Part shown: positions 1-63,598 of the stretch, one piece after another
Position numbering within the stretch: the stretch's first letter is position 1
How the letters are laid out: each line of letters opens with the position of its first letter
Assembly (NCBI GenBank): GCA_016195565.1
Contig: JACPZK010000026.1
Coordinates: 1 to 63,598 of the forward strand
Source: Nitrospirota bacterium
GTDB taxonomy: Bacteria; Nitrospirota; Thermodesulfovibrionia; Thermodesulfovibrionales; UBA1546
Direction of reading: 5' to 3'
Length of the DNA: 63,598 nucleotides
Program-made: the position numbers and the translations under genes
Notes under the pieces: model-generated
What the model was told of the DNA's origin: nothing
Seen by the model: the letters and a program-made list of their open reading frames with translations, nothing else
The model's database searches: none

Positions 1-208
1 CAGACACAGCTTCGCCACGCATCTGCTTCAGAGCGGCGTCAACATCAGGGAGGTGCAGAGCCTTCTCGGACACAAGAATGTCGAGACGACTATGATTTAC
101 ACTCATGTCTTGCGCGACATGTCTAATGCGCCACAAAGCCCACTTGATACGCTTTACGGAAAACACAGTGACGAAAAAAGAGAGATTACCACGCTGCGCT
201 CGCAATGA
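1..208 (+). CDS. Integron-type tyrosine recombinase, C-terminal end only
   Basis: The gene enters from the left edge; the reading frame starts at base 2 and ends at a TGA at 206-208. The visible peptide begins [12 protein letters not shown] and continues through [17 protein letters not shown] to a QSPLD segment. This is the C-terminal catalytic region of phage-integrase-type recombinases: the Arg of the RHSFATHLL box, the His of LLGHK and the Tyr nucleophile of MIYTH are all present. The wording and the following SPLD segment fit integron integrases (IntI) best. The last 11 or so residues ([10 protein letters not shown]) are encoded by a copy of the dispersed cattgcgag-type repeat, so the native C-terminus has been replaced or extended. 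Any cassette array would lie outside the window. Confidence 0.8.
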
Positions 209-211
209 CAA
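182..211. repeat. Dispersed repeat family A, half copy
   Basis: Half copy of the tgtcattgcgag...gcaatgaca inverted repeat (gagattaccacgctgcgctcgcaatgac). It overlaps the 3' end and stop codon of the recombinase gene. Confidence 0.7.
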
Positions 212-255
212 TAAAGGATGCCCATATCATCTTGCTTGTAATTATCCGGCATTGA

Positions 256-2958
256 TTAATGGATTAAGTTTTTCACCCTCTCCCTTAGCTTATCAGCAAA
301 CAACTGATATTTGTCTCTGCCGTGCTGTTCTCCGGTTATGTCCAGCAATGACGGATAAAAAGGCTTATCAAAACGTATTGTTATTTTTTTAAATCTCGGC
401 AGGAATGCGCCTTTTGGCAATGCCTCAAAACTTCCCCTTATCATTGCAGGGACAACAGGCACATGAAGTTCAAGAGCAAGAATGCCGATGCCTTTTTTAA
501 ATTCCATGAGATTCCCATCATAAGACCTTCCGCCTTCAGGAAATATGAAGAGGGCTTTGTTGTTTTTCAATACATAGGCAGAAAGCTGGAGCGCTTTTCC
601 CAGATATGTCTCAGGGTCTATTGGGATAACGTGAGCAAGCCTCGCAAAAAAGGCAGTCAGCCTGCTTGTGAAATATTTCTGAAATCCCTGAAAGTAAAGT
701 GTCCTGTAAATATTTAGAGGGAGAGCGGCAGCGACTGCAAAGCCGTCCAGATTGCTGCAATGGTTTGAGGCGATTATAAACGGGACATTAGGGATATTCT
801 CTACCCCTTTAACTTCAAGCCTGAAAAATATTCTGAAGAACATTTTGATAATCCCCATGAGGAGTGATACAAAAAACCATTCTACTGCACCTTGTTTAAG
901 GCCGACTTTTTTCTTCTCTTCCTCAGAAGGCTCCTGAGAAAAAACTGCCGAGAGTGTTGTTTCTGTTTTTTCTGCTTCAGAGGCTAATCCCCGACCCCTG
1001 ACCCCTAACCCCTTCATTTTCTCCACTATCTCTCCAACTGTCTGGATATCTGATGCAAAGGCCTCAGGGAGTTTTATGGAAAATTTATTTTCAAGGCTGA
1101 CAACAAGCTCTATCCTCTGAAGCGAATCAAGCCCGAGGTCAAGTTCAAGGTTGTCTTTGGCTTGAATAGGCATAGGTTCTTTAAGCAGAGGCGTTAAGCA
1201 TTCAATGACATTTCTGCCTGTTTCATCTGCCATAAGTTCTTTATCTTCACTTTTAACTTTCAACTTTTCACTCTTAACTTTTATCGGGTCTTTAATCATG
1301 AACCTTCTCAGTTTTCCGAGAGGAGTCCTCGGCAGAGGTTCAGGGTAAAGAGTAAACCCTTTAATCCTCATGTAAGGCGGCAGTTTGCCTGAGATACGGC
1401 TCAGATCCCATCCCAGCGCCTCATGGATATTGCCTGTCTGTTGCTGCCTTGCATAGTCAATGTCAGGGACAATGATTGCATGAAGGGCTTCTATCCTGCC
1501 TTTTTCTTCAAGGCCCAGCACGCAGATTTCCTTAATAAGCGGTATCTTTGAATATTCTTTTTCTACCTCTTCAGGATATATGTTTTTGCCTGAACCGAGA
1601 ACGATTACTTCCTTTATGCGTCCTGTTATAAACAGGTATCCGTCTCCGTCAATATATCCAAGGTCTCCGCTGAAAAAATAGTTGTCTTTGATTGCCTGCT
1701 CTGTTGCGGAGGGGTTTTTATAATAGCCCTTCATTACCATTGGGCCCCTGATTGCAATCTCTCCTTCCTTCATCAAACCTAATACACTTCCGTCCGCAGG
1801 GTTTATTATTTTTATCTCCACGGAAGGCAGAGGTTTTCCGGTAGAGCCGGGCTTCCGCTTGCTCATCGGGTTGAATGTGACAACAGGAGATGTCTCTGTA
1901 AGGCCATAGCCTTCAAGCACTGTAAAGCCAAGCGCCTCAAGGCCGCGCATTACCTCAGGGTCAAGCCTTGCTCCTCCGCTTGCAAAAAACCTGAACCTGT
2001 TTCCAAGCGCATTATGAACGGGTTTGAGTATTGCCTTGCTGATATTAATGCCTGTTTTCTTTCTCAGACTGCCGGAAAATTTCAACAGGGTTTTCATTAA
2101 CAATGGCGCGGGCTCTGGAAGTTTTTTAAATTTATCCATAATCCCGTTTTTTATCATCTCAAGCAGTTGAGGAACGCCGACAAGAATAGTAACGCCGCTG
2201 TCTTTCATTGATGCGGTAATGTCAGGCCCCTTTAAACTCGGGGAATATGTTATTGCCGCGCCTAAAAAAAGCGGCACAAGGAATGTGGACATGAACGGGT
2301 AGGTATGATGCAGAGGCAGAAGCGAAAGGACATTGTCGGATTTTGTGATTACGCCTGCCTTTATCAGAGCCTCCGCATCAGAGCAGAAATTTCCGTGAGT
2401 CAGCATCACGCCTTTAGGAATCCCTGTTGTCCCTGATGTATAGATGATAGATGCGATATCCTCAGGCGATATCTCTGGATAAGGGACTGTTTCTTTAAAC
2501 CCCGTGGGAAGCGCTGCTTCTATCGGGGTAAATCCGCATATCTCCTTAAAATCAGAAGAATCAATGTTTATTTTCCTTATATCCAGCCCTGCGGCTGCTT
2601 CATTTGCATTTGCTTCTGTCTTTGAGTTGAAAAAGATAATCTTTGATTCAGAATCAATCAAAAGATTTCGCACTGTCTCAGCATTCAACTGTGAGTCTAT
2701 CGGGACTGCAATTGCGCCAGCCATCATGATTCCTAAGTATGAGGCGCACCATTCAGGCCTGTTCTCCGAGAATATCGCAATCCTGTCAGCCTTGCTGATT
2801 CCTGTTTTTATCAGGCAGGATGCGATGGCTTTTGAATCTGAGGCAAATGCGCCGTAGGTTAGCGTCTTCCATGTGCGGTCAAAGTAATGGAAGGCAATAT
2901 TATCCCCGTGCTTTTCCGATGTGTTTAAGAATATGCTGTGGATAGTGTTATCAGCCAT
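256..2958 (-). CDS. Three-domain acyl-activating enzyme: AMP-forming ligase, acyl carrier domain, PlsC acyltransferase
   Basis: 900 residues. Residues about 10-555 are an AMP-dependent acyl-CoA/acyl-ACP synthetase: YTSGTTGIPKG near residue 172 and GYGLTETSPV are the ATP/adenylate motifs of long-chain fatty acid ligases. Residues about 580-650 are an acyl carrier domain with GLDSL, Ser612 being the phosphopantetheine site. Residues about 690-900 are a 1-acylglycerophosphate acyltransferase (PlsC) domain with NHCSNLD (H733-D738, HX4D) and FPEGGRS (EGxR). The order suggests activation of a fatty acid, loading on the built-in carrier and transfer to a lysophospholipid, like Aas but with an internal ACP; this is inference. 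Two low-complexity stretches in the linkers (about 559-572, [12 protein letters not shown], and about 648-658, GVRGRGLAS) are dispersed repeats read in frame. The first hydrolysable start is the ATG at 2958. Confidence 0.88.
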   Translation of the reverse strand: MADNTIHSIFLNTSEKHGDNIAFHYFDRTWKTLTYGAFASDSKAIASCLIKTGISKADRIAIFSENRPEWCASYLGIMMAGAIAVPIDSQLNAETVRNLLIDSESKIIFFNSKTEANANEAAAGLDIRKINIDSSDFKEICGFTPIEAALPTGFKETVPYPEISPEDIASIIYTSGTTGIPKGVMLTHGNFCSDAEALIKAGVITKSDNVLSLLPLHHTYPFMSTFLVPLFLGAAITYSPSLKGPDITASMKDSGVTILVGVPQLLEMIKNGIMDKFKKLPEPAPLLMKTLLKFSGSLRKKTGINISKAILKPVHNALGNRFRFFASGGARLDPEVMRGLEALGFTVLEGYGLTETSPVVTFNPMSKRKPGSTGKPLPSVEIKIINPADGSVLGLMKEGEIAIRGPMVMKGYYKNPSATEQAIKDNYFFSGDLGYIDGDGYLFITGRIKEVIVLGSGKNIYPEEVEKEYSKIPLIKEICVLGLEEKGRIEALHAIIVPDIDYARQQQTGNIHEALGWDLSRISGKLPPYMRIKGFTLYPEPLPRTPLGKLRRFMIKDPIKVKSEKLKVKSEDKELMADETGRNVIECLTPLLKEPMPIQAKDNLELDLGLDSLQRIELVVSLENKFSIKLPEAFASDIQTVGEIVEKMKGLGVRGRGLASEAEKTETTLSAVFSQEPSEEEKKKVGLKQGAVEWFFVSLLMGIIKMFFRIFFRLEVKGVENIPNVPFIIASNHCSNLDGFAVAAALPLNIYRTLYFQGFQKYFTSRLTAFFARLAHVIPIDPETYLGKALQLSAYVLKNNKALFIFPEGGRSYDGNLMEFKKGIGILALELHVPVVPAMIRGSFEALPKGAFLPRFKKITIRFDKPFYPSLLDITGEQHGRDKYQLFADKLRERVKNLIH
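985..1015. repeat. Low-complexity ccctgacccctaac repeat inside a coding region
   Basis: The stretch ccccgacccctgacccctaa lies in the linker between the carrier and acyltransferase domains of the acyl ligase and is read in frame as GVRGRGLAS. It separates two well-conserved domains, so it is tolerated as linker. Confidence 0.55.
1245..1283. repeat. Dispersed repeat family C (cttttaactttcaactttt), in frame in acyl ligase
   Basis: Runs of cacttttaactttcaacttt type, read on the minus strand as [12 protein letters not shown] between the ligase and carrier domains. The same word appears in kdsB, queC, the radical SAM gene and several intergenic regions of the window. Confidence 0.75.
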
Positions 2959-3030
2959 TCTTATTCATTATCTGAAAACAGAAATAAAATAGCAAATATT
3001 AAGATGATGCCGAAAAATAGACATAGAAGG

Positions 3031-3110
3031 TTGTCATTGCGAGCAAAGCGAAGCAATCTCGTAGTTTCTGATGAGATTGCCACGAACCCTTAGGGTTCTC
3101 GCAATGACAG
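3031..3110. repeat. Dispersed repeat family A, full inverted copy
   Basis: Inverted repeat between the divergent acyl ligase and hisI genes: left arm ttgtcattgcgagcaaagcg, right arm ending ttctcgcaatgacag. An inner pair (aacccttagggtt) adds a small palindrome. About 80 bp in total. Confidence 0.8.
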
Positions 3111-3207
3111 CTAAATTAACGGTTTCAGAATTCTCTAATGTCGCTCAAAGGGGTTCGACAACAGAATATTATTTTATGCTAAAATCAAAGCGGTTGATGG
3201 AGGAATT

Positions 3208-3543
3208 ATGATACAGGAATTGAAATTTGATGAGAAAGGGTTAATCCCTGCAATTATACAGGATGCGGAAAGCAATGAAGTCCTGATGATGGCTTATATG
3301 GATAAAACATCTCTTGAAAAGACTTTGAAAACAGGATTTACGCACTTCTGGTCGCGCTCAAGGAAGAAATACTGGATGAAAGGAGAGACTTCCGGAAATG
3401 TGCAGGAAGTTAAGGAAATCCTTTATGACTGCGATGAGGACACCCTGCTTGTAAAAGTAACCCAGCGCGGCGCAGGCGCCTGCCACACAGGAGAGAGAAC
3501 CTGCTTTTTCAGAAGCATCAAATTTAGAGCAATAGCACAGTAG
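3208..3543 (+). CDS. hisI: Phosphoribosyl-AMP cyclohydrolase
   Basis: 111 residues, the usual length of stand-alone HisI, which opens the ring of phosphoribosyl-AMP in histidine biosynthesis (third step, cytoplasm). Seen in the sequence: [33 protein letters not shown], the Asp-rich YDCDEDTLL metal site and the [15 protein letters not shown] Zn/Mg site with two Cys. There is no fused HisE domain. The ATG is preceded by a good Shine-Dalgarno (tggaggaatt, 3198-3207). The gene stands alone, with no other his genes in the window. It converges on kdsD across a 73-base gap. Confidence 0.96.
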
Positions 3544-3574
3544 CTCAGTAGTTTTTAAGAAAGATTGTTTGGGA

Positions 3575-3608
3575 CTGCTGGACTGTTGCTCTACTGCTCT
3601 GCCGCTCT
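3575..3608. repeat. Dispersed repeat family D (gctctactgctctgc)
   Basis: Low-complexity run actgttgctctactgctctg between the convergent hisI and kdsD genes. The same word recurs at 51.8, 57.0, 57.7, 58.1 and 58.5 kb. Confidence 0.7.
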
Positions 3609-3616
3609 ATAATTTG

Positions 3617-4585
3617 CTACGCAATCCCCTGTTTTAAAATATCATGCAGATGGATTACGCCGATAGCCTTTCCATCTGCATCAGGGACTGCAAGGGAAGT
3701 TATAGAATGGGTTTCCATTATTGAGAGCGCCTTTACCGCAAGTTCATCTTCGGAGATTGTCTTTGGATTTTTTGTCATGACCTCTCCGGCCTTCATATCA
3801 AAGAATTCCTTGCCCCATTTTTCTATGCCCCTGCGTATATCTCCGTCAGTTAAAACCCCAAAAATCTTTTTGCCGGCATCACTGACAATCGCAACTCCGA
3901 GCCGTTTTGATGATATTTCTACAACCGCTTTTATCATTTCGGTTTCCGGAGATACAAAAGGAAGGGCGTCTCCTGTGTGCATGAGGTCTTTGACTTTTAT
4001 AAACAGTTTTTTCCCGAGGTTCCCTCCGGGATGAAAGAATGCAAAATCTTCCTGCTTCAGCCCCCTCTTCACAAGAAGGGCCACGGCAAGCGCATCTCCC
4101 ATTGCAAGCGCTGCTGTTGTTGATGCTGTGGGCACGACTCCGAGAGGGCAAGCCTCTTCTTTGACAGACACATCAAGATGCACATCTGCTGATTTTGCAA
4201 GGGTGGAGTTCAGGCTGCCTGTCATCGCAATCAGGCTTACGTTAAATCTCTTTAAAAAAGGAATCAGCCCGGAAAGCTCCGCTGTCTCGCCGCTGTTGGA
4301 TATGGCGATGATTACATCATCTGATGTTACCATGCCGAGGTCTCCGTGGCTTGCCTCTGCGGGATGCATGAAAAATGCAGGCGTGCCGGTTGAGGCAAGC
4401 GTTGCTGCAATCTTTTTACCGACAAGACCAGATTTGCCCATGCCTGTGACAACAACCCTGCCCTTGCTTTTGAATATAATATCTATTGCTTTTTCAAAAG
4501 TGCTGTCAAGTTTTTCCGCGAGAGCAGCGACAGCATCGGCCTCAATCTTTAAAACCTTTTTTGCTATATCAATGCTATTTTCCAT
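3617..4585 (-). CDS. kdsD: Arabinose-5-phosphate isomerase (KdsD/KpsF)
   Basis: 322 residues, normal for the family. An N-terminal SIS sugar-isomerase domain (VVVTGMGKSGLVGKKIAATL, then SNSGETAEL) is followed by two CBS domains from about residue 205 (VKDLMHTGDALPFV and AGEVMTKNPKTIS). The enzyme converts ribulose 5-phosphate to arabinose 5-phosphate, the first committed precursor of KDO for lipopolysaccharide. It lies 10 bases downstream of kdsA on the same strand, so the two are almost certainly one operon. Confidence 0.95.
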   Translation of the reverse strand: MENSIDIAKKVLKIEADAVAALAEKLDSTFEKAIDIIFKSKGRVVVTGMGKSGLVGKKIAATLASTGTPAFFMHPAEASHGDLGMVTSDDVIIAISNSGETAELSGLIPFLKRFNVSLIAMTGSLNSTLAKSADVHLDVSVKEEACPLGVVPTASTTAALAMGDALAVALLVKRGLKQEDFAFFHPGGNLGKKLFIKVKDLMHTGDALPFVSPETEMIKAVVEISSKRLGVAIVSDAGKKIFGVLTDGDIRRGIEKWGKEFFDMKAGEVMTKNPKTISEDELAVKALSIMETHSITSLAVPDADGKAIGVIHLHDILKQGIA

Positions 4586-4595
4586 ATGTTTGTTA

Positions 4596-5414
4596 TTATG
4601 ACTCTTTAATCACCTGATGCAGGGCTTTAATGGTTTTGAGCAGGTTCAAAACCTCATCCAGCCTTATCATATTCGGCCCGTCGCATAATGCCTTCTCAGG
4701 CTCGGGATGAACCTCAAAGAATAAGCCGTCAACACCCACGGCAACTGCTGCCCTTGCCAACGGCTCCGCAAATTCCCTCTGTCCTCCTGATGAACTGCCC
4801 TGTCCGCCGGGAAGCTGGAGGCTGTGCGTTACATCAAAAATCACAGGATAGCCGAAAGAACGCATTATCGGAAAGGCCCTGAAGTCAACGACAAGGTTGT
4901 TATATCCGAAAGATGCGCCCCTCTCTGTGATAAACAAATTATGATTGCCCTCTGCTGTGAATTTTTCTATGATGTTTTTTATATCCCATGGAGCAAGAAA
5001 CTGACCCTTCTTAATATTCACAGGTTTTCCTGTCTTTGATGCGGCAATGATTAAATCAGTCTGCCTGCACAGGAATGCGGGAATCTGCAACGCGTCAAGA
5101 ACCTCTGATGCAGGTTTCACTTCTGCAATAGAATGCACATCGGAAATAACGGAAATGTTTAATCTGCTTTTTATGTCTGAAAGTATTTTTAATCCTTTTT
5201 CAATTCCCGGGCCCCTGAAAGATTTTATTGAGGTCCTATTTGCCTTGTCATAGGAGCATTTAAATACAAAGGGCATCCCGGCGCTGCCGCATATATCCTT
5301 CAGCCTTTGGGCCGTGTGCAGCGTTACATCTTCACTCTCAATAACACACGGGCCTGCAATGATTAAGGGGGGATTATTGTTGCCGACGCTTATGTTATTG
5401 ATTTTTATTTCCAT
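4596..5414 (-). CDS. kdsA: 3-deoxy-8-phosphooctulonate synthase
   Basis: 272 residues. Condenses arabinose 5-phosphate with phosphoenolpyruvate to KDO 8-phosphate. Recognisable segments are IIAGPCVIESE at the N-terminus, FKCSYDKANRTS, the TERGASFGYNNLVVD phosphate/substrate loop and DVTHSLQLPGG. The ATG follows gagagggatttt, a clear ribosome-binding site. It heads the kdsA-kdsD pair; kdsB and pyrG lie 3.3 kb upstream on the same strand, separated by the PhnD/histidine kinase cassette. Confidence 0.96.
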   Translation of the reverse strand: MEIKINNISVGNNNPPLIIAGPCVIESEDVTLHTAQRLKDICGSAGMPFVFKCSYDKANRTSIKSFRGPGIEKGLKILSDIKSRLNISVISDVHSIAEVKPASEVLDALQIPAFLCRQTDLIIAASKTGKPVNIKKGQFLAPWDIKNIIEKFTAEGNHNLFITERGASFGYNNLVVDFRAFPIMRSFGYPVIFDVTHSLQLPGGQGSSSGGQREFAEPLARAAVAVGVDGLFFEVHPEPEKALCDGPNMIRLDEVLNLLKTIKALHQVIKES

Positions 5415-5439
5415 AAAATCCCTCTCGATTTTCAGATTT

Positions 5440-5453
5440 TATAGTATACTATA
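5440..5453. promoter_or_regulatory. 14-bp perfect palindrome in the divergent kdsA/PhnD intergenic region
   Basis: tatagtatactata reads identically on both strands and lies between the divergently transcribed kdsA and the binding-protein gene. It contains -10-like sequence in both directions, so it may be overlapping promoter cores or an operator. No regulator binding is known. Confidence 0.35.
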
Positions 5454-5499
5454 GTCAATACTTTTTAAATATCCTTTTAAGCAAAAGGAGAGAAAGAGG

Positions 5500-6348
5500 A
5501 TGTACCTTCAGAGATCACTTGTTATTTTTGCCAGCCTGCTGTTGTCTCTGGTTATAATAGCTTCCCCGCATGCCGAAAAGGACAGGCCTGTGTATATCCT
5601 TGCAGTTTCACCCTTTTCACCGCCTGTGACTATACACAGAGATTGGGCGCCTTTCGTTGAGCGGCTCTCAAATGAGATAGGGGCAGATATCCAGCTAAAT
5701 GTATACAGCACATTTACAGAGATTGAGGATTCCATAAAGAAGGGCATACCTGATTTTGCCTTTTTGAATCCATATCATGCTGTTGTGGCAAAGAAAACAC
5801 AGGGATACATTCCCCTTGTGAGGAGCGAAGAACCGCTAATAGGTATCCTCGTCGTCCCTAAGGACAGCCCCATCAATTCTATAGAGGATATTAAGGGCGA
5901 AGAGATCGCATTTCCTGCGCCAAACTCCTGAGCAGCAGCAATCGTTGTGCGTGCACAACTGAAGGGAAAGAATAAGATTCAGTTTACACAGAGGGATGTG
6001 ACAACTCACACCAATGTCTTTCGGCATGTTATCCTTGGCTACGCAGCTATTGGAGGCTCTAATATTGCAGCCTTAAACAAGGAACCCCAGGGAGTGATCT
6101 CACAGCTTAAGATAATCTATAAGACACAAGAACTCCCTTCACATCCATTGGTTGCACATCCACGGATCCCTGAAAAAATAAGACAGGCGGTAATAGATGC
6201 TGTATTAAAACTTGCTGAGGATACAGAAGACCAGGATATGCTCAAAAAGGTAAGACTCTCAAGGCCCATGAAGGTGTATTATAAAAGAGACTATCTACCG
6301 CTCGAGAGACTTGAACTTGAAAGATATTTAATTATAGGTGGCGAATAA
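5500..6348 (+). pseudogene. PhnD-like periplasmic substrate-binding protein interrupted by an in-frame TGA
   Basis: A signal peptide (MYLQRSLVIFASLLLSLVIIAS) leads a periplasmic binding fold of the phosphate/phosphonate (PhnD) family: FSPPVTIHRDWAPFVERLS, then DFAFLNPYHAVVAKK, then SIEDIKGEEIAFPAPNS. At 5929-5931 the frame meets TGA, and the same frame continues at once with AAAIVVRAQL to the natural end, 282 coded residues in all. Both halves match one family, so this is one gene with a nonsense codon, not two genes. Start chosen for its ribosome-binding site (aaaggagagaaagagg). The histidine kinase starts on the base after its stop, so the pair probably forms a sensor in which the binding protein detects a ligand. 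A sequencing error, a true nonsense mutation, or recoding are possible. Confidence 0.78.
5944..5959 (+). other. Hairpin 12 bases after the in-frame TGA
   Basis: gttgtgcgtgcacaac is a perfect inverted repeat (six or seven base pairs around a very short loop), beginning 12 bases after the internal TGA. The spacing is in the range of bacterial selenocysteine insertion elements, but the apical loop is tiny and the protein family is not known to contain selenocysteine. Most likely fortuitous. Confidence 0.3.
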
Positions 6349-8625
6349 ATGGGCCTGATGCCAAGACGGTTATACGGACATCTCCTTTTACTCGTGTCAT
6401 TAATCCTCACTCTGACTTTTCTTTCTTATGGACACTTTACCGGGAAAAGACAGGCAGAGGTCTACCTGAAGGCACTGAAACTAAATGCAGAGGTAATAGC
6501 AAATAACTTAGCCATTAGCTGTGCAAATTATCTCGTTATCAGAGACTATGCAGCGATGGAGGTCTTCCTCCTGCGCTCCGCAGAACTCCCTGATGTCCGG
6601 AGAATTCAGGTATCTGATACGGATGGAAAAGTGCTTACAGATATTGTTCATAACACGGGTTCGTCACCTGCCATTCTTTACGGTTTGCCATCCATCAAAA
6701 TACCATCTTCGGCTAAGGGTTCCCTTCAGATCGAAAATGACCAGATAGTTATCTATCAACCAATCACCGCGGGCAGTTTGCTTGGTTGGGTTAAGGTTAA
6801 CTACAGCATGGATACGGTCTCAGATATGAAGAGAATTCTATGGAGGAACAGCCTGCTGATTGGCATAGCCGGAATCCTTGTGAGTTTTGTGCTTATTCTT
6901 ATAACCCTCAGGCCGCCTATTAGAGCAATCAAGAGGCTTACTGATTTTGCCAGAAAACTGGATGACCTTAAGGGCGAACAGATACCTGTGGAACATAGCT
7001 TTATTGAAATAGAACAACTTGGGGAATCCCTCAATCATGCGTCCTTAGAGCTATATTCCGCAGAAAGAAAACTGGTTGAAGAAAGGGAGCGATTGGCAGT
7101 GACGCTCAGAAGCATTGGTGACGGTGTTGTCGCCACCGATACAGAAGGCAGGATAGTTTTGATGAATAAGGCAGCAGAGGCGCTCACCGGCTGGACAGTT
7201 GAAGAGGTTGAGGGCAAACCCTTAAGGGAGGTATTCCATATAACCGAGGTTGAGGACAACCCTTTAAGGGAGGTATTCCATATAATCAATGAAGAAACAA
7301 GAAAACCTATTGAGGACCTTGTGGGAAAGGTTCTCAAGACCGGCAGCATAGGTGTCCATTATAACCACTTCCTCACATCAAGGGATGGTACAGAGAGGAG
7401 CATAGCAGATAGCGGCGCCCCGATCATTGATAAAGGCGGGAAGATTATCGGTGCAGTTCTGGTATTCAGGGACGTCACTGAGAGAAGAAAAATGGAGGCA
7501 CAACTATTAAGGTCACAGAGGATAGAAGCGGTAGGAACCCTTGCATCAGGCATAGCCCATGATTTTAACAATCTTCTGTCAGCCATAATGGGATACTCTG
7601 AGATTATGCTGGAGATGGCAAAAGAAGGCGACCCATTTTACAAACCGGCAAATATAATATACAACGCAGCAGAAAGGGGAACAGAGCTGGTAAAGGGGAT
7701 GCTTACAATAACACAAAGGAAGAAAATCGAAACAAAACCTGTAGACATAAATGAGGTCACTAAACACTCAATAGAGCTTCTTCGGAGGACCATTCCAGAA
7801 AATATAGAGATTATTACAAAGCTTGAAGAAGGCATACCATTGATAATGGCAAATTCCACCCAAATTCAGCAGGTGATTATGAACCTGTCTATAAATGCCC
7901 GCGATGCCATGCCTGATGGAGGTATATTGACCATAGAGACCGCAGTTGTAAGCGCAGAAGATAGCATCCCCTGGGACAAAGATAGCGGCGTGAAACTATC
8001 TGTTTCAGATACAGGATTGGGCATGGATGAAGATACAAAAAGAAAGATCTTTGATCCATTTTTTACCACAAAGGAGGAGGGGAAGGGCACAGGGCTCGGA
8101 CTTTATACAGTGCATTTAATAACAAGCAATCATGGAGGATATATTAATCTTTACAGCGAGCCCAATAAGGGGACAAGGTTCAGCGTATACCTGCCGATAA
8201 CAAAGGCTGTAGATATTGAGGAACCACTGAAGGCCGAAGAACTTATGGGCTCAGGAACAATACTTGTTATAGATGACGATGCTCATATAAGGGAACTCTG
8301 CAGGGATATACTTAGGCCTCTCGGTTACAGGGTTTTACTGGCAGGCGACGGAAGCGAGGGGATAGATGTCTTCAAGATGATGAAGGATGAAATATCATTG
8401 GTCATCACCGATATAATAATGCCGAAGATAGGCGGGAGTGAAGTATTTCAAGCGCTAAGGATCATAAAGCCTGATGCAAAGGTGATACTTTTGTCTGGTT
8501 ACAGTCAGAATGGTTTTACAGATATAGATAAGCTGCTTAAAAGCGGTGCAAAGGGCTTCATTCAAAAACCTTTCACACGCTATGCCATTGCACAAGCCAT
8601 CAAAAAGGCGCTGTCAGAAGAATAA
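6349..8625 (+). CDS. Hybrid sensor histidine kinase (transmembrane sensor, HAMP, PAS, HisKA, HATPase, receiver)
   Basis: 758 residues. A first membrane segment (about 9-25), a periplasmic sensor region to about 168, and a second membrane segment (about 170-189) are followed by a HAMP-like linker, a PAS domain (RSIGDGVVATDTEGRIVLMN), a HisKA region with the phospho-acceptor His404 in SGIAHDFNNLLS, an ATPase domain (MNLSINARDAMP, GTGLGLYTV) and a C-terminal receiver with Asp688 in VITDIIMPK. It starts directly after the PhnD-like stop codon. Output is phosphotransfer to its own receiver and then probably to an unlinked partner, since no separate regulator is nearby. A 42-bp tandem duplication lies inside the PAS region (7204-7287). 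Confidence 0.92.
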   Translation: MGLMPRRLYGHLLLLVSLILTLTFLSYGHFTGKRQAEVYLKALKLNAEVIANNLAISCANYLVIRDYAAMEVFLLRSAELPDVRRIQVSDTDGKVLTDIVHNTGSSPAILYGLPSIKIPSSAKGSLQIENDQIVIYQPITAGSLLGWVKVNYSMDTVSDMKRILWRNSLLIGIAGILVSFVLILITLRPPIRAIKRLTDFARKLDDLKGEQIPVEHSFIEIEQLGESLNHASLELYSAERKLVEERERLAVTLRSIGDGVVATDTEGRIVLMNKAAEALTGWTVEEVEGKPLREVFHITEVEDNPLREVFHIINEETRKPIEDLVGKVLKTGSIGVHYNHFLTSRDGTERSIADSGAPIIDKGGKIIGAVLVFRDVTERRKMEAQLLRSQRIEAVGTLASGIAHDFNNLLSAIMGYSEIMLEMAKEGDPFYKPANIIYNAAERGTELVKGMLTITQRKKIETKPVDINEVTKHSIELLRRTIPENIEIITKLEEGIPLIMANSTQIQQVIMNLSINARDAMPDGGILTIETAVVSAEDSIPWDKDSGVKLSVSDTGLGMDEDTKRKIFDPFFTTKEEGKGTGLGLYTVHLITSNHGGYINLYSEPNKGTRFSVYLPITKAVDIEEPLKAEELMGSGTILVIDDDAHIRELCRDILRPLGYRVLLAGDGSEGIDVFKMMKDEISLVITDIIMPKIGGSEVFQALRIIKPDAKVILLSGYSQNGFTDIDKLLKSGAKGFIQKPFTRYAIAQAIKKALSEE
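7204..7287 (+). repeat. 42-bp tandem duplication in the PAS region
   Basis: Two adjacent 42-bp units, 7204-7245 and 7246-7287, encode EVEGKPLREVFHIT and EVEDNPLREVFHII. The few differences are silent or conservative, so the duplication is fairly recent and keeps the frame. Confidence 0.9.
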
Positions 8626-8691
8626 CCCCGAAAGAAAGCCCCGCCCGAGTTTTATGCCTCCTATATTCACCTCTTTTGTGATAGTTTGCCG

Positions 8692-10380
8692 TTAAGAGCG
8701 CTTTTCCTCTCTGCCTTTTTTCATCTCTATTTCGCTCTCGTCATATTGAAACAAGGCGCGCTTTTCTTTCAAAGAAGCGGCTATAAATTCTCTGAATAGC
8801 GGGTGAGGATCCGTCGGCCTTGATTTAAACTCAGGATGAAACTGGCATCCTAAAAACCACGGATGGCCTTCCACTTCTATTATCTCAACAAGCTCTCCGT
8901 CAGGGCTTGTTCCGCTTATCTTCATCCCGTGCCGTGAGAGTATTCCTTTATATGCATTGTTAAATTCATATCTGTGCCTGTGCCTTTCTGAGATTTCCTT
9001 TATGCCGTAAGCCTTGAATGCATTTGTATTGTTTTCAAGAACACAGGGATATGCTCCAAGCCTCATCGTGCCTCCCTTTTCAGAGACATCAGTCCTTTCT
9101 TCTATCCTGCCTTTCCTGAAATCAAACCATCTCTCCATGAGATAAATTACAGGGTCTTTTGCATTCAGGTCAAACTCTGTGCTGTTTGCGGTAAGCCCGC
9201 ATACATTCCGTGCATACTCAATCACAGCGCACTGCATCCCAAGGCATATCCCGAAATAGGGAATCTTTTTCTTGCGGGCATATCTTACAGCCTCAATCTT
9301 GCCTTCAATCCCCCTGTAACCAAATCCTCCGGGCACGAGGATGCCGTTTGCATCCGATAAATATTTATCTGCTCCGTGGACTTCTATCTCTTCAGAATCA
9401 ATCCACTGCAGATTTACCCTTGCATCATTTGCGATTCCGCCGTGGATAAGGGCTTCCATCAGGCTTTTGTATGAATCCTTAAGCCCTACATATTTGCCGA
9501 CTATGGCAATAGTTACTTCATGTTTCGGCTCTTTTAACTTTCTTACTATATCTTTCCACTGCATCAGGTCAACATCTTTGGCAGGGAGCTTAAGTTTGCT
9601 GACAATCTGCTGGTCAAGCCCTTCTTCGCTGAGCGCCATAGGCACCTCGTATATTGTATCCACATCCATTGCCGTGATGACTGAGTCGCCGTCAAGGTTA
9701 CAATGGAGCGCTATCTTTTTCTTTGCCTCAGGAGTGATAGGCTTGTCTGTTCTGCATAAGAGCAGGTCAGGCTGAATACCGATTGCGCGCAGCTCCCTTA
9801 CACTGTGCTGTGTGGGTTTTGTCTTAAGCTCGCCGGCGGTCTTTATATAAGGCACCAGCGTAAGATGCATATAAAGAACGTTTTCCCTTCCTACGTCATA
9901 GCGCATCTGCCTTATTGCCTCAAGGAACGGAAGGCTCTCGATATCGCCGATGGTGCCGCCTATCTCAACTATAACTACATCATTATTATCGCTTACTGAT
10001 TTTATGGCGCGCTTTATCTCGTCAGTTAGATGAGGCACAACCTGAACCGTGTCTCCGAGGTAATCGCCGCGCCTTTCTTTTGTTATGACATTGTAATATA
10101 TCTTTCCTGTCGTATAATTATTTGCCTGAGAGGTTCTTATATGCGTGAATCGCTCATAATGCCCGAGGTCAAGGTCTGTCTCTGCGCCGTCATCTGTTAC
10201 GAAGACCTCGCCATGCTGAAACGGGCTCAGCGTGCCCGGGTCAACATTGATATAAGGGTCAAGCTTCTGGATTGTTACTTTCAGCCCCCGCGCCTCAAGA
10301 AGGGCGCCTGTTGCAGCCGCAGCAATGCCTTTTCCCAGCGACGATACAACTCCGCCTGTTACGAAGATAAACTTAGCCAT
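8692..10380 (-). CDS. pyrG: CTP synthase
   Basis: 562 residues, slightly longer than usual because of a charged C-terminal tail ([10 protein letters not shown]). The synthetase half begins [16 protein letters not shown] with the P-loop and contains the [13 protein letters not shown] segment; the C-terminal half is a class I glutamine amidotransferase with nucleophile motif GICLGMQC and the late CQFHPEFKS His-Glu pair. Makes CTP from UTP, ATP and glutamine. Its start overlaps the 3' end of kdsB by 22 bases; in this context it supplies CTP for CMP-KDO. Confidence 0.97.
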
Positions 10381-11147
10381 TTCTTCACCCTCTCTAAGTC
10401 CTGCGGTGTATCAACACCCACAGTCTCGCAAGTCGTTTCTTTTACTTTTATGCGAAATCCATTCACGAGCACGCGAAGCTGTTCAAGCTTCTCTGTTTTC
10501 TCTAATTCCACGGGTTCCATTTTTGCAAGATTTAAAAGCACATCACGCCTGTAACTGTAAAGGCCGAGATGCTTATAAAAGTTGAAAGTTGAAAGTTGAA
10601 AGTTGAAAGTTTGTAATTCAAATCTTCTTTTTAACTCCTCACTTTTAACTTTCCACTGGTCTCTGTCAAACGGTATCGGCGCTCTTGAAAAATACATGGC
10701 AAAGCCTTCTTTATCAAAAACAGCCTTAACGACATTGGGGTCAAATATTTCTTCAGGGTCTTCTATTTTTTTTATCAGGGTTCCCATTGCCGCCCTTTTG
10801 TCGTCAAGCAGCCTGATAACGTCGTCTATCATCTCCGCCCTTATGAGCGGCTCATCTCCCTGAACATTGACAATTATATCATAATCCAAAGAAGCGGCGA
10901 CCTCTGCTATGCGGTCTGTGCCTGATGCATGTTCCTTTGCGGTCATTACAGCCTTGCCGCCGAATTCAATCACGGTTTTAAATATGGCCTCGCTGTCAGT
11001 TGCAACGATTACATCTTCTGCGAGCTTTGATTTCTTTGAATTTTCATACACATGCCGTATCAAAGGTTTGCCATTTAGGGGTGCAAGGGGCTTTCCCGGA
11101 AAACGGGTTGACTCATAACGGGCAGGGATAATAACAATCGCTGTCAT
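10359..11147 (-). CDS. kdsB: CMP-KDO synthetase (3-deoxy-manno-octulosonate cytidylyltransferase)
   Basis: 262 residues. Activates KDO with CTP. Seen: [16 protein letters not shown] at the N-terminus, NVQGDEPL near residue 95, and the [12 protein letters not shown] segment of the sugar-binding region. Between FDRDQW and YKHLGL the usual short connection is enlarged by residues about 164-190 ([20 protein letters not shown]), which are translated low-complexity repeat DNA. The extra loop falls next to a conserved element but keeps the frame. First gene of kdsB-pyrG. Activity with the insertion is inferred, not shown. Confidence 0.94.
10578..10657. repeat. Dispersed repeat family C with four tandem gttgaaa units, in frame in kdsB
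   Basis: aagttgaaagttgaaagttg continues as a perfect 7-bp tandem and is followed by the inverted arm cacttttaactttccac. The whole element is translated inside KdsB. Confidence 0.85.
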
Positions 11148-11323
11148 GCGCTTGGATAATTATAAATGATTTGGGAAAAAATTTAAATGAAAAAGCTGAG
11201 AAAAGAAATTAGCGCAATTATTTATCGTGTGGGCTTCGCACGCCAAGGGAGATTTCGCTTGACCAAACCCACAATTTCTCCTAAAATTACCCCAAAAGAC
11301 GCATACGGCAGAAAAATAATGTT

Positions 11324-11761
11324 ATGTCTAAGAAACAGATAACAATAACGGGCACAAGAGATTCGGACAAGCTAAAGATTCAAAAGGCTCTGAAGCTTCT
11401 TGAAAGGAAATCACCCGAACACTTCGCCTATGTTACTCGATATTTAGATTGCATACATGCAGACCCAGATAAACCTTCGCGTGTCAATTGTAGTACACGT
11501 ACATTTATTATTGGTAAAAAAACATTGAAGGAAACACGCTGGTGGATTGCTGCAGCTCTCGTTCATGAGGCAAAGCATGTGGAATTCAGTCAGCCAGGCA
11601 AAAAACGTGTAACCCAAGATATCGAAGAAAAAGAGTGCCTTGAGGCAATGTTCGAGGCAGGAAGAAAAATTTTTTTATTGTGGCGATTTTTCTACGGTGA
11701 ACCCAAAACGCTTTATCAAACAAAGTGGTGGAAAACAAAACCGAAGGAGCAGGATTGGTGA
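11324..11761 (+). CDS. Small HExxH-motif protein, putative zinc metallopeptidase
   Basis: 145 residues, family not recognised. The central segment WIAAALVHEAKHVEF carries HEAKH, a match to the zinc-binding HExxH of zincins; a Glu-rich helix follows (DIEEKECLEAMFEAG) that could give the third ligand. No signal peptide or membrane segment is visible, and the C-terminus is Lys/Trp-rich. It sits between kdsB and the BrnT/BrnA pair in an accessory stretch. A weak upstream ribosome site and an AT-rich 5' region give little about regulation. Function inferred from the motif alone. Confidence 0.55.
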   Translation: MSKKQITITGTRDSDKLKIQKALKLLERKSPEHFAYVTRYLDCIHADPDKPSRVNCSTRTFIIGKKTLKETRWWIAAALVHEAKHVEFSQPGKKRVTQDIEEKECLEAMFEAGRKIFLLWRFFYGEPKTLYQTKWWKTKPKEQDW

Positions 11762-11792
11762 TCAATAAGTATGGAGGACACAACACATCAAT

Positions 11793-11826
11793 TAACCCGA
11801 TTCGGTTTCGCCTCTCGGGTTATTTA
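11793..11826 (+). terminator. Possible terminator hairpin
   Basis: taacccga ... tcgggtta forms an 8-bp stem 32 bases after the HExxH gene. The T tract after it is short (tattta), so termination efficiency is doubtful. Confidence 0.4.
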
Positions 11827-11872
11827 GGTCATTAGCCCATAGTCCCAAAGCCACCTGAATCATCTATTCCTA

Positions 11873-11925
11873 TGCTAAAATCCATCATGGAATTTGTTGA
11901 TGTCCTTTTCCCGATTAATCTCGGG
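11873..11925 (+). pseudogene. Truncated duplicate of the priA 5' end
   Basis: This 53-base stretch matches the start of priA at 12672-12723 with about three mismatches (tgctaaaatccatcatgg, then the FVDVLFPINL codons) and then diverges abruptly. It marks the left boundary of the segment carrying BrnT and BrnA, whose right boundary is the intact priA start. Confidence 0.85.
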
Positions 11926-11940
11926 TTTGATTTCCGTATA

Positions 11941-11969
11941 TTGTTAAATTTATCTATGTTAGCTATAAT
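11941..11969 (+). promoter_or_regulatory. Predicted sigma70-type promoter of the BrnT/BrnA pair
   Basis: -35 ttgtta (11941-11946), 17-base spacer, perfect -10 tataat (11964-11969), then the BrnT start 11 bases further on. The short leader fits a tightly autoregulated toxin-antitoxin transcript. Confidence 0.6.
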
Positions 11970-11980
11970 TAATATGTAAT

Positions 11981-12262
11981 ATGCTTTTATTTGAATGGGA
12001 TGAGGTTAAAGCGAAAGCCAATTTCAAGAAGCATAAAGTGAGCTTTGAGGAAGGCAAAACTATTTTTAATGACCCATTCCTATTTACGTTCCCAGATAAT
12101 GAGCATTCCGTAAAAGAAGAACGTTATATAAACATTGGACTTTCTGCATATGGGAGCATTTTAATTTTGACTCATACTGAACGGCAAGGTAAAATACGTA
12201 TTATCAGTTGCAGAAAGGCAACGGCGTATGAAAGGAGATTTTATGAAGAAGGCAACTTCTAA
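11981..12262 (+). CDS. brnT: BrnT-family toxin
   Basis: 93 residues. FEWDEVKAKANFKKHKVSFEEG at the N-terminus and RIISCRKATAYERRFYEE at the C-terminus are the two hallmarks of BrnT, a small ribonuclease toxin with a RelE-like fold. No clear ribosome-binding site precedes the ATG, but the start fits family length and a -10 box lies just upstream. It overlaps the antitoxin gene by 20 bases. Confidence 0.88.
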   Translation: MLLFEWDEVKAKANFKKHKVSFEEGKTIFNDPFLFTFPDNEHSVKEERYINIGLSAYGSILILTHTERQGKIRIISCRKATAYERRFYEEGNF

Positions 12263-12551
12263 AGAAATATCGGAAAAAGAAGGCATGAAATCTGAATATG
12301 ATTTTTCAAGAATGAAGGGGGCAGTGCAGGGGAAATACTATAAGGCATATCGCGCTGGACATAAAGTGGAGATTCTTAAAGCAGACGGCGCTACTACGGT
12401 AGAATATTTTAAGCTTAAAGAAGGCGCCGTTATGTTAGAGCCGGACGTTAGAAAATATTTTTCAAGCTCGGAATCAGTCAACAAGGCGCTTAGGTCATTG
12501 ATTGAGATTATTCCCTCAAAGAGACGGTCTGCTGCTCACTCAAAAGGATAA
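12243..12551 (+). CDS. BrnA-like antitoxin
   Basis: 102 residues from the ATG at 12243, chosen because aaaggagatttt lies just upstream. SEYDFSRMKGAVQGKYYKAY is typical of antitoxins paired with BrnT, and the C-terminal LEPDVRKYFSSSESVNKAL resembles the DNA-binding end of BrnA. The middle (about 40-65) looks like an extra short beta segment between these two parts. It is the presumed neutraliser and repressor of the pair. Confidence 0.8.
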   Translation: MKKATSKEISEKEGMKSEYDFSRMKGAVQGKYYKAYRAGHKVEILKADGATTVEYFKLKEGAVMLEPDVRKYFSSSESVNKALRSLIEIIPSKRRSAAHSKG

Positions 12552-12685
12552 TAGCGTTGCCGCACAACGAAGCACTCCACCGGTTATGGCGATACGAACA
12601 CCGCGTCTGTGACCTCAGGCGTTTTCAAAAAACCTCAAGAGTCTCAAACTAACATAAACTATTTCCTCCTGTGCTAAAATCCATC

Positions 12686-14587
12686 ATGGAATTTGTCGAT
12701 GTTCTTTTCCCGATTAATCTGGGCCCGCTGACATACAAATGCCCTGAGCATCTGATTGATAAAGCGCATCCCGGAATGCTCGTTTCAGCGCCTCTGAAAA
12801 AACAGATAACAATGGGAATCATCCTCAGTAAATCTTCTGCGCCCATGTCCGACAACATAAAAAACATCAGCGATATCCACGGCGAATCGCCTCTGCTTGA
12901 ACCGCCCTTGCTGAAACTCCTTAACTGGATGGCTGATTATTACATCATCGCAAATAAAGGACTTGTTCTTAAGAACATGCTGCCGCAGGAGACATTCAAA
13001 AAAGTAAAAGCTCGGAGCAAAGGGAAAACAGAAGAAAAGGAGAGTAATGAGATAATTGAGATAGACGAAAACATCTTATCTAAAATAAAAGAATCGCTTT
13101 CTAAAAGAGAATATAAAACCTTTCTTGTTCATGCCCCAAGTCCTTTATACGAAAGCGCAACAGTTACAAAAATCCTGCCGCAGGGCAAAAGCGCGATAAT
13201 CCTTGTGCCTGAAATCGTACACATAAGCCATGTACTTCCTTTTATCAAAGAAACAGCAGGGGAGAGGTTATGCGTGCTGCACAGCGGTTTAAGCAAGGGA
13301 CAGCGCTCAGAGGCTATGGAAAAAATCATTTCAGGGCAGTGCAATGTAGTGCTTGGCACGAGGATGGCGGTGTTTGCGCCTTTGAAAAATGTATCTCTGA
13401 TTTCGGTTATGCATGAGCACAGCAGTTCATACAGGACAGAAGAAGGGCTGAGATTCAACGCAAGGGATATCGCTGTCATGAGGGGCTATCTTGAAAAAGC
13501 GGCGGTTGTATTGTCATCAATCTGTCCTTCGATAGAATCCGTTTATAATTCAAAACGGAGTAAATACACGCTTATCAGGCCTGACGTATATTCCCAGCGC
13601 CCGAAGATACGAATACTTAACATGAGGAATGAACATCAGCCGGCCCCTAATCTTTCAAAGACAGTTATAAATGAAGCGCTGTCGTCTATCAGTAAGAACG
13701 AAAAAATAATGTTTGTGATAAACAGGAAAGGCTATTCCATGCTCACATGCAAGGAATGCGGCTGCACCGAGACATGCGGCAAGTGCAGCATTCCGCTTAT
13801 GTTCTATAAGAATGATAAGTCTCTGAGATGCCACTACTGCGGGGCGATAGCCGGTTCTCCTGAGAAGTGCAGAAGATGCGGAAGCTTTTCTCTTGAACCA
13901 GCAGGCTCCGGCATAGAACGGGTGGAAGAAAATATTAAAAAAGTTTTCGATATCGAGCCGCTGAGGATTGACAGCAACATGCTTAAAAGAAAACGCATTC
14001 CTGAAGACCTCTCTGATATAACAGAAGGCAAACCCATAATACTCGGGACAAAGCTTCTTACAAAAAGGCTGCACAGTTCAGAAAAATTAGGAATGGCGGC
14101 AGTGCTGAATGCTGACAGCTATCTGAATCAGCCTGATTTCCGCTCTGCTGAAAGGACATTTCATGAGATGTACGGCATTACCGACAAGATAAAACCCGGT
14201 GGTTCGCTTTTCATTCAGACAAGGATGCCGCAGAATTATATCTTCAGGCATCTTAAAAACTATGACTATGCTTCCTTCTGCGATGAAGAATTAGAAAAGA
14301 GAAAAGAAATGTTATATCCTCCGTTTTCAAAGCTGGCATTAATAACTTTTAATGGCAGAGATTGCGATGCACTCAGGACAGAAAAGGCAATCGGGGAGAT
14401 ACTTTCAGGCAATAAGGCTTTAGAGGTTCTTGGCCCTTCAGTCACGCCCACCAAAAAGGGGGGAAAGGAATATTCCCTGCTTTTTAAAGCAGTGTCAAAG
14501 AAGAATTTGCATTCTTCTGTAAAGAGATTTCTGGAGCTTCTCGGCAGCTACAAATGTTTGAATGTAAAAATTGCGATTGATCCGTAG
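12686..14587 (+). CDS. priA: PriA-like primosomal protein with degenerate helicase motifs
   Basis: 633 residues from ATG 12686 (MEFVDVLFPI, which matches PriA N-termini); a GTG at 12671 would add five. PriA restarts stalled replication forks. The N-terminal DNA-binding domain and the zinc module are intact (CKECGC, CGKCS, CHYCG, CRRCGS). The ATPase is not: where Walker A (GxTGSGKT) should be there is HAPSPLYESATVTK, and where the DEEH box should be there is SVMHEHSSSYRTEE, although NVVLGTRMAVFAPL around it is conserved. The protein is about 100 residues shorter than usual. It is probably a PriA that binds DNA and loads partners without unwinding, as in actinobacteria, or is decaying. Its 5' end is duplicated at 11873. 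Confidence 0.88.
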   Translation: MEFVDVLFPINLGPLTYKCPEHLIDKAHPGMLVSAPLKKQITMGIILSKSSAPMSDNIKNISDIHGESPLLEPPLLKLLNWMADYYIIANKGLVLKNMLPQETFKKVKARSKGKTEEKESNEIIEIDENILSKIKESLSKREYKTFLVHAPSPLYESATVTKILPQGKSAIILVPEIVHISHVLPFIKETAGERLCVLHSGLSKGQRSEAMEKIISGQCNVVLGTRMAVFAPLKNVSLISVMHEHSSSYRTEEGLRFNARDIAVMRGYLEKAAVVLSSICPSIESVYNSKRSKYTLIRPDVYSQRPKIRILNMRNEHQPAPNLSKTVINEALSSISKNEKIMFVINRKGYSMLTCKECGCTETCGKCSIPLMFYKNDKSLRCHYCGAIAGSPEKCRRCGSFSLEPAGSGIERVEENIKKVFDIEPLRIDSNMLKRKRIPEDLSDITEGKPIILGTKLLTKRLHSSEKLGMAAVLNADSYLNQPDFRSAERTFHEMYGITDKIKPGGSLFIQTRMPQNYIFRHLKNYDYASFCDEELEKRKEMLYPPFSKLALITFNGRDCDALRTEKAIGEILSGNKALEVLGPSVTPTKKGGKEYSLLFKAVSKKNLHSSVKRFLELLGSYKCLNVKIAIDP

Positions 14588-14604
14588 TCTGTTTGGGAGT
14601 AATT

Positions 14605-15210
14605 TTAAGTGTATGCTGATTTGTCGCCGATATCGAAATGAATCGGCATGAAGACTTTTCTGAATGTGAAAAATAGAAGCATGAACGCTATCAGAAGAAG
14701 GCCGTAGGCCGCTCCTTCAAAACTAATCATCCGCACAGAGAAAAGCAAAAGATATAAAGGCATTATGAGCGCAAGGAGATAGCCTTCCGTTAACTTAAAA
14801 CAGAATGCCTCTTTTGCAGCGATAAAGCCGAGACAGAGCGACAGCGGGATAAGAAGTAATGGGCCGTATGGTTTGTTGGCGACAACTCCGAGCAGATTCC
14901 CTTTCCCCACAATAAGCAGAATTACCAAGGCGGCAACAGATATGTAATAGAGCTTTTTCAATGTTCTTTTGAACTTGCTTACATAAAGGTGGATGAAAAA
15001 TACGCTCATCCCAACAGATATATAAAGCGAGATGAGCAGGATATTGAATATCGTGATTAATACACGGTTATCCTGATTTTTCATGGAACTGAAGAGCATA
15101 TACGAGGCGAGTGATATTATTAACGCCGAAAACACTATGCCAATCCTGTAAATCACAACCGTAACCTTGTCTTCTTTTGTCAGCGGCTGGAATATCTGCT
15201 GCTCGCCCAT
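14605..15210 (-). CDS. Polytopic membrane protein, DUF2301-like
   Basis: 201 residues with about six hydrophobic helices and a short cytosolic start (MGEQQIFQPLTKEDKVTVVIYRIG). The motif AAKEAFCFKLTEGYLLAL in the middle resembles the conserved core of DUF2301 integral membrane proteins of unknown function; this link is from memory and uncertain. It follows the U32 peptidase gene by 34 bases on the same strand and converges on priA. Confidence 0.65.
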   Translation of the reverse strand: MGEQQIFQPLTKEDKVTVVIYRIGIVFSALIISLASYMLFSSMKNQDNRVLITIFNILLISLYISVGMSVFFIHLYVSKFKRTLKKLYYISVAALVILLIVGKGNLLGVVANKPYGPLLLIPLSLCLGFIAAKEAFCFKLTEGYLLALIMPLYLLLFSVRMISFEGAAYGLLLIAFMLLFFTFRKVFMPIHFDIGDKSAYT

Positions 15211-15244
15211 GGGACTATATTAACAGAAAAATCTCTGATGTTGT

Positions 15245-16483
15245 TCAAACAATCCCTTTTACATCCGGTTTTAGCCTGAAATTCTTGCCTCTTCTTATCA
15301 AATCGCCTTCCCTTGCTCCGGCGGGCACAGGCATAAAAACAATATTCTCATTTCTCGCAGTTGTAATATCCATGCCATCAGTATCTTTTACTGATTCAAG
15401 AACAAACAGTTTCTCTTCAAGTCCCGGCGAAAGATATTCTATAGCATCTCCCTTGTCAAGCCTGTTTCTCAGCTCAACCTTTGCAGTCCTGTTTTTAATC
15501 TCAAGGATAATCCCGACAAGCTCGTGGCTCATTCTGTAGCTTTCGCCGTCAAAGTTATAGTCGTTATCAGGCTGCTTGCCGAAGAACATCCCTGTTGTAT
15601 ATCCCCTGCTTGAGAACATTGAAAGCTCTTTTAACCACCTTGGATTAACAGCGTATTTCCCATTTCCGAGGGAATCTATCGCCTCCCTGTAAGTCTTCAC
15701 AACACCAGCAGCATAATTTATGCCTTTCATCCTTCCTTCAATCTTAAAGCTGTCTATCCCTGCATCGCTCAGAAGGTGCAGATGCTCAATCATGCAGAGG
15801 TCTTTTGAGCTCATGATATAAGTCCCCCTGTCATCCTCAAATACGGGAAAGTGCTCTCCCTGCCTTTTTTCTTCCATGAGGGTATAGTTCCACCTGCATG
15901 AATTCGTGCATTCACCTCTGTTTGCGCTCCTTGATGTAAGAAAACTGCTTATATAACATCTTCCCGAATATGAAATGCAGATAGAGCCGTGGACAAAGAC
16001 CTCAAGTTCAAGATCCGTCTTGCAGCGTATCTCCTTAATCTCATCTATAGTGAGTTCTCTTGAAAGCACAAGCCTCTTTGCGCCGAGGGTTTCCCAGAAT
16101 TTCGCTGACTCGCTGTTTGTGATATTCGCCTGTGTGCTTACATGGATTGCAATCTCAGGGGTGCTTTTTTTGAACATCATGAAAAACCCGGGGTCAGAGA
16201 GTATCACTGCGTCAGGCATTGCATCTTTAAGAAACTCTATATATTCTTCCATCCCCTTTAAGTCTGAGTTGTGAGGGAAGATGTTTACTGTGACATAAGC
16301 TTTTTTATTTCTGGCGTGTGCATACTTTATTGCTTCTTTCAATTCTTCGGGTTCAAAGTTGCCAGCCTTGCCTCTGAGGCTGAACCTTGAATCGCCGAGA
16401 TAGACCGCATCAGCTCCATAATGAATGGCTGTTCTGAGTTTCTCAAAATCTCCGGCAGGCGCAAGCAATTCAGATTTTTTCAT
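15245..16483 (-). CDS. U32 peptidase-family protein (YegQ/TrhP-like)
   Basis: 412 residues. LLAPAGDFEKLRTAIHYGADAVY opens the protein, and the family signature lies at ELEVFVHGSICISYSGRC with nearby cysteines (NRGECTNSCRW). DSFKIEGRMKG is also typical. Members of this group act in prephenate-dependent tRNA U34 hydroxylation (TrhP) rather than as true proteases; which function applies here is not decidable. The start overlaps the stop of the CoaE-RibK gene by four bases (ATGA), so the two are translationally coupled. Confidence 0.92.
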   Translation of the reverse strand: MKKSELLAPAGDFEKLRTAIHYGADAVYLGDSRFSLRGKAGNFEPEELKEAIKYAHARNKKAYVTVNIFPHNSDLKGMEEYIEFLKDAMPDAVILSDPGFFMMFKKSTPEIAIHVSTQANITNSESAKFWETLGAKRLVLSRELTIDEIKEIRCKTDLELEVFVHGSICISYSGRCYISSFLTSRSANRGECTNSCRWNYTLMEEKRQGEHFPVFEDDRGTYIMSSKDLCMIEHLHLLSDAGIDSFKIEGRMKGINYAAGVVKTYREAIDSLGNGKYAVNPRWLKELSMFSSRGYTTGMFFGKQPDNDYNFDGESYRMSHELVGIILEIKNRTAKVELRNRLDKGDAIEYLSPGLEEKLFVLESVKDTDGMDITTARNENIVFMPVPAGAREGDLIRRGKNFRLKPDVKGIV

Positions 16484-17508
16484 CCCAAAATTTCCTTTGC
16501 TTTTTTTATATCTTTTTTTATCTGCACTTCCAGCGCCCTTGCATTTGGAAATTTCTTTTCATCACGGATGCGCTTTATAAAAAGCACCTTGATTTTTTTG
16601 CCTAAAAGATTTCCTGAGAAATTAAAAATATGAACCTCAAGACTTAATTCTGATGCGCCGAATGTCGGGTTCTTGCCGATATTAGCTGCGCCTTTATATA
16701 TCTTTTTATTATTTAATGACACCGTCACCGCATAAACGCCTTCTTTGGGAGAATAGCCTTTAAATGAAATGTTTGCAGTCGGGGTATGAAGGAGCTTTTT
16801 CCCCCTTCCAGCGCCTTTAATGACTGTCCCTTCTATTGAAAAAGGCTTTCCGAGGATTTTTGCAGCCCTGTCAACCTTGCCTTCAAGAATAAGATTTTTA
16901 GTTTTCGCCTCTTTTAAGAGTTCTTTGTAAACCGCTGTAACCTGTTTTTTTGTCTTTTCAGGGTTCATGCTGTTATCAATCACAAAATCAGACTTCTTAA
17001 TCTTTTCTTTTATCGGAAGCTGGCATTTGAGCCTTTCAATTACATTCCTTGGCGGAATGCCGAGCATGGAAAGCCTGTTAATTGCGGTAGTTTCTTTGGC
17101 GAATACGGTAATCATCTTATCAAATCTTCCTTCGTATCCCCTCTCAAATATCAAAGGCGCTTCTACGATGAACACCTTGCTTCCATCCTTAGTTTTTTTG
17201 AAGAAATCGTCAATCCTTTCAAAGACTAATGGATGAAGAAGGTCTTCAAGCTTAAGCCGCAGTGATTTATTCCTGAAAATCCTTTGAGCGATTTTACTCT
17301 TATCGAGATTGCCTTTTTTATCAAATACCCCTGCGCCCAAAAGTGCTTTTATTTTTTTTAGGACTTGTTTTTCCCTGAGAAGCTGTTGCACGACCCAGTC
17401 AGCGTCAATCGTAACAGCGCCAAGCTCCCTGAACATAGAAAGCACAGCGCTTTTCCCCATGCCGTAATTCCCTGTCAGCCCAGTGATGAACATAGGATTA
17501 TTATACAT
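16480..17508 (-). CDS. Fusion of dephospho-CoA kinase and riboflavin kinase
   Basis: 342 residues. Residues 1 to about 205 are CoaE: GLTGNYGMGKSAV is the P-loop, IDADWVVQQL and the LLHPLVF helix follow, and EAPLIFERGYEGRFD is the family's E(V/A)PLLFE motif. Residues about 210-342 are the C-terminal flavokinase part of RibF: AAKILGKPFSIEGTVIKG, the PTANI nucleotide loop, NIGKNPTFG, and LEVHIF with the catalytic Glu, ending RIRDEKKF. In ordinary RibF this part follows an FAD synthetase domain; here CoaE takes that place. One protein could thus make CoA and FMN. MFITGL (ATG 17493) is an alternative start. No second RibF piece lies in the window. Confidence 0.9.
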   Translation of the reverse strand: MYNNPMFITGLTGNYGMGKSAVLSMFRELGAVTIDADWVVQQLLREKQVLKKIKALLGAGVFDKKGNLDKSKIAQRIFRNKSLRLKLEDLLHPLVFERIDDFFKKTKDGSKVFIVEAPLIFERGYEGRFDKMITVFAKETTAINRLSMLGIPPRNVIERLKCQLPIKEKIKKSDFVIDNSMNPEKTKKQVTAVYKELLKEAKTKNLILEGKVDRAAKILGKPFSIEGTVIKGAGRGKKLLHTPTANISFKGYSPKEGVYAVTVSLNNKKIYKGAANIGKNPTFGASELSLEVHIFNFSGNLLGKKIKVLFIKRIRDEKKFPNARALEVQIKKDIKKAKEILG

Positions 17509-17557
17509 TACGAGGGGAGTGTATCTGTTAGCGCGGGAGTTAAAGGTAACGACAGAA

Positions 17558-17586
17558 TTCTGCGGTGGCTTTAGCCATCAGCAGAA
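17558..17586. repeat. REP-like hairpin
   Basis: ttctgcggtggctttagcca followed by tcagcagaa forms a long imperfect hairpin with the loop ttta, placed between the HNH gene and the CoaE-RibK gene. Confidence 0.5.
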
Positions 17587-17604
17587 ATGATTTGTTAGAT
17601 AGTT

Positions 17605-18282
17605 TTAATCATTACTATCTTTCTTTCCTTGATTACATTTATAGCATAGAGTTTGCAAATTATCTATTTTTGATAAACCACCCTTTGCAACAGGGATAAT
17701 ATGATCTATTTCAAGTTTAACGTTTTTATCTTCCTTCGGATTTGCGCCGCATTTGACGCATCTAAAATTATCTCTTTTTAGCACTTTCATGCGAGTTGTC
17801 GGAGATATTGGTTCTCGGCTATTTTTATTTTTTCGTCTATATAATTTTTCTTCGGGTAGTTGTCCTTCTTGAACTTGAACTATAAGTTTTGCTAAATACC
17901 CTAATCCCCCATACATATTTTGATAACTGTTAACTCTAAACGGGAGTTTGTTTTTGCTTAAATATGTTTCAAGCTGTCTATATGACGGTACAGCGTCGTT
18001 TTCTTGCCAACAAAGCTTAAAATGTTTAACCATTTCTTTCAATTCTAATTTACAGCTTCTTTCGGCTCTTATGCCCGCGGCAAGAAGCGCTTTCCCCCAT
18101 GTGCCGAACCTTGTTCTAATTGTTCCAGAACTTGCAATACGATAAGGCCATTTGTCATATTCACGCAGGCCAAAAGTATCTTTTCCGCAGATTTCATGAA
18201 ATTTCTTTAGTGACTGAATAATTTCGGGTTTGGAACATTGGGTTTTCTGTCTATCAATTTTGTATTTATAATTTTCCATCAT
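17605..18282 (-). CDS. HNH endonuclease with N-terminal homing-endonuclease-associated repeats
   Basis: 225 residues. The C-terminal domain is a classic Cys4-type HNH nuclease: FRCVKCGANP, LEIDHIIPVAKGG and LQTLCYKCNQGKKD give two CxxC pairs and the catalytic DH. Two N-terminal stretches, KFHEICGKDTFGLREYDKWP through FGTWGKALLAAGI and KHFKLCWQENDAVPSYRQLE through YGGLGYLAKLI, look like homing-endonuclease-associated DNA-binding repeats. Stand-alone mobile nuclease or relic of an intron/phage; no intron is visible around it. AT-richer than the neighbours, in keeping with transfer. Confidence 0.87.
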   Translation of the reverse strand: MMENYKYKIDRQKTQCSKPEIIQSLKKFHEICGKDTFGLREYDKWPYRIASSGTIRTRFGTWGKALLAAGIRAERSCKLELKEMVKHFKLCWQENDAVPSYRQLETYLSKNKLPFRVNSYQNMYGGLGYLAKLIVQVQEGQLPEEKLYRRKNKNSREPISPTTRMKVLKRDNFRCVKCGANPKEDKNVKLEIDHIIPVAKGGLSKIDNLQTLCYKCNQGKKDSND

Positions 18283-18302
18283 TTTTTATGTAGCATGCAT
18301 TC

Positions 18303-18725
18303 TTATAAAACCTTTATCCCCTCTTTTCCTGCTGCGCGGTTGAGTTTGGCGTCTGTGCTTGAAAAATAAACTTCTCCCAGTATCTTGCCTTTCAGGTTGA
18401 CTGCGGATGCGAGATGAATGGAGTCAAAGCCTCTCAGAAGATATTTCTCCGCAATATCTCCGGCTGACCTTATTATCCCGTCTGTTACTTCAATGATAAA
18501 ATAACTTTCCCAATCTCTGTTCAGATCCGCTACAATTTTTCTCAGGGCAGTTATTGAGAAGCCGTCATCTCTTTGTTTTCTTGCAAAGGCAGCCCTTGCC
18601 TCTGCATATGCAATCTTTGAAGCGGCAATAACAGATGCTTTTTGGGTTACATCCCTGACAATTGCCGAGCCTGCTTCTTCAACATACAGCTTTACCAGAG
18701 AACTCGTGTCCAGATAGACGATCAT
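18303..18725 (-). CDS. vapC: VapC-type PIN-domain toxin
   Basis: 140 residues. MIVYLDTSSLVKLYVEE provides the first acidic residue of the PIN nuclease, AYAEARAAFAR the Glu, and RGFDSIHLASAV the late Asp. A ribonuclease toxin. Its ATG overlaps the antitoxin stop by four bases, the usual coupling in these operons. Confidence 0.9.
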   Translation of the reverse strand: MIVYLDTSSLVKLYVEEAGSAIVRDVTQKASVIAASKIAYAEARAAFARKQRDDGFSITALRKIVADLNRDWESYFIIEVTDGIIRSAGDIAEKYLLRGFDSIHLASAVNLKGKILGEVYFSSTDAKLNRAAGKEGIKVL

Positions 18726-18991
18726 CTTCTGTCTTCAAGGACTATCTCTGAAACGGTTTTTCCCTTAATCCTTACAGGGTTTCTGCTGCCGGAGGGCTTT
18801 CCGCCCTTCCACGAAGCAAAGCCCTCATTAACGAGAGACAAGAGATGCGAGTCTTCCTTTGCCCTTTCAACCGGAGTGATTGTTGCTATTACAGTCTCTC
18901 TCTCAGTAATCAGGATCTTTTCGCCCTTTTTAACTTCGCGGAGATAGTGGCTCAGCCTGTTTTTAAGTTCCTTTACGCCTGCTGCTATCAT
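18722..18991 (-). CDS. Phd/YefM-type antitoxin
   Basis: 89 residues. AGVKELKNRLSHYLREVKKG and ILITERETVIATITPV are the DNA-binding N-terminal Phd fold (type II antitoxin); the tail, rich in Gly, Pro and Arg, is the likely toxin-binding segment. First gene of the pair with the PIN toxin. Confidence 0.9.
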   Translation of the reverse strand: MIAAGVKELKNRLSHYLREVKKGEKILITERETVIATITPVERAKEDSHLLSLVNEGFASWKGGKPSGSRNPVRIKGKTVSEIVLEDRR

Positions 18992-19099
18992 GGCTACATT
19001 TTATACCGTGGTAGCTACCTTTGTCAAAGGATTTCTGTGACGGCAATCGGTATTCTACAGCTTCATGCTGGTTCGATGCCTATTATGTTATCCTAACAT

Positions 19100-21658
19100 G
19101 TGAATTTATCACTCTTTCAAAAACCAAGCAGATACATAGATAACGAGATAAACTCTCTCAGAAAAGAGGCAGAGATTAGAGTCGCCCTATCCTTCCCTGA
19201 CATCTATGATATCGGGATGTCGCACCTCGGGCTGAGAATCCTCTATAAGATAATCAATGACCTTCCATATGCCTCCGCAGAAAGGGCATTCCATCCGTGG
19301 CTTGATATGGAAGAGGAGATGAGGAATAAAGGCATCCTGCTTTCTTCTCTTGAGACAGGCAGGCCGCTGAAGGAGTTTGACATTGTCGGATTCAGCCTTC
19401 AGTATGAACTTTCATACACAGCTGTCCTTAATATGCTTCATCTCGGAGGAATCCCGATAAAGAGCGAAGAAAGGGCAAAAGGAAACTGGCCGCTGATAAT
19501 CGCAGGAGGCCCCTGCACAGTCAACCCCCTTCCGATGTCTCCTTTCATAGATGCATTTTTAATAGGAGACGGCGAAGAAGCGGTGATAGAAATTTTAGAG
19601 ACATACAGAAGATGGAAAAAAGAAGGGGATGGGAAGAGGGAATCTGTCTTAAAAGCCATTTCACAGATTGAAGGGATGTATGTGCCATTACTTCGTGGCA
19701 AGTTAAAAGTTGAAAGTTCAGAGTTGAAAGTTAAAAGAAGATATATTGAATCTCTCGATTCATCTCCATATCCGGAGTCTCCGATTGTCCCATATACAGC
19801 CATTGTCCATGACAGAGTGAATGTAGAGGTATCGCGCGGCTGCACGATGGGATGCAGGTTCTGTCAGGCAGGGATGATTTACAGGCCGCTTCGTGAAAGA
19901 AGCCCTGAGAATGTCCTGAAAATTGCAGGGAATTCTCTCAGGAACACGGGATACGAAGATGTCTCCTTCACATCTCTGAGCTCAGGAGATTACTCATGCC
20001 TTTTGCCTTTGATTAAAGAATTCAACAGCCGGTTTTCTGATAAAAAAGTTTCACTCTCACTGCCTTCGTTAAGGGTTGCCGCTGTTGATAGAGACATCCT
20101 TAAAGAGATAAAGAGCGTGAGAAAAACAGGCTTTACAATAGCTCCTGAGGCTGCGACTGAAAGACTGCGTAATGTCATAAACAAAGACTTCACAGGGGAA
20201 GATTACGAGAGAAGCCTTAATGCGCTCTTTGAAGAAGGCTGGCAGAACCTCAAGCTGTATTATATGGTAGGGCTTCCTACCGAGACCGATGCGGATATAC
20301 AGGCAATACCTGAAATGATAATGAGGGCTTTAAGAATCGCAAAATCGCACACAGGAAGGCATGTAAAAATAAATGTGGGCGTCTCTCCATTTGTCCCAAA
20401 ATCCCATACGCCGTTTCAGTGGCATGGACAGGAGAACATTGAGAGCATAAAGAGGAAGATGAAATATCTGAAAGAGATATTCAGGAAAAAGAGATTTGAG
20501 TTTAAGGGGCACAGGGAAGATATGAGTTTTCTTGAGGCGGTTTTTGCGCGGGGAGATGAGAGGCTTGCTCCTTTAATAGAGAAGGCATGGTCTCTGGGAT
20601 GCAGGCTTGATGCTTGGGGAGAGACATTTGATTTTCAGAAATGGACTCAGGCAATGGAAGAGACAGGCATAAATGCAGCAGCATATGCGGAAAAGACTTA
20701 CGGGACAGATGAAAGGCTGCCGTGGGACATTATTGATACAGGGGTAAATAAAGACTTCCTCTGCAAGGAATATCAGAGAGCAATTTCTGGAGAAAAAACA
20801 TCTGACTGCAGGAAGGTTTGTCATGCGTGCGGGCTGAAATGTAAAGAAGTTAAGAGTGAAGACGGTAAATCCATTTTCGTGTCATTGCGAGGCGAAGCCG
20901 AAGCAATCTCAGAAGGTGAGATTCCTCGCTTTGCTCGGAATGACAAGCCGGAAATAGTGCGTATTCGCGTAGAATTCTCAAAATCAGGTGTTTTGAAATA
21001 TCTATCTCATCTCGAACTTGTTACAGCGATATTCCGCGCAATGAGGAGGGCAGAGATACCAATGAGGTATTCGCAGGGATTTCATCCATCACCAAAAGTT
21101 GCTTTCGGGCCTGCTCTCGGCGTGGGCATCGCAGGCCTCAGAGAATACTTTGATATGGAGATAACACCGCCGTTTGATATAGAATATTTTATACCGAGGA
21201 TGAATTCTGTTCTGCCGGAAGGCTTAAAAATAAAGGATGCTGTTTTAATATCTGACAAAGAGCCGTCCCTGAGCAGTTTCATATCACGGTACGAATATGA
21301 AATAATCTGTGATGACTCAGCGGTAGTAAGTGTCATTGCGAAGGACAGAGACCTGAAGCAATCCCAAGACGAGATTGCTTCGCTTTCGGCTTGCAATGAC
21401 AAGCAAAAGGATCAAAATAGCAATAATATTGAAGACATCAAGGTGCTTGATAGAGAAACAGTCAGATTGACTCTTGTTGACGGCAAGGATAAAAAACCAA
21501 AGCTCAGCGAGATAATCCCTGAGATATTCGGTGTATCATATAAAGAGCTTGATATAACAAGGGTTGCGATGTACGGCTGGAAGGGCGAATGGTCGCTGCC
21601 TCTCGGAATTGAGCCGCAACGACTGGAAAGGAATATAACATGGTTAGCGAAATCCTGA
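19100..21658 (+). CDS. Fused B12-binding radical SAM protein (TIGR03960) and DUF2344 domain
   Basis: 852 residues from a GTG start. The N-terminal part (LSLFQKPSRYIDNEIN, FPDIYDIGMSHLGLRIL) and the AdoMet iron-sulfur motif VSRGCTMGCRFCQAG identify the TIGR03960 radical SAM family; the C-terminal part from about residue 620 (RIRVEFSKSGVLKYLSHLEL, MRYSQGFHPSPK) is the TIGR03936/DUF2344 partner, here fused. The function is unknown; next to RNase G it is linked by context to RNA metabolism. Three repeat-derived stretches are read in frame: about 201-213, 584-616 (SLRGEAEAISEGEIPRFARN) and 744-768. They lie in linkers. The stop overlaps the rng start by 19 bases. Confidence 0.9.
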   Translation: MNLSLFQKPSRYIDNEINSLRKEAEIRVALSFPDIYDIGMSHLGLRILYKIINDLPYASAERAFHPWLDMEEEMRNKGILLSSLETGRPLKEFDIVGFSLQYELSYTAVLNMLHLGGIPIKSEERAKGNWPLIIAGGPCTVNPLPMSPFIDAFLIGDGEEAVIEILETYRRWKKEGDGKRESVLKAISQIEGMYVPLLRGKLKVESSELKVKRRYIESLDSSPYPESPIVPYTAIVHDRVNVEVSRGCTMGCRFCQAGMIYRPLRERSPENVLKIAGNSLRNTGYEDVSFTSLSSGDYSCLLPLIKEFNSRFSDKKVSLSLPSLRVAAVDRDILKEIKSVRKTGFTIAPEAATERLRNVINKDFTGEDYERSLNALFEEGWQNLKLYYMVGLPTETDADIQAIPEMIMRALRIAKSHTGRHVKINVGVSPFVPKSHTPFQWHGQENIESIKRKMKYLKEIFRKKRFEFKGHREDMSFLEAVFARGDERLAPLIEKAWSLGCRLDAWGETFDFQKWTQAMEETGINAAAYAEKTYGTDERLPWDIIDTGVNKDFLCKEYQRAISGEKTSDCRKVCHACGLKCKEVKSEDGKSIFVSLRGEAEAISEGEIPRFARNDKPEIVRIRVEFSKSGVLKYLSHLELVTAIFRAMRRAEIPMRYSQGFHPSPKVAFGPALGVGIAGLREYFDMEITPPFDIEYFIPRMNSVLPEGLKIKDAVLISDKEPSLSSFISRYEYEIICDDSAVVSVIAKDRDLKQSQDEIASLSACNDKQKDQNSNNIEDIKVLDRETVRLTLVDGKDKKPKLSEIIPEIFGVSYKELDITRVAMYGWKGEWSLPLGIEPQRLERNITWLAKS
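19700..19738. repeat. Dispersed repeat family C in the radical SAM gene
   Basis: aagttaaaagttgaaagttc and a second similar unit, read in frame as KLKVESSELKVKR between the B12-like domain and the radical SAM core. Confidence 0.8.
20851..20946. repeat. Dispersed repeats families C and A in the radical SAM gene
   Basis: A short gttaagagtgaaga segment is followed by a full family A inverted copy, tgtcattgcgaggcgaagcc to gctcggaatgacaag (20880-20946). Read in frame in the linker before the DUF2344 domain. Confidence 0.85.
21331..21402. repeat. Dispersed repeat family A in the radical SAM gene, second copy
   Basis: tgtcattgcgaaggacagag to ttgcaatgac, an inverted copy, is read in frame inside the DUF2344 part of the same gene. 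Confidence 0.85.
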
Positions 21659-23145
21659 TTAATGCAACACATGAAGAAATAAGAGTAGCTCTCCTTGAAG
21701 GCGGGCAGGTGGTTGAATTCTATATTGAGAGGAAGCGCGATGCAAGCCTTGTCGGCAATATCTATAAGGGAAAGGTTGTCAAGATACTTCCGGGAATGCA
21801 GTCTGCCTTTATTGATATCGGGCTTGAAAGGGCGGCATTTCTTTATGTTGCAGACATAAGGGCTGACATCGAAGAATACGCTCCGTTTCTTGAAGAGGAA
21901 GAAAAAGGCGATTCCGTAGAATTTATCTCGCGCAAAGGCAGGTCGGATCTTGCCATAGAAGACCTCCTTCAGCCCGGGCAGGAAATCCTCGTCCATGCCT
22001 CAAAAGACCCTATAGGCAGCAAAGGCGCGCGTGTGACATCATACATCACGCTGCCGGGCCGCTATCTGGTGCTTATGCCGAATGTTGAGCATGTAGGCAT
22101 TTCAAGGAGAATTGCCGATGAGCAGGAGAGGACGCGGTTAAAAACAATCGCAGAAACAATAAAGCCGAAAGGTTATGGGCTTATAATCAGGACTGCCAGC
22201 GAAAGATGCAGTGAAGAAGAACTGAAAAAGGATTTGGATTTTCTTATTCTGCTGTGGGAAAACATACAGAGGAAAAAAGAAAAGGTAACAGCGCCTTCTC
22301 TGCTTTACAGCGACCTTGATCTGGTATTCAGAAGCGTCAGAGACCTGCTTACGCAGGACGTTGAGAGACTTGTTATTGATTCTGCCGAGGAGTATGAAAG
22401 GATAAAGGAATTTGTCAGGACCTATTTCTCAAAGCTCCTTGACAAGATAATTTTCTATGAAGGGCAGGAGCCGGTATTTGATGCATTCGGTGTAGAACTG
22501 GATATCTCAAGGGCGCTCGGCAGAAGGGTCTGGCTCAAGTCAGGAGGCTATATCGTGACTGATCAGACAGAGGCGATGACTGTAATAGACGTCAATACAG
22601 GGAAGTTTGTCGGCAAGGACGATTTGGAGGACACGATATTAAAGACAAATCTTGAGGCTGTAAAGGAGATCGCATACCAGATAAGGCTGAGGAATCTCGG
22701 CGGAATAATAATAGTTGACTTCATTGATATGGAAAAACTGGAAAACAGGGAGAAGGTGTTTAACGCATTTGTTGAGGCGATGAAAAAAGACAGGGCGAAA
22801 AACACAATCCTGCATATATCAGAACTCGGGCTTATACAGATGACAAGGAAGCGCGTAAGGGAAAGCCTCGGCAGGACTCTCTGCGAGCCTTGTCCTTACT
22901 GTGAGGGAAAGGGGTTTGTGAAATCTCCGCGCACGCTCTGTTATGAAATATTCAGGGATATAAGCAAGCTTGCGATGCATGGTAGCGAAAAGATAATCAT
23001 TACTGCCCATCCTTCTGTCGCGGAACTCCTGTCTGACGAAGAGAGGCTTGGCATTGAAGATATTGAGAACAAATACGGCATTAAGGTAATTATTAAAGAG
23101 AGCAATGTCCTTCATCAGGAGAAGTACGAGATAAATTCGCTGTAA
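21640..23145 (+). CDS. rng: Ribonuclease G
   Basis: 501 residues. S1-type domain at the N-terminus (VGNIYKGKVVKILPGMQSAF), a 5'-sensor region, and the catalytic DNase I-like core with MTVIDVNTGKFVG and GGIIIVDFIDM carrying the metal-binding Asp residues; CEPCPYCEGKG is the zinc-link. Endonuclease for rRNA and mRNA processing. The start overlaps the radical SAM gene. The ribosomal genes rplU-rpmA that often follow are absent; larE follows instead. Confidence 0.96.
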   Translation: MVSEILINATHEEIRVALLEGGQVVEFYIERKRDASLVGNIYKGKVVKILPGMQSAFIDIGLERAAFLYVADIRADIEEYAPFLEEEEKGDSVEFISRKGRSDLAIEDLLQPGQEILVHASKDPIGSKGARVTSYITLPGRYLVLMPNVEHVGISRRIADEQERTRLKTIAETIKPKGYGLIIRTASERCSEEELKKDLDFLILLWENIQRKKEKVTAPSLLYSDLDLVFRSVRDLLTQDVERLVIDSAEEYERIKEFVRTYFSKLLDKIIFYEGQEPVFDAFGVELDISRALGRRVWLKSGGYIVTDQTEAMTVIDVNTGKFVGKDDLEDTILKTNLEAVKEIAYQIRLRNLGGIIIVDFIDMEKLENREKVFNAFVEAMKKDRAKNTILHISELGLIQMTRKRVRESLGRTLCEPCPYCEGKGFVKSPRTLCYEIFRDISKLAMHGSEKIIITAHPSVAELLSDEERLGIEDIENKYGIKVIIKESNVLHQEKYEINSL

Positions 23146-23203
23146 CCAAATACAGGAAGGAATCATCTGTTGCCAAACCCCTGCATGAGTTAAAATATCC
23201 ATT

Positions 23204-24028
23204 ATGTCAAATTCCAAACTTGAAAAATTAAATAACATCCTCAAAGAGATGGAAAGCGCTGTGCTTGCCTATTCAGGGGGTGTTGACAGCACGCTCCTGT
23301 TAAAAGCGATTCAGCTTTCAGGCATAAGGGCGCTTGCAGTAATAGCCGTTTCTGAAACCATGCCTGAAAATGATTTGTTATTTTCAAAAAAAATGTGTGA
23401 GGAGACAGGCATAAATCAGCTCATTATAAAAACAGAGGAGCTGAACATAGAGAATTTTGCAAAGAATCCTCATGACAGGTGCTTCTATTGCAAAGACGAA
23501 CTATTCAGTAAGATACGGGAAATAGCAGGTGATGAGGGTTACAGGTTTGTGCTTGATGGAAGCAATCTTGATGATACGGCGGACTGGCGGCCGGGCAGAA
23601 AGGCTGCTTTAAACCACAGCGTAAGAAGCCCTTTGATAGAGGCAGGGCTGGACAAAAAAGATATAAGAGAAATATCCCGGAGGCTTAATCTTCCATCATG
23701 GGACAGGCCGTCTTCTCCATGCCTTGCATCAAGGTTTCCTTACGGAGAACAGATAACAGCAGAGGCATTACGACAGGTTGCAGAGGCGGAAGGTTTTCTG
23801 AGGTCACTGGGGTTTAAAGAATTCAGGGTGAGGCATCATAGTGATATTGCGCGGATTGAGCTTAGAGAAGAAGATATGGCTATGGCGCTTAAACCTGAGA
23901 CGAGAAAAGCCATCACAGAGAAACTTAAATCCATAGGATATAAATTCGTTGTCATTGACATAGAAGGTTTCAGAAGCGGAAGGATGAACGAAGGGATAGA
24001 AAAGAAGCAAAATGAAAAACCTGCCTGA
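23204..24028 (+). CDS. larE: ATP-dependent sacrificial sulfur transferase LarE
   Basis: 274 residues. VLAYSGGVDSTLLLKAI is the PP-loop for ATP; HDRCFYCKDELF, DDTADWRPGRKA and SSPCLASRFPYGE are characteristic of LarE, which donates sulfur to the pyridinium precursor of the nickel-pincer nucleotide cofactor of lactate racemase-type enzymes. LarB and LarC are not in the window. The 3' end overlaps a GlcF-type gene by 17 bases, coupling it to a 2-hydroxyacid dehydrogenase subunit. Confidence 0.92.
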   Translation: MSNSKLEKLNNILKEMESAVLAYSGGVDSTLLLKAIQLSGIRALAVIAVSETMPENDLLFSKKMCEETGINQLIIKTEELNIENFAKNPHDRCFYCKDELFSKIREIAGDEGYRFVLDGSNLDDTADWRPGRKAALNHSVRSPLIEAGLDKKDIREISRRLNLPSWDRPSSPCLASRFPYGEQITAEALRQVAEAEGFLRSLGFKEFRVRHHSDIARIELREEDMAMALKPETRKAITEKLKSIGYKFVVIDIEGFRSGRMNEGIEKKQNEKPA

Positions 24029-25196
24029 TATTAAAGACCTTGAAAAGTGCGTCAGATGCGGAAGCTGTAAGGCATATTGTCCGACCTATGATGAAGACAA
24101 TACAGAGGCAATGGGAGCCAGGGGCAGGCTCGCTCTTCTGAGAGGGCTTCTGCTTCAGGAGTTAAAACCCACGCCATTGCTCAATGAAAAAATTTTCAGC
24201 TGCATCCTCTGTGAGGCATGTTCCGGCCTCTGTCCGAACGGAGTTGATATAACGGAGAACATTTACAGAGGAAGGAATATGCTCAGGCAGGGAGATAAGA
24301 GGAGGAAGTATCTAAGACTTCTCGCAAAATTTTTTACCAGTAATCCTGACCTGAGCTACAAAATGCTCCAGATGTTTCAGTATGTATTGTTTCCGTATCT
24401 TATGAAAAAAGGGATTATCCCTCCTAACTTTAAGCTTCCTGAAAGTTCTTTCAAAGAAAGGACGCAGGTTTATAAGGTTCAGAAAAGGCGCGGAAGGGTG
24501 GCTATATTCACAGGTTGTGCTACCAATTTTTTATATCCTCACCTTGGGCTGTCATTAATAAACATACTCCTTAAGTCAGGTTATGAGGTGATAGTGCCCG
24601 GGGGCGAGGTATGCTGCGGAATGCCGCTGAGGGCGCTCGGGCTTGAAGAAGAAGCGCGCGAACTTGCAAAAAGAAATATGCGGATATTCGGAAAGTTAAA
24701 GGCAGAAGCGGTACTGAGCCTCTGCCCAACTTGCATTTCAGTGATAAAAAACCAATACCCAAAGATTATTAACGGCGGAATAAGCAATGCAATGGATGTG
24801 TCAAGTTTTCTTCTTGAAAGATTAGACTTTGCCCAGCCGTCACTTTTTTCACAGAAGTATGCGACAGTCACATACCATGACCCTTGCCATCTTGCATACG
24901 GGCTTGGCGTGAAAGATGAACCAAGGGGGATGCTGAAAAAAATCGGTGCAAACATCATTGAGAAAAAAGAAAATGGCTGCTGCGGTTCAGGAGGGCTTTT
25001 CAGCCTCACAAATAAAGATATTTCAGGCAGTCTTCTCAAAAAGCAGGCTGAAAGCTGTTTAAAAACAGGCGCGGCCGCTGTTGTTACAGCGTGTCCTGCC
25101 TGCATGATGCAGCTTGGCAGGGCCATTACAGGGATGCCTGTGTTTCATATCATAGAACTTATTGAGGAGGCATACTGTGACAGTGATGGGGTATAA
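24012..25196 (+). CDS. glcF: Glycolate/lactate dehydrogenase iron-sulfur subunit (GlcF-type)
   Basis: 394 residues. Two 4Fe-4S motifs at the N-terminus (CVRCGSCKAYCP and CILCEACSGLCP) are followed by two cysteine-rich CCG domains (GCATNFLYPH, CCGMPL; HDPCHLAYG, CCGSGG). The subunit carries electrons from a flavoprotein dehydrogenase; GlcD or its equivalent is not here. With larE just upstream it suggests D-/L-lactate or another 2-hydroxyacid is handled. 'glcF' is a family name, and the substrate is not proven. Confidence 0.88.
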   Translation: MKNLPDIKDLEKCVRCGSCKAYCPTYDEDNTEAMGARGRLALLRGLLLQELKPTPLLNEKIFSCILCEACSGLCPNGVDITENIYRGRNMLRQGDKRRKYLRLLAKFFTSNPDLSYKMLQMFQYVLFPYLMKKGIIPPNFKLPESSFKERTQVYKVQKRRGRVAIFTGCATNFLYPHLGLSLINILLKSGYEVIVPGGEVCCGMPLRALGLEEEARELAKRNMRIFGKLKAEAVLSLCPTCISVIKNQYPKIINGGISNAMDVSSFLLERLDFAQPSLFSQKYATVTYHDPCHLAYGLGVKDEPRGMLKKIGANIIEKKENGCCGSGGLFSLTNKDISGSLLKKQAESCLKTGAAAVVTACPACMMQLGRAITGMPVFHIIELIEEAYCDSDGV

Positions 25197-25240
25197 TATA
25201 CGAAAATTTACTAATGAGTGCACAAGTAAAGCCTCACATT

Positions 25241-25306
25241 TTGTCATTCCCGCGAAAGCGGGAATCCAGAGAAAAGACTGGATTCCGTGTCAAGCACGGA
25301 ATGACG
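25241..25306. repeat. Dispersed repeat family B (tcattcccgcgaaagcggga), full copy
   Basis: ttgtcattcccgcgaaagcg ... caagcacggaatgac between glcF and the transaldolase gene, in two nested inverted pairs (cccgcgaaagcggg; ttccgtgtcaagcacggaa). Confidence 0.9.
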
Positions 25307-25370
25307 GAAATGCCTATGTGAAAGTGTCTTTACTTACGGTCTTGTTAGGTAAAAGATAATAGGAGGAACA

Positions 25371-26018
25371 ATGAAATTCTTTATTGACACAGCAAATGTA
25401 ACCGAGATTAAAAAGGCATGGGAGGTCGGTGTTGTTGACGGCGTTACAACAAATCCGTCCTTAATCTCAAAAGAAGGCAGAGATCCCATCGAACTTCTTA
25501 AAGAGATATGCGGCATTGTTGACGGCCCTGTGAGCGCCGAGGTGGTTGGTTTGAAGGCAGAGGAAATGGTAAAAGAGGCAGAATCCCTTGCAAAGATACA
25601 TAAAAACATAGTCGTAAAAATACCGATGACAGAAGACGGCTTAAGAGCAACAAAAAAACTTTCGGGCATGGGGATAAAGACGAATGTCACGCTCGTATTT
25701 TCTCCGAGCCAGGCGCTTCTTGCCGCTAAGGCAGGGGCAACTTATGCAAGCCCTTTTGTAGGAAGGCTTGATGACATAAGCCATTATGGAATGGGCCTTA
25801 TTCAGGAGATAATGACAATCTATGAAAATTATGCGTTTGATACGCAGGTCATAGTTGCAAGCATAAGGAATCCGCTCCATGTTGTTGAGGCGGCAAAGAT
25901 GGGAGCGCATGTTGCAACAATTCCGTATTCAGTGATAGCACAGCTTACAAAACATCCCTTAACAGATATTGGGATTGAAAAGTTCTTAAAAGACTGGGAA
26001 AAAGTTCCGAAGAAATAA
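25371..26018 (+). CDS. Transaldolase-like protein (TalC/fructose-6-phosphate aldolase family)
   Basis: 215 residues, the size of the short transaldolase subfamily. [30 protein letters not shown], the [12 protein letters not shown] segment with the Schiff-base Lys, and [12 protein letters not shown] are all present. Transfers a dihydroxyacetone unit between sugar phosphates, or cleaves fructose 6-phosphate; which activity applies cannot be read with certainty. Good ribosome-binding site (aggagg). Alone in its transcription unit. Confidence 0.92.
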
Positions 26019-26038
26019 CTGAAAAGAAAGTGTTTTTT

Positions 26039-26112
26039 TGTCATTCCCGCTTGTCGGGAATCGTTCCCCTGTCAGAATCGTAAAGAAAGATTCTGGACAA
26101 GCCAGAATGACA
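26039..26112. repeat. Dispersed repeat family B, diverged copy
   Basis: tgtcattcccgcttgtcggg to gccagaatgac; a degraded inverted copy. Confidence 0.75.
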
Positions 26113-26252
26113 GACCAAGGCAACTCGGAATAAAGCGTGACAGCTACCGCTAAAGAAGGAAAAATATACGAGGACATAACAAATCACTCGTGCGGACGGC
26201 TGATAGCCGCATACTTCAGCCCTGCGCTAAAATAGCGCCTGTTAAAAAATCC

Positions 26253-26281
26253 TTGACATCATAAATGCGGCGTATTAATAT
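26253..26281 (+). promoter_or_regulatory. Predicted sigma70-type promoter of the arsR-type gene
   Basis: Consensus -35 ttgaca (26253-26258), 17-base spacer and -10 taatat (26276-26281), 38 bases before the GTG start. ArsR-type repressors often bind over such a site. Confidence 0.65.
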
Positions 26282-26318
26282 TAGTGTATGCTAAAATACT
26301 TAATCAAAAGAGGCGGTC

Positions 26319-26645
26319 GTGAAGGAATCGGCGGAATTATTTAAACTACTTTCGGTTGATAAGAGAATAGAAATCGTTGAGCTTTTGAAAAAGAAGCCTA
26401 TGAGCGTTAACGCTTTGGCTGGGGCGCTGGGGATAACACAATCGGCAGTGTCACAGCATCTGCGCGTGCTTAAAAGCGCGGGGCTTGTAAAGGATGAAAG
26501 GCAGGGGTATTGGATATATTATTCTTTAATGCGCGATGCCCTTGAAAAGTGCAGACAGAGGCTTAATCGCATTTGCACATGCAGCTGTTTAGGCGGGCAG
26601 GTAAGCATGGAGAGAATAAACAAGAAGATTTCAAAAACAAAATAA
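26319..26645 (+). CDS. ArsR/SmtB-family metal-responsive repressor
   Basis: 108 residues from a GTG start. Winged-helix fold: ELFKLLSVDKRIEIVELLKK, MSVNALAGALGITQSAVSQHL and the wing VKDERQGYWIYYSL. The usual metal-site Cys in helix 3 (ELCVCDL) is not there; instead the C-terminus has RICTCSCLGGQ, a likely metal ligand cluster. Probably represses the following 35-residue peptide and CopD-like gene; the promoter lies just upstream. Confidence 0.9.
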   Translation: MKESAELFKLLSVDKRIEIVELLKKKPMSVNALAGALGITQSAVSQHLRVLKSAGLVKDERQGYWIYYSLMRDALEKCRQRLNRICTCSCLGGQVSMERINKKISKTK

Positions 26646-26668
26646 GGGAAAATTTTTTACCCTTATTT
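26640..26668 (+). terminator. Inverted repeat behind arsR
   Basis: aaataaggg ... cccttattt, a 9-bp perfect stem around a T-rich loop, straddles the arsR stop codon. It may act as an attenuator or a partial terminator before the small gene. Confidence 0.45.
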
Positions 26669-26713
26669 ATAAGTTCATGAGCAATAACTTAATCAGAAAG
26701 GAGGTGATTAACC

Positions 26714-26821
26714 ATGGCAAAAGACATCAAAGAAAAGCCTGCTGAAAAGAAGCCCGAAGTGAAGAGTGAGACAAAGAGTTCCTGTGGTTGCGGTTGCATT
26801 CCGCCCATGAAGACGAAGTAG
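26714..26821 (+). CDS. 35-residue cysteine-rich peptide
   Basis: ATG with an excellent Shine-Dalgarno (aaaggaggtgatt) opens a 35-codon frame ending TAG at 26819-26821. The N-terminal two thirds are Lys/Glu-rich (MAKDIKEKPAEKKPEV) and the C-terminus ends SSCGCGCIPPMKTK, three Cys in a CxCxC pattern. Between an ArsR-type regulator and a CopD-like membrane protein, it looks like a small metal-binding peptide or chaperone. Not recognised as a known family; the strong ribosome-binding site is the main support for translation. Confidence 0.7.
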   Translation: MAKDIKEKPAEKKPEVKSETKSSCGCGCIPPMKTK

Positions 26822-26891
26822 TAAATTTTTTGTGAGGACGGATTGAAAAAATCAATTCGCCCTCACTCTTTAAACCCAAACGGAGGACAAA

Positions 26892-27383
26892 ATGAGAGAG
26901 ATAATATTAGCGGTTTCTTATTGGCTGCATCTCATCGCAACAGTTATATGGATTGGAGGAATTGCTTTCATCCTCTTTATTGCAATACCTTCAGCAAAGC
27001 AAGTTTTAGGGGCAGACGCAGGCAAGCTGATGGGTGAAATCTCAAAAAGATTTACTCCCATAGCGAACTACAGCATCATTTTTATAGTTGTCACAGGGGC
27101 TGCATTAACAGGTTTTAACAAGCAGTTTTCCGGGATTGGAAATTTTGGAAACAGTTGGTCTTTGACTTTAATCATGAAGCATGTCTTGGTGTTTGTGATG
27201 GTTGCTGTCCATTTTTATAGAGGCTTGGTATTAGCTCCTAAAATTGCAAGAACAGAAACCGTCTCCCAAAAAACGTCATTGCAGAAATTGTCCTTGAATT
27301 TGGTCAAAGTGAATTTTTGCCTTGGGGTAATGGTTCTGCTGCTCAGCGGCATTATGTCTGTTCTCTTTAGGTATAACACTTAA
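26892..27383 (+). CDS. CopD-like four-helix membrane protein
   Basis: 163 residues with four membrane helices. Conserved His residues sit in SYWLHLIATVIWIGG and LIMKHVLVFVMVAVHFYRG, as in CopD-type copper-resistance membrane proteins. Preceded by cggaggacaaa. With the ArsR-type regulator and the Cys-rich peptide it probably forms a small metal-response unit; the metal is not determined. Confidence 0.72.
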   Translation: MREIILAVSYWLHLIATVIWIGGIAFILFIAIPSAKQVLGADAGKLMGEISKRFTPIANYSIIFIVVTGAALTGFNKQFSGIGNFGNSWSLTLIMKHVLVFVMVAVHFYRGLVLAPKIARTETVSQKTSLQKLSLNLVKVNFCLGVMVLLLSGIMSVLFRYNT

Positions 27384-27490
27384 ATTTTAATGATTTTGCC
27401 GAATTATTAGCCAATTTTTCCGGGAAATTTTGCTTGAACAGCTGCTTATATTTTGCGAATTCGGTTTTGGACAGCGTGTTATAATATTTT

Positions 27491-27706
27491 ATGCCTATTT
27501 ATGAATATAAATGCACAAAATGCGAAGAGGATTTTGAAAGGCTTGTGTTTGGAAGCCAGAAGGTCACATGCCCGAAATGCAATTCCTCAGAGATAAAAAA
27601 GAAGATGTCCATATTCGGAATGAGCGGAGTTGAAAAGCCGTTCGCAGGCTCATCGTCGGCAAACTGTTCCTCCTGCACCAAAGCAACCTGCACCAGCTGC
27701 CATTAA
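27491..27706 (+). CDS. FmdB-family zinc ribbon protein
   Basis: 71 residues. [19 protein letters not shown] and [16 protein letters not shown] are the FmdB/CxxC regulatory zinc ribbon (two CxxC pairs); the tail adds four more Cys ([14 protein letters not shown]). Function not established for the family. Confidence 0.92.
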
Positions 27707-29247
27707 GACTTTCTCTCCCTCACAACCACTGTCCCTGCAACAATATCTCCGAGACGCTGCCACTTGAGTGTGCCTGTCATTGATATTAATCCGACAAGGT
27801 AATAAAAGAAATTATCAGCGATACGCAAAATATTGCGCAGAAATCCTGAGAGAAGCCCGCATTTTGTGAAATCATCTTTCAGAACAATAATCCCACAGAG
27901 CTTTTTACCAAGAGTTTTTCCGTAAATGCCTTCAAGCAGCCAGTGATAAATAAGATTCCCGAGTATGAGATAGCCGAATGCCAGAAATCCGAGCATAAAT
28001 AGCTTAAGGGGATGAAACTGAAAGTCTGAGCCAAAGAAATAGAGGCTAAAGAACACAGCAGGAGGAAGCATTATAATTATTGAGTCAAGGGTTTTTGCAA
28101 GGAAACGCCTGAAGAGGCTTGCAAACTCATACTGTCTTAAGTCCGTTTCCCATGTCCTGAGCTTAAACCTGTTAATGAACAGTGAAAGAAGATAAACGAA
28201 TACAAAGAATATAAGATTTCCAAAAATTATCAGCAGGGCAATCTTCCATGCAAACCCTTTTTGCGAGAGGCCGCTTTTAAATTTTACAGGATTAACTGCT
28301 TTGTTGTTTTCGATTGCGTAAAGAGTTTCGGAAAAGAAACCGCGCACAAGGAGGAGAGGTTTTCCTTTAAATATTGCAGGAGTCCAGTCAACGAATAAAC
28401 CGCTGATGCCGAGTTCCCCAGCTTCGTTCCACTTGCTGTTCTCGAATGTTGCCAATGAAATCACCGGCGCCTCAGCGCCCTCGCTGAAAAAATATATTCT
28501 TTTATCATCAGCTATTGCTTTTATCCTTCCATGATGTTCAGATGGTTCTGAGACATTCCATGCACTTCCGTCATAAGAGGCAAAATAACAAAGGTTTTTT
28601 GATGTCCAGAATAGATAAAGCCTGTCCTCAAACAAAACAAGATTTACCGAGCTTGTGCATATTTCTTTATCTTCTGCATACTTGGCAGGCAGAGGCAGAG
28701 GAGATACCGCATCCCCTTTTATCCGGTTTAATATCTTATTATCCTTCTTTCCACTTAACACCCAGATGCCTTCAGCATTTGCTGCTGCCTTCGGATTTTT
28801 TCCGACGGCGTCTGTTTTTGTCTCTGTCCACTGAGCGCCGTCAAAAGTCCTGAAAAAACCTTTACCGAAGAAATAGATTTTATTGCCGGATTGAGCATAG
28901 GAATAAAAAGGCTTTATTACCTGAATGGCAGAGATGTTATTGTTTTCAAGGATGCCGAGCATGAATTTTTCATCGGGCTGTTTCTTGCTCTCAAATGAGA
29001 CGCCGCTCAAATCAACTTCTTTTGAAATTACATACAGTTTCTCATTGAGAGGGACAATCTCCCTTGAAAGCGAGGGGAAAGGCATCATGCCGAATAGCAG
29101 TCCCGGCTTGAGAAACATGAGGGCAAACATCAGCGCATATATAAAGGCAAAAAGCAGGATACCGATTGCAGCAACGCCGATTGCAAGTTTTACGTTTTTT
29201 TTCTTTTCCTTCTCAAGGTCAACCGGCATCTGAGAAGAGTTTATCAT
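27703..29247 (-). CDS. RDD-family membrane protein with a large extracytoplasmic domain
   Basis: 514 residues. A membrane anchor near residues 19-45 is followed by a soluble region of about 270 residues rich in repeated YFF/YLF segments, suggesting a beta-propeller-like sensor. A second anchor near 335-358 leads into the RDD domain (FASLFRRFLAKTLDSIIIML, GKTLGKKLCGI, RLGDIVAGTVVV) of four helices. Role unknown. The start is the ATG at 29247, with no clear ribosome-binding site. It shares its last four bases with the oppositely oriented fmdB-type gene. Confidence 0.8.
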   Translation of the reverse strand: MINSSQMPVDLEKEKKKNVKLAIGVAAIGILLFAFIYALMFALMFLKPGLLFGMMPFPSLSREIVPLNEKLYVISKEVDLSGVSFESKKQPDEKFMLGILENNNISAIQVIKPFYSYAQSGNKIYFFGKGFFRTFDGAQWTETKTDAVGKNPKAAANAEGIWVLSGKKDNKILNRIKGDAVSPLPLPAKYAEDKEICTSSVNLVLFEDRLYLFWTSKNLCYFASYDGSAWNVSEPSEHHGRIKAIADDKRIYFFSEGAEAPVISLATFENSKWNEAGELGISGLFVDWTPAIFKGKPLLLVRGFFSETLYAIENNKAVNPVKFKSGLSQKGFAWKIALLIIFGNLIFFVFVYLLSLFINRFKLRTWETDLRQYEFASLFRRFLAKTLDSIIIMLPPAVFFSLYFFGSDFQFHPLKLFMLGFLAFGYLILGNLIYHWLLEGIYGKTLGKKLCGIIVLKDDFTKCGLLSGFLRNILRIADNFFYYLVGLISMTGTLKWQRLGDIVAGTVVVRERKS

Positions 29248-29274
29248 AAAAGAAAAGACATCGCTACGGCTTTT

Positions 29275-29697
29275 TTACTCAGGCTGGCGGAACGGGCTTG
29301 CCCTGAGAATGCGGCTTAGTTTCAAAGGGCTCCCTTCAAATATGAATAGTGCAGTGCCGCGCTCCTCTGCTGTCTGCCCTCCTACAACCCATTTCCCGTT
29401 CCATGCTATTTTCATGGATACAGATGTTTTCTCTATCTCAACCCATTTGGAAGAAAATGTAAGCTCTGCCTTATCAAAGCTCTTTATTGCGCCGAGAAGC
29501 TCTCTGTAGCCTTCTTTTGTTGTGTTCTTTTCAATAACTGCAAGGTCTTTTTTCAGGTAAGCTTCCTTGATTTCTTCTGCTAAGGCGATTGCCTCCTGAG
29601 CTATTTTTGATTCGTCGGTAACTTTTTTAACTTCTTTTTTCCCGCAGGATAAAAGTGGAAATACTGCAATTAATAATAAGATTAGCGCCTTTTTCAT
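29275..29697 (-). CDS. Small lipoprotein
   Basis: 140 residues from ATG 29697, chosen because cggaggtaat precedes it. Lipobox LLSC: MKKALILLLIAVFPLLSCGKK, so exported and lipid-anchored. The mature part is a compact alpha/beta domain (AIALAEEIKEAYLKKDLAVI, then ALFIFEGSPLKLSRIL). No known family recognised. Just upstream of the RDD gene on the same strand. Confidence 0.78.
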   Translation of the reverse strand: MKKALILLLIAVFPLLSCGKKEVKKVTDESKIAQEAIALAEEIKEAYLKKDLAVIEKNTTKEGYRELLGAIKSFDKAELTFSSKWVEIEKTSVSMKIAWNGKWVVGGQTAEERGTALFIFEGSPLKLSRILRASPFRQPE

Positions 29698-29714
29698 ATT
29701 ACCTCCGGGTGTTC

Positions 29715-30152
29715 TCACGGCCTTTTGAAACTAATTGATTTTTCTATTGCCTTTTTAATTCCGTTTCTTAATTCTTCATCATGTATCGGGGATACAGTTT
29801 TTTCTATGTAAGAACGGTCGTCCGCTGTGATTGGCTTGTGGAGGATTTCCTCCCCCTTTTTTTCTTTTTCCCATGGCGTGACCTTTCCCAGCCTGAGACG
29901 GACTGCTTTTACTCCAAAGCCCTGAAGTTTATCAGCCATTTTATCTTTAAAAAAACTGAGCTGCTGCATCCACATGGGTGAATCTACATTAATGAGCAGT
30001 TCTCCCTCTTTCAGCATTGCAGGAAACATGTGAAGAGAGACAGGATTTTCAAAAATATCCGGCCACCCTGTCTTTATGCGCCCCAGTTTTACGGCGTCTT
30101 CCAGCTTAAGATTCTTAATAAGGGGAGCAAGCAGAGAATCAGCCCTTTTCAC
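29715..30152 (-). CDS. DciA-like protein (DUF721)
   Basis: 145 residues. Begins ADSLLAPLIKNLKLEDAVKL and contains GRIKTGWPDIFENPVSLHMF and ELLINVDSPMWMQQLSFF, the DUF721 fold, which in bacteria lacking DnaC helps load the replicative helicase (DciA). The role is inferred from the family. It is followed by the lipoprotein gene. Confidence 0.85.
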   Translation of the reverse strand: MKRADSLLAPLIKNLKLEDAVKLGRIKTGWPDIFENPVSLHMFPAMLKEGELLINVDSPMWMQQLSFFKDKMADKLQGFGVKAVRLRLGKVTPWEKEKKGEEILHKPITADDRSYIEKTVSPIHDEELRNGIKKAIEKSISFKRP

Positions 30153-30167
30153 TTTACGAGTCCACGG

Positions 30168-30356
30168 CTAAACAGCCTTCTTGACTTTACCTGAGCGCAG
30201 GCACCGCGTGCAGACATATTCTCTCTTTGTGCCGTGAGATGTTACTATCTTTGCCCTCTGCAGATTCGGAAGTATCTGCCGCTTCGTTCTATTGTTTGCA
30301 TGGCTTACGTTATTGCCTATTGTCCTTGTCTTTCCACATACAAAACAGCTTGCCAA
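30168..30356 (-). CDS. rpmB: Ribosomal protein L28
   Basis: 62 residues from a TTG at 30354-30356, preceded by aaaggagg at good spacing. The peptide [20 protein letters not shown] and [11 protein letters not shown] are L28 with two CxxC pairs, the zinc-binding form. No ATG is suitable: the upstream frame adds only MKGGKT, which would be the ribosome-binding site itself. Confidence 0.93.
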
Positions 30357-30488
30357 CGTTTTTCCTCCTTTCAAGAGTCATTGCATGAAATTGCTTTAAA
30401 AAGGTTTTTTATGATAACATTTTAAGACCAATGTTACAAGCCTGTTATCAAGGGGGCTTAGTCCAGGGGGAAGAGGCAGATAAGCTAA

Positions 30489-32951
30489 ATGTCCAAATTA
30501 AGAGTCCATGAACTTGCCAAAAAACTTGGCGTTGACAATAAAGAGATATTAAAAGCGCTTTCAGACCTTGGGGTTAAAGGCAAGACGCATTCCTCAACAA
30601 TAGAGGTCGAATTTGCTGAAAAAATAGAAAAACTGCTGAAGAAAAAGACAGCGCCGGCAGTTAAACCTAAAAAGACAGTTGCAAAGCCGGAAAAAAAGAA
30701 ACCTGCCGAAGAAAAAAAACCTGAGGAGAAAAAACCTAAACCGGCAAAGGCTGCGCGGCCTGTAAAGAAACCTGTTGAGCCGGCAGCAGAGCCAAAGGCC
30801 AAGCCTGTCGCAGAGGCTAAAAAACCTGTCCAGCCAATAGTCCAGCCGGAGAAGATAAAAGAACCTATAAAGCCGATAGAAGAAAAAAAACAGCCCAAGG
30901 AGATAAAACTCCCGGAGGAAAAACCACTGCCTGTTGAGGAAGCGCTGTCTGCAGAGACCGCTGTGCCTCTGCCCGAGGAAGAGGTTGTGCAAAAAGTTCC
31001 CGACAGATTCAAGAAAGAACTGGAAACTGAAAAAGAAGAAAAATTCAAGGCAAAACCGCAGATGCAGAGGGCCTTTCAGGCGATAAGAAAAATAGAGACG
31101 AAGAAATGGCATGACCCCAAACAGTTTAAAAGGACCGGTAAAGATAGATTCATCCAGAGAGAAGAACAAAAACCGCAGTTACAGCCTGGCATAGCGCGGA
31201 AAAAAACATTAAAACTGCGTGAAGGAATGACAGTAAAAGAATTTGCAGAACTCATAAGCATAAAAGTATCCGATGTCATGAAAAAATTTATGGAATTGGG
31301 ACATATGACTACAATAAATGAGCCTGTGGACATAGACGCTGCCATGCTCATCGCAGAGAGCGTTGGGATAAAGCTTGAAGTAATGGCTGTAGAAGAGGAA
31401 TTAATTGCAGAAGAGGAAGCAGAGGATTTATCCAGGCTTAGCCTTAGGCCGCCCGTAGTCACGATAATGGGGCATGTGGACCACGGCAAAACCTCTTTGC
31501 TTGATGCGATAAGAGAGACAAAGGTTACAGAAACAGAGGCAGGCGGAATAACACAGCATATCGGAGCATACAAAGTTAAGCTTAAAGGAAAAGATATAGT
31601 ATTTATTGATACACCCGGACATGAGGCGTTCACTGCCTTACGGGCCAGGGGTGCAAAGGTTACGGACGTAGTTGTGCTTGTTGTCGGCGCGGATGACGGA
31701 GTAATGCCGCAGACCATTGAGGCGATAGACCACGCAAGGGCTGCAAACGTACCTATTCTCGTAGCGATAAATAAAATAGATAAACCGGAGGCAAATCTCC
31801 AGAAGGTTAGAACCGAACTTGCAGAGCGCGGAATACTCTCCGAAGAATGGGGAGGCCAGAACATATTTGTTGAGGTATCTGCCAAGAAGCGCATTGGCAT
31901 TGAACATCTCCTTGAGATGATACTGCTTCAGGCAGAGGTAATGGAGCTCAGGGCAAACTCTGACAAATTGGCGAAGGGGACAATCATAGAGGCAAAACTT
32001 GATAGAGGAAGAGGCCCTGTTGCGACCGTGCTTGTTCAGGCAGGCACCCTTAAGATTGGAGATATTTTCCTTGCAGGCACAAGCGTGGGAAGAGTAAGGG
32101 CTTTGATAGATGACATAGGAAAACGCATTCAAACCGCAGGCCCTTCAACACCTGTTGAGGTCATAGGCTTTCCTGAGGTTCCTACAGCAGGAGCTGTATT
32201 TACTGCAGTGGAAGATGAAAAGCGTGCAAGGCAGATTGCGCTTACACGGCTGCAGAAGGAAAGACAGGCAGAAATGGCAAAGAGAAGAAAGCTTACACTG
32301 GATGATCTCTATGCGAAGATAAAAGAAGGAGAAGTTAAAGATCTTAATATGATAATAAAGGGGGATGTTCAGGGCTCTGTGGAAGCCACACGTGACGCCC
32401 TGGAGCGCATCACTCATCCGCAGGTTAAGGTTAAGGTCATACATACGGCAGTGGGCGGGATTAATGAATCAGATGTTATGCTGGCTGCGGCCTCAAATGC
32501 CATTATAATAGGGTTCAATGTAAGGCCTGAAATAAAGGCATCTCAGACAGCAGAGAAGGAAGGCGTTGACATAAGGCTTTACAATATCATCTATGAAGCC
32601 ATAGAAGATGTGAAAAAAGCGCTTGAAGGACTGCTTGAGCCCACTCTCAAGGAAAAGATTCTCGGCAGGGCAGAGGTGAGGCAGACATTCCAAGTATCAA
32701 GAATCGGGACAATAGCAGGCTGTTATGTTATTGACGGCGCTGTCAGCCGTGCAAGCGACGGGGTCAGGATTATCAGAGACAATATCGTTGTTTATGAAGG
32801 CAAGCTCTCATCCTTAAAAAGATTCAAGGATGACGTCAGGGAAGTCCAGACAGGATATGAATGCGGCATCACAATAGAGAATTACAATGACATGAAGGTT
32901 GGAGACATCATTGAAAATTATGTCATTGAGAAGGTAGCAGGGAAACTGTAA
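30489..32951 (+). CDS. infB: Translation initiation factor IF-2
   Basis: 820 residues. IF2-N domain at 1-50 ([20 protein letters not shown]), a Lys/Pro/Glu-rich linker to about 180, then the GTPase with [14 protein letters not shown] (P-loop), DTPGHEAF and NKIDKP, followed by domains II to IV. The N-terminal linker is of simple, charged composition, as in many IF-2. First gene of infB-rbfA-nrnA; nusA and rimP do not precede it. Confidence 0.97.
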
Positions 32952-32956
32952 AAACA

Positions 32957-33051
32957 AGTTAGAAGTTAAGAGTTGAGAATTAAAAATTAAGGAAAATTTT
33001 ACAACTCTTGTCCGTATAACTTTCAACTTTTAACTTTTAATTTCTAACTTT
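32957..33051. repeat. Dispersed repeat family C between infB and rbfA
   Basis: agttagaagttaagagttga, then an inverted arm actttcaacttttaactttt: a hairpin of low-complexity arms separating infB from rbfA. Confidence 0.8.
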
Positions 33052-33057
33052 AAGACT

Positions 33058-33405
33058 ATGCTTCCATACAAACGCTCACAGAGAGTCAGCGATCTTATCA
33101 GAGAAGAAATCGCTGATATCATAATGAATAAAGTGAAAGACCCCAGGCTGGGTTTTGTCACAGTCACGGGAGCAAAGATAACAGAAGACCTGAAAATAGC
33201 GACAATTTATCTAAGTATCCTGAAGGAAGAGGAAAAAGAAACAACTCTGGAGATGCTTAATTCAGCAAAAGGTTTTATCCGCGCAGAGCTGGCAAAAAGG
33301 CTCAAGATGAAGTTTATCCCTTCGCTTATATTCAGAATAGACGAATCCCTTGAATACGGGGTCAGGATTGAAAAACTTCTGAGGGAGATAAAAAAGGAGG
33401 ATTAA
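33058..33405 (+). CDS. rbfA: Ribosome-binding factor A
   Basis: 115 residues, KH-type. YKRSQRVSDLIREEIADIIM and the VTVTGAKITEDLKIATIYLS segment identify RbfA, needed for 30S maturation and cold growth. It starts after the repeat-filled gap behind infB, so its ribosome-binding site must be in or next to the repeat (aactttaag). Confidence 0.94.
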   Translation: MLPYKRSQRVSDLIREEIADIIMNKVKDPRLGFVTVTGAKITEDLKIATIYLSILKEEEKETTLEMLNSAKGFIRAELAKRLKMKFIPSLIFRIDESLEYGVRIEKLLREIKKED

Positions 33406-33414
33406 ACCATAAAG

Positions 33415-34383
33415 ATGTCTCGTCCTAATAAAATGATCCCTCCGAAAGAACTGCTCCATTTTTTAAAGAAAGAAAATAATTTTGTAATCGCAGCGCACAT
33501 AAGCCCTGACGGCGATGCGCTTGGTTCTTCCATTGCGCTTTCAATGGCGCTTGAATCCCTCGGAAAAAAAACAATAGTCTATGACAAAGATACGGTGCCT
33601 GAATTTTATAAATTTCTTCCCGGTCATGAGAAATTCACAAGCTCACTCTCAACTTTTAACTCTCAACTTTTAACTCTGATTTTAATTGACTGCAATGATG
33701 CTGAGCGCGCAGGGATAGGAAAGCTGCAATTTACTTCCTCGGCAGTCATAGACCACCACGAAACAGCAAGGGACTTCGGCGATATAAAGTGGATAGACCC
33801 AAAGTCGCCTGCAACCGGGCTGATGATTTTTTATTTGATAAAAGAATTGGGCGTAACTGTAACAAAAGAGATTGCCGCAAACCTTTATACTGCCATTGCT
33901 ATTGATACAGGCACTTTCAGGTACAGCAATACTACGCCTGCTGTTTTGCGGGTGTCGGCAGAACTGATTGAAGCCGGAGCAGACCCGTCATATATCGCTG
34001 AAAACATCTATGAGACATGGACAGACAGCAGGTTCAGGCTTCTCCTTAAGGTTCTTAACACGCTGGAGATATACAATGATATTGCAATCACTCATGTTAC
34101 GCTTGAGATGTTCAGGGAAACAGGCGCTGCAATCTCAGATACGGAAACTTTTCCGGGATTTCCAAGGAAGCTGAGGTCCATAAAAATTTCCGCCCTTTTC
34201 AGGGAGATAGAGAATAACCACTATAAGATAAGCCTCCGCTCAAAAGGAAGGGATGTAAATGTCGCAAAAATAGCCGAGATGTTCGGGGGAGGCGGCCACA
34301 GCAATGCAGCTGGATACAGGATACGCGCAGACTTTAAGGCGGCAAAAGAGGCGCTTTTGAAGGTAGTAAAAGAGGTTGTATAG
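33415..34383 (+). CDS. nrnA: DHH-family oligoribonuclease/pAp phosphatase NrnA
   Basis: 322 residues. AAHISPDGDALGSSIAL, VIDHHETARDFGD (DHH motif) and FGGGGHSNAAGYR (DHHA1) are the metal- and substrate-binding sites. Degrades short RNAs and 3'-phosphoadenosine 5'-phosphate. Residues about 78-88 (SSLSTFNSQLLT) come from a low-complexity repeat (33646-33676) read in frame next to the ILIDCND active segment. It lies nine bases after rbfA. truB, which often comes next, is absent. Confidence 0.93.
   Translation: MSRPNKMIPPKELLHFLKKENNFVIAAHISPDGDALGSSIALSMALESLGKKTIVYDKDTVPEFYKFLPGHEKFTSSLSTFNSQLLTLILIDCNDAERAGIGKLQFTSSAVIDHHETARDFGDIKWIDPKSPATGLMIFYLIKELGVTVTKEIAANLYTAIAIDTGTFRYSNTTPAVLRVSAELIEAGADPSYIAENIYETWTDSRFRLLLKVLNTLEIYNDIAITHVTLEMFRETGAAISDTETFPGFPRKLRSIKISALFREIENNHYKISLRSKGRDVNVAKIAEMFGGGGHSNAAGYRIRADFKAAKEALLKVVKEVV
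33646..33676. repeat. Dispersed repeat family C in nrnA
   Basis: actctcaacttttaactctc followed by aacttttaactct, in frame. Confidence 0.8.
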
Positions 34384-34453
34384 GATAGAGACAGATACCC
34401 AACCCCTCTCGCTTTCTGCATAGAATTTTTGACAAATCTAAGGCTTGTCTTTG

Positions 34454-34533
34454 CTGTCATTGCGAGAACCCGAAGGGTTCGTGGCAATCTTTCTGCAAAA
34501 GCTTGAGATTGCTTCGTTTCACTCGCAATGACA
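34454..34533. repeat. Dispersed repeat family A, intergenic
   Basis: ctgtcattgcgagaacccga to actcgcaatgacaa, an inverted copy in the gap between nrnA and the IMPase gene. Confidence 0.85.
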
Positions 34534-34602
34534 ATTTCTAAATCGGGATTTGGGTCAAAGTTAAATGTTGCCTATCCCTGAATCTTAGCGTAAAATATTT
34601 TT

Positions 34603-35391
34603 GTGAAGATAGAATTGTTAAGGAATATAGGCAGGCAGCTTCTGAAAGAAATTCCCCTGTTAAAACAAAAACCCCTTACGCAGACAGCCCTCGGAGTCGG
34701 CGCCTCAGGAGATAAGACTTTCCCGATAGATAAAAGGGCTGAGGATATTATCATCTCAGGGCTTGAGGCATCAGGAGAGCCTTTAACCCTTGTCTCAGAG
34801 GAAGCAGGCATCCGTGAGATAAAAGGCGGCGGCAGGAAAGTATTGATAGACCCTATTGACGGCAGCAAGAATGCAATAGCGGGAATCCCGTTTTATTGCA
34901 CATCTATTGCAGTTGCCGGCGGCAGCACAATCGGTGACATTGAGCTTTCATACATTGTGAACCTTATCAATGGAGATGAGTTCTGGGCGGAGAAAAATAA
35001 AGGCGCTTTTTTGAATGGCGAAAGGATTTCAACACAGAAAGACAGAGAGATGTACCTTGTCGCATACGAGGCGCAGTCTCCGGCAAGGGATATACAGGGG
35101 ATAATGCCACTGCTCTCAAAGTCAAGGAAAACCCGGTGCCTTGGAGCAACAGCTCTGGACCTTGCATATCTTGCCAGCGGTTCAATCAGTATATTTGCGA
35201 ACCCTTCGTTTTCACGGAGCTTTGATTTCGGAGGAGGCTGGCTGTTGGTCAAAGAGGCTGGCGGAATATTTACGGATATAAAAGGCAATCCCATTGAGAC
35301 AGCGGAAATTAGTCTTAAAAAAAGTACATCTCTGCTTGCATCAGGAAACGAAGAACTGCACAAGGAGGCATTGAGGTTATTAGCGCAATGA
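34603..35391 (+). CDS. Inositol-monophosphatase-family phosphatase
   Basis: 262 residues from a GTG. Mg-dependent IMPase fold: SEEAGIREIKGGGRK (metal-binding Glu), LIDPIDGSKNAIAG and FDFGGGWLLVKEAGGIFTD. GDKTFPIDKRAEDIIISGLE near the start resembles the dual IMPase/FBPase group of archaea and thermophiles. The substrate cannot be stated from sequence. Its stop overlaps the next ATG as ATGA. Confidence 0.87.
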   Translation: MKIELLRNIGRQLLKEIPLLKQKPLTQTALGVGASGDKTFPIDKRAEDIIISGLEASGEPLTLVSEEAGIREIKGGGRKVLIDPIDGSKNAIAGIPFYCTSIAVAGGSTIGDIELSYIVNLINGDEFWAEKNKGAFLNGERISTQKDREMYLVAYEAQSPARDIQGIMPLLSKSRKTRCLGATALDLAYLASGSISIFANPSFSRSFDFGGGWLLVKEAGGIFTDIKGNPIETAEISLKKSTSLLASGNEELHKEALRLLAQ

Positions 35392-36431
35392 GAAATCTGC
35401 CGATAGACTGGATTGGTTTTCGCTTTTTGCAGAGATTTTTCTGTCGTTCTAAGGCTAATTCCGCTACAGCCGCAAAACTCGTTCCGAAAGCTTTCGGAAC
35501 TCAAACAGTTGCGGCTGTTAACGCTCCATTAGCCAAGAACGTCAACGAAAAATCTCTAATGCCGCTCAAACCAACCCAGTCTATCGTTTGTGTAGCGTTC
35601 TTTTTATTATTCCCTGCGTTGCTTTGCGCTAATGAAGGCATAATTGAAAAGGATATAACTTATACTGTTGTAAAAGGCGATTATGGAGGGGTGATTGAAG
35701 GCAAACTCGGGCTTGAGTGGAGCCACATTGCCTCAAGCAATCAAATCAAATACGATGCTCCGCTTGAAGTGGGGCAGAAATTAAATATAAAGTTCAGGCG
35801 GATTATTCCGCCCCGTATTGACAATGGCATAATCATAAATATACCCGACAGAACGCTTTACAGATTTTCTGAAGGAAAGCTTAAGGATTATTATTTCATT
35901 GCGGCAGGCAAACCCACCTGGCAGACGCCGCTCGGCGAATTTACCATAAAGAGCAAGGCAAAAGATCCGACATGGTATGTTCCTCCGTCCATCCAGAAGG
36001 AGATGGAAGATAATGGGCAGGATGTTATTGTAGAGATACCGCCGGGCCCTGAAAATCCCATCGGGAAATACTGGCTTCAGCTTTCGCTTGAAGGCATAGG
36101 GCTTCACGGAACAAACTCACCCCATAGCATTTACAAATTCAGGAGTCACGGCTGTATGAGGCTCAGGCCCGAGGTCGCAGAGTTCTTGTTTAATGATGTA
36201 ATTGCCGGCACAAAAGGGATAGTCATGTATGAGACTGTAAAGGCGGCAAAGACCTCTGACAACAGGATTGTGATTGAGGTTTATAAAGATTTTTATAAAA
36301 GGCGTGTAAATTATGATGAAAAAATAAAGGAAAAGCTTAAAGAACTCAATGCGCTTGAAAAGGTTGACTGGAATAAAATCAAAGAGGCGATAGAGAAAAA
36401 AGACGGGCTTGTATGGGATGTGAGTTTATGA
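35388..36431 (+). CDS. L,D-transpeptidase (YkuD) with LysM-like domain
   Basis: 347 residues from the ATG at 35388 that overlaps the IMPase stop (ATGA). The LysM-like stretch ITYTVVKGDYGGVIEGKLGL leads to the YkuD catalytic domain: PIGKYWLQLSL, IGLHGTN and SHGCMRLRP with catalytic Cys256. Cross-links peptidoglycan (periplasm). Residues about 5-66 come from a 186-bp palindromic element that is read in frame. Without the element the N-terminus would read MRNL then CVAFFLLFPALLC, a sensible signal peptide; a second possible start (ATG 35559) lies inside the element. Confidence 0.88.
   Translation: MRNLPIDWIGFRFLQRFFCRSKANSATAAKLVPKAFGTQTVAAVNAPLAKNVNEKSLMPLKPTQSIVCVAFFLLFPALLCANEGIIEKDITYTVVKGDYGGVIEGKLGLEWSHIASSNQIKYDAPLEVGQKLNIKFRRIIPPRIDNGIIINIPDRTLYRFSEGKLKDYYFIAAGKPTWQTPLGEFTIKSKAKDPTWYVPPSIQKEMEDNGQDVIVEIPPGPENPIGKYWLQLSLEGIGLHGTNSPHSIYKFRSHGCMRLRPEVAEFLFNDVIAGTKGIVMYETVKAAKTSDNRIVIEVYKDFYKRRVNYDEKIKEKLKELNALEKVDWNKIKEAIEKKDGLVWDVSL
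35401..35586. repeat. 186-bp palindromic element in the 5' end of the transpeptidase gene
   Basis: Imperfect inverted repeat: outer arms cgatagactgg (35401-35411) and its complement (35576-35586), inner arms acagccgcaa (35466-35475) and its complement (35509-35518), and a perfect 20-bp core gttccgaaagctttcggaac (35481-35500). The length is 62 codons exactly and the reading frame stays open. Confidence 0.88.
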
Positions 36432-36436
36432 GCAGC

Positions 36437-36658
36437 CTATATATCAATTTCTATCACCTTCTCCTTTGACTTCTCGCCCCTGAGTATCTTCACGCTGCTT
36501 TTTCTTACCTTAAAATGTTCTGCCATGACTTCAGCCACAACCTTATTTGCCTTTCCGTCAACAGGAGGGGCGTTTACATAGACCTTCAGCGTTCCCTCTC
36601 CTTCAACAACCGCGTTTCTCTTTGCATTTGTGATTACCTTTATCTTCAGTTTTTTCAT
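36437..36658 (-). CDS. DUF167/YggU-family protein
   Basis: 73 residues. VITNAKRNAVVEGEGTLKVY, NAPPVDGKANKVVAEVMAEH and ILRGEKSKEKVIEI are the whole of this small family, of unknown function. It converges on the transpeptidase gene. Confidence 0.92.
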   Translation of the reverse strand: MKKLKIKVITNAKRNAVVEGEGTLKVYVNAPPVDGKANKVVAEVMAEHFKVRKSSVKILRGEKSKEKVIEIDI

Positions 36659-36840
36659 CGGGAATCCTTATCTTTGTCATATTACCACATAATACGTAAT
36701 GCCCTCAAAGGCTGCACACTGATTTTCTTGCTTTTTTATCTTTCTTAATGCGTTGTCTTGTGCTATATTGTTTTAAATTGTCGGAAAAAGCGAAGGGTCG
36801 GATATTGATTGTTACAGCTCAAAATTATTAAGGACATAAA

Positions 36841-37239
36841 ATGAACAAGGAAGGACATAAATTGAACGAGAAAATTTATACTATTCTTGACGATATGCGT
36901 CTCTGTGTTGGTAAAGATAAAATTCCTATTGCCGATTGTGATAAACAAATTTACCTCTCAATCAAATCTTCCGAGCTTCTTGTTCTTCTTGCGGAAGAAA
37001 ATGAAAAGTCCGCCAAAAAAATCGAAAAACTGACAAAGACACTTACTACCCTTACTTGGGTTATAGTTGCCCTTACAGCATTCTTGGTTTTGTCGGTCTT
37101 TTTTGAATTACCTAAGAAGACTATACAGGTCACTCAAAATCCAAGCCTCCGCGCAGAACAGACAAAGAAATCCGGCAACAACACCAAAATACAAGCACTT
37201 TCCGAAAATAGTCAGAGCGTTCCAAATGTCAGCAAATGA
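36841..37239 (+). CDS. Small single-pass membrane protein, unknown
   Basis: 132 residues. A charged, probably coiled-coil, N-terminal region (LLVLLAEENEKSAKKIEKLT) precedes one hydrophobic helix (TLTWVIVALTAFLVLSVFF) and a polar, low-complexity tail. No family recognised. A direct repeat of aaggacataaa-type sequence precedes the start codon. The neighbouring DNA holds a toxin-antitoxin pair, so this may be accessory. Confidence 0.6.
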   Translation: MNKEGHKLNEKIYTILDDMRLCVGKDKIPIADCDKQIYLSIKSSELLVLLAEENEKSAKKIEKLTKTLTTLTWVIVALTAFLVLSVFFELPKKTIQVTQNPSLRAEQTKKSGNNTKIQALSENSQSVPNVSK

Positions 37240-37290
37240 ATTCATAAATAAAACCTCAACTGTAACAAATTACTCAACCAGACGGGCAGA

Positions 37291-37370
37291 AGAAATAAAT
37301 AGGGACACATAAGAAATAAATAGGTAAGAAATAAATAGAGGAAGAAATCACATAATAAATAGGGACACAT
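37291..37370. repeat. Cluster of short direct repeats (ataaatagggacacat)
   Basis: Copies at 37291-37310, 37311-37324, 37326-37338 and 37352-37370 share aaataaatagg; the first and last also share gacacat. AT-rich and upstream of a toxin-antitoxin pair; possible remnant of a transposed element. Confidence 0.7.
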
Positions 37371-37444
37371 CACATTTTCTTGACGATGCTAATTGCCCCT
37401 GCGCCTTAGTGCCCTCGTTTCTAAAAATTTGGTTATGCGGTTTG

Positions 37445-37473
37445 TTGCCAAAATGCACACATTGTGCTAATCT
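37445..37473 (+). promoter_or_regulatory. Possible promoter of the second BrnT-like pair
   Basis: -35-like ttgcca, 17-base spacer, -10-like taatct, nine bases before the toxin ATG. Weak match. Confidence 0.35.
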
Positions 37474-37481
37474 ATTAATGG

Positions 37482-37766
37482 ATGAAGCATATAAATTGGA
37501 ATACCGAAAAGAGCCTGAAACTTAAAGAATTAAGGGGGATTTGCTTTGAGGATGTAGTTTATTATATTGAGAAAGGCGACATTTTGGATGATTACCTACA
37601 CCCAAACCAGAAAAGGTATCCAGAGCAACGGATAATGGTAATCGGGATAAATAATCGTGCATACCTTATTCCTTATATCGAAGATGCAGAAGAAATATTT
37701 TTGAAAACCATTATCCCCAGTAGAAAGGCGACAGACATTTATTTTGGAGGTGAAAATGAAAGCTAA
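37482..37766 (+). CDS. BrnT-like toxin
   Basis: 94 residues. INWNTEKSLKLKELRGICFEDV at the N-terminus and FLKTIIPSRKATDIYFGG at the C-terminus resemble a BrnT-related toxin subgroup found with small ribbon-helix-helix antitoxins. The next gene overlaps by 11 bases. Confidence 0.78.
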   Translation: MKHINWNTEKSLKLKELRGICFEDVVYYIEKGDILDDYLHPNQKRYPEQRIMVIGINNRAYLIPYIEDAEEIFLKTIIPSRKATDIYFGGENES

Positions 37767-38034
37767 ATTAACCAAAGAAGAACAGGAGATATTGGACAGT
37801 TTTGAAAAAGGCGAATGGGTTCCGGTCAAGAATCTTGCAAAAAGAAAAGCCGAACTGATGAGCTATGCAAGAAATACTTTAAAGAAAGATAAAAGACTAA
37901 ACATAAGAATTTCCGAAAAAGACCTGAATGAACTGCAAAAAAAGGCAATAAGCGAAGGACTGCCTTATCAGACGTATGTTTCAAGCATAATTCATAAATT
38001 TGTCAGCGGCAGACTAAGAGAGGCAAAGAATTAA
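37756..38034 (+). CDS. Antitoxin with ribbon-helix-helix-like end
   Basis: 92 residues from ATG 37756, chosen for ggaggtgaaa just upstream. LTKEEQEILDSFEKGEWVPV and RLNIRISEKDLNELQKKAIS are typical of antitoxins of this toxin subgroup; the latter is a CopG-like DNA-binding part. Confidence 0.8.
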   Translation: MKAKLTKEEQEILDSFEKGEWVPVKNLAKRKAELMSYARNTLKKDKRLNIRISEKDLNELQKKAISEGLPYQTYVSSIIHKFVSGRLREAKN

Positions 38035-38054
38035 GCCTATCCATAGAAAGCAGC

Positions 38055-40337
38055 CTACTGTATGCACACGCTTCTGACCTGCTTATAGGTTGTGAGGCCG
38101 GAAAATACCTTTGATATACCGTCCTGATAAAGGGTTCTCATGCCGTCTTTAATTGCCTGCTGCCGTATCTCTTCCACAGTGCCTCGCTTTGCAATAACCC
38201 TCTTTATATCTTTTGTTCCTATTAACAATTCGTATACGCCGGCTCTGCCTTTATAACCTGAGTGGTTGCACTCATCGCAGCCCTTTGGCTTATAAAGAGC
38301 AAGCTTATCATCATATGCTATTCCAAGTTGAGGGAACTGCTCGCCGTAAGATTTTGACAGAGATTCAAACTCTTCCCTCTCAGGGTGATAAAGTTCTTTG
38401 CATTTCTTGCACAGGGTTCGTACAAGCCGCTGTGCCAGTATGCCTAAAATAGAATCCGCAAAGTTAAGGGGGTCTATGCCCATATCAATAAGACGAGTAA
38501 TTGTTTCAGGCGCGCTGTTGGTGTGAAGCGTGGAAAGGACCAGATGCCCTGTAAGTGACGCCTCTATGCCGATATGCGCTGTCTCGCGGTCTCTCATCTC
38601 GCCGACCATAATCACATCAGGATTAGCCCTTAAAAAGGAGCGCATCGCCCTTGCAAAATCAAATTCTATCTTGGGCTTTACCTCAACCTGACGGAGACCT
38701 TCCTGCGTTATTTCAACAGGGTCTTCAGCAGTCCATATCTTTTTCTCAGGCGTGTTTATATAGGCCAGGGCTGCATGAAGAGTTGTAGTCTTTCCTGAAC
38801 CTGTGGGGCCTACAGCAAGAATGATGCCGTAGGGACGGCTGATTATTTCTTTTAAGTTCGTATAGTCTGACTCTGAAAGGTACAAAGCCTCCAACGGCAT
38901 CGCCTCAGCTGAGGCAAGAATCCTCAGAACCACATCTTCTCCTGCTACCGTAGGCAGTGTAGCCACGCGCAGTTCAACAGGCTTGTTCTTGTAAATGAAT
39001 TTAATCTTGCCGTCCTGAGGCAGTCTTCTTTCCGCGATATCAAGGCTCGCCATTATCTTTATCCTTGACACAACAGGACTGGAATAGGTTAGAGGTATCT
39101 CAAGATGTCTCATGCATACCCCGTCCACTCTGTAGCGGACAAAGGTTTTCTTTGCGATCTTGCTCGGCTCGATATGAATGTCCGAAGCCCCTTTCTCGTA
39201 GGCGTCAATAATTATCTGGTTCACAAGGCGCACTATGGTATTGGACTGTTCGTCGTACTCCGATTCTATAGCAACTATTTCATCCTCATCCTCTTTTTTG
39301 ACGTCTATCTCTGCGAGGATGTCTGACATTGAACCCGCGGCGCCGAAGTCAAATTCAGGAGCTTCAAGGAATTTAATTATGTCATCCCTTAAAGCAACCT
39401 GAAATTCATACTCATTTGCCTTGATAAGGTTTTTTACATCAAGCGCCTTGGCGTCTCTTGGATTATCTATCAGGATGACTGCTTTCCTGTCCGAGAGCGA
39501 TAAAGGAACCCAGTAGGATTTTTTAAGATAGGCGACATTAAGGCCCTTAAGCAATTCTCTCTGAATAAATACGCTGGGGCTGTATTCAATAAATTTGCAT
39601 TTGTAGTACATGCCGAGGGACATTCCTATGTCTGATTTTTTGACCTTATAATTTTCCATAAGGACTGTTTCAATGTCTTTTTTCTGCTCCCGCGCAAGCG
39701 CAGTAGCTGCTTTCAGCTCTTCATCTGTAATAATATTGTGGCTTATCAGGTAGTCAAAGCGTGTGTGAAGCATCTTTGACTGATTCCTGAAGGCAATGCC
39801 GAGCACGCGCGCCATTTCCTCAACGCTCTTTTCGTCAACTTTAGTAAATCTCGGCTGGCTCTTTTTGTTAATTAACTGTATGACGCCAAGGATTTTATTT
39901 TCAAAGAGTATCGGAGCAGTAAGAATCTGTTTTGTGCTGTAGCCTGTTTTCTGGTCCCAGCTGCTGTCAAATTTCAGGTTCGGGTCTATGGCAAATAGTT
40001 CTTTTGTGTCATGTACGTCTCCGATATTTACCATTTTTAAGTCATGCGCTGTGTATCCTGCAATACTGGCATGAGATATGGGAAGCAGTATTTCCTTGAT
40101 GGCAGAACCTACGAGGTACTTTGAGACAAGCTGCCGCTTTACGGGGTCTATGAGGTATATGGTAACTCCTTCGGCGTCAAATAGGCCTAAGATGTCATTT
40201 TTAAGCTGGAACAGAATCTCGTTAACATTGTTGGCAGCGTGTATCCTGTTCGTTACAAATTTCAGCTTTTCAGTGAACTGGAGCTGTTTCTCCAGTATCT
40301 GAATCTTATATGTCTCGCCGGTTTTTTCAGCAGCCAT
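38055..40337 (-). CDS. PilB/GspE-type ATPase with N-terminal GAF domain
   Basis: 760 residues. Residues about 15-185 are a GAF-type sensor domain (DILGLFDAEGVTIYLIDP, NKILGVIQLINKKS); about 195-330 resembles the MshEN region that binds cyclic di-GMP in pilus ATPases; the C-terminal 400 residues are the secretion ATPase with Walker A GPTGSGKTTT, the Asp box TAEDPVE, GEMRDRETA and four Cys in the CKKC...CDEC zinc-type motif. Powers type IV pilus or type II secretion. A GAF domain is not usual in PilB; it may add a small-molecule input. Ribosome-binding site gcaggaggcaac. No pilin genes follow directly. Confidence 0.92.
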   Translation of the reverse strand: MAAEKTGETYKIQILEKQLQFTEKLKFVTNRIHAANNVNEILFQLKNDILGLFDAEGVTIYLIDPVKRQLVSKYLVGSAIKEILLPISHASIAGYTAHDLKMVNIGDVHDTKELFAIDPNLKFDSSWDQKTGYSTKQILTAPILFENKILGVIQLINKKSQPRFTKVDEKSVEEMARVLGIAFRNQSKMLHTRFDYLISHNIITDEELKAATALAREQKKDIETVLMENYKVKKSDIGMSLGMYYKCKFIEYSPSVFIQRELLKGLNVAYLKKSYWVPLSLSDRKAVILIDNPRDAKALDVKNLIKANEYEFQVALRDDIIKFLEAPEFDFGAAGSMSDILAEIDVKKEDEDEIVAIESEYDEQSNTIVRLVNQIIIDAYEKGASDIHIEPSKIAKKTFVRYRVDGVCMRHLEIPLTYSSPVVSRIKIMASLDIAERRLPQDGKIKFIYKNKPVELRVATLPTVAGEDVVLRILASAEAMPLEALYLSESDYTNLKEIISRPYGIILAVGPTGSGKTTTLHAALAYINTPEKKIWTAEDPVEITQEGLRQVEVKPKIEFDFARAMRSFLRANPDVIMVGEMRDRETAHIGIEASLTGHLVLSTLHTNSAPETITRLIDMGIDPLNFADSILGILAQRLVRTLCKKCKELYHPEREEFESLSKSYGEQFPQLGIAYDDKLALYKPKGCDECNHSGYKGRAGVYELLIGTKDIKRVIAKRGTVEEIRQQAIKDGMRTLYQDGISKVFSGLTTYKQVRSVCIQ

Positions 40338-40440
40338 GTTGCCTCCTGCCTTATTATCATATCTCTATTACAGGATAGTTTCAACCGTAATTTATGGGGT
40401 TCCCTATTGCCAAATCCTTTGCCTGACTTTAAAATGTCTT

Positions 40441-42111
40441 ATGCCTGATATAAAGGTTCTTCCTGTTGACTTAAGAAATAAAATCGCTGCCGGAGAGGTT
40501 GTTGAACGGCCTGCCTCTGTTGTGAAGGAACTCATAGAAAACGCAATTGACGCTAAAAGCACAGAGATAAATATAGAAGCGCTTTACGGAGGCAAGAGGC
40601 TAATCAGGGTTTTGGACAACGGCACAGGCATGGATGAAGAAGACGCGCGTTTGTGTTTTGAGCGCCATGCCACAAGCAAGATCAGCAGTGATGCGGATCT
40701 GTTCAATATTACGACAATGGGGTTTCGCGGAGAAGCGCTTCCTTCAATAGCTTCCGTTGCAGGGATAAAACTTATTACAGGCTTAAAAGGCGCTGATTCC
40801 GGAATATCAGTAGAAATCGCCGGAGGAGAAATAAAAGAGATAAAAGCATCCCCTTTTTCAGGCACGTCTGTTGAGGTGAAGGATTTATTCTTCAACACGC
40901 CTGCGAGAAAAAAATTCCTGAAGACAAACAGCACAGAGCTTTTTCATATCATTGATACTGTAACAAAGGAAGCCCTCTCGCATTATGAGATTGGATTCAG
41001 GCTTTTGACTGAAAATCAGGAAACCATGATTTTCCCAAAGGCGTCAGGACTCAGGGAAAGGCTGATGCAGGTATACGGCGATGAATTTGTAAACGGGCTG
41101 ATAGAGGTTCATAAAGAAGAGGGCAAGGGGCTTATAAAAATAAGCGCCTTTGTCTCTGACATAGGGAATTTCAGGAACAGCAAGGCGCATCAATTCATAT
41201 TCATAAATAAGCGGCCGATAAAAGATGCTTCGCTTTCCCACGCGGTATACAGCGCTTACGAAGGAATACTTCCAAAAGATAAGCACCCGGTATTTTTTCT
41301 CTTCCTGGAGCTTGACCCCCGGAAAATTGATTTTAATGTCCATCCAACAAAGAGAGAGGTCAGGTTTGAAGACAAAGAGTCTGTTTACCGGTTTGTGAAT
41401 ACAGGCATACGCGATGCCGTAAAAGGCGATAGGGCAGGGCATGTAAAACCATTTACAGAATCCCCATCAATGCAGTATGACTCTGCAAATTATGAAGGAA
41501 CAGGTGAGGCACTGCCTTCTCATGTCTCGGAGAATCTCGAACTGCCGTATAAACCGTCGCTGCCATTTGTATATCTCGGCGATACATTCATCGCTGTTTC
41601 AGGAAGAGGAGGGCTGAGCCTTATAGACCATCACGCAGCCCATGAAAGAATACTTTACGAAAAATTTCTTAAAAAAATAAAGCTGGACTCGCATCAGATG
41701 CTTTTCCCAAGACAGGTAAATCTTTCGCATAAGGAATACATGGTTATACTTGAAAACAAAACTCTCCTATATGAGCTTGGCATTGAGATTGATGACTTCG
41801 GACATGACGCGATAATTATCCGTTCGCTTCCTGACGCGCTTGCCGGGGGTGACCTGAGAGGAATACTCTCAGATGCCGCATCAGCAATCATAGAAGGAGA
41901 CAGGCCTGACAGAACTGCAAAGGAAGAGATTGCAGCAAGGATTGCCTGCCACAAATCTGTTCGCGGGAAAGAGATACTGAACCAGTCAGAGGTCTCGCAG
42001 CTTCTTTCTGACCTTGAAAACACAGAGCATCCTGACCAATGCCCTCACGGCAGGCCGACACGGATTTTCTTTTCACTGGATGATTTAAAGAGGATGTTTA
42101 AGAGGAAATAG
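40441..42111 (+). CDS. mutL: DNA mismatch repair protein MutL
   Basis: 556 residues from ATG 40441 (MPDIKVLPVDLRNKIAAGEV); earlier in-frame ATGs would add an unlikely hydrophobic tail. GHKL ATPase motifs: ELIENAIDA, DNGTGMDEE and GFRGEALPS. The C-terminal part has IDHHAAHERILYE, a match to the DQHAxxExxxxE endonuclease motif with His in the second position, plus ACHKSVRG and CPHGRPT, so nicking activity is expected. It overlaps the next gene's GTG start by one base. Confidence 0.96.
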   Translation: MPDIKVLPVDLRNKIAAGEVVERPASVVKELIENAIDAKSTEINIEALYGGKRLIRVLDNGTGMDEEDARLCFERHATSKISSDADLFNITTMGFRGEALPSIASVAGIKLITGLKGADSGISVEIAGGEIKEIKASPFSGTSVEVKDLFFNTPARKKFLKTNSTELFHIIDTVTKEALSHYEIGFRLLTENQETMIFPKASGLRERLMQVYGDEFVNGLIEVHKEEGKGLIKISAFVSDIGNFRNSKAHQFIFINKRPIKDASLSHAVYSAYEGILPKDKHPVFFLFLELDPRKIDFNVHPTKREVRFEDKESVYRFVNTGIRDAVKGDRAGHVKPFTESPSMQYDSANYEGTGEALPSHVSENLELPYKPSLPFVYLGDTFIAVSGRGGLSLIDHHAAHERILYEKFLKKIKLDSHQMLFPRQVNLSHKEYMVILENKTLLYELGIEIDDFGHDAIIIRSLPDALAGGDLRGILSDAASAIIEGDRPDRTAKEEIAARIACHKSVRGKEILNQSEVSQLLSDLENTEHPDQCPHGRPTRIFFSLDDLKRMFKRK

Positions 42112-43907
42112 TGCACAAAGGCTATCTTATCCTTATCCTCCATGCCCACTTGCCTTATATCAGGCACCCCGAACACGAATACTTTCTTGAAGAAAACTGG
42201 CTTTACGAGGCAATCACAGAGAGCTACATACCGCTGATTGATGTATTTGACAGGCTTCTGAACGACAATATTGATTTCAGAATTACGCTCTCTCTGAGCC
42301 CGGCGCTTGTTGAGATGTTCAATGATTCTCTTTTAAGAGAAAGGTATCTGAAATATATAAACAATCTTATCGAGCTTTCAGAAAAAGAGCTTCTCAGAAA
42401 CAGAGGTGATATATCGTTTGAGCCTCTTGCAAGGATGTATAACAACAGATTCAAGAGAGTCAAGTTTCTGTATGAAGAATCCTGTAAGAAAGACCTGACC
42501 GCTGCCTTTAGAAGATTGGGGGAAACAGGAAAGGTTGAGATTATAACCACTGCTGCCACTCACTCATATTTGCCTGTCCTGAGTATGTATCCTCAGGCAG
42601 TAAGGGCTCAGATAATGGTTGCAAAGACACATCACATAAAAAACTTTGGGAAAGCGCCTGCCGGGATATGGCTGCCTGAATGCGGCTATTACAATGGGGC
42701 AGACAGAGTGTTGGCAGAAGCAGGCATAAAATTCTTTTTTATGGATACACATGGGATACTGAACGGAACGCCCACGCCGAGATACGGCGCATACAAGCCT
42801 GTAGCCTGCCCTTCAGGAGTTATTGCATTCGGAAGGGATATTGAGTCATCAAAACAGGTTTGGAGCTCGATAGAAGGCTATCCCGGAGATTTTGCTTACA
42901 GGGATTTTTACAGGGATGCCGGATTTGACCTGCCGATGGATTATGTCAGACCGCACATACATCCTGACGGCATAAGAACATATACAGGCATAAAATACTA
43001 CCGTATCACAGGCAAGACAGAGGATAAGATGCCTTATGTAAGAGAACAGGCATTGGCTAAAGCAGAAGAGCACGCTGAAAACTTTATGCTCAGCAAAAAA
43101 TGCCAGATAGAGTTTCTGTACAACAATGTGGGGTTTAAGCCTGCGATAACAGCTCCGTATGATGCCGAACTTTTCGGACACTGGTGGTTTGAAGGGCCGG
43201 ACTGGCTTGATTTCCTTATGAGAAAAGTCGAACAAACGCGTGCACAGGATGTTTTCAGGACAATCACGCCGTCAGAATATTTAAGCGAACCCCGCACGAG
43301 CCGTTGGCTCACAAAGGGGCATGAAAATAGTCATTCAAACGATAACAACAATGTCATTCCCCGACTTGATCGGGGAATCCAGACGCGGGCCCCGCGAAAG
43401 CGGGGAACTCTGAAGAAGAACTGGATTCCGCATCAAGTGCGGAATGACAAATTAAATGCATTTTCGGAGCAAAATCATGAATTCCAATACATAACACCTT
43501 CAATGTCAAGCTGGGGTTATAAAGGGTATAACGAGGTGTGGCTTAACAGTTCAAACAGCTGGATTTACAGGCATCTGCACAGGGCAGTCGAAAAAATGAC
43601 AGAGCTTGCAAATATGTTCCCGCGTGCTGATGGTTTGCTGAAGAGGGCGCTTAATCAGGCTGCAAGAGAAATTCTTCTGTCACAGCATAGTGACTGGGCC
43701 TTTATAATAAAAACAGGGGCCGCAGCCGAGTACGCTTCAAGCAGGCTCGCTGAGCATATAGAGAGATTTAACGGTCTATACGCGGCAATCAGGAAAGGCG
43801 ATATAAACGAGGCGTGGCTGCTTGAGATTGAGAATAAAGACAAACTATTTCCGGAGATAGATTATCGCGTCTATTCAGACAGTGAAAGAAGGTTGTCAAA
43901 AGGATAA
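42111..43907 (+). CDS. GH57-family glycoside hydrolase, probable glycogen branching enzyme
   Basis: 598 residues from a GTG that shares a base with the mutL stop. ILHAHLPYIRHPEHEYFLEE is the GH57/DUF1957 N-terminus; the catalytic Glu lies in GIWLPECGYYN and the acid Asp in TAPYDAELFGHWW. Predicted to be a branching enzyme or alpha-glucanotransferase, not proven. Residues about 414-446 (NNVIPRLDRGIQTRAPRKRG and following) come from a family B repeat read in frame between two conserved blocks. The 3' end overlaps the convergent LysR gene by 37 bases. Confidence 0.9.
   Translation: MHKGYLILILHAHLPYIRHPEHEYFLEENWLYEAITESYIPLIDVFDRLLNDNIDFRITLSLSPALVEMFNDSLLRERYLKYINNLIELSEKELLRNRGDISFEPLARMYNNRFKRVKFLYEESCKKDLTAAFRRLGETGKVEIITTAATHSYLPVLSMYPQAVRAQIMVAKTHHIKNFGKAPAGIWLPECGYYNGADRVLAEAGIKFFFMDTHGILNGTPTPRYGAYKPVACPSGVIAFGRDIESSKQVWSSIEGYPGDFAYRDFYRDAGFDLPMDYVRPHIHPDGIRTYTGIKYYRITGKTEDKMPYVREQALAKAEEHAENFMLSKKCQIEFLYNNVGFKPAITAPYDAELFGHWWFEGPDWLDFLMRKVEQTRAQDVFRTITPSEYLSEPRTSRWLTKGHENSHSNDNNNVIPRLDRGIQTRAPRKRGTLKKNWIPHQVRNDKLNAFSEQNHEFQYITPSMSSWGYKGYNEVWLNSSNSWIYRHLHRAVEKMTELANMFPRADGLLKRALNQAAREILLSQHSDWAFIIKTGAAAEYASSRLAEHIERFNGLYAAIRKGDINEAWLLEIENKDKLFPEIDYRVYSDSERRLSKG
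43352..43449. repeat. Dispersed repeat family B in the GH57 gene
   Basis: tgtcattccccgacttgatc to catcaagtgcggaatgac with an inner pair gcgggccccgcgaaagcgg; about 98 bp, in frame. Confidence 0.9.
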
Positions 43908-44794
43908 GCCTTAAGATATGACAGGAACTCATCCACTGCATGGGATGATATCGCCTTTTTCTGTAATATCAGGGAAAAATCCCTCAGCATTTTCTCTTCT
44001 TTAAAGCTCAAAGGCTTTAAAGTCCCGTATTTGATTTCTTTTCTTACAGCCCATCTTGACACAATGGCGATGCCAATGCCATTTTCAACCGATTCCTTTA
44101 TTGCCTCTGTGCTCCCCAAAACCATAGAAATCATCATATTCTGAGGAGTGATGCTGTATTTGCCGAGGTATTTTTCTATTACCTGTCTTGTGCCTGACCC
44201 TTCCTCTCTGAATATGAAAGGTTCTTTCGTAATTTCAAAGATAGAGACATTTCTCTTTTTTGCCAATGGATGAAGCGGAGGCACGATCAGCGCAAGCTCA
44301 TCTGCGACAAGTTTATCAACAACCATCTTCTGCCTTGCGACATCTCCCTCTACAAGCCCGATATCAATATTGCCGGCGTTCAAGAGCTCCACCACCCGCT
44401 TTGTGTTGCCGACAAGGAGGTGAATTTTTATTTTCGGGTGTGTCTTTCTGAAGGCTGCGATGACTCCGGGCAGGAGGTAGTTTCCTATGGTTGAACTTGC
44501 GCCGACACTTATGCTGCCTTTTACAAAACCTATTATTTCTCCGATGTTCTTTTCAGCAGCAGCATAAAGATTAAGTATCTCCTTTGCATATCTGTAGAGC
44601 ATCTCCCCTGCAGGTGTGAGGGTGACTGTATTGCTGGCCCTGTCAAAGAGTTTTGTCTCATATGTCTCCTCAATTGCCTGGACTAAAAGGCTGACGGCAG
44701 GCTGCGTAAGATGTATTATCTCAGATGCCTTAGAAAAACTCTTTGTCTCCGCAACTGTGCAGAAAACCTTTAGCTTATGGTCTTCCATTCCCAT
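43871..44794 (-). CDS. LysR-type transcriptional regulator
   Basis: 307 residues. Helix-turn-helix at the N-terminus (LKVFCTVAETKSFSKASEII, LTQPAVSLLVQAIE), then a ligand-binding domain (ISVGASSTIGNYLLPGVIAA, GLVEGDV, FREEGSGTRQVIEKYL) that resembles the CysB/CbbR group. The ATG at 44794 or the third codon (MEDHKLK) is the start. Target not evident. Confidence 0.92.
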   Translation of the reverse strand: MGMEDHKLKVFCTVAETKSFSKASEIIHLTQPAVSLLVQAIEETYETKLFDRASNTVTLTPAGEMLYRYAKEILNLYAAAEKNIGEIIGFVKGSISVGASSTIGNYLLPGVIAAFRKTHPKIKIHLLVGNTKRVVELLNAGNIDIGLVEGDVARQKMVVDKLVADELALIVPPLHPLAKKRNVSIFEITKEPFIFREEGSGTRQVIEKYLGKYSITPQNMMISMVLGSTEAIKESVENGIGIAIVSRWAVRKEIKYGTLKPLSFKEEKMLRDFSLILQKKAISSHAVDEFLSYLKAYPFDNLLSLSE

Positions 44795-44831
44795 AACTTT
44801 TGTTAATTATAAAATAAAACAAAAAAATAAT

Positions 44832-45233
44832 TCAATGAGAGGTTTTGGCTGCTGCTTTTTTCGCAAGGGAATCTGCTCTTTTGTTCTGTTCTCTGGGGAT
44901 ATGACTGATGGTGTAAGCCTTAAAAGACTTCAGGTGCGAGAGCGCCTCCTGATACAGCGCTTTCAGATTTTCACTTTTCACCTTATAACTTCCTTGAATC
45001 TGTTTCACGATAAGCTCAGAATCAAGAAATATCTTCAGGCTTTCAGCCTTCAGCGCTTTTGCTCTGGAAAGCCCCTTTATAAGGGCCGTGTATTCTGCGA
45101 TGTTGTTTGTTGCTGTTCCGATGTGTTCCGATATCTCGTATGTCTTGCCTTCCAGGAGAAGGACTGCGCCAATGCCTGATTCCCCGGGATTCCCGCTGGA
45201 CGCCCCGTCACAGTACAAAACACCTTCTTTCAT
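44832..45233 (-). CDS. Ribonuclease HI-family protein
   Basis: 133 residues from the ATG at 45233, which overlaps the stop of the zinc ribbon gene (ATGA). VLYCDGASSGNPGESGIGAV, NNIAEYTALIKGL and LKIFLDSELIVKQIQG hold the catalytic Asp/Glu/Asp of RNase H, and IPREQNKRADSLAKKA the fourth Asp. It removes RNA from hybrids. The family also includes stand-alone reverse-transcriptase-like RNase H proteins. KVKSENLK at about residue 75 resembles the family C repeat. Confidence 0.9.
   Translation of the reverse strand: MKEGVLYCDGASSGNPGESGIGAVLLLEGKTYEISEHIGTATNNIAEYTALIKGLSRAKALKAESLKIFLDSELIVKQIQGSYKVKSENLKALYQEALSHLKSFKAYTISHIPREQNKRADSLAKKAAAKTSH
44969..44990. repeat. Possible family C repeat trace in the RNase H gene
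   Basis: ttttcacttttcaccttata is similar to the family C word and encodes YKVKSENLK; short enough that homology is uncertain. Confidence 0.4.
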
Positions 45234-45943
45234 TCGCCTCTTTCTTTCCAGTAAAGGATTCTGTCGCACAGCTGGCACTGAATGGTCTCTGTATTTTTTC
45301 TTAGCTCAACAAACATCTGCGGCGGTATGTTCATATTACAGCCCTGACATATCTCATCCCTTGCCTCTACGACCGCAAGCCCATTGCATTTTTCAAGCAA
45401 GGCCATATAATTACTGTACTCATCAGGGTCAAGCTTATCGGCTATTGCTATGCGCCTGGCCTTGAGTTCTCCCAGTTCCTTTTCTGCTTCTGCTATCTCT
45501 TTCTCAACCTCTTTTCTGAATGCCTCTACCTTATCTTTTTCGGTTTTCATTTTAAGCTCTTCAGCTTTTACCTCTTTGGCTGCAGCCTCAATTGCTTCCA
45601 TGGCGGAGAGTATCTCATCCTCTATTGCATACCGCTCTTTCTCTATGGTTTCAATCTCTTTAAGATGCGCCTGATATTCCTTGTTGGTTTTTATATTTAA
45701 AGCGTGGGCCTTTGTTTTCTTTATCCTCTCATTTATATCCTCAATTCCCCTCTCCTTGTCCTTTTTTTTCTTCTCAAGAAGTTCGCATTTCTGTTTTTCT
45801 TTTTCATAGAGAGACTGGAGTTCTTTAAATAATTTCTCAGCTGATGAGAGCTTGGAAGGCAGCGAATCAATAACAGCCTTTTTTCTTATGATAGTGGAAT
45901 CCTCTTCTTGAAGTTCGATAAGTAGTCTTATATTTTCCTGCAC
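45230..45943 (-). CDS. C4-type zinc ribbon coiled-coil protein
   Basis: 237 residues from a GTG at 45941-45943, preceded by ggaggg; a TTG at 45956-45958 would add MCGGC. Long coiled coil (residues about 10-170, Lys/Glu-rich, KKKKDKERGIEDINERI) then a C-terminal zinc ribbon (ICQGCNMNIPPQMF, IQCQLCDRILYW). This is the COG1579 family, of unknown function, often next to RNase H, as here. Confidence 0.88.
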   Translation of the reverse strand: MQENIRLLIELQEEDSTIIRKKAVIDSLPSKLSSAEKLFKELQSLYEKEKQKCELLEKKKKDKERGIEDINERIKKTKAHALNIKTNKEYQAHLKEIETIEKERYAIEDEILSAMEAIEAAAKEVKAEELKMKTEKDKVEAFRKEVEKEIAEAEKELGELKARRIAIADKLDPDEYSNYMALLEKCNGLAVVEARDEICQGCNMNIPPQMFVELRKNTETIQCQLCDRILYWKERGE

Positions 45944-45960
45944 GCACCCTCCACACAAAA

Positions 45961-46037
45961 AGTTAAGAGTTGAGGGTTAGGAGTTAAGAAAAATTAACTT
46001 TCAACTTCTAACTTTTCACTCTTAACTCTTAACTCTG
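45961..46037. repeat. Dispersed repeat family C, intergenic
   Basis: agttaagagttgagggttag then the inverted arm aactttcaacttctaacttt, upstream of the zinc ribbon gene and downstream of the tRNA. Confidence 0.85.
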
Positions 46038-46057
46038 ATTTCGCAAAGCGAAATCAG
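46035..46057 (-). terminator. Hairpin right after the tRNA(CAU)
   Basis: ctgatttcgcaaagcgaaat + cag forms a perfect 10-bp stem with a 3-base loop, beginning one base past the encoded CCA. No T tract, so it is more likely a processing or termination aid. Confidence 0.5.
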
Positions 46058-46058
46058 T

Positions 46059-46134
46059 TGGTGGGCCCACCAGGACTCGAACCTGGGACCAACCGGTTAT
46101 GAGCCGGTAGCTCTACCAGCTGAGCTATGGGCCC
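46059..46134 (-). tRNA. tRNA with CAU anticodon (Met or Ile2)
   Basis: 76 bases with encoded CCA. Acceptor gggccca/tgggccc, D-arm agctcagctggtagagct, anticodon arm ccggctcataaccgg with CAT, T-arm caggttcgagtcctg. Elongator Met or lysidine-modified Ile2 cannot be distinguished with certainty; the acceptor GGGCCC is common in Ile2. Confidence 0.93.
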
Positions 46135-46223
46135 TGCAAGTAGTAATTGTAAATTTTAAGGGGCATTTTGGTCAAGTGCGGATTGTCACAGGTTTTGTTT
46201 GACATCACTCTTTTGTTTCTTAT

Positions 46224-46865
46224 ATGCTATTAAACAACAAAACAGATATGAAATTCTTTCCTAAAGAAATAGACTTTTTCGAGATATTTGACAGGGCTGC
46301 ATTAAATGTCACGAAAGCAGCTACCCTCCTTGTTTCTCTCATGGAAAACTTTGACAATGTCGATGCGAGGGCCAAGGAGATATATGAGGTTGAGCAGGAC
46401 GGCGATATGCTGACCCACGATATAATGAAAAAGCTCAACAAGACCTTTATTACTCCCATAGACAGAGAAGATTTACATGCCCTTGCCTCAAGCCTGGATG
46501 ATGTCCTTGATCTGATATGGGCTTCTGTTGACAGGCTGTCTGTTTTCAAGATAACCGAACCGACAAAAGAGGCTGTTGCAATGTCTAAAGACCTTCTTAC
46601 AACCGCCGAAGTCATTCATAAGGCAATAAAGAAATTAAAAGAAAAGGATTATTCTTATGTCCAGGAATATTGTATTGAGATAAACAGGCTGGAAAACAGG
46701 ATTGACAGGGATTTCAGGGACGCGCTCGGAGCGCTGTTTAACGACGTGAAAGACCCTATCCTTATAATAAAGTGGAAGGAAATATACGAACATCTCGAAG
46801 ACGCATCTGACAAGTGCGAGGATGTTGCCAATGTCCTTGAGTCTATAGTCCTGAAGTATGCATGA
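46224..46865 (+). CDS. DUF47 protein, PhoU-like partner of PiT
   Basis: 213 residues (205 if the second ATG at 46248, MKFFPKE, is used). Helical PhoU-like fold with the ITPIDREDLHALASSLDDVL and CEDVANVLESIVLKYA signatures. Overlaps the PiT gene by eight bases and is its usual partner; it probably modulates phosphate uptake. Confidence 0.92.
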   Translation: MLLNNKTDMKFFPKEIDFFEIFDRAALNVTKAATLLVSLMENFDNVDARAKEIYEVEQDGDMLTHDIMKKLNKTFITPIDREDLHALASSLDDVLDLIWASVDRLSVFKITEPTKEAVAMSKDLLTTAEVIHKAIKKLKEKDYSYVQEYCIEINRLENRIDRDFRDALGALFNDVKDPILIIKWKEIYEHLEDASDKCEDVANVLESIVLKYA

Positions 46866-47850
46866 TACGTTTTTTCTTCTCATATGTGTAATAGTCCTTG
46901 CGACAGTCTTTGATTTTATAAACGGTTTCCATGACACGGCAAATGCGATAGCCACATCAGTTTCAACAAGAGTTCTTTCTCCTAAAGTTGCCGTTGCCAT
47001 GGCAGCGGTGTTAAACATGGTTGGGGCGCTGTCAGGAACTGCTGTTGCCAAAACAGTAGGAGTAGGGCTTATAGAGACTGCAAGCGTCACGCAAGTGACA
47101 GTTATATCCGCGCTTCTGGCAGCCATAATATGGGACATAATAACGTGGTATTTCGGTCTGCCGACATCTTCAAGCCATGCAATTCTTTCAAGTCTGGTAG
47201 GCGCTGCGATAGCAACCGCGGGAGTAGAAGTTATTATCCAAAAAGGAGTTTATAAGATTCTTCTCGGTCTGGTTTTTTCTCCTCTTGTCGGGCTCGCATT
47301 AGGTTTCCTGCTTATGTTATTCCTTATGTGGATATTTAAACGCTCTGCGCCGTCATTGGTTTCAAGGCTCTTTAACAGGCTGCAGATTGTTTCAGCAGCC
47401 TACATGGCTTTCAGCCATGGCAGCAACGATGCCCAGAAAACCATGGGCATCATAACAATGGCGCTGATCAGCTATAAAGGGTTGTCTGATTTCCATGTTC
47501 CGTTCTGGGTAATTGCCTTGTGCGCTGTTTCGATGGCGTTGGGCACAGCAGCAGGCGGCTGGAGAATCATAAAGACCCTTGGCGTGCGTCTTGTCCACCT
47601 GAGGCCGATTAACGGTTTTGCGGCAGAGGCCTCAGCGGCTACTATTATAGAGATTGCATCAAGGATAGGCCTTCCGCTCTCAACCACGCATATCATATCC
47701 TCAACCATAATGGGCGTTGGCGCATCCAAGAGGTTGTCGGCGGTAAGGTGGGGCGTTGGCGGGAATATAATAATAGCATGGCTGCTTACGCTGCCTGTGT
47801 GCGGTGTTCTTGCATGGGCTATCTGTAAAGCAATTCTTCTGTTGGTTTAA
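46858..47850 (+). CDS. pit: PiT-family inorganic phosphate transporter
   Basis: 330 residues, about ten membrane helices. The two family signatures are DFINGFHDTANAIATSVSTR and AFSHGSNDAQKTMGIITMA. Moves phosphate across the inner membrane with H+ or Na+; it could also carry other oxyanions. Follows the DUF47 gene and is directly followed by an exported protein that starts at its stop codon. Confidence 0.95.
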   Translation: MHDTFFLLICVIVLATVFDFINGFHDTANAIATSVSTRVLSPKVAVAMAAVLNMVGALSGTAVAKTVGVGLIETASVTQVTVISALLAAIIWDIITWYFGLPTSSSHAILSSLVGAAIATAGVEVIIQKGVYKILLGLVFSPLVGLALGFLLMLFLMWIFKRSAPSLVSRLFNRLQIVSAAYMAFSHGSNDAQKTMGIITMALISYKGLSDFHVPFWVIALCAVSMALGTAAGGWRIIKTLGVRLVHLRPINGFAAEASAATIIEIASRIGLPLSTTHIISSTIMGVGASKRLSAVRWGVGGNIIIAWLLTLPVCGVLAWAICKAILLLV

Positions 47851-48566
47851 TGAAAATTCTGCCTGCAGCATTTGTATTAATTGCCATCCTGGTTTTATCT
47901 TCCACGGCAGGCGCCGAGGTTATATTCTTTGATGACATTTCACTTAAAGGCGAGCCGGTGATGCTCAAAGCTGTGACAAAAGGAAAGATCTTCAGCAAAG
48001 GCGGGCAGCTGGTTGAATTTTATGTTGACGGAAAATCTATAGGCAGGTCGCTTTCAGGCGGTGACGGCGCCGCATTCAAGGAATTCAGAGCGGAAAAAAC
48101 AGGACTGCATAAAGTCTCCGTAGTATCCGGCAAAGATAAAGACAGCGGCTTCCTGCTCTCTCTTAAAAAAGGGGCAGAGATTGTTTTCATTGATGTTGAG
48201 GGAAGCATGTTCGCGCCCCTGTCAGGCAAACCAATGAAAGACAGCCGGAAAGTGATTAAGGCAATAGCAAAGCGATTTCCTGTTGTGTATCTTCAGGCAG
48301 GGGTTCTTGATATCAGGGCATTAAAGAAATTACTGAAGGAAAATGAATTCACAGAGGCGCCATTGCTTCCATGGAGAGAGGGGAATGCGTTTGAGGAAGC
48401 GGATAAAAAAGGGTTGAAGATTAAGTTTGTAATAGGCGGTAAAACAGTTATAGAATCAGCAAAAGAATTCAAACCGAAAGCGTTCAGTTTTAATGAAGTG
48501 GAAGGAGCAGAGGAAGTAAAAGGCTGGGAGGAGATAGGGAAGAAGATGCGTCTTGTGATAAAATAA
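47850..48566 (+). CDS. Exported protein with a degenerate HAD-like domain
   Basis: 238 residues. Signal peptide (MKILPAAFVLIAILVLSSTA) then an Ig-like domain (VEFYVDGKSIGRSLSGGDGA) and a C-terminal domain with IVFIDVEGSMFAPLSGK, like the LNS2/HAD fold, in which the usual DxDGT is DVEGS. The Asp nucleophile remains; the second Asp is Glu. Co-transcribed with the phosphate transporter (start on its stop codon), so a role at the cell surface in phosphate metabolism is possible but unproven. Confidence 0.7.
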   Translation: MKILPAAFVLIAILVLSSTAGAEVIFFDDISLKGEPVMLKAVTKGKIFSKGGQLVEFYVDGKSIGRSLSGGDGAAFKEFRAEKTGLHKVSVVSGKDKDSGFLLSLKKGAEIVFIDVEGSMFAPLSGKPMKDSRKVIKAIAKRFPVVYLQAGVLDIRALKKLLKENEFTEAPLLPWREGNAFEEADKKGLKIKFVIGGKTVIESAKEFKPKAFSFNEVEGAEEVKGWEEIGKKMRLVIK

Positions 48567-48591
48567 AAGTGCATGAATTAACAGCATTAAT

Positions 48592-49125
48592 ATGAAAACA
48601 AAAAAGTCAGGCAGCGAACTTTTCTTTGATATCTTTGAAAGCCCTGTTGGAAGGCTGTTCCTTTTATTTTCAGGGAAAAATCTTGCAGGAGTATCCTTTG
48701 AAAAGCCGGATTGCAGAAGAGGAGAGGCGCCTGAATCATTTAAGCAAGAACTGAAAAATTATTTTGAAGGAAAGAGTGAAGATTTTAAGCAGGGCGCTGT
48801 ATTTTTGGAAGGCACGGATTTTGAGAAAGAAGTCTGGCTTGCATTAAAAGAAATTCCATATGGAGAGACGCGCAGTTATAAATGGCTTGCGGAAAAAATA
48901 GGGAGTCCGAAGGCAAGCAGGGCAATAGGACAGGCGCTTGGCAGAAACCCAATTCCGATAGTCCTGCCATGTCACAGAATAATCGAGTCTGACGGCTCAA
49001 TCGGAGGCTATTCACCAGGCGTTGATATAAAGAGAAGGCTGCTTGAGATGGAATACTATAACGCCCTTTCAAATAGCGCTGGAAGAGAGGCTTTTAAAAT
49101 AAAGGAGAAAATATGGCAAAGGTAA
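48592..49125 (+). CDS. ogt: Methylated-DNA--protein-cysteine methyltransferase
   Basis: 177 residues. The active site is IVLPCHRIIESDGSIGGYS; the DNA-binding part has EVWLALKEIPYGETRSYKWL and ASRAIGQALGRNPIP. Repairs O6-alkylguanine by self-alkylation. The 3' end overlaps slyD by 13 bases. Confidence 0.95.
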   Translation: MKTKKSGSELFFDIFESPVGRLFLLFSGKNLAGVSFEKPDCRRGEAPESFKQELKNYFEGKSEDFKQGAVFLEGTDFEKEVWLALKEIPYGETRSYKWLAEKIGSPKASRAIGQALGRNPIPIVLPCHRIIESDGSIGGYSPGVDIKRRLLEMEYYNALSNSAGREAFKIKEKIWQR

Positions 49126-49541
49126 AAGAAGGAGATACAATAAGCATCCATTACACAGGCAAACTTGAAGACGGAACAGTCTTTGATTCTTCTGAAGGCG
49201 GCGCGCCTCTGGAATTCAAGGTAGGCGGAGGAGCGTTTTTGAAAGGGCTTGAAGACGGCGCCATAGGAATGGGAATCGGAGATGAAAAAACAATCAGAAT
49301 TCCCGCTGAAGAAGGATACGGCATTTACATGAAAGAAAAGGTTTTTGAATTTGGCAGAGACAGGGCGCCTGAAAACTTTGACTCTGAGATAGGACAGCAG
49401 CTTCAGATGTACAGGGCTGACGGTATGCCTATAACAGTTAAAGTTACCGGCAAAACAGAGAAGGCATTTATCATGGACTGCAACCATCCATGGGCGGGAA
49501 AAAATCTGGTATTTGAGATAAAGCTTGTGGAGATTTTGTAG
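49113..49541 (+). CDS. FKBP-type peptidyl-prolyl isomerase, SlyD-like
   Basis: 142 residues. ISIHYTGKLEDGTVFDSS, LKGLEDGAIGMGIGD and the IPAEEGYG hinge define the FKBP; the insert-in-flap region (about 70-125) is the chaperone domain of SlyD. The C-terminus lacks the His/Cys-rich metal tail of E. coli SlyD. Start follows aaaggag. Confidence 0.92.
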   Translation: MAKVKEGDTISIHYTGKLEDGTVFDSSEGGAPLEFKVGGGAFLKGLEDGAIGMGIGDEKTIRIPAEEGYGIYMKEKVFEFGRDRAPENFDSEIGQQLQMYRADGMPITVKVTGKTEKAFIMDCNHPWAGKNLVFEIKLVEIL

Positions 49542-49551
49542 GCAGTGTTGT

Positions 49552-51285
49552 CTATCTGATATATGCCTCGGTGACGTATCTTCTCATCATCCTGTGGCTG
49601 TTGAAGTAGTAGGCATTTTTGCCTATGGCATTCTGCATCATTCGAATCCATGTATGTCTGTCGTTGTGATACATGGGGATTATGATGGCCTCAAGCTTGT
49701 TGTATAAATCATCAGCGTCTCTTTGGTCTATTGCGTCAACATCGTCTGTAAGCATTGTTTCTGTCGGGCTTGGACCAATAGCCCATCCTGTAAATCCCTC
49801 AATATGGCCCTCTATCCACCAGCCGTCAAGCACGCTGAAGTTTATTACGCCGTTATGAGCTGCCTTCATGCCGCTTGTGCCTGACGCCTCATGCGGCCTG
49901 AGAGGCGTGTTAAGCCATATATCAACACCGGAGACAAGCTTAAGGGCTTTCTCCATGTCATAGTTTTTAAGGTAGGCTATCTTAACTTTTCCTTTTAACT
50001 TTTCTTTTATTACGTGGATTTTTTCTATCAGCCATTTGCCGTGGTCGTCTTTCGGATGCGCCTTGCCTGAGTAAACAAGCTGTATCTTTCCTGAGGCAAT
50101 CCTTTCTAACCTGTCAATATCGCTGAAAATAAGGTCAGGGCGTTTGTACGCAGTTGCCCTGCGCGCAAAGCCTATTGTAAGGGTGTCGTAATCCATGCCT
50201 GCTTTAGTTTCTGAATTTACAAAATCAATAAAAACCTTTTTTGCTTCAATATGGGCTGTCCATAATTCTTCTTCGGGGATTCTGCCTACTCTCACAAAAA
50301 GTTCAGGTTCGTTTGCCCATCCCGGCAGGTATTTGTCATAAAGCTTTTTCAGGCTGTCGCAGGTCCAGGTATAGCTGTGCACGCCGTTTGTTATTGCCGA
50401 TATCTCATAACCGGGGAACATGTCCTTTGAGACATCTCTGTGCTTTTTAGCAACACCGTTAACGAACTCGCTCAGGTGTAAAGCAAGCATAGTCATATTT
50501 AGATTGTCCTTGCCTCCGAGATCTTTCAGCACATTTAAAGGTATTAATTCCCCCATTACCCGCAGGATCAGGTCATATGAGAATTTGTCATGGCCGGCCT
50601 CAACAGGAGTGTGGGTTGTAAACACGCAGATATTTTTTACCCTGTCAACATCCCACACAAGCCGCTCGTCCCATACGTCTTCTATCGGCCGTTTATATCT
50701 GAGCAGCAATTCCAGCGTAAGAAAACCGGCATGTCCCTCATTCATGTGGTATTTTTTTATCTCAAATCCGAGTTCATAGAGCATCCTTACACCGGCTATG
50801 CCGAGGACAATTTCCTGTTTGAGCCTGTATACATGGTCGCCTCCGTAGAGGTAAGAGGTAATCTCCCTGTCATCCTGAGAGTTTTCTGCAACATCAGTAT
50901 CAAGAAAAAACACAGGGATGCTTCCGCCTGTCAGACTTTTCACAATGTAAAGCCACGCCTGAACCGCAACATCTCTTCCTTCTATCTGCACATATACCTT
51001 TGCCGGAAGAAGGGTCATCTGTTTTGACGGCTCCCATAGTGTCGGCATCTCCGTCTGCCTTCCCCTTTCGTCTATCTCCTGTGTGAAATATCCTTTTTTG
51101 CTGAGAAGGGTTACAGCAGCCATCGGGAGCTTAAGGTCCGCGCCTGATTTAATCGTATCTCCTGCGAGCACTCCAAGGCCGCCGCTGTAAGATGGGATAT
51201 CGTTGGCAATTCCTATCTCCATTGAGAAATAGGCAATCTTCGGGTCTTTTGTGAATTCCTGCAGTTCGGGCAAGAACTGGTTCAT
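49552..51285 (-). CDS. glgP: Alpha-glucan phosphorylase
   Basis: 577 residues, the short form (TIGR02094). [20 protein letters not shown] at the N-terminus, HMNEGHAGF, and the C-terminal PLP site [20 protein letters not shown] with the pyridoxal Lys in GMKAA. Releases glucose 1-phosphate from glycogen. It complements the GH57 enzyme at 42-44 kb. Its ATG overlaps the queC stop by four bases. Confidence 0.95.
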
Positions 51286-52109
51286 ATAGCTTTAATCCCT
51301 GCCTCTTTGAATCCCTTTGCCCTGAAAATGCAGCTGTCGCATTTTCCGCAAGGCGTAACGGTGAATCGGTGAATCGGTGAATCGGTGAATCGTTTTGCTT
51401 CTGCCCCTCTGTAACTTTTCACTTTTAACTTTTCACTTTTAACTTTTTTAGGCTGCGGGTCATAACAGCTCCATGTCAGGGAATAGTCCAGCCCTAATTC
51501 TTTCCCCTTTCTAATTATCTCTGCCTTTGTCAGATGAAGAAGAGGGGCTTTAATGCTGAATCTGATTTTTCCTTCCACCGATGCCTTTGTTGCAAGGTTT
51601 GCCATTTTTTCAAAGGCCTTCAGATATTCGGGACGACAGTCAGGATAGCCGCTGTAATCTACCGCGTTTGCGCCGATAAATATATTCTCAGCCTTAAGCG
51701 CCTCTGCCCATCCAAGCGCAAACGAAAGAAAGATTGTGTTGCGTGCAGGGACATAGGTGACGGGAATAGAGCAGCAGGACTTTGTGGAAATTTTTTTTAC
51801 CACTGAACTACTGCACTGCTGCTCTTCTGCTCTATTTTTCGGCACTTCCATCTCTGATGTCAGAGCCGAGCCGCCGATTGCTCTTAAATCAAATTTTATT
51901 ACGAGATGTTTTTTTACTTTTAATGATAGGGCGACTTTTTTTGCCGCCTCAAGCTCTATTTTGTGCCTTTGATTGTAATCAAAGCTCAGGGCATAAACTT
52001 CATAACCCTCGTGTTTTGCTATTGCTGCTGTTGTGGAGGAATCTACCCCGCCGCTGAGAAGGACAACCGCTTTTTTAGCGTTGTGCCTTCTGCTTTTAGT
52101 AAACGTCAT
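51282..52109 (-). CDS. queC: 7-cyano-7-deazaguanine synthase
   Basis: 275 residues from ATG 52109 ([20 protein letters not shown]). [13 protein letters not shown] is the PP-loop and the zinc site is [11 protein letters not shown] with [13 protein letters not shown]. Makes preQ0, the precursor of queuosine in tRNA. Two separate repeat-derived stretches interrupt it in frame: about residues 93-115 (family D) and about 221-250 (four gaatcggt units plus family C), the second between the first and second zinc-ligand Cys. All four Cys and the flanking motifs remain, so function is plausible. It overlaps the upstream gene's end by 14 bases. Confidence 0.92.
51360..51448. repeat. Four tandem gaatcggt units and family C repeat in queC
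   Basis: ggtgaatcggtgaatcggtg continues for four units of 8 bp at 51360-51392; then acttttcacttttaactttt at 51411-51448. Both are read in frame. Confidence 0.9.
51768..51834. repeat. Dispersed repeat family D in queC
   Basis: tagagcagcaggactttgtg ... actgctgctcttctgctcta, an inverted pair, encodes [15 protein letters not shown]. Confidence 0.85.
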
Positions 52110-53157
52110 CCGCTGTGCCTTCTTTACCGTCAGGCCCTGCGCTGAAGAGGATAAAATCACCGGCCTCTGTTTTATAGATATATTGCCTGCCCCACGAATC
52201 AGTCGTTTTTGTTATCTGATCTATTGATTGTGGATAAGAGCCGTTCTCATATTTATATGCCTCAATAATAAATCTTATGTTATCTATGTCCGCTGATGTT
52301 TTAATTCTGTCAGTGTAGTCAGACCGCTGCGAAGGAAATGAGATTATCGCAATAAAAAGGCTGACCAGGAATATAACCGGAGTAATAAATGGCGGGTAGG
52401 GAATGCCTTTTTTATCCGGCCGCGCTGCCCCGCGCAAAGCAATCTCAGGAGCTACAGGAGCAGTCTCTTTAGGTTCTATAAGGCCTTTTTCCATAAGGGA
52501 TACGAGAAACTTGGACGCCTGAAAACTGTCCATATGACTGGATTCAATTGTTGCGCTGACATCTCTTTCGCCATCCACAAGCCCGAGGATCTCTTCCTCA
52601 TCAGAGGTAAGCGCGGCGCCTGATTTGCCTGTTTTTTCAAATATGGTGTCAGGGCTTAACTTGCCTTCTATCAGCGACCATTCATCTATGATGCGAAGCC
52701 CTTCCATCAGGACATGCTGGGTATCAAGCGATACAGGCATCTCCTTGTCAACAGGCACTCCTTGCGGAGAAAACTCATAGTCACCATCTTTCCAGCTGAA
52801 GAGTTGAATCACTGTCTCGGTTATCTGCGTTGTAAGAATTTCCTGTATCTGTTCTTTTCCAATAAGACCCTTTTTTATAAGTACGCTGCCAAGCTTTTCT
52901 CCTGTTGACTGCTGTTCCTCAAGGGCTTTCTGAAGGTCTTCTTCTTTGATAAGCCCCTTATTTAAGAGCAGTTTTCCAAAACGGTTTGCCTCAACCTTTC
53001 TCCTGGTCTCTGCTGATATAATATTGCCCTCATAGAACAGCAGCCGAACCCTGTCCATCCTGCCTTCAAGCGTGAGAACGCCTGTTTTATGCTGGAAGTA
53101 TATAAGCTGCAGTATATCTGCCAGGCCGAATTCTTTTAAGGAACCCTCTAAAGACAT
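52096..53157 (-). CDS. DUF4388 protein fused to a GspG-like pseudopilin domain
   Basis: 353 residues. Residues 1-70 are DUF4388 ([37 protein letters not shown]), a PatA-like regulatory domain; residues about 75-150 contain a repeated [19 protein letters not shown] helix pair of the MshEN type; a membrane helix (about 252-273) is followed by a C-terminal pseudopilin-like domain ([20 protein letters not shown], then [15 protein letters not shown], a calcium-binding loop of GspG). Unusual combination, exposing a pseudopilin-type head outside the membrane. Upstream of queC in the same orientation. Confidence 0.8.
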
Positions 53158-53160
53158 ATC

Positions 53161-54999
53161 CTACTTCAGCCTCCTTCGCGCAGCTATATTGGAGATAAGG
53201 TATAAAAAAGCCATAAGCATCACTGCCGGAATTGTAAGCCAGCTATGTGAAAACAGTGAAAGTCCTGTAGAAAATAGCGGTTTAAGCAATATCAAAAGCA
53301 GCAGGAAAACAAATAACCACAGGAATAAAGTTCCTGAAAGAATTCTCCCCCAATAAATATGGGCTATTCCCGGCGGTGCAAAAGAAAGGATACTGATTGT
53401 GCGCCTTTTTTTCTTCTGGAGTTCCTGCACCTCAAGCTGTTTTGCTACCCGTATCCTTGAATCAAGGGCATCAAGTTTAATAAGAGACTTATAGCATAAG
53501 GAGCACATTTCCCCCCAGAGCTTTCCTTTCCCGCACTTTCCGCAGAGTATTACACCGCACCGTTGACACCTGTAGGCCCTCTCTTTGAATGCCGAGTCCA
53601 TAATGTAAAACAGCGCCAACAGGGCAATAGAGACGATGACAGAAGAGGCAGAATTCAGGGGGGAGATTTTTATGAGTCCCCGTGCGCCGGTTTCCGCATA
53701 TTCCCACATGACTGACATTGGAAGGTTTTCATCAGTGACAAGTCTGTTTGGATTCCGGCTTGCGGCTGACGAGAATTGGGATACGGATTCACTGCTGAGT
53801 TTTATGGCTTCGGTGAAATATTCCTCTCCCTTTGCAAAGTCAAGTGTTTCTCGCGATACCTGGCTGAGATTGTAATAAGCCGATGCAAGCGGTTTCAATT
53901 CTATGGATTTTTTATATGATTCTTTTGCCGCAGCCATATCATTGACGCCAGCATAGGAATTTCCGAGATTGACGTAAGCCCTTGGGTCTGGATATGAGGC
54001 CAAAAGTTTTTTATAGGCAGCTATTGCCTCTTCATAGCGTTCCTCCCGTTTGAGCGCAAGGCCGTAGGAAAAAAGGGATATAAAATCATCTTTATTTTTA
54101 AGAACGGAAGCGGCGTATTTATTGTCTCTGCTTTCATTGACAGCCACAATAGCCCTGAGTTCGGGAGAGGGAGCGGAGAGAAACATGTTTATAATGTTCA
54201 GACAGAGAGGAGACAGAAGGAGAAGCAGAACAGATGCATAAACAACAGTCTTATTCATTCCTCTGAAATATAATCCCAGCAGAAACAGGGAGCCTGTCAT
54301 GAAGAATAAAGGGCCGAGAAAAGAGAGCGGGACAAGCAACATGGCAATTAAAATATTTTTCTTGCTTTCCTTAATATCATGAGATAAAAGAGGGATGTCT
54401 GTAAAAAGCCTTACAGCTAAAACCACAGCAAGCACAATAACAAAAGAAAGCATGAAGCTTGCGGTAAAAAGCCCGGATATACTCATCAACCACCAGAAAT
54501 TTTTTTTGTAAGCCTTAAATCCCTTAATAGTATAATCAAGGCTCTCAAACATGCCGCTTGCTGAAGGCGAAAAACTTATTTTTGCCATTTCAAAATATGC
54601 GGGGGGGAGATTCGGAGAATGCTTTACCGCCTCTGTTAAAAGGCTCTTGGCTCTTGACGGGTCAGCGTGGGCTTTTTTTATCAAGACATACGAATAAGGC
54701 TCATTGTTTTCAAGCCCCCTGTCAAGGTGCGACTCATAGATGTCTTCAGCGAAGGATGAGACTGAAAATGCAAAAGTAAAAATTAAAAATGCTAAAGTAA
54801 GGAAAAAAATATTTTTGACACCTTCGTAAAAAGTGTCATTGCAAGCGGAGGTCCCTCGCCTGTCATTGCGAGCAGAGCGAAGCAATCTTGTTTTATCGCT
54901 CAGGGCAGTCTCCGCCGAAGCAATCTTAAAGCAGGCTCGGGATAAACTCCGCAATCTCACAGTTTGCAACTCATTGAAAAACTTAGATTGCTTCGTCAT
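53161..54999 (-). CDS. TPR membrane protein with zinc-ribbon, start inside a dispersed repeat
   Basis: 612 residues from ATG 54999. The first 55 residues (RLRSLSRACFKIASAETALS and following) are translated repeat; a signal/anchor helix starts near residue 63 (NIFFLTLAFLIFTFAFSVSS). Then several membrane helices, a TPR block (EEAIAAYKKLLASYPDPRAY, VNLGNSYAGVNDMAAAKESY), and near the C-terminus a double zinc ribbon (YRCQRCGVILCGKCGKG, CSLCYKS) plus two helices. No ATG, GTG or TTG occurs between the repeat and the signal helix in this frame, so the start must lie in the repeat. Function unknown; gene order suggests a secretion or pilus-related unit. Confidence 0.72.
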   Translation of the reverse strand: MTKQSKFFNELQTVRLRSLSRACFKIASAETALSDKTRLLRSARNDRRGTSACNDTFYEGVKNIFFLTLAFLIFTFAFSVSSFAEDIYESHLDRGLENNEPYSYVLIKKAHADPSRAKSLLTEAVKHSPNLPPAYFEMAKISFSPSASGMFESLDYTIKGFKAYKKNFWWLMSISGLFTASFMLSFVIVLAVVLAVRLFTDIPLLSHDIKESKKNILIAMLLVPLSFLGPLFFMTGSLFLLGLYFRGMNKTVVYASVLLLLLSPLCLNIINMFLSAPSPELRAIVAVNESRDNKYAASVLKNKDDFISLFSYGLALKREERYEEAIAAYKKLLASYPDPRAYVNLGNSYAGVNDMAAAKESYKKSIELKPLASAYYNLSQVSRETLDFAKGEEYFTEAIKLSSESVSQFSSAASRNPNRLVTDENLPMSVMWEYAETGARGLIKISPLNSASSVIVSIALLALFYIMDSAFKERAYRCQRCGVILCGKCGKGKLWGEMCSLCYKSLIKLDALDSRIRVAKQLEVQELQKKKRRTISILSFAPPGIAHIYWGRILSGTLFLWLFVFLLLLILLKPLFSTGLSLFSHSWLTIPAVMLMAFLYLISNIAARRRLK

Positions 55000-55019
55000 T
55001 TCATTCCTCGCAATGACAA
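54833..55019. repeat. Dispersed repeat family A, compound copy at a gene start
   Basis: Nearly 190 bp: agtgtcattgcaagcggagg, cctgtcattgcgagcagagc, and ctcgcaatgac at the end. Several arms in both orientations; it supplies the start codon of the TPR membrane protein. Confidence 0.85.
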
Positions 55020-55032
55020 CATTTTTGAATTT

Positions 55033-55692
55033 TTAACTGCCCCGATGCCGTTCGCCAATCTTTTTTTCCGTCCCTTTTATGAGCCTCTCTATATTACCAA
55101 TGTGTCTCACTAAAATCAAAAGCGCAATCAGGGCCGAGATTAGTACTTTTATCCTCACAGGGTCCAACAAAAATACATTTACAGGAAGAAGCCCGAACGA
55201 TATTATCGCGCCGAGAGAAGAATATTTTGTTATAAGAGCTGCAACAAGCCATATTATAAGTGTAAGTATAGCAACTTTAGGAGAATAAATCACTAAAACA
55301 CCGAGGCTTGTGGCAACGCCCTTGCCTCCTCTGAATCTGAGAAAAAGCGAGAAATTGTGGCCAAGTATTGCAGAAAGTCCCGCCAGCCCTTCAATTGCGG
55401 CTTGAGGGTTTGATGTGAAAGATTGTAAGAGTCCGGCCCCAAATTCTGAGGCGTAGAATCCGGGGTCGGAAACGAAAGCCCTTGCTATTGCCACGGCTGC
55501 TGTGCCTTTCAGCATATCTCCCAAAAGCGTAAGCAAAGCAGCCTCTTTTCCTAAAGACCGCAGCACATTTGTTGCGCCTATGTTGCCGCTTCCAATTTTT
55601 TTCAGGTCCACGCCTTTAGCCTTTGCGATTATTACCCCGCATGGAATTGAACCCAATACAAAGGAGAAAGCTATAAGCAATGTTATTTCCAT
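55033..55692 (-). CDS. plsY: Glycerol-3-phosphate acyltransferase PlsY
   Basis: 219 residues. FVLGSIPCGVIIAKAKGVDL, KKIGSGNIGATNVLRSLGK and FRGGKGVATSLGVL are the three conserved PlsY loops. Uses acyl-phosphate to acylate glycerol 3-phosphate in the inner membrane. Ends in a charged tail. In line with pgsA on the same strand. Confidence 0.96.
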   Translation of the reverse strand: MEITLLIAFSFVLGSIPCGVIIAKAKGVDLKKIGSGNIGATNVLRSLGKEAALLTLLGDMLKGTAAVAIARAFVSDPGFYASEFGAGLLQSFTSNPQAAIEGLAGLSAILGHNFSLFLRFRGGKGVATSLGVLVIYSPKVAILTLIIWLVAALITKYSSLGAIISFGLLPVNVFLLDPVRIKVLISALIALLILVRHIGNIERLIKGTEKKIGERHRGS

Positions 55693-55708
55693 ATGAAAAT
55701 CCCTTCTT

Positions 55709-55764
55709 TGTCATGCTGAACTCGTTTCAGCATCTTTAAGATTCCGAACCAAGTTCGGAATGAC
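55709..55764. repeat. Dispersed repeat family B, intergenic
   Basis: ttgtcatgctgaactcgttt to aagttcggaatgac, a diverged inverted copy between plsY and pgsA. Confidence 0.8.
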
Positions 55765-55785
55765 ACCTCCACCTACATTTGTGTT

Positions 55786-56322
55786 TCATTTTATCTTTTT
55801 CCAGAAAGAGATTGTATACTGAATTCCTGAGATTACAGAGAGGACGAGCGCGGCCCATATAAAAATCATGCCGACATCATAAAGGTCTATATCAAATATG
55901 CTTTCCCCGAGAATCAGGCAGAGGATTGCTGTTATCTGCGCTGTTGTCTTGAGTTTTCCACCCATTTCAGCCGGTATGATTATGTCCTTTGACAATGCGA
56001 CAACCCTCAGTCCTGTTACAAGGAATTCCCTGACAATTATAACTATTGCCATCCATGCGGAAAGCCGGGCCATATCCACCAAGACCACAAGAGCCGAAAT
56101 AACAAGGAATTTATCTGCGAGGGGATCAAGGATAATGCCGAACTTTGTTATCTGCCCTGAACGCCTTGCAAGATAGCCGTCAAGAAAATCTGTTATTGCT
56201 GCGATTCCAAATACTGCCGCGCCCCAGAACGGATGCTGATAGGCTACGATTACGAAAACAGGGATAAGGATAATCCTGCTTAATGTAAGGACTGTCGGGA
56301 TATTAAGTTTTAAGATACCCAT
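55786..56322 (-). CDS. pgsA: CDP-diacylglycerol--glycerol-3-phosphate 3-phosphatidyltransferase
   Basis: 178 residues. The alcohol phosphatidyltransferase motif is complete: DFLDGYLARRSGQITKFGII followed by LDPLADKFL. Makes phosphatidylglycerol phosphate. Overlaps the kdsC stop by 20 bases. Confidence 0.95.
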   Translation of the reverse strand: MGILKLNIPTVLTLSRIILIPVFVIVAYQHPFWGAAVFGIAAITDFLDGYLARRSGQITKFGIILDPLADKFLVISALVVLVDMARLSAWMAIVIIVREFLVTGLRVVALSKDIIIPAEMGGKLKTTAQITAILCLILGESIFDIDLYDVGMIFIWAALVLSVISGIQYTISFWKKIK

Positions 56323-56842
56323 CTATGACTTTATTCCATAACCCCTTGGCCTTAAGGATAAGGTCCGTGACTTCTCTTGCAGCGGCCTTGCCCCCTCTGT
56401 TTTTTGTGACTGCTGAGGCGTGAGATTTGACTTCTTCAGGCGAATCAGCAACAGCAAAAGAAAGCCCGACTCTCTTTAGCAGAGGCAAGTCCACTATGTC
56501 ATCGCCTATATATGCTATCTCATTATCCCGGAGAGAAAACTTGCTTTTAATACGATTGTAGGCTTCTATTTTGTTATAGCATTTCTGGTAAACCTCGGCA
56601 ATGCCAAGCTCTTTTGCCCTTCTCTCCACAACCTTTGAGCGCCGTCCTGTAATTATGGCGGCCTGAATGCCTGCCCTGATGAGCATTTTTATGCCGTGCC
56701 CGTCGCGCACATGGAAGGCCTTGAACTCGTTGCCTTTATTGTCAAGAATAATGCTTCCGTCCGTAAGAACTCCGTCAACATCAAGAATCAGAAGCTTTAT
56801 ATTTTTAGCAATCTCCGTGATTTGTTTTTTAGTCTTTTTCAT
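56303..56842 (-). CDS. kdsC: KDO-8-phosphate phosphatase
   Basis: 179 residues from ATG 56842; an upstream start at 56902 would read into tRNA-Ala and is rejected. HAD phosphatase: LLILDVDGVLTDGSIIL (motif I), AAIITGRR and AYIGDDIVDLPLL. Releases phosphate from KDO 8-phosphate. It is apart from the other KDO genes at 3.6-11.1 kb. The start lies 15 bases past the tRNA's CCA end. Confidence 0.94.
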   Translation of the reverse strand: MKKTKKQITEIAKNIKLLILDVDGVLTDGSIILDNKGNEFKAFHVRDGHGIKMLIRAGIQAAIITGRRSKVVERRAKELGIAEVYQKCYNKIEAYNRIKSKFSLRDNEIAYIGDDIVDLPLLKRVGLSFAVADSPEEVKSHASAVTKNRGGKAAAREVTDLILKAKGLWNKVIDGYLKT

Positions 56843-56857
56843 GATGAATTTCAATTC

Positions 56858-56933
<76 letters not shown>

Positions 56934-56940
56934 TCTTTAA

Positions 56941-56968
56941 AAAGTTTTAAGTTAAAAGTGAAAAGTTC
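56941..56968. repeat. Dispersed repeat family C, short copy
   Basis: aaagttttaagttaaaagtg then aaaagtt, upstream of tRNA-Ala. Confidence 0.65.
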
Positions 56969-57013
56969 TTTTAGTATTGAATTTTAAATTTTAAACTGCA
57001 CTTTAGTCAACAT

Positions 57014-57107
57014 GAGCAGAGCAGCAGAACAGTAGAGCAACAGAACAGAAGCAAAAACTACTGCACTACCGAGCTACTGCTCTACTGCGCTGTTGCGCTA
57101 CTGCTCC
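57014..57107. repeat. Dispersed repeat family D, inverted pair
   Basis: gagcagagcagcagaacagt ... ctactgctctactgcgctgt, two arms around a short A-rich centre. The right arm encodes the last eight residues and stop of the TPR gene. Confidence 0.9.
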
Positions 57108-57660
57108 TTGATATTATTTCCATAAAGCAGGGAGAGTTGCGGATGTTGTCATAGGTCTTTGATGTCTTTATATAGCTCCAGTTGTTATATCCCTTTCCTA
57201 TTGCCTTTTTTAGCCACATGCATGCTTCTTCCGCATCATTTTTTGCCGCATAGAGTTCTGCCATGCTGTTTAGAGCGTAGATGTTGTTTGGGTTGAACTC
57301 CATGGACTTTTTAATATCGCTTTCAGCCTCCTCGTATTTCCCCATCAGGATAAATGTAAATCCTCTGTTGTTATATGCCATGCCGTTTTGAGGGCTTAGC
57401 TCAATAGCCCTGTTAAAATCAGCGATAGAAAGGCCGTATTGCCCTATTTCCTGATACGCGTTTCCCCTGTTGATATATGCCATGTCGAAATTAGGGTTTA
57501 GTTCAATGGCTTTGCTGAAATCAGGGATAGAGAGATTATATTGCCCTTTTTTCTGATAGGCAATGCCCCTGTTGCTGTATGCGCCATAGTTGTCGGGATT
57601 TAATTCTATTGCCTTGGTGTACTTGGCGATATCAAAATCATATTTCCATAACTTTGTCAT
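57082..57660 (-). CDS. TPR protein
   Basis: 192 residues with about four tetratricopeptide repeats (YTKAIELNPDNYGAYSNRGI, FSKAIELNPNFDMAYINRGN, FNRAIELSPQNGMAYNNRGF, IKKSMEFNPNNIYALNSMAE). A protein-interaction module without a signal peptide. The C-terminus RSSSATAQ is encoded by a family D repeat, so the original end may have been lost. Confidence 0.85.
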   Translation of the reverse strand: MTKLWKYDFDIAKYTKAIELNPDNYGAYSNRGIAYQKKGQYNLSIPDFSKAIELNPNFDMAYINRGNAYQEIGQYGLSIADFNRAIELSPQNGMAYNNRGFTFILMGKYEEAESDIKKSMEFNPNNIYALNSMAELYAAKNDAEEACMWLKKAIGKGYNNWSYIKTSKTYDNIRNSPCFMEIISRSSSATAQ

Positions 57661-57696
57661 CTATGAATCCTCTGGTTGTAATATTACACCTTTCTG

Positions 57697-57720
57697 GAGC
57701 AGTAGAGCAATAGAGCAATA
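57697..57720. repeat. Dispersed repeat family D, short copy
   Basis: agcagtagagcaatagagca, directly at the stop of the four-helix-bundle gene. Confidence 0.75.
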
Positions 57721-57721
57721 G

Positions 57722-58066
57722 TTAAAGGCTTTTCTGAAAGTTCCACAGGAGCTTCCCAACCTCTTCGATGAGCTTCTCTATTTCAGTGGTATTCGCTTTT
57801 ATATAACCAAGATTTTTCGAAAATTCAAGAAGATATTCTGTTTCCGCTAAAGAGCCGCGAGCTATATCAATAAATCTGGAAAGCTCTGCCTTTGTTCGCC
57901 GCCCATAACCTTCAACGATATTTGTTGGTATGGAAAGAACAGCCCTCCTTATCTGGCTTGTTATTCCAAAAGTCTCTTTCTTTGGAAATGTTTCTGTAAG
58001 GATATAAACATTCAAAGCAAGTTCATTAGCCTTTTGCCAAACAATTAGATTTTTGTATTTAGCCAT
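57722..58066 (-). CDS. Four-helix bundle protein (23S rRNA intervening sequence type)
   Basis: 114 residues. NLIVWQKANELALNVYILTE at the N-terminus, QIRRAVLSIPTNIVEGYGRR and EYLLEFSKNLGYI are the TIGR02436 signature. Members are encoded in rRNA intervening sequences or stand alone, as here. Function unknown. Confidence 0.93.
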   Translation of the reverse strand: MAKYKNLIVWQKANELALNVYILTETFPKKETFGITSQIRRAVLSIPTNIVEGYGRRTKAELSRFIDIARGSLAETEYLLEFSKNLGYIKANTTEIEKLIEEVGKLLWNFQKSL

Positions 58067-58080
58067 AAAGCATTATATCA

Positions 58081-58121
58081 TACTGCTGCTGCCCTTCTGC
58101 TCTACTGCGCTGCTGCACTAT
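58081..58121. repeat. Dispersed repeat family D
   Basis: tactgctgctgcccttctgc followed by tctactgcgctgctgcac. Confidence 0.8.
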
Positions 58122-58240
58122 TAATCCACACCCTGTTGCAGAGAAGATACAGGGGTTATGGCGACTATTCACAAAAAACCTTTATTTTTCAATCAGGCAT
58201 AATGGGCATGCTTATTGCTTCTTACATTTATAGATTATAA

Positions 58241-58273
58241 GGAACTGGATTCCGCATCAAGTGCGGAATGACA
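58241..58273. repeat. Dispersed repeat family B, half copy
   Basis: ggaactggattccgcatcaa followed by gtgcggaatgac; one arm only. Confidence 0.75.
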
Positions 58274-58310
58274 TTTTATTGTGTATTGTTATTTGACAGA
58301 TGTTTTTAGC

Positions 58311-58339
58311 TTGACAAAAGATGTGGGAAATGATTAAAT
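58311..58339 (+). promoter_or_regulatory. Predicted promoter of the porin gene
   Basis: Consensus -35 ttgaca (58311-58316), 17-base spacer, -10 ttaaat (58334-58339). Confidence 0.55.
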
Positions 58340-58529
58340 TTATCATATTTTTATAAAATTCGCTCTTGCGGAACTCCATTTTATGGAGCTGATTTCATGA
58401 GAAAAGGAGGTGACGGCAGAGCAAAGAAGCGGCAGTAAATCCGCCTTACTTATGGCGGACAAAGAAGTAAAAAAGTAAAAAGGGCAAATCCCGTTTTTAA
58501 CGGGAAAAATACTGAACCAAACCGAAAAC

Positions 58530-58613
58530 AGCGCAGCAGCGCAATAGCGCAACAGAGCAGGAGTAAAAAATTAAAAAACTACTGCTCTACTGAACTTCTG
58601 CTCTACTGCTCTA
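58530..58613. repeat. Dispersed repeat family D, inverted pair
   Basis: agcgcagcagcgcaatagcg ... actgctctactgaacttctg, two arms just before the porin gene. Confidence 0.85.
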
Positions 58614-58641
58614 AAATGGTTTGGGAAGTGAAGGAGAGCAA

Positions 58642-60093
58642 ATGAAAAAGTATTTGGCATTAGTATTAGGCGTATTATTTACGCTCGGTTTTGCAGTTAG
58701 CGCCTTTGCCATCACTGCCGAGATTCCGGCAGAGACACAGGCAGCGGTTGCAAAGGGTTCAACACAGATAACACTGGGCGGAGAGATAAGGCTCAGAGGT
58801 GAGCTTACGAACAATACTGACTTGGACCAGAACAGCGGTGTAAAAGAGAATGCTGACACCAAGTCCTACTATGACGGCAGGGTAAGGCTCCGCATTCAGG
58901 CTGAAGTATCAAAGAACACAATGGGTGTAATCCACCTTGAAACAGGCGACAGCAGCGGTTCTGCCACAAACGCAAGTGATAATTATGTTTGGGCATCGCA
59001 GACCGGTGAAGGCGTGGGTACGTATACATCAGGCAATGCCAAGAAGGGCAGCATGGAGGTTCTTGAGGCATGGATTCAGCACAAATTTAATGTGGGTGTT
59101 CCTGCAGGCATAAAGGTTGGTCATATGCCGTTAAAGCTTGGCGATGGCCTTTTCTTTGACCATTCAAAATTCGGCGATGACGCAATCATGGTATTTATGG
59201 ACCCGACAAAGGAACTCAACATTGCTCTGTTAACAGCCAAATTCACAGAAGGCACAAACATTATGCATGATGATGCAGATGCATATATGGCATTGGCGAC
59301 CTACACAAGCGGTAAAACAAGCGTAGGCGCTGATTTCACCTATCTTGATGACTCGAGAAACTATATCAGCAGCGCAGGGGCATTAACTGCCCAGGGTCCG
59401 AATAACGGAGGACTCCACCTTTATAACCTCGGCTTACGCGCTGCAACAGAGGTTGTAGGGTTCGGCATCAAGGGTGACGTAGAATTTAATGGCGGCAGGA
59501 GCAGGTCAGAGGCCAATTTCACAGGCCTATCAGACAAAGAGATAAAGAATAGGGGTTATGCCTATCTCGTTGGAGTAAGCTATAAACTCAATCCTGTAAA
59601 GCTCAGCCTTGACTATGCTTTCGGAAGCGGCGACAACAATTCCGCTGACAACAAAAATAATGGATTCGCCAACGCGCTCAGCAACGTGCAGAAATACACA
59701 TATGTGTATGACTATCGCGTAAAGACAGCGCAAGGCTCAACTAACACAGGACTTACCAACACACGGTATATAAAACTTGGCGCAACTGGAGACCTTACAA
59801 AGGAGCTGAATATTGATGCCAATTTTTATCTGCTCAGCGCTGCAAAGAAGAAGTCAATAACAGTTGGTACAACAACGTCTACAACAACAGACTTGGGATC
59901 AACAGCCTCAACAGTAGGCGATTCCAAGAAGATCGGCAGAGAGCTTGATGCAAAGATAACCTATAAGCTTGACAAGAACCTCGTTTACTTCGTAGAGGGC
60001 GGTTATCTCTGGACAGGAGCTTTCTATGATACGGCATCTCAGAGCGCTGACGATGCATATGCAGTAAGACACGGACTGACACTCAGCTTCTAA
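58642..60093 (+). CDS. Outer-membrane porin
   Basis: 483 residues from ATG 58642, preceded by aaggagagc. Signal peptide MKKYLALVLGVLFTLGFAVSAFA, then a long run of alternating beta strands (TLGGEIRLRGELTN, VRLRIQAEVSK, YVWASQTGEG) ending in the typical Phe (HGLTLSF), the beta-barrel assembly signal. Serine/threonine/asparagine-rich loops. Substrate not predictable. Strongly expressed leader likely; a good terminator follows. Confidence 0.88.
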   Translation: MKKYLALVLGVLFTLGFAVSAFAITAEIPAETQAAVAKGSTQITLGGEIRLRGELTNNTDLDQNSGVKENADTKSYYDGRVRLRIQAEVSKNTMGVIHLETGDSSGSATNASDNYVWASQTGEGVGTYTSGNAKKGSMEVLEAWIQHKFNVGVPAGIKVGHMPLKLGDGLFFDHSKFGDDAIMVFMDPTKELNIALLTAKFTEGTNIMHDDADAYMALATYTSGKTSVGADFTYLDDSRNYISSAGALTAQGPNNGGLHLYNLGLRAATEVVGFGIKGDVEFNGGRSRSEANFTGLSDKEIKNRGYAYLVGVSYKLNPVKLSLDYAFGSGDNNSADNKNNGFANALSNVQKYTYVYDYRVKTAQGSTNTGLTNTRYIKLGATGDLTKELNIDANFYLLSAAKKKSITVGTTTSTTTDLGSTASTVGDSKKIGRELDAKITYKLDKNLVYFVEGGYLWTGAFYDTASQSADDAYAVRHGLTLSF

Positions 60094-60116
60094 TTGTAGC
60101 AAAGTTGAATCTCAAA

Positions 60117-60147
60117 GGCGTCCCGATAAAATCGGGACGCCTTTTTT
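60117..60147 (+). terminator. Rho-independent terminator of the porin gene
   Basis: ggcgtcccgat aaa atcgggacgcc: perfect 11-bp stem followed by six T residues. Confidence 0.95.
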
Positions 60148-60210
60148 ATTTGCAGGTTTCTTCCGCTGTCAGATAAACAAAGAACTGTTGTATAATAAAT
60201 AACTATTTTT

Positions 60211-61548
60211 ATGCGTGCATATGATTTAATAAAGAAAAAGCGTGACGGAGCAGAGCTTTCAAAGGAAGAACTTTCTTTCCTTATTACTGAATACCTCTCC
60301 GAAAAAATCCCAGACTATCAAATGTCCGCCTTCCTTATGGCTGTTTATTTCAGCGGAATGACGGATGCCGAAACAATTGCTTTAACCGAATTGATGCTTT
60401 CATCAGGCAATAGGTTCGATTTTTCCGATATCTCAATCCCCAAGGTTGACAAACATTCAACAGGAGGTGTGGGGGATAAAACAAGCATAATACTTGCCCC
60501 GCTTATGGCTGCGATGAACGTAAAAGTCCCGATGATAGCTGGCAGAGGGCTGGGCCATACAGGAGGGACCATTGATAAGCTTGAATCAATTCCCGGGTTC
60601 AGGACAGACCTCTCAGTAACAGAATTTAAAAATAATGTTAAGGACATCGGTTTCTCTATAATAAGCCAGACAGATGAGATTGCGCCTGCTGATAAGAAAC
60701 TCTATAGCCTCAGGGATGTTACTGCGACTGTGGAGTCAATCCCGCTGATTGCGGCAAGTATTATGTCAAAGAAGCTTGCAGAAGGCATAGAAGGGCTTGT
60801 GCTGGATGTGAAGGTCGGCAAAGGCGCATTTATGAAAAATATCGGTGATGCAGGAAAACTTGCAAGGACCATGGTTAACATAGGTAATTCAATGGGAGTG
60901 AAGACAATAGCAGTTCTTACGGACATGAATCAGCCTCTTGGGAAAACAGTTGGAAACGGGCTTGAAATTAAAGAATGCATCTCTGCATTAAGAGGAAAGA
61001 TGCCGGATGATTTAAAAGAGGTGGTTCTTACGCTCGGGTCATGGATGGTTTATGCGGCTGATTGCGTTACAGAAGAGGCAGCAATATCAAGGCTTTCAGA
61101 GCATGTGCTGATAAAATACAAGGCAGAACTTATGGATTTCATAGAGAAGGGCGATGCATTTAAAAAATTTGTTGAATTTGTTGACGCCCAGTACGGCGAC
61201 CCTGAAGTAGCTTTTAAACCCAATATGATTCCATCTGCCGCAAGAGTAAAAGAGATAAGAATTCCCGGTAAGGGCTATATACAGGAGATGGATGCTGAAA
61301 AGGTCGGCACAGCGTCCATGCTTCTGGGCGCGGGGAGGCAGCAGACCGAAGACAAGATGGACCATTCCGCAGGCATAGTCTTAAATAAGAAAACAGGGGA
61401 TTACATAACTCCTGATGAGCCGATTGCAATGTTTCATTACAATGACGAGACACATTTGAAGGAAGCAGAGGAAGTTTTTCTTTCAGGGATTCAGGCAGGC
61501 GAGATCCCTCCGGATAAAAGGCCGGTAATAATTGATGTGGTTATATAA
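60211..61548 (+). CDS. Pyrimidine-nucleoside phosphorylase
   Basis: 445 residues, standard for DeoA/Pdp. KVDKHSTGGVGDKTSIILAP is the phosphate loop, GRGLGHTGGTIDKLESIPGF and SLRDVTATVESIPLIAASIM are the thymidine phosphorylase signatures. Cleaves thymidine/uridine to base and sugar 1-phosphate in salvage. Start ATG has no strong ribosome-binding site. Confidence 0.93.
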   Translation: MRAYDLIKKKRDGAELSKEELSFLITEYLSEKIPDYQMSAFLMAVYFSGMTDAETIALTELMLSSGNRFDFSDISIPKVDKHSTGGVGDKTSIILAPLMAAMNVKVPMIAGRGLGHTGGTIDKLESIPGFRTDLSVTEFKNNVKDIGFSIISQTDEIAPADKKLYSLRDVTATVESIPLIAASIMSKKLAEGIEGLVLDVKVGKGAFMKNIGDAGKLARTMVNIGNSMGVKTIAVLTDMNQPLGKTVGNGLEIKECISALRGKMPDDLKEVVLTLGSWMVYAADCVTEEAAISRLSEHVLIKYKAELMDFIEKGDAFKKFVEFVDAQYGDPEVAFKPNMIPSAARVKEIRIPGKGYIQEMDAEKVGTASMLLGAGRQQTEDKMDHSAGIVLNKKTGDYITPDEPIAMFHYNDETHLKEAEEVFLSGIQAGEIPPDKRPVIIDVVI

Positions 61549-61624
61549 TAAAAACAGGATGCAAGATACCTGGTGCGCAGCTTTCTGTTGACAAAGGCTC
61601 TTTGAATACATATATTAAATAACC

Positions 61625-62332
61625 ATGGATTCTCATCTGTATGAACTGCATGAACTTGGCACAAAGTTATTTGAAGAGGGCAAATACTCAGAGGCAGAGC
61701 CTGTCTTAAAAGATATTATCGCCATCAATCCTAAGTATGCGGACGTATTGAACAAACTCGGCATTATTAACCATCTGAAAGGCAACACTAAAGAGGCTGC
61801 GGAATATTTTGAAAGGGCGCTTGAGATTAATCCAAGATACACACAGGCGTCTCTTAACCTTGCTATTGCGTATAATGACATGTGCGAATTCAAAATGGCG
61901 CAGGAGGTATTTTCAAAGGCTGCACAGATAGCTCATCCCACCCCGACTTCTATTGACCCCTTCGCGGCAGGCAAGCTGGCAAACGAACATTATAAACTCG
62001 GCAGTCTTTATTTTGACCTCGGGCTTTTCGATGACGCCATAGAGGAATACAGCAAAGCGCTTAAACTTCATCCCAGACTGGCTGATGGGCACACTAAAAT
62101 CGGCATGGCTTTGAGGAGCAAGGGCAGGCACGAAGAGGCAATAACCCATTTTAAAACGGCAAAGGAAATAAATCCCGCTTATGGACAGGCATGGGTTCAA
62201 CTCGGGCTGACATATTATGCGAAAGGGCTTACAGCGCTTGCATTTGAAGAATGGGAAGCAGCGCTGAAACAAAACCCTGACCTGAAAGAAGCTAAGACAT
62301 ACCTTCAACTCATTAAGAAAAAGGAACAGTAA
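61625..62332 (+). CDS. TPR protein
   Basis: 235 residues with about six TPR motifs (DIIAINPKYADVLNKLGIIN, FERALEINPRYTQASLNLAI, YSKALKLHPRLADGHTKIGM, FKTAKEINPAYGQAWVQLGL). No signal peptide. It stands seven bases before the ABC transporter gene, so it may share its operon. Confidence 0.9.
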   Translation: MDSHLYELHELGTKLFEEGKYSEAEPVLKDIIAINPKYADVLNKLGIINHLKGNTKEAAEYFERALEINPRYTQASLNLAIAYNDMCEFKMAQEVFSKAAQIAHPTPTSIDPFAAGKLANEHYKLGSLYFDLGLFDDAIEEYSKALKLHPRLADGHTKIGMALRSKGRHEEAITHFKTAKEINPAYGQAWVQLGLTYYAKGLTALAFEEWEAALKQNPDLKEAKTYLQLIKKKEQ

Positions 62333-62338
62333 ACAGCA

Positions 62339-63319
62339 GTGTCCCTGCTCGGAATAAACTCCCTTGATATCTTATTCAGGACTTCAGCAAAGCCGATAAA
62401 AGTAGTCAGCGGCCTGTCTTTTAATATCGATGAATCCGAGGTATTCGGGCTTGTCGGCGAGAGCGGCTGCGGCAAAAGCCTTACGGCGCTTGCGTTGATG
62501 GGCATACTTCCTCCGAATGCGTACGCTGAAGGCTCAATAAACTTCAGAGGCACAGACCTCCTCAAACTTGACAAAGAACCCATGCGCCGCCTGCGCGGAA
62601 AAGAATTGGCAATGATATTTCAGGAACCCATGACATCGCTTAATCCGGTTCTGACTATCGGGTATCAGATATCCGAGGTTATGACAACGCATCTCGGCAT
62701 TTCAAAAAAAGATGCTTCCGACAGGGCAGTAGAACTGCTGCGCGATGTGAAAATACCGTCGCCTGAGATACGGATAAAAGAATATCCGCACCAGATGTCG
62801 GGTGGCATGAGGCAGAGGGTGATGATAGCAATGGCAATAGCATGCAATCCTGCGCTGCTTATAGCTGATGAACCGACAACCGCGCTTGATGTGACCATAC
62901 AGGCGCAGATACTTGAACTCCTTCAGGGGCTTCGGCAGGAAAGAAAGATGTCAGTTCTTCTGATAACGCATGACCTTGGCATTATCTCAGAGAACGCCCG
63001 GAGGGTTGCGATAATGTATGCAGGAAGGATTGTTGAACTCACGGGTGTAAATGAGCTGTTCAATAACCCGAGGCATCCATATACAATGGGGCTTCTTGAT
63101 TCACTGCCAAAAGAAAAAGGCAAGCCTCTTAATCCTATACCGGGAACTGTTCCGCGTCCTGACAGGCTTCCTGACGGCTGCAAGTTCTCTGACAGGTGCA
63201 GGTTTGTTATCCCTGCATGTCAAGAGAGAGAGCCTGACCTCAGGCAGATATCAACAGAAAAGGAAAGCACACACCTTGCAAGGTGCATAAGAGCTGAAGA
63301 GATTATATGGAACTACTGA
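62339..63319 (+). CDS. Oligopeptide/dipeptide ABC transporter ATPase (OppD/DppD)
   Basis: 326 residues from a [23 protein letters not shown] (Walker A), [19 protein letters not shown] (signature), [13 protein letters not shown] (Walker B) and the C-terminal Cys-containing [20 protein letters not shown] of the Opp/Dpp family. Substrate unknown; permeases and binding protein not in view. Overlaps the next gene by 13 bases. Confidence 0.94.
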
Positions 63320-63598
63320 GCGTAAAGGCTTTAAAGAAATATTTCCCTGTGAAAAAGAAGCTGGCAGGCGAACCGCTGTGGCTTAAGGCTGTGGACGGCA
63401 TTGATTTTTCAATAGAGAAGGATAAGGTCTTTGCGCTTGTCGGTGAAAGCGGCTGCGGCAAATCAACTGTTGCGCGTCTTGTTTTGAAACTTATGAAGCC
63501 TACGGCAGGAGAAGTGTTTTTTGAGGGCAGGGATATATTTGCGCTTAAAGGCGATTCCCTGAAGGCATTCAGAAAATCTGTGCAGATAATATTTCAGG
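63307..63598 (+). CDS. OppF/DppF ABC transporter ATPase, 5' part
   Basis: The gene starts at ATG 63307 and runs off the right edge. [20 protein letters not shown] and [20 protein letters not shown] are the N-terminus and Walker A of the second ATPase of an Opp/Dpp transporter. Confidence 0.93.
   Translation, partial: MELLSVKALKKYFPVKKKLAGEPLWLKAVDGIDFSIEKDKVFALVGESGCGKSTVARLVLKLMKPTAGEVFFEGRDIFALKGDSLKAFRKSVQIIFQ

What the first reader, a model, noticed from the sequence alone, without database searches (positions are those of the whole stretch)
182..58613. Four dispersed repeat families inserted in frame in conserved genes
Families A (tgtcattgcgag), B (tcattcccg...cggaatgac), C (aacttttaactttc) and D (gctctactgctctgc) are spread over the window, mostly as inverted arms. 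Many copies lie in coding sequence, and every one seen keeps the frame: acyl ligase, kdsB, radical SAM (three), nrnA, GH57, queC (two). They fall in linkers or loops, with motifs on both sides preserved. In behaviour this is like Rickettsia palindromic elements; I am not aware of such a description for this lineage.
Basis: partly seen in the sequence, partly recalled or inferred. Interest (0 to 1): 0.8.

Follow-up and report, generated by a model that had tools for sequence, protein, structure and literature searches.

The report
Hairpin repeats swapping inside core genes
In this uncultured Nitrospirota bacterium, short hairpin-shaped DNA repeats, most of them built from 4-5 copies of a 7- or 8-letter word facing an inverted set, sit in frame inside loops of core enzymes, and related species often carry different words in the very same loops.

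Summary
The grouping needs changing. A belongs partly to a MITE: a subset (140 or 195 nt) has 17-nt inverted ends, half of the sampled ones with 6-8 bp target duplications. B is a similar paired palindrome; both lie mostly between genes. C and D belong to a broader class: hairpins whose arms are 4-5 tandem units of 7 or 8 nt, in dozens of unit sequences; 48 of 104 such arrays lie inside genes (leuS, aspS, metG, purL, aroC, dapF, alr, kdsB, queC). At the same place in relatives an array is found in 29 of 47 comparisons, 24 of them different (controls 2 of 388 and 2 of 140), and sister genomes prefer different units. Frame keeping is best read as survivorship; in-gene periods are mostly 7/8, not multiples of 3. 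It works like Rickettsia palindromic elements but is not shown to be that family. How the 7/8-nt arms arise is unsolved: no target duplication detected, unique spacers, arms not mirror copies, purine strand inwards in 49 of 51 selected pairs.

The parts
182..211 (-). Family A half element (single arm) beyond the end of the acyl-ligase gene
   Evidence: shared with L111
256..2958 (-). acyl-CoA ligase/acyltransferase-like gene carrying C-class arrays at 1246-1283 and 989-1013
989..1013 (.). heptamer array (CCCCTGA type) in frame in the acyl ligase; G001 has a TCAGC-type array at the same place
1246..1283 (.). C heptamer array in frame in the acyl ligase; same unit in G001, G003 and G007
3010..3109 (+). 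Family A MITE copy: left inverted end CCGAAAAATAGACATAG at 3010-3026, facing A arms 3032-3109, right end decayed (my reading); absent in G001 (L106) and G007 (L108)
3525..3608 (.). D-type octamer hairpin (inverted arms, 20-nt spacer), intergenic
10359..11147 (-). kdsB; the loop between APIPFDRD and YKHLGLYS is made of C arrays
10578..10677 (.). C hairpin in kdsB; different 7/8-nt arrays in 11 of 12 same-family relatives compared by script, none in G009
19100..21658 (+). TIGR03960/TIGR03936 B12-radical SAM gene with three in-frame elements
19695..19737 (.). C array, site 1 of the radical SAM gene; relatives carry other heptamers, octamers or a CCCCCT palindrome here; L010 and L011 none
20880..20945 (+). 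A element, site 2 (between the two domains); relatives carry a CAGGATA/ATGCATC heptamer hairpin or other arrays at this site
21331..21401 (+). A element, site 3; of the relatives compared, present only in L002 (CG1_02_44_142)
25243..25305 (.). Family B paired palindrome, intergenic
32956..33050 (.). C hairpin between infB-like and rbfA-like genes (names are my reading of the ORFs); L005 has a GGGGTTA/CCAATCC heptamer hairpin at the same place
33433..34383 (+). nrnA-like gene with a C array at 33645-33677
33645..33677 (.). C array in frame in the nrnA-like gene
34455..34533 (.). A element, intergenic; absent in G001 (L129)
42111..43907 (+). GH57 glucan-branching-type gene with B insert
43353..43448 (.). 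Family B paired palindrome in frame in GH57; absent from the L119 orthologue
45958..46036 (.). C hairpin, intergenic, beside tRNA-Met (46059-46134)
51282..52109 (-). queC with three in-frame array sites
51352..51392 (.). octamer array (GGTGAATC) in queC
51412..51447 (.). C array in queC, next to the octamer array
51768..51833 (.). D-type octamer arms in queC; absent in G009 (L114), a heptamer array instead in G011 (L116)
54834..55018 (.). cluster of A arms at and upstream of the 5' end of a gene at 53161-54885 (no NCBIfam match; TPR-like by my reading); absent in L118 and L114
57015..57104 (.). D octamer hairpin; a C arm at 56941-56968 lies beside tRNA-Ala (56858-56933)
58529..58613 (.). D octamer hairpin upstream of the ORF at 58621-60093

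Best explanation
The genome carries two kinds of dispersed hairpin element, both kept inside genes only by selection. (1) A, and probably B, are paired palindromes of REP/MITE type. At least a subset of A is a 140- or 195-nt MITE with 17-nt inverted ends and 6-8 bp target duplications, so it was probably moved by a cut-and-paste transposase that is not seen here. They lie mostly between genes. (2) C and D belong to a class of hairpins whose two arms are separate tandem arrays of 4-5 units of 7 or 8 nt, purine-rich strand pointing inwards, with a short unique spacer. They abound in some Nitrospirota genomes and were not found in samples of others, and sister genomes favour different unit sequences. 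Either kind survives in a gene only where the total length keeps the frame, the register is stop-free and the protein tolerates a loop. Such permissive linkers are few, so successive waves refill the same ones and orthologues carry different repeats at the same place. Shown: presence, inverted arms, period, genic context, site sharing with unit turnover, MITE ends of A. Inferred: selection as the cause of frame keeping, and waves of new insertion rather than in-place rewriting. Not known: the enzyme that makes the 7/8-nt arms.
For: Tandem-period spectrum of an 863,598-bp sample: at score 15, period 7 = 70, 8 = 11, 14 = 11, every other period 5 or fewer, shuffles 0-0.3. 104 arrays scored for context: 48 in genes, 15 edge, 41 intergenic. 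In-gene arrays of any period: 7:32, 8:7, 14:6 of 67, multiples of 3: 16 of 67. Carriers: 21 of 35 proteins given exceed a curated NCBIfam cut-off. Relatives at 19 alignable of 95 array sites: array in 29 of 47 comparisons, 24 of them different in unit or period; random positions 2 of 388, positions outside or at edges of genes 2 of 140. Without kdsB and the radical SAM gene, which give 23 of the 47 comparisons: 12 of 24, 8 different. Orthologue pairs with G001: 81 pairs, 12 array sites, 4 shared, 3 of those with another unit. Units: AAAGTT type 52 of 104 own arrays vs 5 of 56 in G001; GATACAG/ATGCATC type 1 of 104 vs 27 of 56. A: inverted ends 33 hits genome-wide against 2 for the reversed control; 8 end pairs in the sample, 4 with an abutting perfect repeat of 6-8 bp. 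Model of KdsB: the insert region (159-168, 170-187) is the only part under pLDDT 50.
Against: In-gene arrays are still under-represented (48 of 104 against about 86% for random placement). The stop-free sign is modest: other five frames open 41% vs 27%. Some in-gene arrays have about the same length as the loop they occupy in distant homologues (two of three in LeuRS, the first in DapF, AroC), which fits rewriting as well as insertion. An intergenic spot also holds different heptamer hairpins in two genomes, where tolerance is a weaker explanation. Nine of 47 comparisons have no array but similar length. Genes come from my own hexamer-based caller; 8 of the 48 in-gene arrays lie within 25 residues of the called N end, where the start codon is uncertain. 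Six of the 52 in-gene rows have best period 21 and include ordinary protein repeats. The relatives used for the site test are partial genomes.
Confidence: 0.7

Rival explanations
1. In-place writing: a lineage-specific activity adds tandem 7- or 8-nt units at both sides of a break or stalled fork, so each hairpin is made new at its site rather than copied from elsewhere; old sites are rewritten in the current dialect.
For: No flank repeat detected at 51 hairpins (mean shared word 3.69 vs 3.56 +- 0.13 shuffled); spacers of 24 own hairpins hardly more alike than shuffled (4.68 vs 4.44; 3 vs 4 pairs with 8 or more); consensus units of the two arms differ by 1-2 nt in 44 of 51 and the stem is no better in the symmetric register (0.718 vs 0.721); purine strand inwards in 49 of 51; arms 4.7 +- 0.8 units; present or absent between genomes, even within one family; a site with pieces of several unit types, atpF.
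Against: No reverse transcriptase of PF00078 in the genome and no Ku in it or in 14 of 15 family relatives, some of them incomplete, so no known templated end-extension or end-joining machinery. A shared template does not explain arms that differ from each other. Polarity is weaker without selection for complementarity: 44 of 56 adjacent arrays run purine then pyrimidine, and 3 of 4 pairs in G026. Whole hairpins present in one species and cleanly absent in another (e.g. own C10 7976-8071 vs L137) also fit ordinary insertion.
Confidence: 0.25
2. Plain replication slippage with a 7-nt preference (the polymerase-footprint idea attributed to Mrazek 2007), acting on local sequence.
For: Period 7 dominates with no known element; heptamer excess is known in many bacteria (PMC4692102, PMC4679880, passages seen).
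Against: The same unit recurs at unrelated sites: 722 unit pairs within one mismatch among 80 heptamer sites vs a mean of 168 with letters shuffled within units. Inverted partners, narrow copy number and patchy distribution are not expected.
Confidence: 0.1
3. The arrays are binding sites for a chromosome or RNA-binding protein, kept by selection (IHF/HU sites proposed for Geobacter; S1, Csp or Csr proposed for TAACTGA).
For: Narrow arm size and polarity; similar paired arrays in Geobacter metallireducens were read this way (PMC2700814, passages seen); 56 of 104 arrays are outside genes or at their edges.
Against: Nearly half lie inside genes, unit sequence changes between sister species at the same site, and sister genomes use different units.
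Confidence: 0.1
4. All four families are RAYT-mobilised REPINs.
For: Seven Y1_Tnp matches in the genome; A and B are facing palindrome pairs; words of A, B, C or D occur within the fetched flanks of 6 of the 7 matches, one a C hairpin about 140 nt downstream of the Y1 ORF in L051.
Against: The three Y1 genes whose own flanks I could read (L047, L049, L051) are bordered by GGGACA..TGTCCC-type repeats; A has inverted ends with target duplications. Flanks of the other four were not read in the gene's orientation.
Confidence: 0.05

Closest known systems
Rickettsia (and Wolbachia) palindromic elements, RPE
   Same: Short palindromes dispersed between genes and in frame inside conserved genes.
   Different: RPE are described as 105-146 bp elements (PMC2229807, passages seen). 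Here the abundant genic class has 7/8-nt tandem arms of varying unit and turns over at fixed sites. No sequence comparison with Rickettsia was made.
Intragenic GTAG/CGTC REPs (PMC3733652, passages seen)
   Same: REPs inside coding genes in several bacteria, with the survivorship argument already stated there.
   Different: The conserved 12 nt of A contain neither GTAG nor CGTC; C and D have tandem 7/8-nt units.
Xanthomonas GGGAATC and Nostoc GGGGATT heptamer repeats (PMC4692102, passages seen)
   Same: Heptamer arrays dispersed in the genome; in Xanthomonas 70 and 75 convergent pairs, which I read as G-rich strand inwards, as here.
   Different: One unit was studied per genus and it is mostly intergenic (11% and 7% intragenic in the two Xanthomonas); here dozens of units, 48 of 104 arrays in genes, and unit turnover at orthologous sites.
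Geobacter metallireducens paired octamer/heptamer sites (PMC2700814, passages seen)
   Same: Four tandem heptamers found between and within genes; four tandem octamers in pairs on opposite strands at variable distance.
   Different: Read there as regulatory elements or IHF/HU sites; the passages seen contain no orthologue comparison of genic sites.
TAACTGA repeats of Beggiatoaceae (PMC4679880, abstract and passages seen)
   Same: Heptamer direct repeats, some in reading frames.
   Different: One unit, mostly just upstream of start codons, direct with one indirect exception, at protein ends when genic.
MITEs
   Same: A subset of A: inverted ends, target duplication, 140/195 nt, no gene inside.
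   Different: No autonomous partner seen; the genic A copies lack these ends.

Membership tests
Rickettsia palindromic elements | Palindromic element in frame inside conserved genes as well as between genes | tested here: met
Rickettsia palindromic elements | Sequence homology to RPE families | not tested
   No Rickettsia sequence was compared
Rickettsia palindromic elements | Gene product with the insert is made and active | not testable with these tools
   Needs proteomics or enzyme assays
REPIN/RAYT system | Two facing REP hairpins per element | tested here: met
   A: 44 convergent pairs among 115 arms, 23 arms unpaired
REPIN/RAYT system | Y1 transposase gene bordered by the same repeat | tested here: not met
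   Three of seven Y1 genes readable (L047, L049, L051): bordered by GGGACA..TGTCCC repeats; A arms in the fetched flanks of 2 of 7 matches, several hundred nt from the Y1 match
MITE (family A) | Terminal inverted repeats | tested here: met
   17-nt ends; 8 pairs in the sample, 33 single ends genome-wide; most A copies lack them
MITE (family A) | Target-site duplication | tested here: met
   4 of 8 pairs with an abutting perfect repeat of 6-8 bp, the other 4 without; no shuffled control was run
MITE (family A) | Autonomous partner with the same ends | tested here: inconclusive
   No end pair at 1-3 kb among the 33 genome-wide hits with up to 2 mismatches; more divergent ends were sought in the sample only
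MITE (heptamer/octamer hairpins C, D) | Target-site duplication | tested here: not met
   51 hairpins, mean shared flank word 3.69 vs 3.56 shuffled, 1 of 51 with 6 or more; boundaries of the arms are fuzzy
Heptamer simple sequence repeats | Tandem period 7 above all other periods | tested here: met
Heptamer simple sequence repeats | Mostly intergenic | tested here: inconclusive
   Enriched outside genes against random placement, yet 48 of 104 arrays lie in genes

The most novel reading that the evidence does not exclude
The 7/8-nt hairpins are not copied elements but products of an unknown, lineage-specific DNA-writing activity. It lays down 4-5 units of a genome-specific 7- or 8-mer on both sides of a site, purine strand inwards, and rewrites the same permissive loops of core enzymes and gene junctions again and again.
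Probability: 0.25. Interest if true: 0.87.

Novelty: new variant of a known kind. Interest (0 to 1): 0.63.

Why it matters
In-frame palindromes are mainly known from Rickettsia, Wolbachia and some REPs. Here a lineage known from environmental genomes shows 7/8-nt arrays in genes at about five per 100 kb (48 in 864 kb), in tRNA synthetases and in purine, chorismate, lysine-pathway and LPS enzymes, and sister species often hold different sequences in the same loops. This gives a natural map of loops that tolerate any sequence, warns that odd loops in metagenome proteins can be repeat DNA, and makes the old question of why many bacteria have heptamer repeats testable: narrow arm size, polarity, presence or absence between close relatives, no target duplication detected.

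Tried and rejected
Source enzyme: Y1 transposases are present, but the three readable ones border another repeat. Reverse transcriptase PF00078 not found in the own genome. Ku found in 11 of 41 genomes, not in the own genome and in only one of 15 family relatives. Loss of the hairpin nuclease SbcD does not explain the arrays: over the cut-off in 4 of 41 genomes; the two of these that I sampled (G028, G023) had 1 and 0 arrays of period 7, 8, 14 or 16 in 140 and 80 kb, but G009, G019, G017 and G020 also lack it and had none; the own genome has one match below the cut-off. Foldback copying of one arm from the other: rejected, since the symmetric register is no better than the others. Assembly artefact: unlikely, because single-contig genome G026 has 22 arrays of period 7/8 in 140 kb and elements are shared between species with conserved flanks. 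Rfam: only two tRNAs in the window reached the gathering score. Whole-element similarity among heptamer hairpins was uninformative because shared units align by themselves (24 of 31 alignable over 80%); only the spacer test counts. Literature searches listed no paper that I recognised as describing such repeats in Nitrospirota; the library holds only CC-licensed PMC papers. PMC4060949 was seen in passages only and had nothing on heptamers. Mrazek 2007 and the Ogata RPE papers were not seen, only cited through other papers. The whole of no paper was read.

Rows dropped: one search aligned 15 of the 26 loci; one search lost kdsB loci on the minus strand, mended; L001 was left out as a duplicate of the G001 stretches; the printed output was cut in the middle, so its totals are not used.

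Full report
What was checked. The window is contig C26 of a 2.30-Mb draft genome. The closest public relatives of its TIGR03960 gene are Nitrospirota MAGs such as GWF2_44_13 and CG1_02_44_142. The words A, B, C and D exceed shuffled expectation in the window (B only weakly as a 10-mer), and A occurs 215 times in the genome against 0 for the reversed word. I sampled 863,598 bp, 37% of the genome, and called genes with a hexamer model of my own (855 genes, 90% coding). Gene names without a call (infB, rbfA, priA, TPR, PAS kinase) are my reading of the ORFs; that the named enzymes are essential elsewhere is recalled.

C and D are one class. In a scan of all periods 1-24 the sample has 70 arrays of period 7, 11 of period 8 and 11 of period 14 at score 15, no other period above 5, and shuffles 0-0.3. 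Units are many: AAAGTTA/G, ATTCAAA, GGGGATT, AGTCAGG, CGTTAAG, TGACCGC, CAGTAGAG and others; 56 distinct consensus units at 95 sites, many of them near variants. Relatives in the same family, except G009, show the same two periods, often with other units; 256 kb of Firmicutes loci show no 7 or 8, mostly multiples of 3. The trait is patchy: per 100 kb 13.0 in G001 and 15.7 in G026 (one contig, another family), 0 in 160 kb of G009 (same family), 0 in G019, G017, G020, G023 and G035 (80-100 kb each), one period-14 array in 140 kb of G028.

Anatomy. 53 inverted pairs, 51 distinct, from the own sample and relatives: arms 4.7 +- 0.8 units, 33.7 +- 5.9 nt; both arms the same period in all 51; consensus units of the two arms differ by 0, 1, 2 or 3 nt in 4, 22, 22 and 3 pairs; stem identity no better in the symmetric register than in other in-phase registers (0.718 vs 0.721, higher in 24 of 51). 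The left arm is richer in purine in 49 of 51 and G-in in 48 of 51, over 32 exact unit classes, many of them one-letter variants. Pairs were selected for complementarity, which also favours equal period, and some are orthologous between genomes. Without that selection, 56 adjacent array pairs within 70 nt give 44 purine-then-pyrimidine, 3 the reverse, 9 same-type, and 52 of 56 of equal period. In G026, 3 of 4 pairs have the purine arm on the left. Flanks show no target duplication and spacers are hardly more alike than shuffled ones.

Genes. By a merged scan (periods 7, 14, 21, score 13), 52 of 114 arrays lie in genes, 21 at edges, 41 between genes, against 86% in genes for random placement; octamers 8 in, 3 edge, 11 out of 22. 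By a second scan (periods 7 and 8, score 14): 48, 15 and 41 of 104. Six of the 52 have best period 21 and include ordinary protein repeats or low-complexity sequence; 8 of the 48 lie within 25 residues of the called N end and 1 near the C end. One search lists 43 genes with a heptamer or octamer array. I gave 33 of them, plus GH57 and one A-bearing gene, to NCBIfam (35 proteins, 3 without a match at 1e-10); 21 of the 35 exceed a curated cut-off: lgt, cobB, thiE, alr, prmC, leuS (3 arrays), aspS, metG, dapF (2), aroC, purL (3 array sites plus an A element), homoserine dehydrogenase, atpF, bioF, mnmA, tgt, comEC, a heptosyltransferase, kdsB, queC, TIGR03960. Against solved homologues, KdsB, QueC, Tgt and the second DapF array are extra residues; two of the three LeuRS arrays, the first DapF array and the AroC array occupy loops of similar length. 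The AlphaFold model of KdsB has mean pLDDT 84.7 and is below 50 in residues 159-168 and 170-187, the insert region; it matches KdsB crystal structures.

Frame. A unit of 7 or 8 nt passes through all three frames, so a pure long array is equally open in the three frames of a strand. A copy inside a called gene is open in that frame by construction. The other five frames of in-gene arrays are open in 99 of 240 cases, the six frames of intergenic arrays in 67 of 246; 14 of 41 intergenic arrays are closed in all six. The consensus unit is open on a strand in 35 of 48 in-gene, 22 of 41 intergenic and 4 of 15 edge arrays. In-gene arrays of any period: 7 (32), 8 (7), 14 (6), multiples of 3 (16), other (6), so the period is not set by codons. 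Frame keeping is what survival would leave; the sign of a stop filter is there but modest.

Same place, different repeat. Of 95 array sites, 19 have alignable flanks in at least one relative. An array is there in 29 of 47 comparisons: 16 with another unit, 8 with another period, 5 the same; 9 are shorter without array, 9 of similar length without array. Unit calls for low-scoring arrays are rough. Controls: random positions 2 of 388 comparisons at 178 sites; positions outside or at edges of genes 2 of 140 at 102 sites. kdsB and the radical SAM gene supply 23 of the 47; without them it is 12 of 24, 8 of them different. In kdsB, 11 of 12 same-family relatives tested by script carry another array, G009 none; the sequences are. 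Radical SAM site 2 holds A in this genome, a CAGGATA/ATGCATC hairpin in L001, L002, L003 and L005, octamers in L004 and L008, TCAGCTA heptamers in L007 and L009. The spot between the infB- and rbfA-like genes holds AAAGTT arms here and GGGGTTA arms in L005. With G001, 81 reciprocal orthologue pairs (26,941 aa) give 12 array sites: 4 shared (3 with different units), 5 own only, 3 G001 only. From the G001 side, 10 of 44 sites are alignable: 3 in-gene and 1 edge with a different array, 1 same, 5 none, two of which hold an A or B element in the own genome instead. Unit counts: AAAGTT type 52 of 104 own and 5 of 56 G001 arrays, GATACAG/ATGCATC type 1 of 104 and 27 of 56, ATTCAAA type 13 and 10.

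Families A and B. A arms face each other in 44 pairs among 115 arms, 64-158 nt, with 2 divergent pairs and 23 unpaired arms; of the 44, 34 lie outside genes, 5 at edges, 5 inside. A subset is bounded by CCGAAAAATAGACATAG ends: 8 pairs of 140-196 nt in the sample, 4 with abutting perfect duplications CTGATT, TAACAG, TTATAA and CTCTTCAA; 33 ends genome-wide. One such MITE lies inside a C-type array (C6 29258-29397). Where I looked, the genic A copies have no such ends. A varies from 0 to 215 exact words per genome in 41 genomes, own included. B: 51 clusters of the loose word TGTCATTCC, 14 of them in genes and mostly single words; by a strict pattern 11 facing pairs, 8 outside genes, 2 at edges, 1 inside (GH57). 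The GH57 copy is absent from L119.

Reading. I take A and B as REP/MITE-type palindromes and C and D as a class of 7/8-nt hairpins of unknown origin; both fill permissive loops by chance and survive by selection. The alternative that the hairpins are written in place is not excluded and is the bolder reading.

Noticed in passing
radical SAM site 1 in L002, L003, L105, L110; heptamer spacers in L002, L003, L120: Another palindrome (CCCCCCTTTACTAAAGGGGGG type, read as PPLPPLLKGGEGGF) occurs in the same linkers and is nested inside heptamer hairpin spacers.
   Followed up: partly
L009 near 3218-3300: A further in-frame repeat (MVRQAHHDKLCHPEPVEGS) next to a TCAGCTA heptamer array in the radical SAM gene.
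   Followed up: no
L058:14618-18727: purL of this genome carries three heptamer array sites (one a two-arm hairpin) and one A element in frame and still matches FGAM synthase from end to end.
   Followed up: partly
L047, L049, L051: Y1 transposase genes bordered by GGGACA..TGTCCC repeats, a different REP-like family.
   Followed up: partly
window:56858-56968 and 45958-46134: Both tRNA genes of the window lie close to a heptamer arm or hairpin.
   Followed up: no
window:11841-11924 and 12640-12723: 84-nt direct repeat, 82% identical, near the start of a priA-like ORF.
   Followed up: no
window:7204-7285: Two 40-nt copies 42 nt apart (93% identical), an in-frame duplication in a sensor-kinase-like gene.
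   Followed up: no
L137:9931-10004 and own C10 6171-6230: The 5' end of atpF in the own genome holds a piece of a GATGCAG array beside other units, like layers of successive repeats.
   Followed up: partly

Follow-up and report, generated by a model that had tools for sequence, protein, structure and literature searches.

Dephospho-CoA kinases of the CoaE family (PF01121, TIGR00152) are known as part of multi-domain proteins with two kinds of partner, the UPF0157/GrpB domain in mycobacteria and PPAT in the eukaryotic PPAT-DPCK CoA synthase (PMC2765170). The mycobacterial partner is a folding domain, while in the CoA synthase it is the enzyme that acts one step before DPCK in CoA synthesis. Riboflavin kinase (RFK, PF01687) is combined with an FAD-synthetase domain (PF06574) in RibF. 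FAD can also be produced by archaeal-type enzymes such as RibL of M. jannaschii and EhFADS of Entamoeba, and for the latter organism it was biochemically shown that an archaeal-type FAD synthase replaces the missing bacterial-type FMN adenylyltransferase (PMC11423594).

The gene described here lies in a window of 63,598 nucleotides, the whole stretch of DNA analysed, from a member of the Nitrospirota (contig JACPZK010000026.1, assembly GCA_016195565.1), and joins CoaE to riboflavin kinase. Like the mycobacterial protein and the eukaryotic CoA synthase, its product carries CoaE within a multi-domain protein; unlike them, it has a partner from a different cofactor pathway. It shares the RFK domain and the preceding linker helix with the RibF proteins of its order and differs from them by the FAD-synthetase domain, in place of which it has CoaE, with FAD synthesis probably assigned to another gene. 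Searches of open-licence PMC papers yielded no description of a CoaE-RFK protein; as far as could be checked, the component families are known while their combination and its history are new. The locus comprises the following features.

17500..17505, minus strand: TATAAT -10-like box, 6 nt before the probable start codon, conserved upstream of the fusion genes.
17491..17493, minus strand: probable start codon ATG (codon 6 of the listed ORF), homologous to ATG/GTG in other fusion and coaE genes, directly behind TATAAT.
16480..17508, minus strand: coaE-RFK fusion gene, one uninterrupted ORF of 342 aa as listed, 337 aa from the probable start at 17493.
16966..17487, minus strand: CoaE (dephospho-CoA kinase) domain, residues 8-181 (Pfam/NCBIfam), with P-loop GNYGMGKS and DAD.
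16885..16962, minus strand: single continuous helix predicted in the AlphaFold2 model, residues 183-208, spanning the junction.
16855..16908, minus strand: RibF-derived linker, residues about 201-218, from the alignment with RibF of sister families.
16486..16854, minus strand: RFK domain, residues 219-341 (Pfam), with PTAN and the EVHI strand.
15245..16483, minus strand: downstream U32-type peptidase gene (a name read from the sequence), whose start overlaps the fusion stop by 4 nt.

The CoaE half covers positions 2-176 of the 180 of the PF01121 profile with 121.5 bits (Pfam cut-off 27 bits), and the protein matches the NCBIfam dephospho-CoA kinase model TIGR00152 with 121.6 bits (cut-off 65.55). 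Both matches are full-length and above the curated cut-offs and, together with the GxxGxGKS P-loop and the DAD motif, they place this half in the CoaE family, to which the fusion adds a C-terminal riboflavin kinase. The second half covers the whole Flavokinase profile PF01687 (1-124 of 124, 140.4 bits, cut-off 19.6 bits) and carries the PTAN motif and the glutamate of the E-V-H strand, whose roles are known from RFK enzymes, and is thus assigned to the riboflavin kinases. In the fusion protein Pfam detects neither a PF06574 FAD_syn domain nor a PPAT domain, so that it is neither a bifunctional RibF nor a eukaryotic-type CoA synthase, and the NCBIfam RibF models match its C-terminal part alone, each below cut-off. 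The P-loop is retained in all 11 aligned fusion proteins (of the GNFGMGKS/T type in G008) and DAD in 10 of them, G009 having DTD. Among solved structures, the first half is closest to the CoaE of A. aeolicus (2if2) and the second to RibF-type proteins; the AlphaFold2 model of the fusion has a mean pLDDT of 92.4 and a pTM of 0.88, and Foldseek retrieves CoaE and RibF structures with it. The sequence-only reading had recognised a complete CoaE replacing the FAD-synthetase half of RibF in a fusion with riboflavin kinase, with the RibF linker kept, and both points are borne out: the linker AAKILGKPFSIEGT aligns with that of sister-family RibF proteins.

The domain content indicates that the protein would have both kinase activities, the N-terminal CoaE converting dephospho-CoA and ATP to CoA and ADP and the C-terminal RFK converting riboflavin and ATP to FMN and ADP. 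Since these two reactions share no intermediate, channelling is not expected, and one shared polypeptide does not by itself amount to functional coupling of CoA and FMN formation; a deletion between adjacent genes could account for the fusion. It is conceivable, though improbable, that the junction helix lets the two kinases influence each other, with flavin or ATP bound by one half affecting the other, for instance, and that this lineage thereby co-regulates its supply of CoA and flavin cofactors.

The start of the gene deserves attention because the listed ORF reads the TATAAT box (17505-17500) as its codons 2-3. TATAAT is found shortly 5' of the start codon in 12 of the 12 fusion genes examined, whose more distal upstream sequence varies from genus to genus, and also 5' of coaE in families f4, f8, f10, and f11; the coaE genes read from f9 and f12 lack it. 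The chance level of TATAAT before ATG in the window is 14 of 2244 ATGs. As the box precedes all 12 fusion genes and in several of them stands outside the frame, the true start is probably the ATG at 17493 (codon 6), giving 337 aa. The arrangement suggests that the box is an own promoter of coaE or of the fusion and that the mRNA is leaderless; the fusion would be expressed from the former coaE promoter, probably as such a leaderless mRNA. Across five families TATAAT is kept before coaE or the fusion (loci L005-L016, L018-L020, L022-L025, L027-L029, and L031).

The fusion is a property of the Nitrospirota family of the window (f1), in which a strong match is present in 13 of 16 genomes and the frame is complete in 11 (G000, G001, G003, G005, G007-G012, and G015); an RFK-loop insertion splits the match in G005 and G012 and leaves the frame intact. 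It is incomplete in G006 and in G014, where it lies at a contig end, and only 83 residues of it are present in G002, at the edge of a contig; neither the fusion nor CoaE nor RFK was found in G004 and G013, both fragmented genomes of the family. At the thresholds used, the fusion is absent from the rest of the order (176 genomes searched) and from the other members of a phylum-wide sample of 396 genomes. Among 84,980 species genomes, a peptide-pattern scan sensitive to close relatives only retrieved full-length fusions exclusively in Nitrospirae-labelled MAGs and in one labelled Nitrospinota; the latter locus (L036) matches G005, of the window's own genus, and its label may be wrong. Fusions may also exist in other phyla. 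The ratio dN/dS is 0.10-0.25 in the CoaE and RFK halves alike (ten species pairs), and both halves evolve under purifying selection.

The neighbouring U32-type peptidase gene is present at most fusion loci. Upstream of the fusion gene, the window contains an HNH-type gene and a PIN/antitoxin-like pair (positions 17605-18282 and 18303-18991, minus strand), and the HNH gene was not seen at the other fusion loci examined. At seven loci (L006, L007, L008, L009, L010, L013, and L015) one RFK loop is extended by in-frame insertions resembling translated repeat elements, such as SPIHRFTHSPLY and RYRVSGIRYQGK; an SPIHRFT motif is also present in translated frames elsewhere in the window, with a similar motif at 51380-51388 (minus strand). 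The fusion at L009 (G011) is 78-89% identical to those of genus g1 in its CoaE half and only 62-64% in its RFK half, the identity shifting near the domain junction, and a recombination between fusion genes is probable there.

The order's other families offer a model for the origin of the gene. In the sister families f4, f8, f9, f10, f11, and f12 coaE is located directly 5' of a full ribF on the same strand and, where measured, 40-111 nt separate the coaE stop from the first FAD-synthetase motif. Alignment with the sister-family proteins places the junction at residue about 200/201: the CoaE part extends to the last CoaE helix and is followed by the RibF part, which starts at the end of the SSSxxR motif closing the FAD-synthetase domain. 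Given that the two genes are adjacent in sister families and that the junction coincides with the end of this domain, the likely origin is a deletion of about 0.5 kb that kept the reading frame of a coaE-ribF pair; everything from the coaE stop through the spacer to the end of the FAD-synthetase domain would have been lost, joining the last CoaE helix to the RibF linker helix. The RFK halves of the fusions form one clade with a support of 100/99; for the CoaE halves no single clade is resolved, and two f8 rows fall among them without support. The fusion would have arisen once, in the ancestor of family f1.

The loss of the FAD-synthetase domain raises the question of which enzyme makes FAD. 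The window's genome (2.3 Mb, 33 contigs, 99.1% complete) has a single CoaE match and a single Flavokinase match, both belonging to the fusion gene, and a search of it for a separate CoaE, RibF or RFK gene or for PF06574 returned nothing above cut-off. PF06574 is present in none of the 16 genomes of family f1 and in 146 of the 160 genomes of the rest of the order. The genome thus has no FAD-synthetase domain of the RibF type; of its weak PF06574 matches, that on contig C19 is an RfaE2-like protein and that on C5 a RibL-like protein. The earlier proposal that FAD synthesis is left to another gene seems correct, given this archaeal-type FAD synthase homologue, and it most likely passes to the RibL-like protein on C5.

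The RibL-like protein belongs to a cytidylyltransferase-like family and carries the HxGH nucleotidyltransferase motif; its best solved relative is 3glv, which we take to be a Thermoplasma volcanium entry, and among its matches in plasmid records the most significant are haloarchaeal genes annotated as FAD synthase. In a tree of 48 rows, from which the S. aureus TagD row was left out, the archaeal FAD synthases (Natrinema, 3glv) and the RibL-like proteins form a group separate from TagD and RfaE2 with a support of 99/96, a value to be read with a long-branch warning, as the three archaeal references alone represent their group and lie on long branches. RibL-like proteins and archaeal FAD synthases share LG(Y/H)DQ, LGYDQ in the C5 protein, where TagD and RfaE2 have xGxDW. 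By tree and motif the C5 protein thus falls in the same group as RibL of M. jannaschii and EhFADS, from which it differs in that its gene is bacterial, stands in a genome with the CoaE-RFK fusion, and accompanies an intact RibF in sister families. Two cysteines are common in the bacterial RibL-like set and may or may not correspond to those of M. jannaschii RibL; EhFADS is active without the two conserved RibL cysteines (PMC11423594).

The RibL-like gene is present in 15 of the 16 genomes of family f1, the one lacking it being 66% complete, and in 26 of the 160 other genomes of the order (f12, f4, and G130 of f10), all of which keep PF06574; in the RibF proteins read from f12 and f4, the motifs of the FAD synthetase appear intact. 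It adjoins atpE/atpB in f1 and at most f12 loci and was therefore probably present in the common ancestor of the two. Its coexistence with an intact RibF in a sister family makes it probable that the gene is older than the loss of the FAD-synthetase domain. With an archaeal-type FAD synthase already present in the lineage, which in family f1 would now convert FMN to FAD, this loss would have been tolerable. Beside the intact RibF of f12 and f4 the gene might have another role. As a separate observation, a short ORF on contig C21 of G000 (L062 1504-1728, minus strand) resembles the N-terminal part of nicotinate-nucleotide adenylyltransferase; a second match to this family is located some 2 kb away, and the short ORF is possibly a broken duplicate.

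Taken together, a bifunctional CoaE-RFK protein, formed once by deletion in a coaE-ribF pair, and a RibL-like protein making FAD are a joint explanation that we hold with considerable confidence, and three others were weighed against it. An assembly error, a frameshift or a chimeric MAG could have joined two genes, and the genome is indeed a draft of 33 contigs; nevertheless, the same fused frame and junction recur in many genomes, assembled separately and by several projects, in proteins 58-89% identical to that of the window and with purifying selection on both sides of the junction. Because independent assemblies carry the same fused frame, the fusion is real, the frameshift that had been named as a possible refutation is dismissed, and the chance of an artefact is negligible. 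It has also to be considered that one half is inactive and kept as a folding or docking module, for which the UPF0157 domain, involved in the folding of M. tuberculosis CoaE, is a precedent (PMC2765170). Each half is, however, the genome's only representative of an essential activity, and each matches its family over the full length, has a low dN/dS, and has retained its motif, the P-loop or PTAN. An inactive half is very improbable.

The remaining alternative accepts the fusion and assigns FAD to an unrecognised enzyme, to a PAPS-reductase-like protein or to FAD uptake, the RibL-like protein being another nucleotidyltransferase. The co-occurrence of the RibL-like gene with an intact RibF in f12 and f4 would agree with it, and so would a glycerophosphodiesterase-like gene that adjoins the RibL-like gene in genus g1; this neighbour, however, is seen in g1 only, while the atpE neighbour is general, and the protein clusters with annotated archaeal FAD synthases and not with TagD/RfaE2. 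Eukaryotic FAD synthases belong to the PAPS-reductase family, of which contig C22 encodes a member with a weak 42-residue match to a solved FAD synthase; its best NCBIfam match is nevertheless CysD, though far below cut-off, and this CysD-like protein was rejected as the FAD synthase. Another source of FAD is on the whole unlikely, and the RibL-like protein is preferred.

The fusion can be regarded as a naturally occurring swap of domains between two pathways of cofactor synthesis, and its likely evolutionary steps are visible in living relatives: adjacent coaE and ribF genes, the presence of an archaeal-type FAD synthase, and then the loss of the FAD-synthetase domain together with the fusion. 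It also predicts a function for bacterial genes of the archaeal FAD synthase type, which annotation may easily label as no more than generic nucleotidyltransferases. A pathway reconstruction based on RibF would wrongly score the whole family f1 as unable to make FAD.
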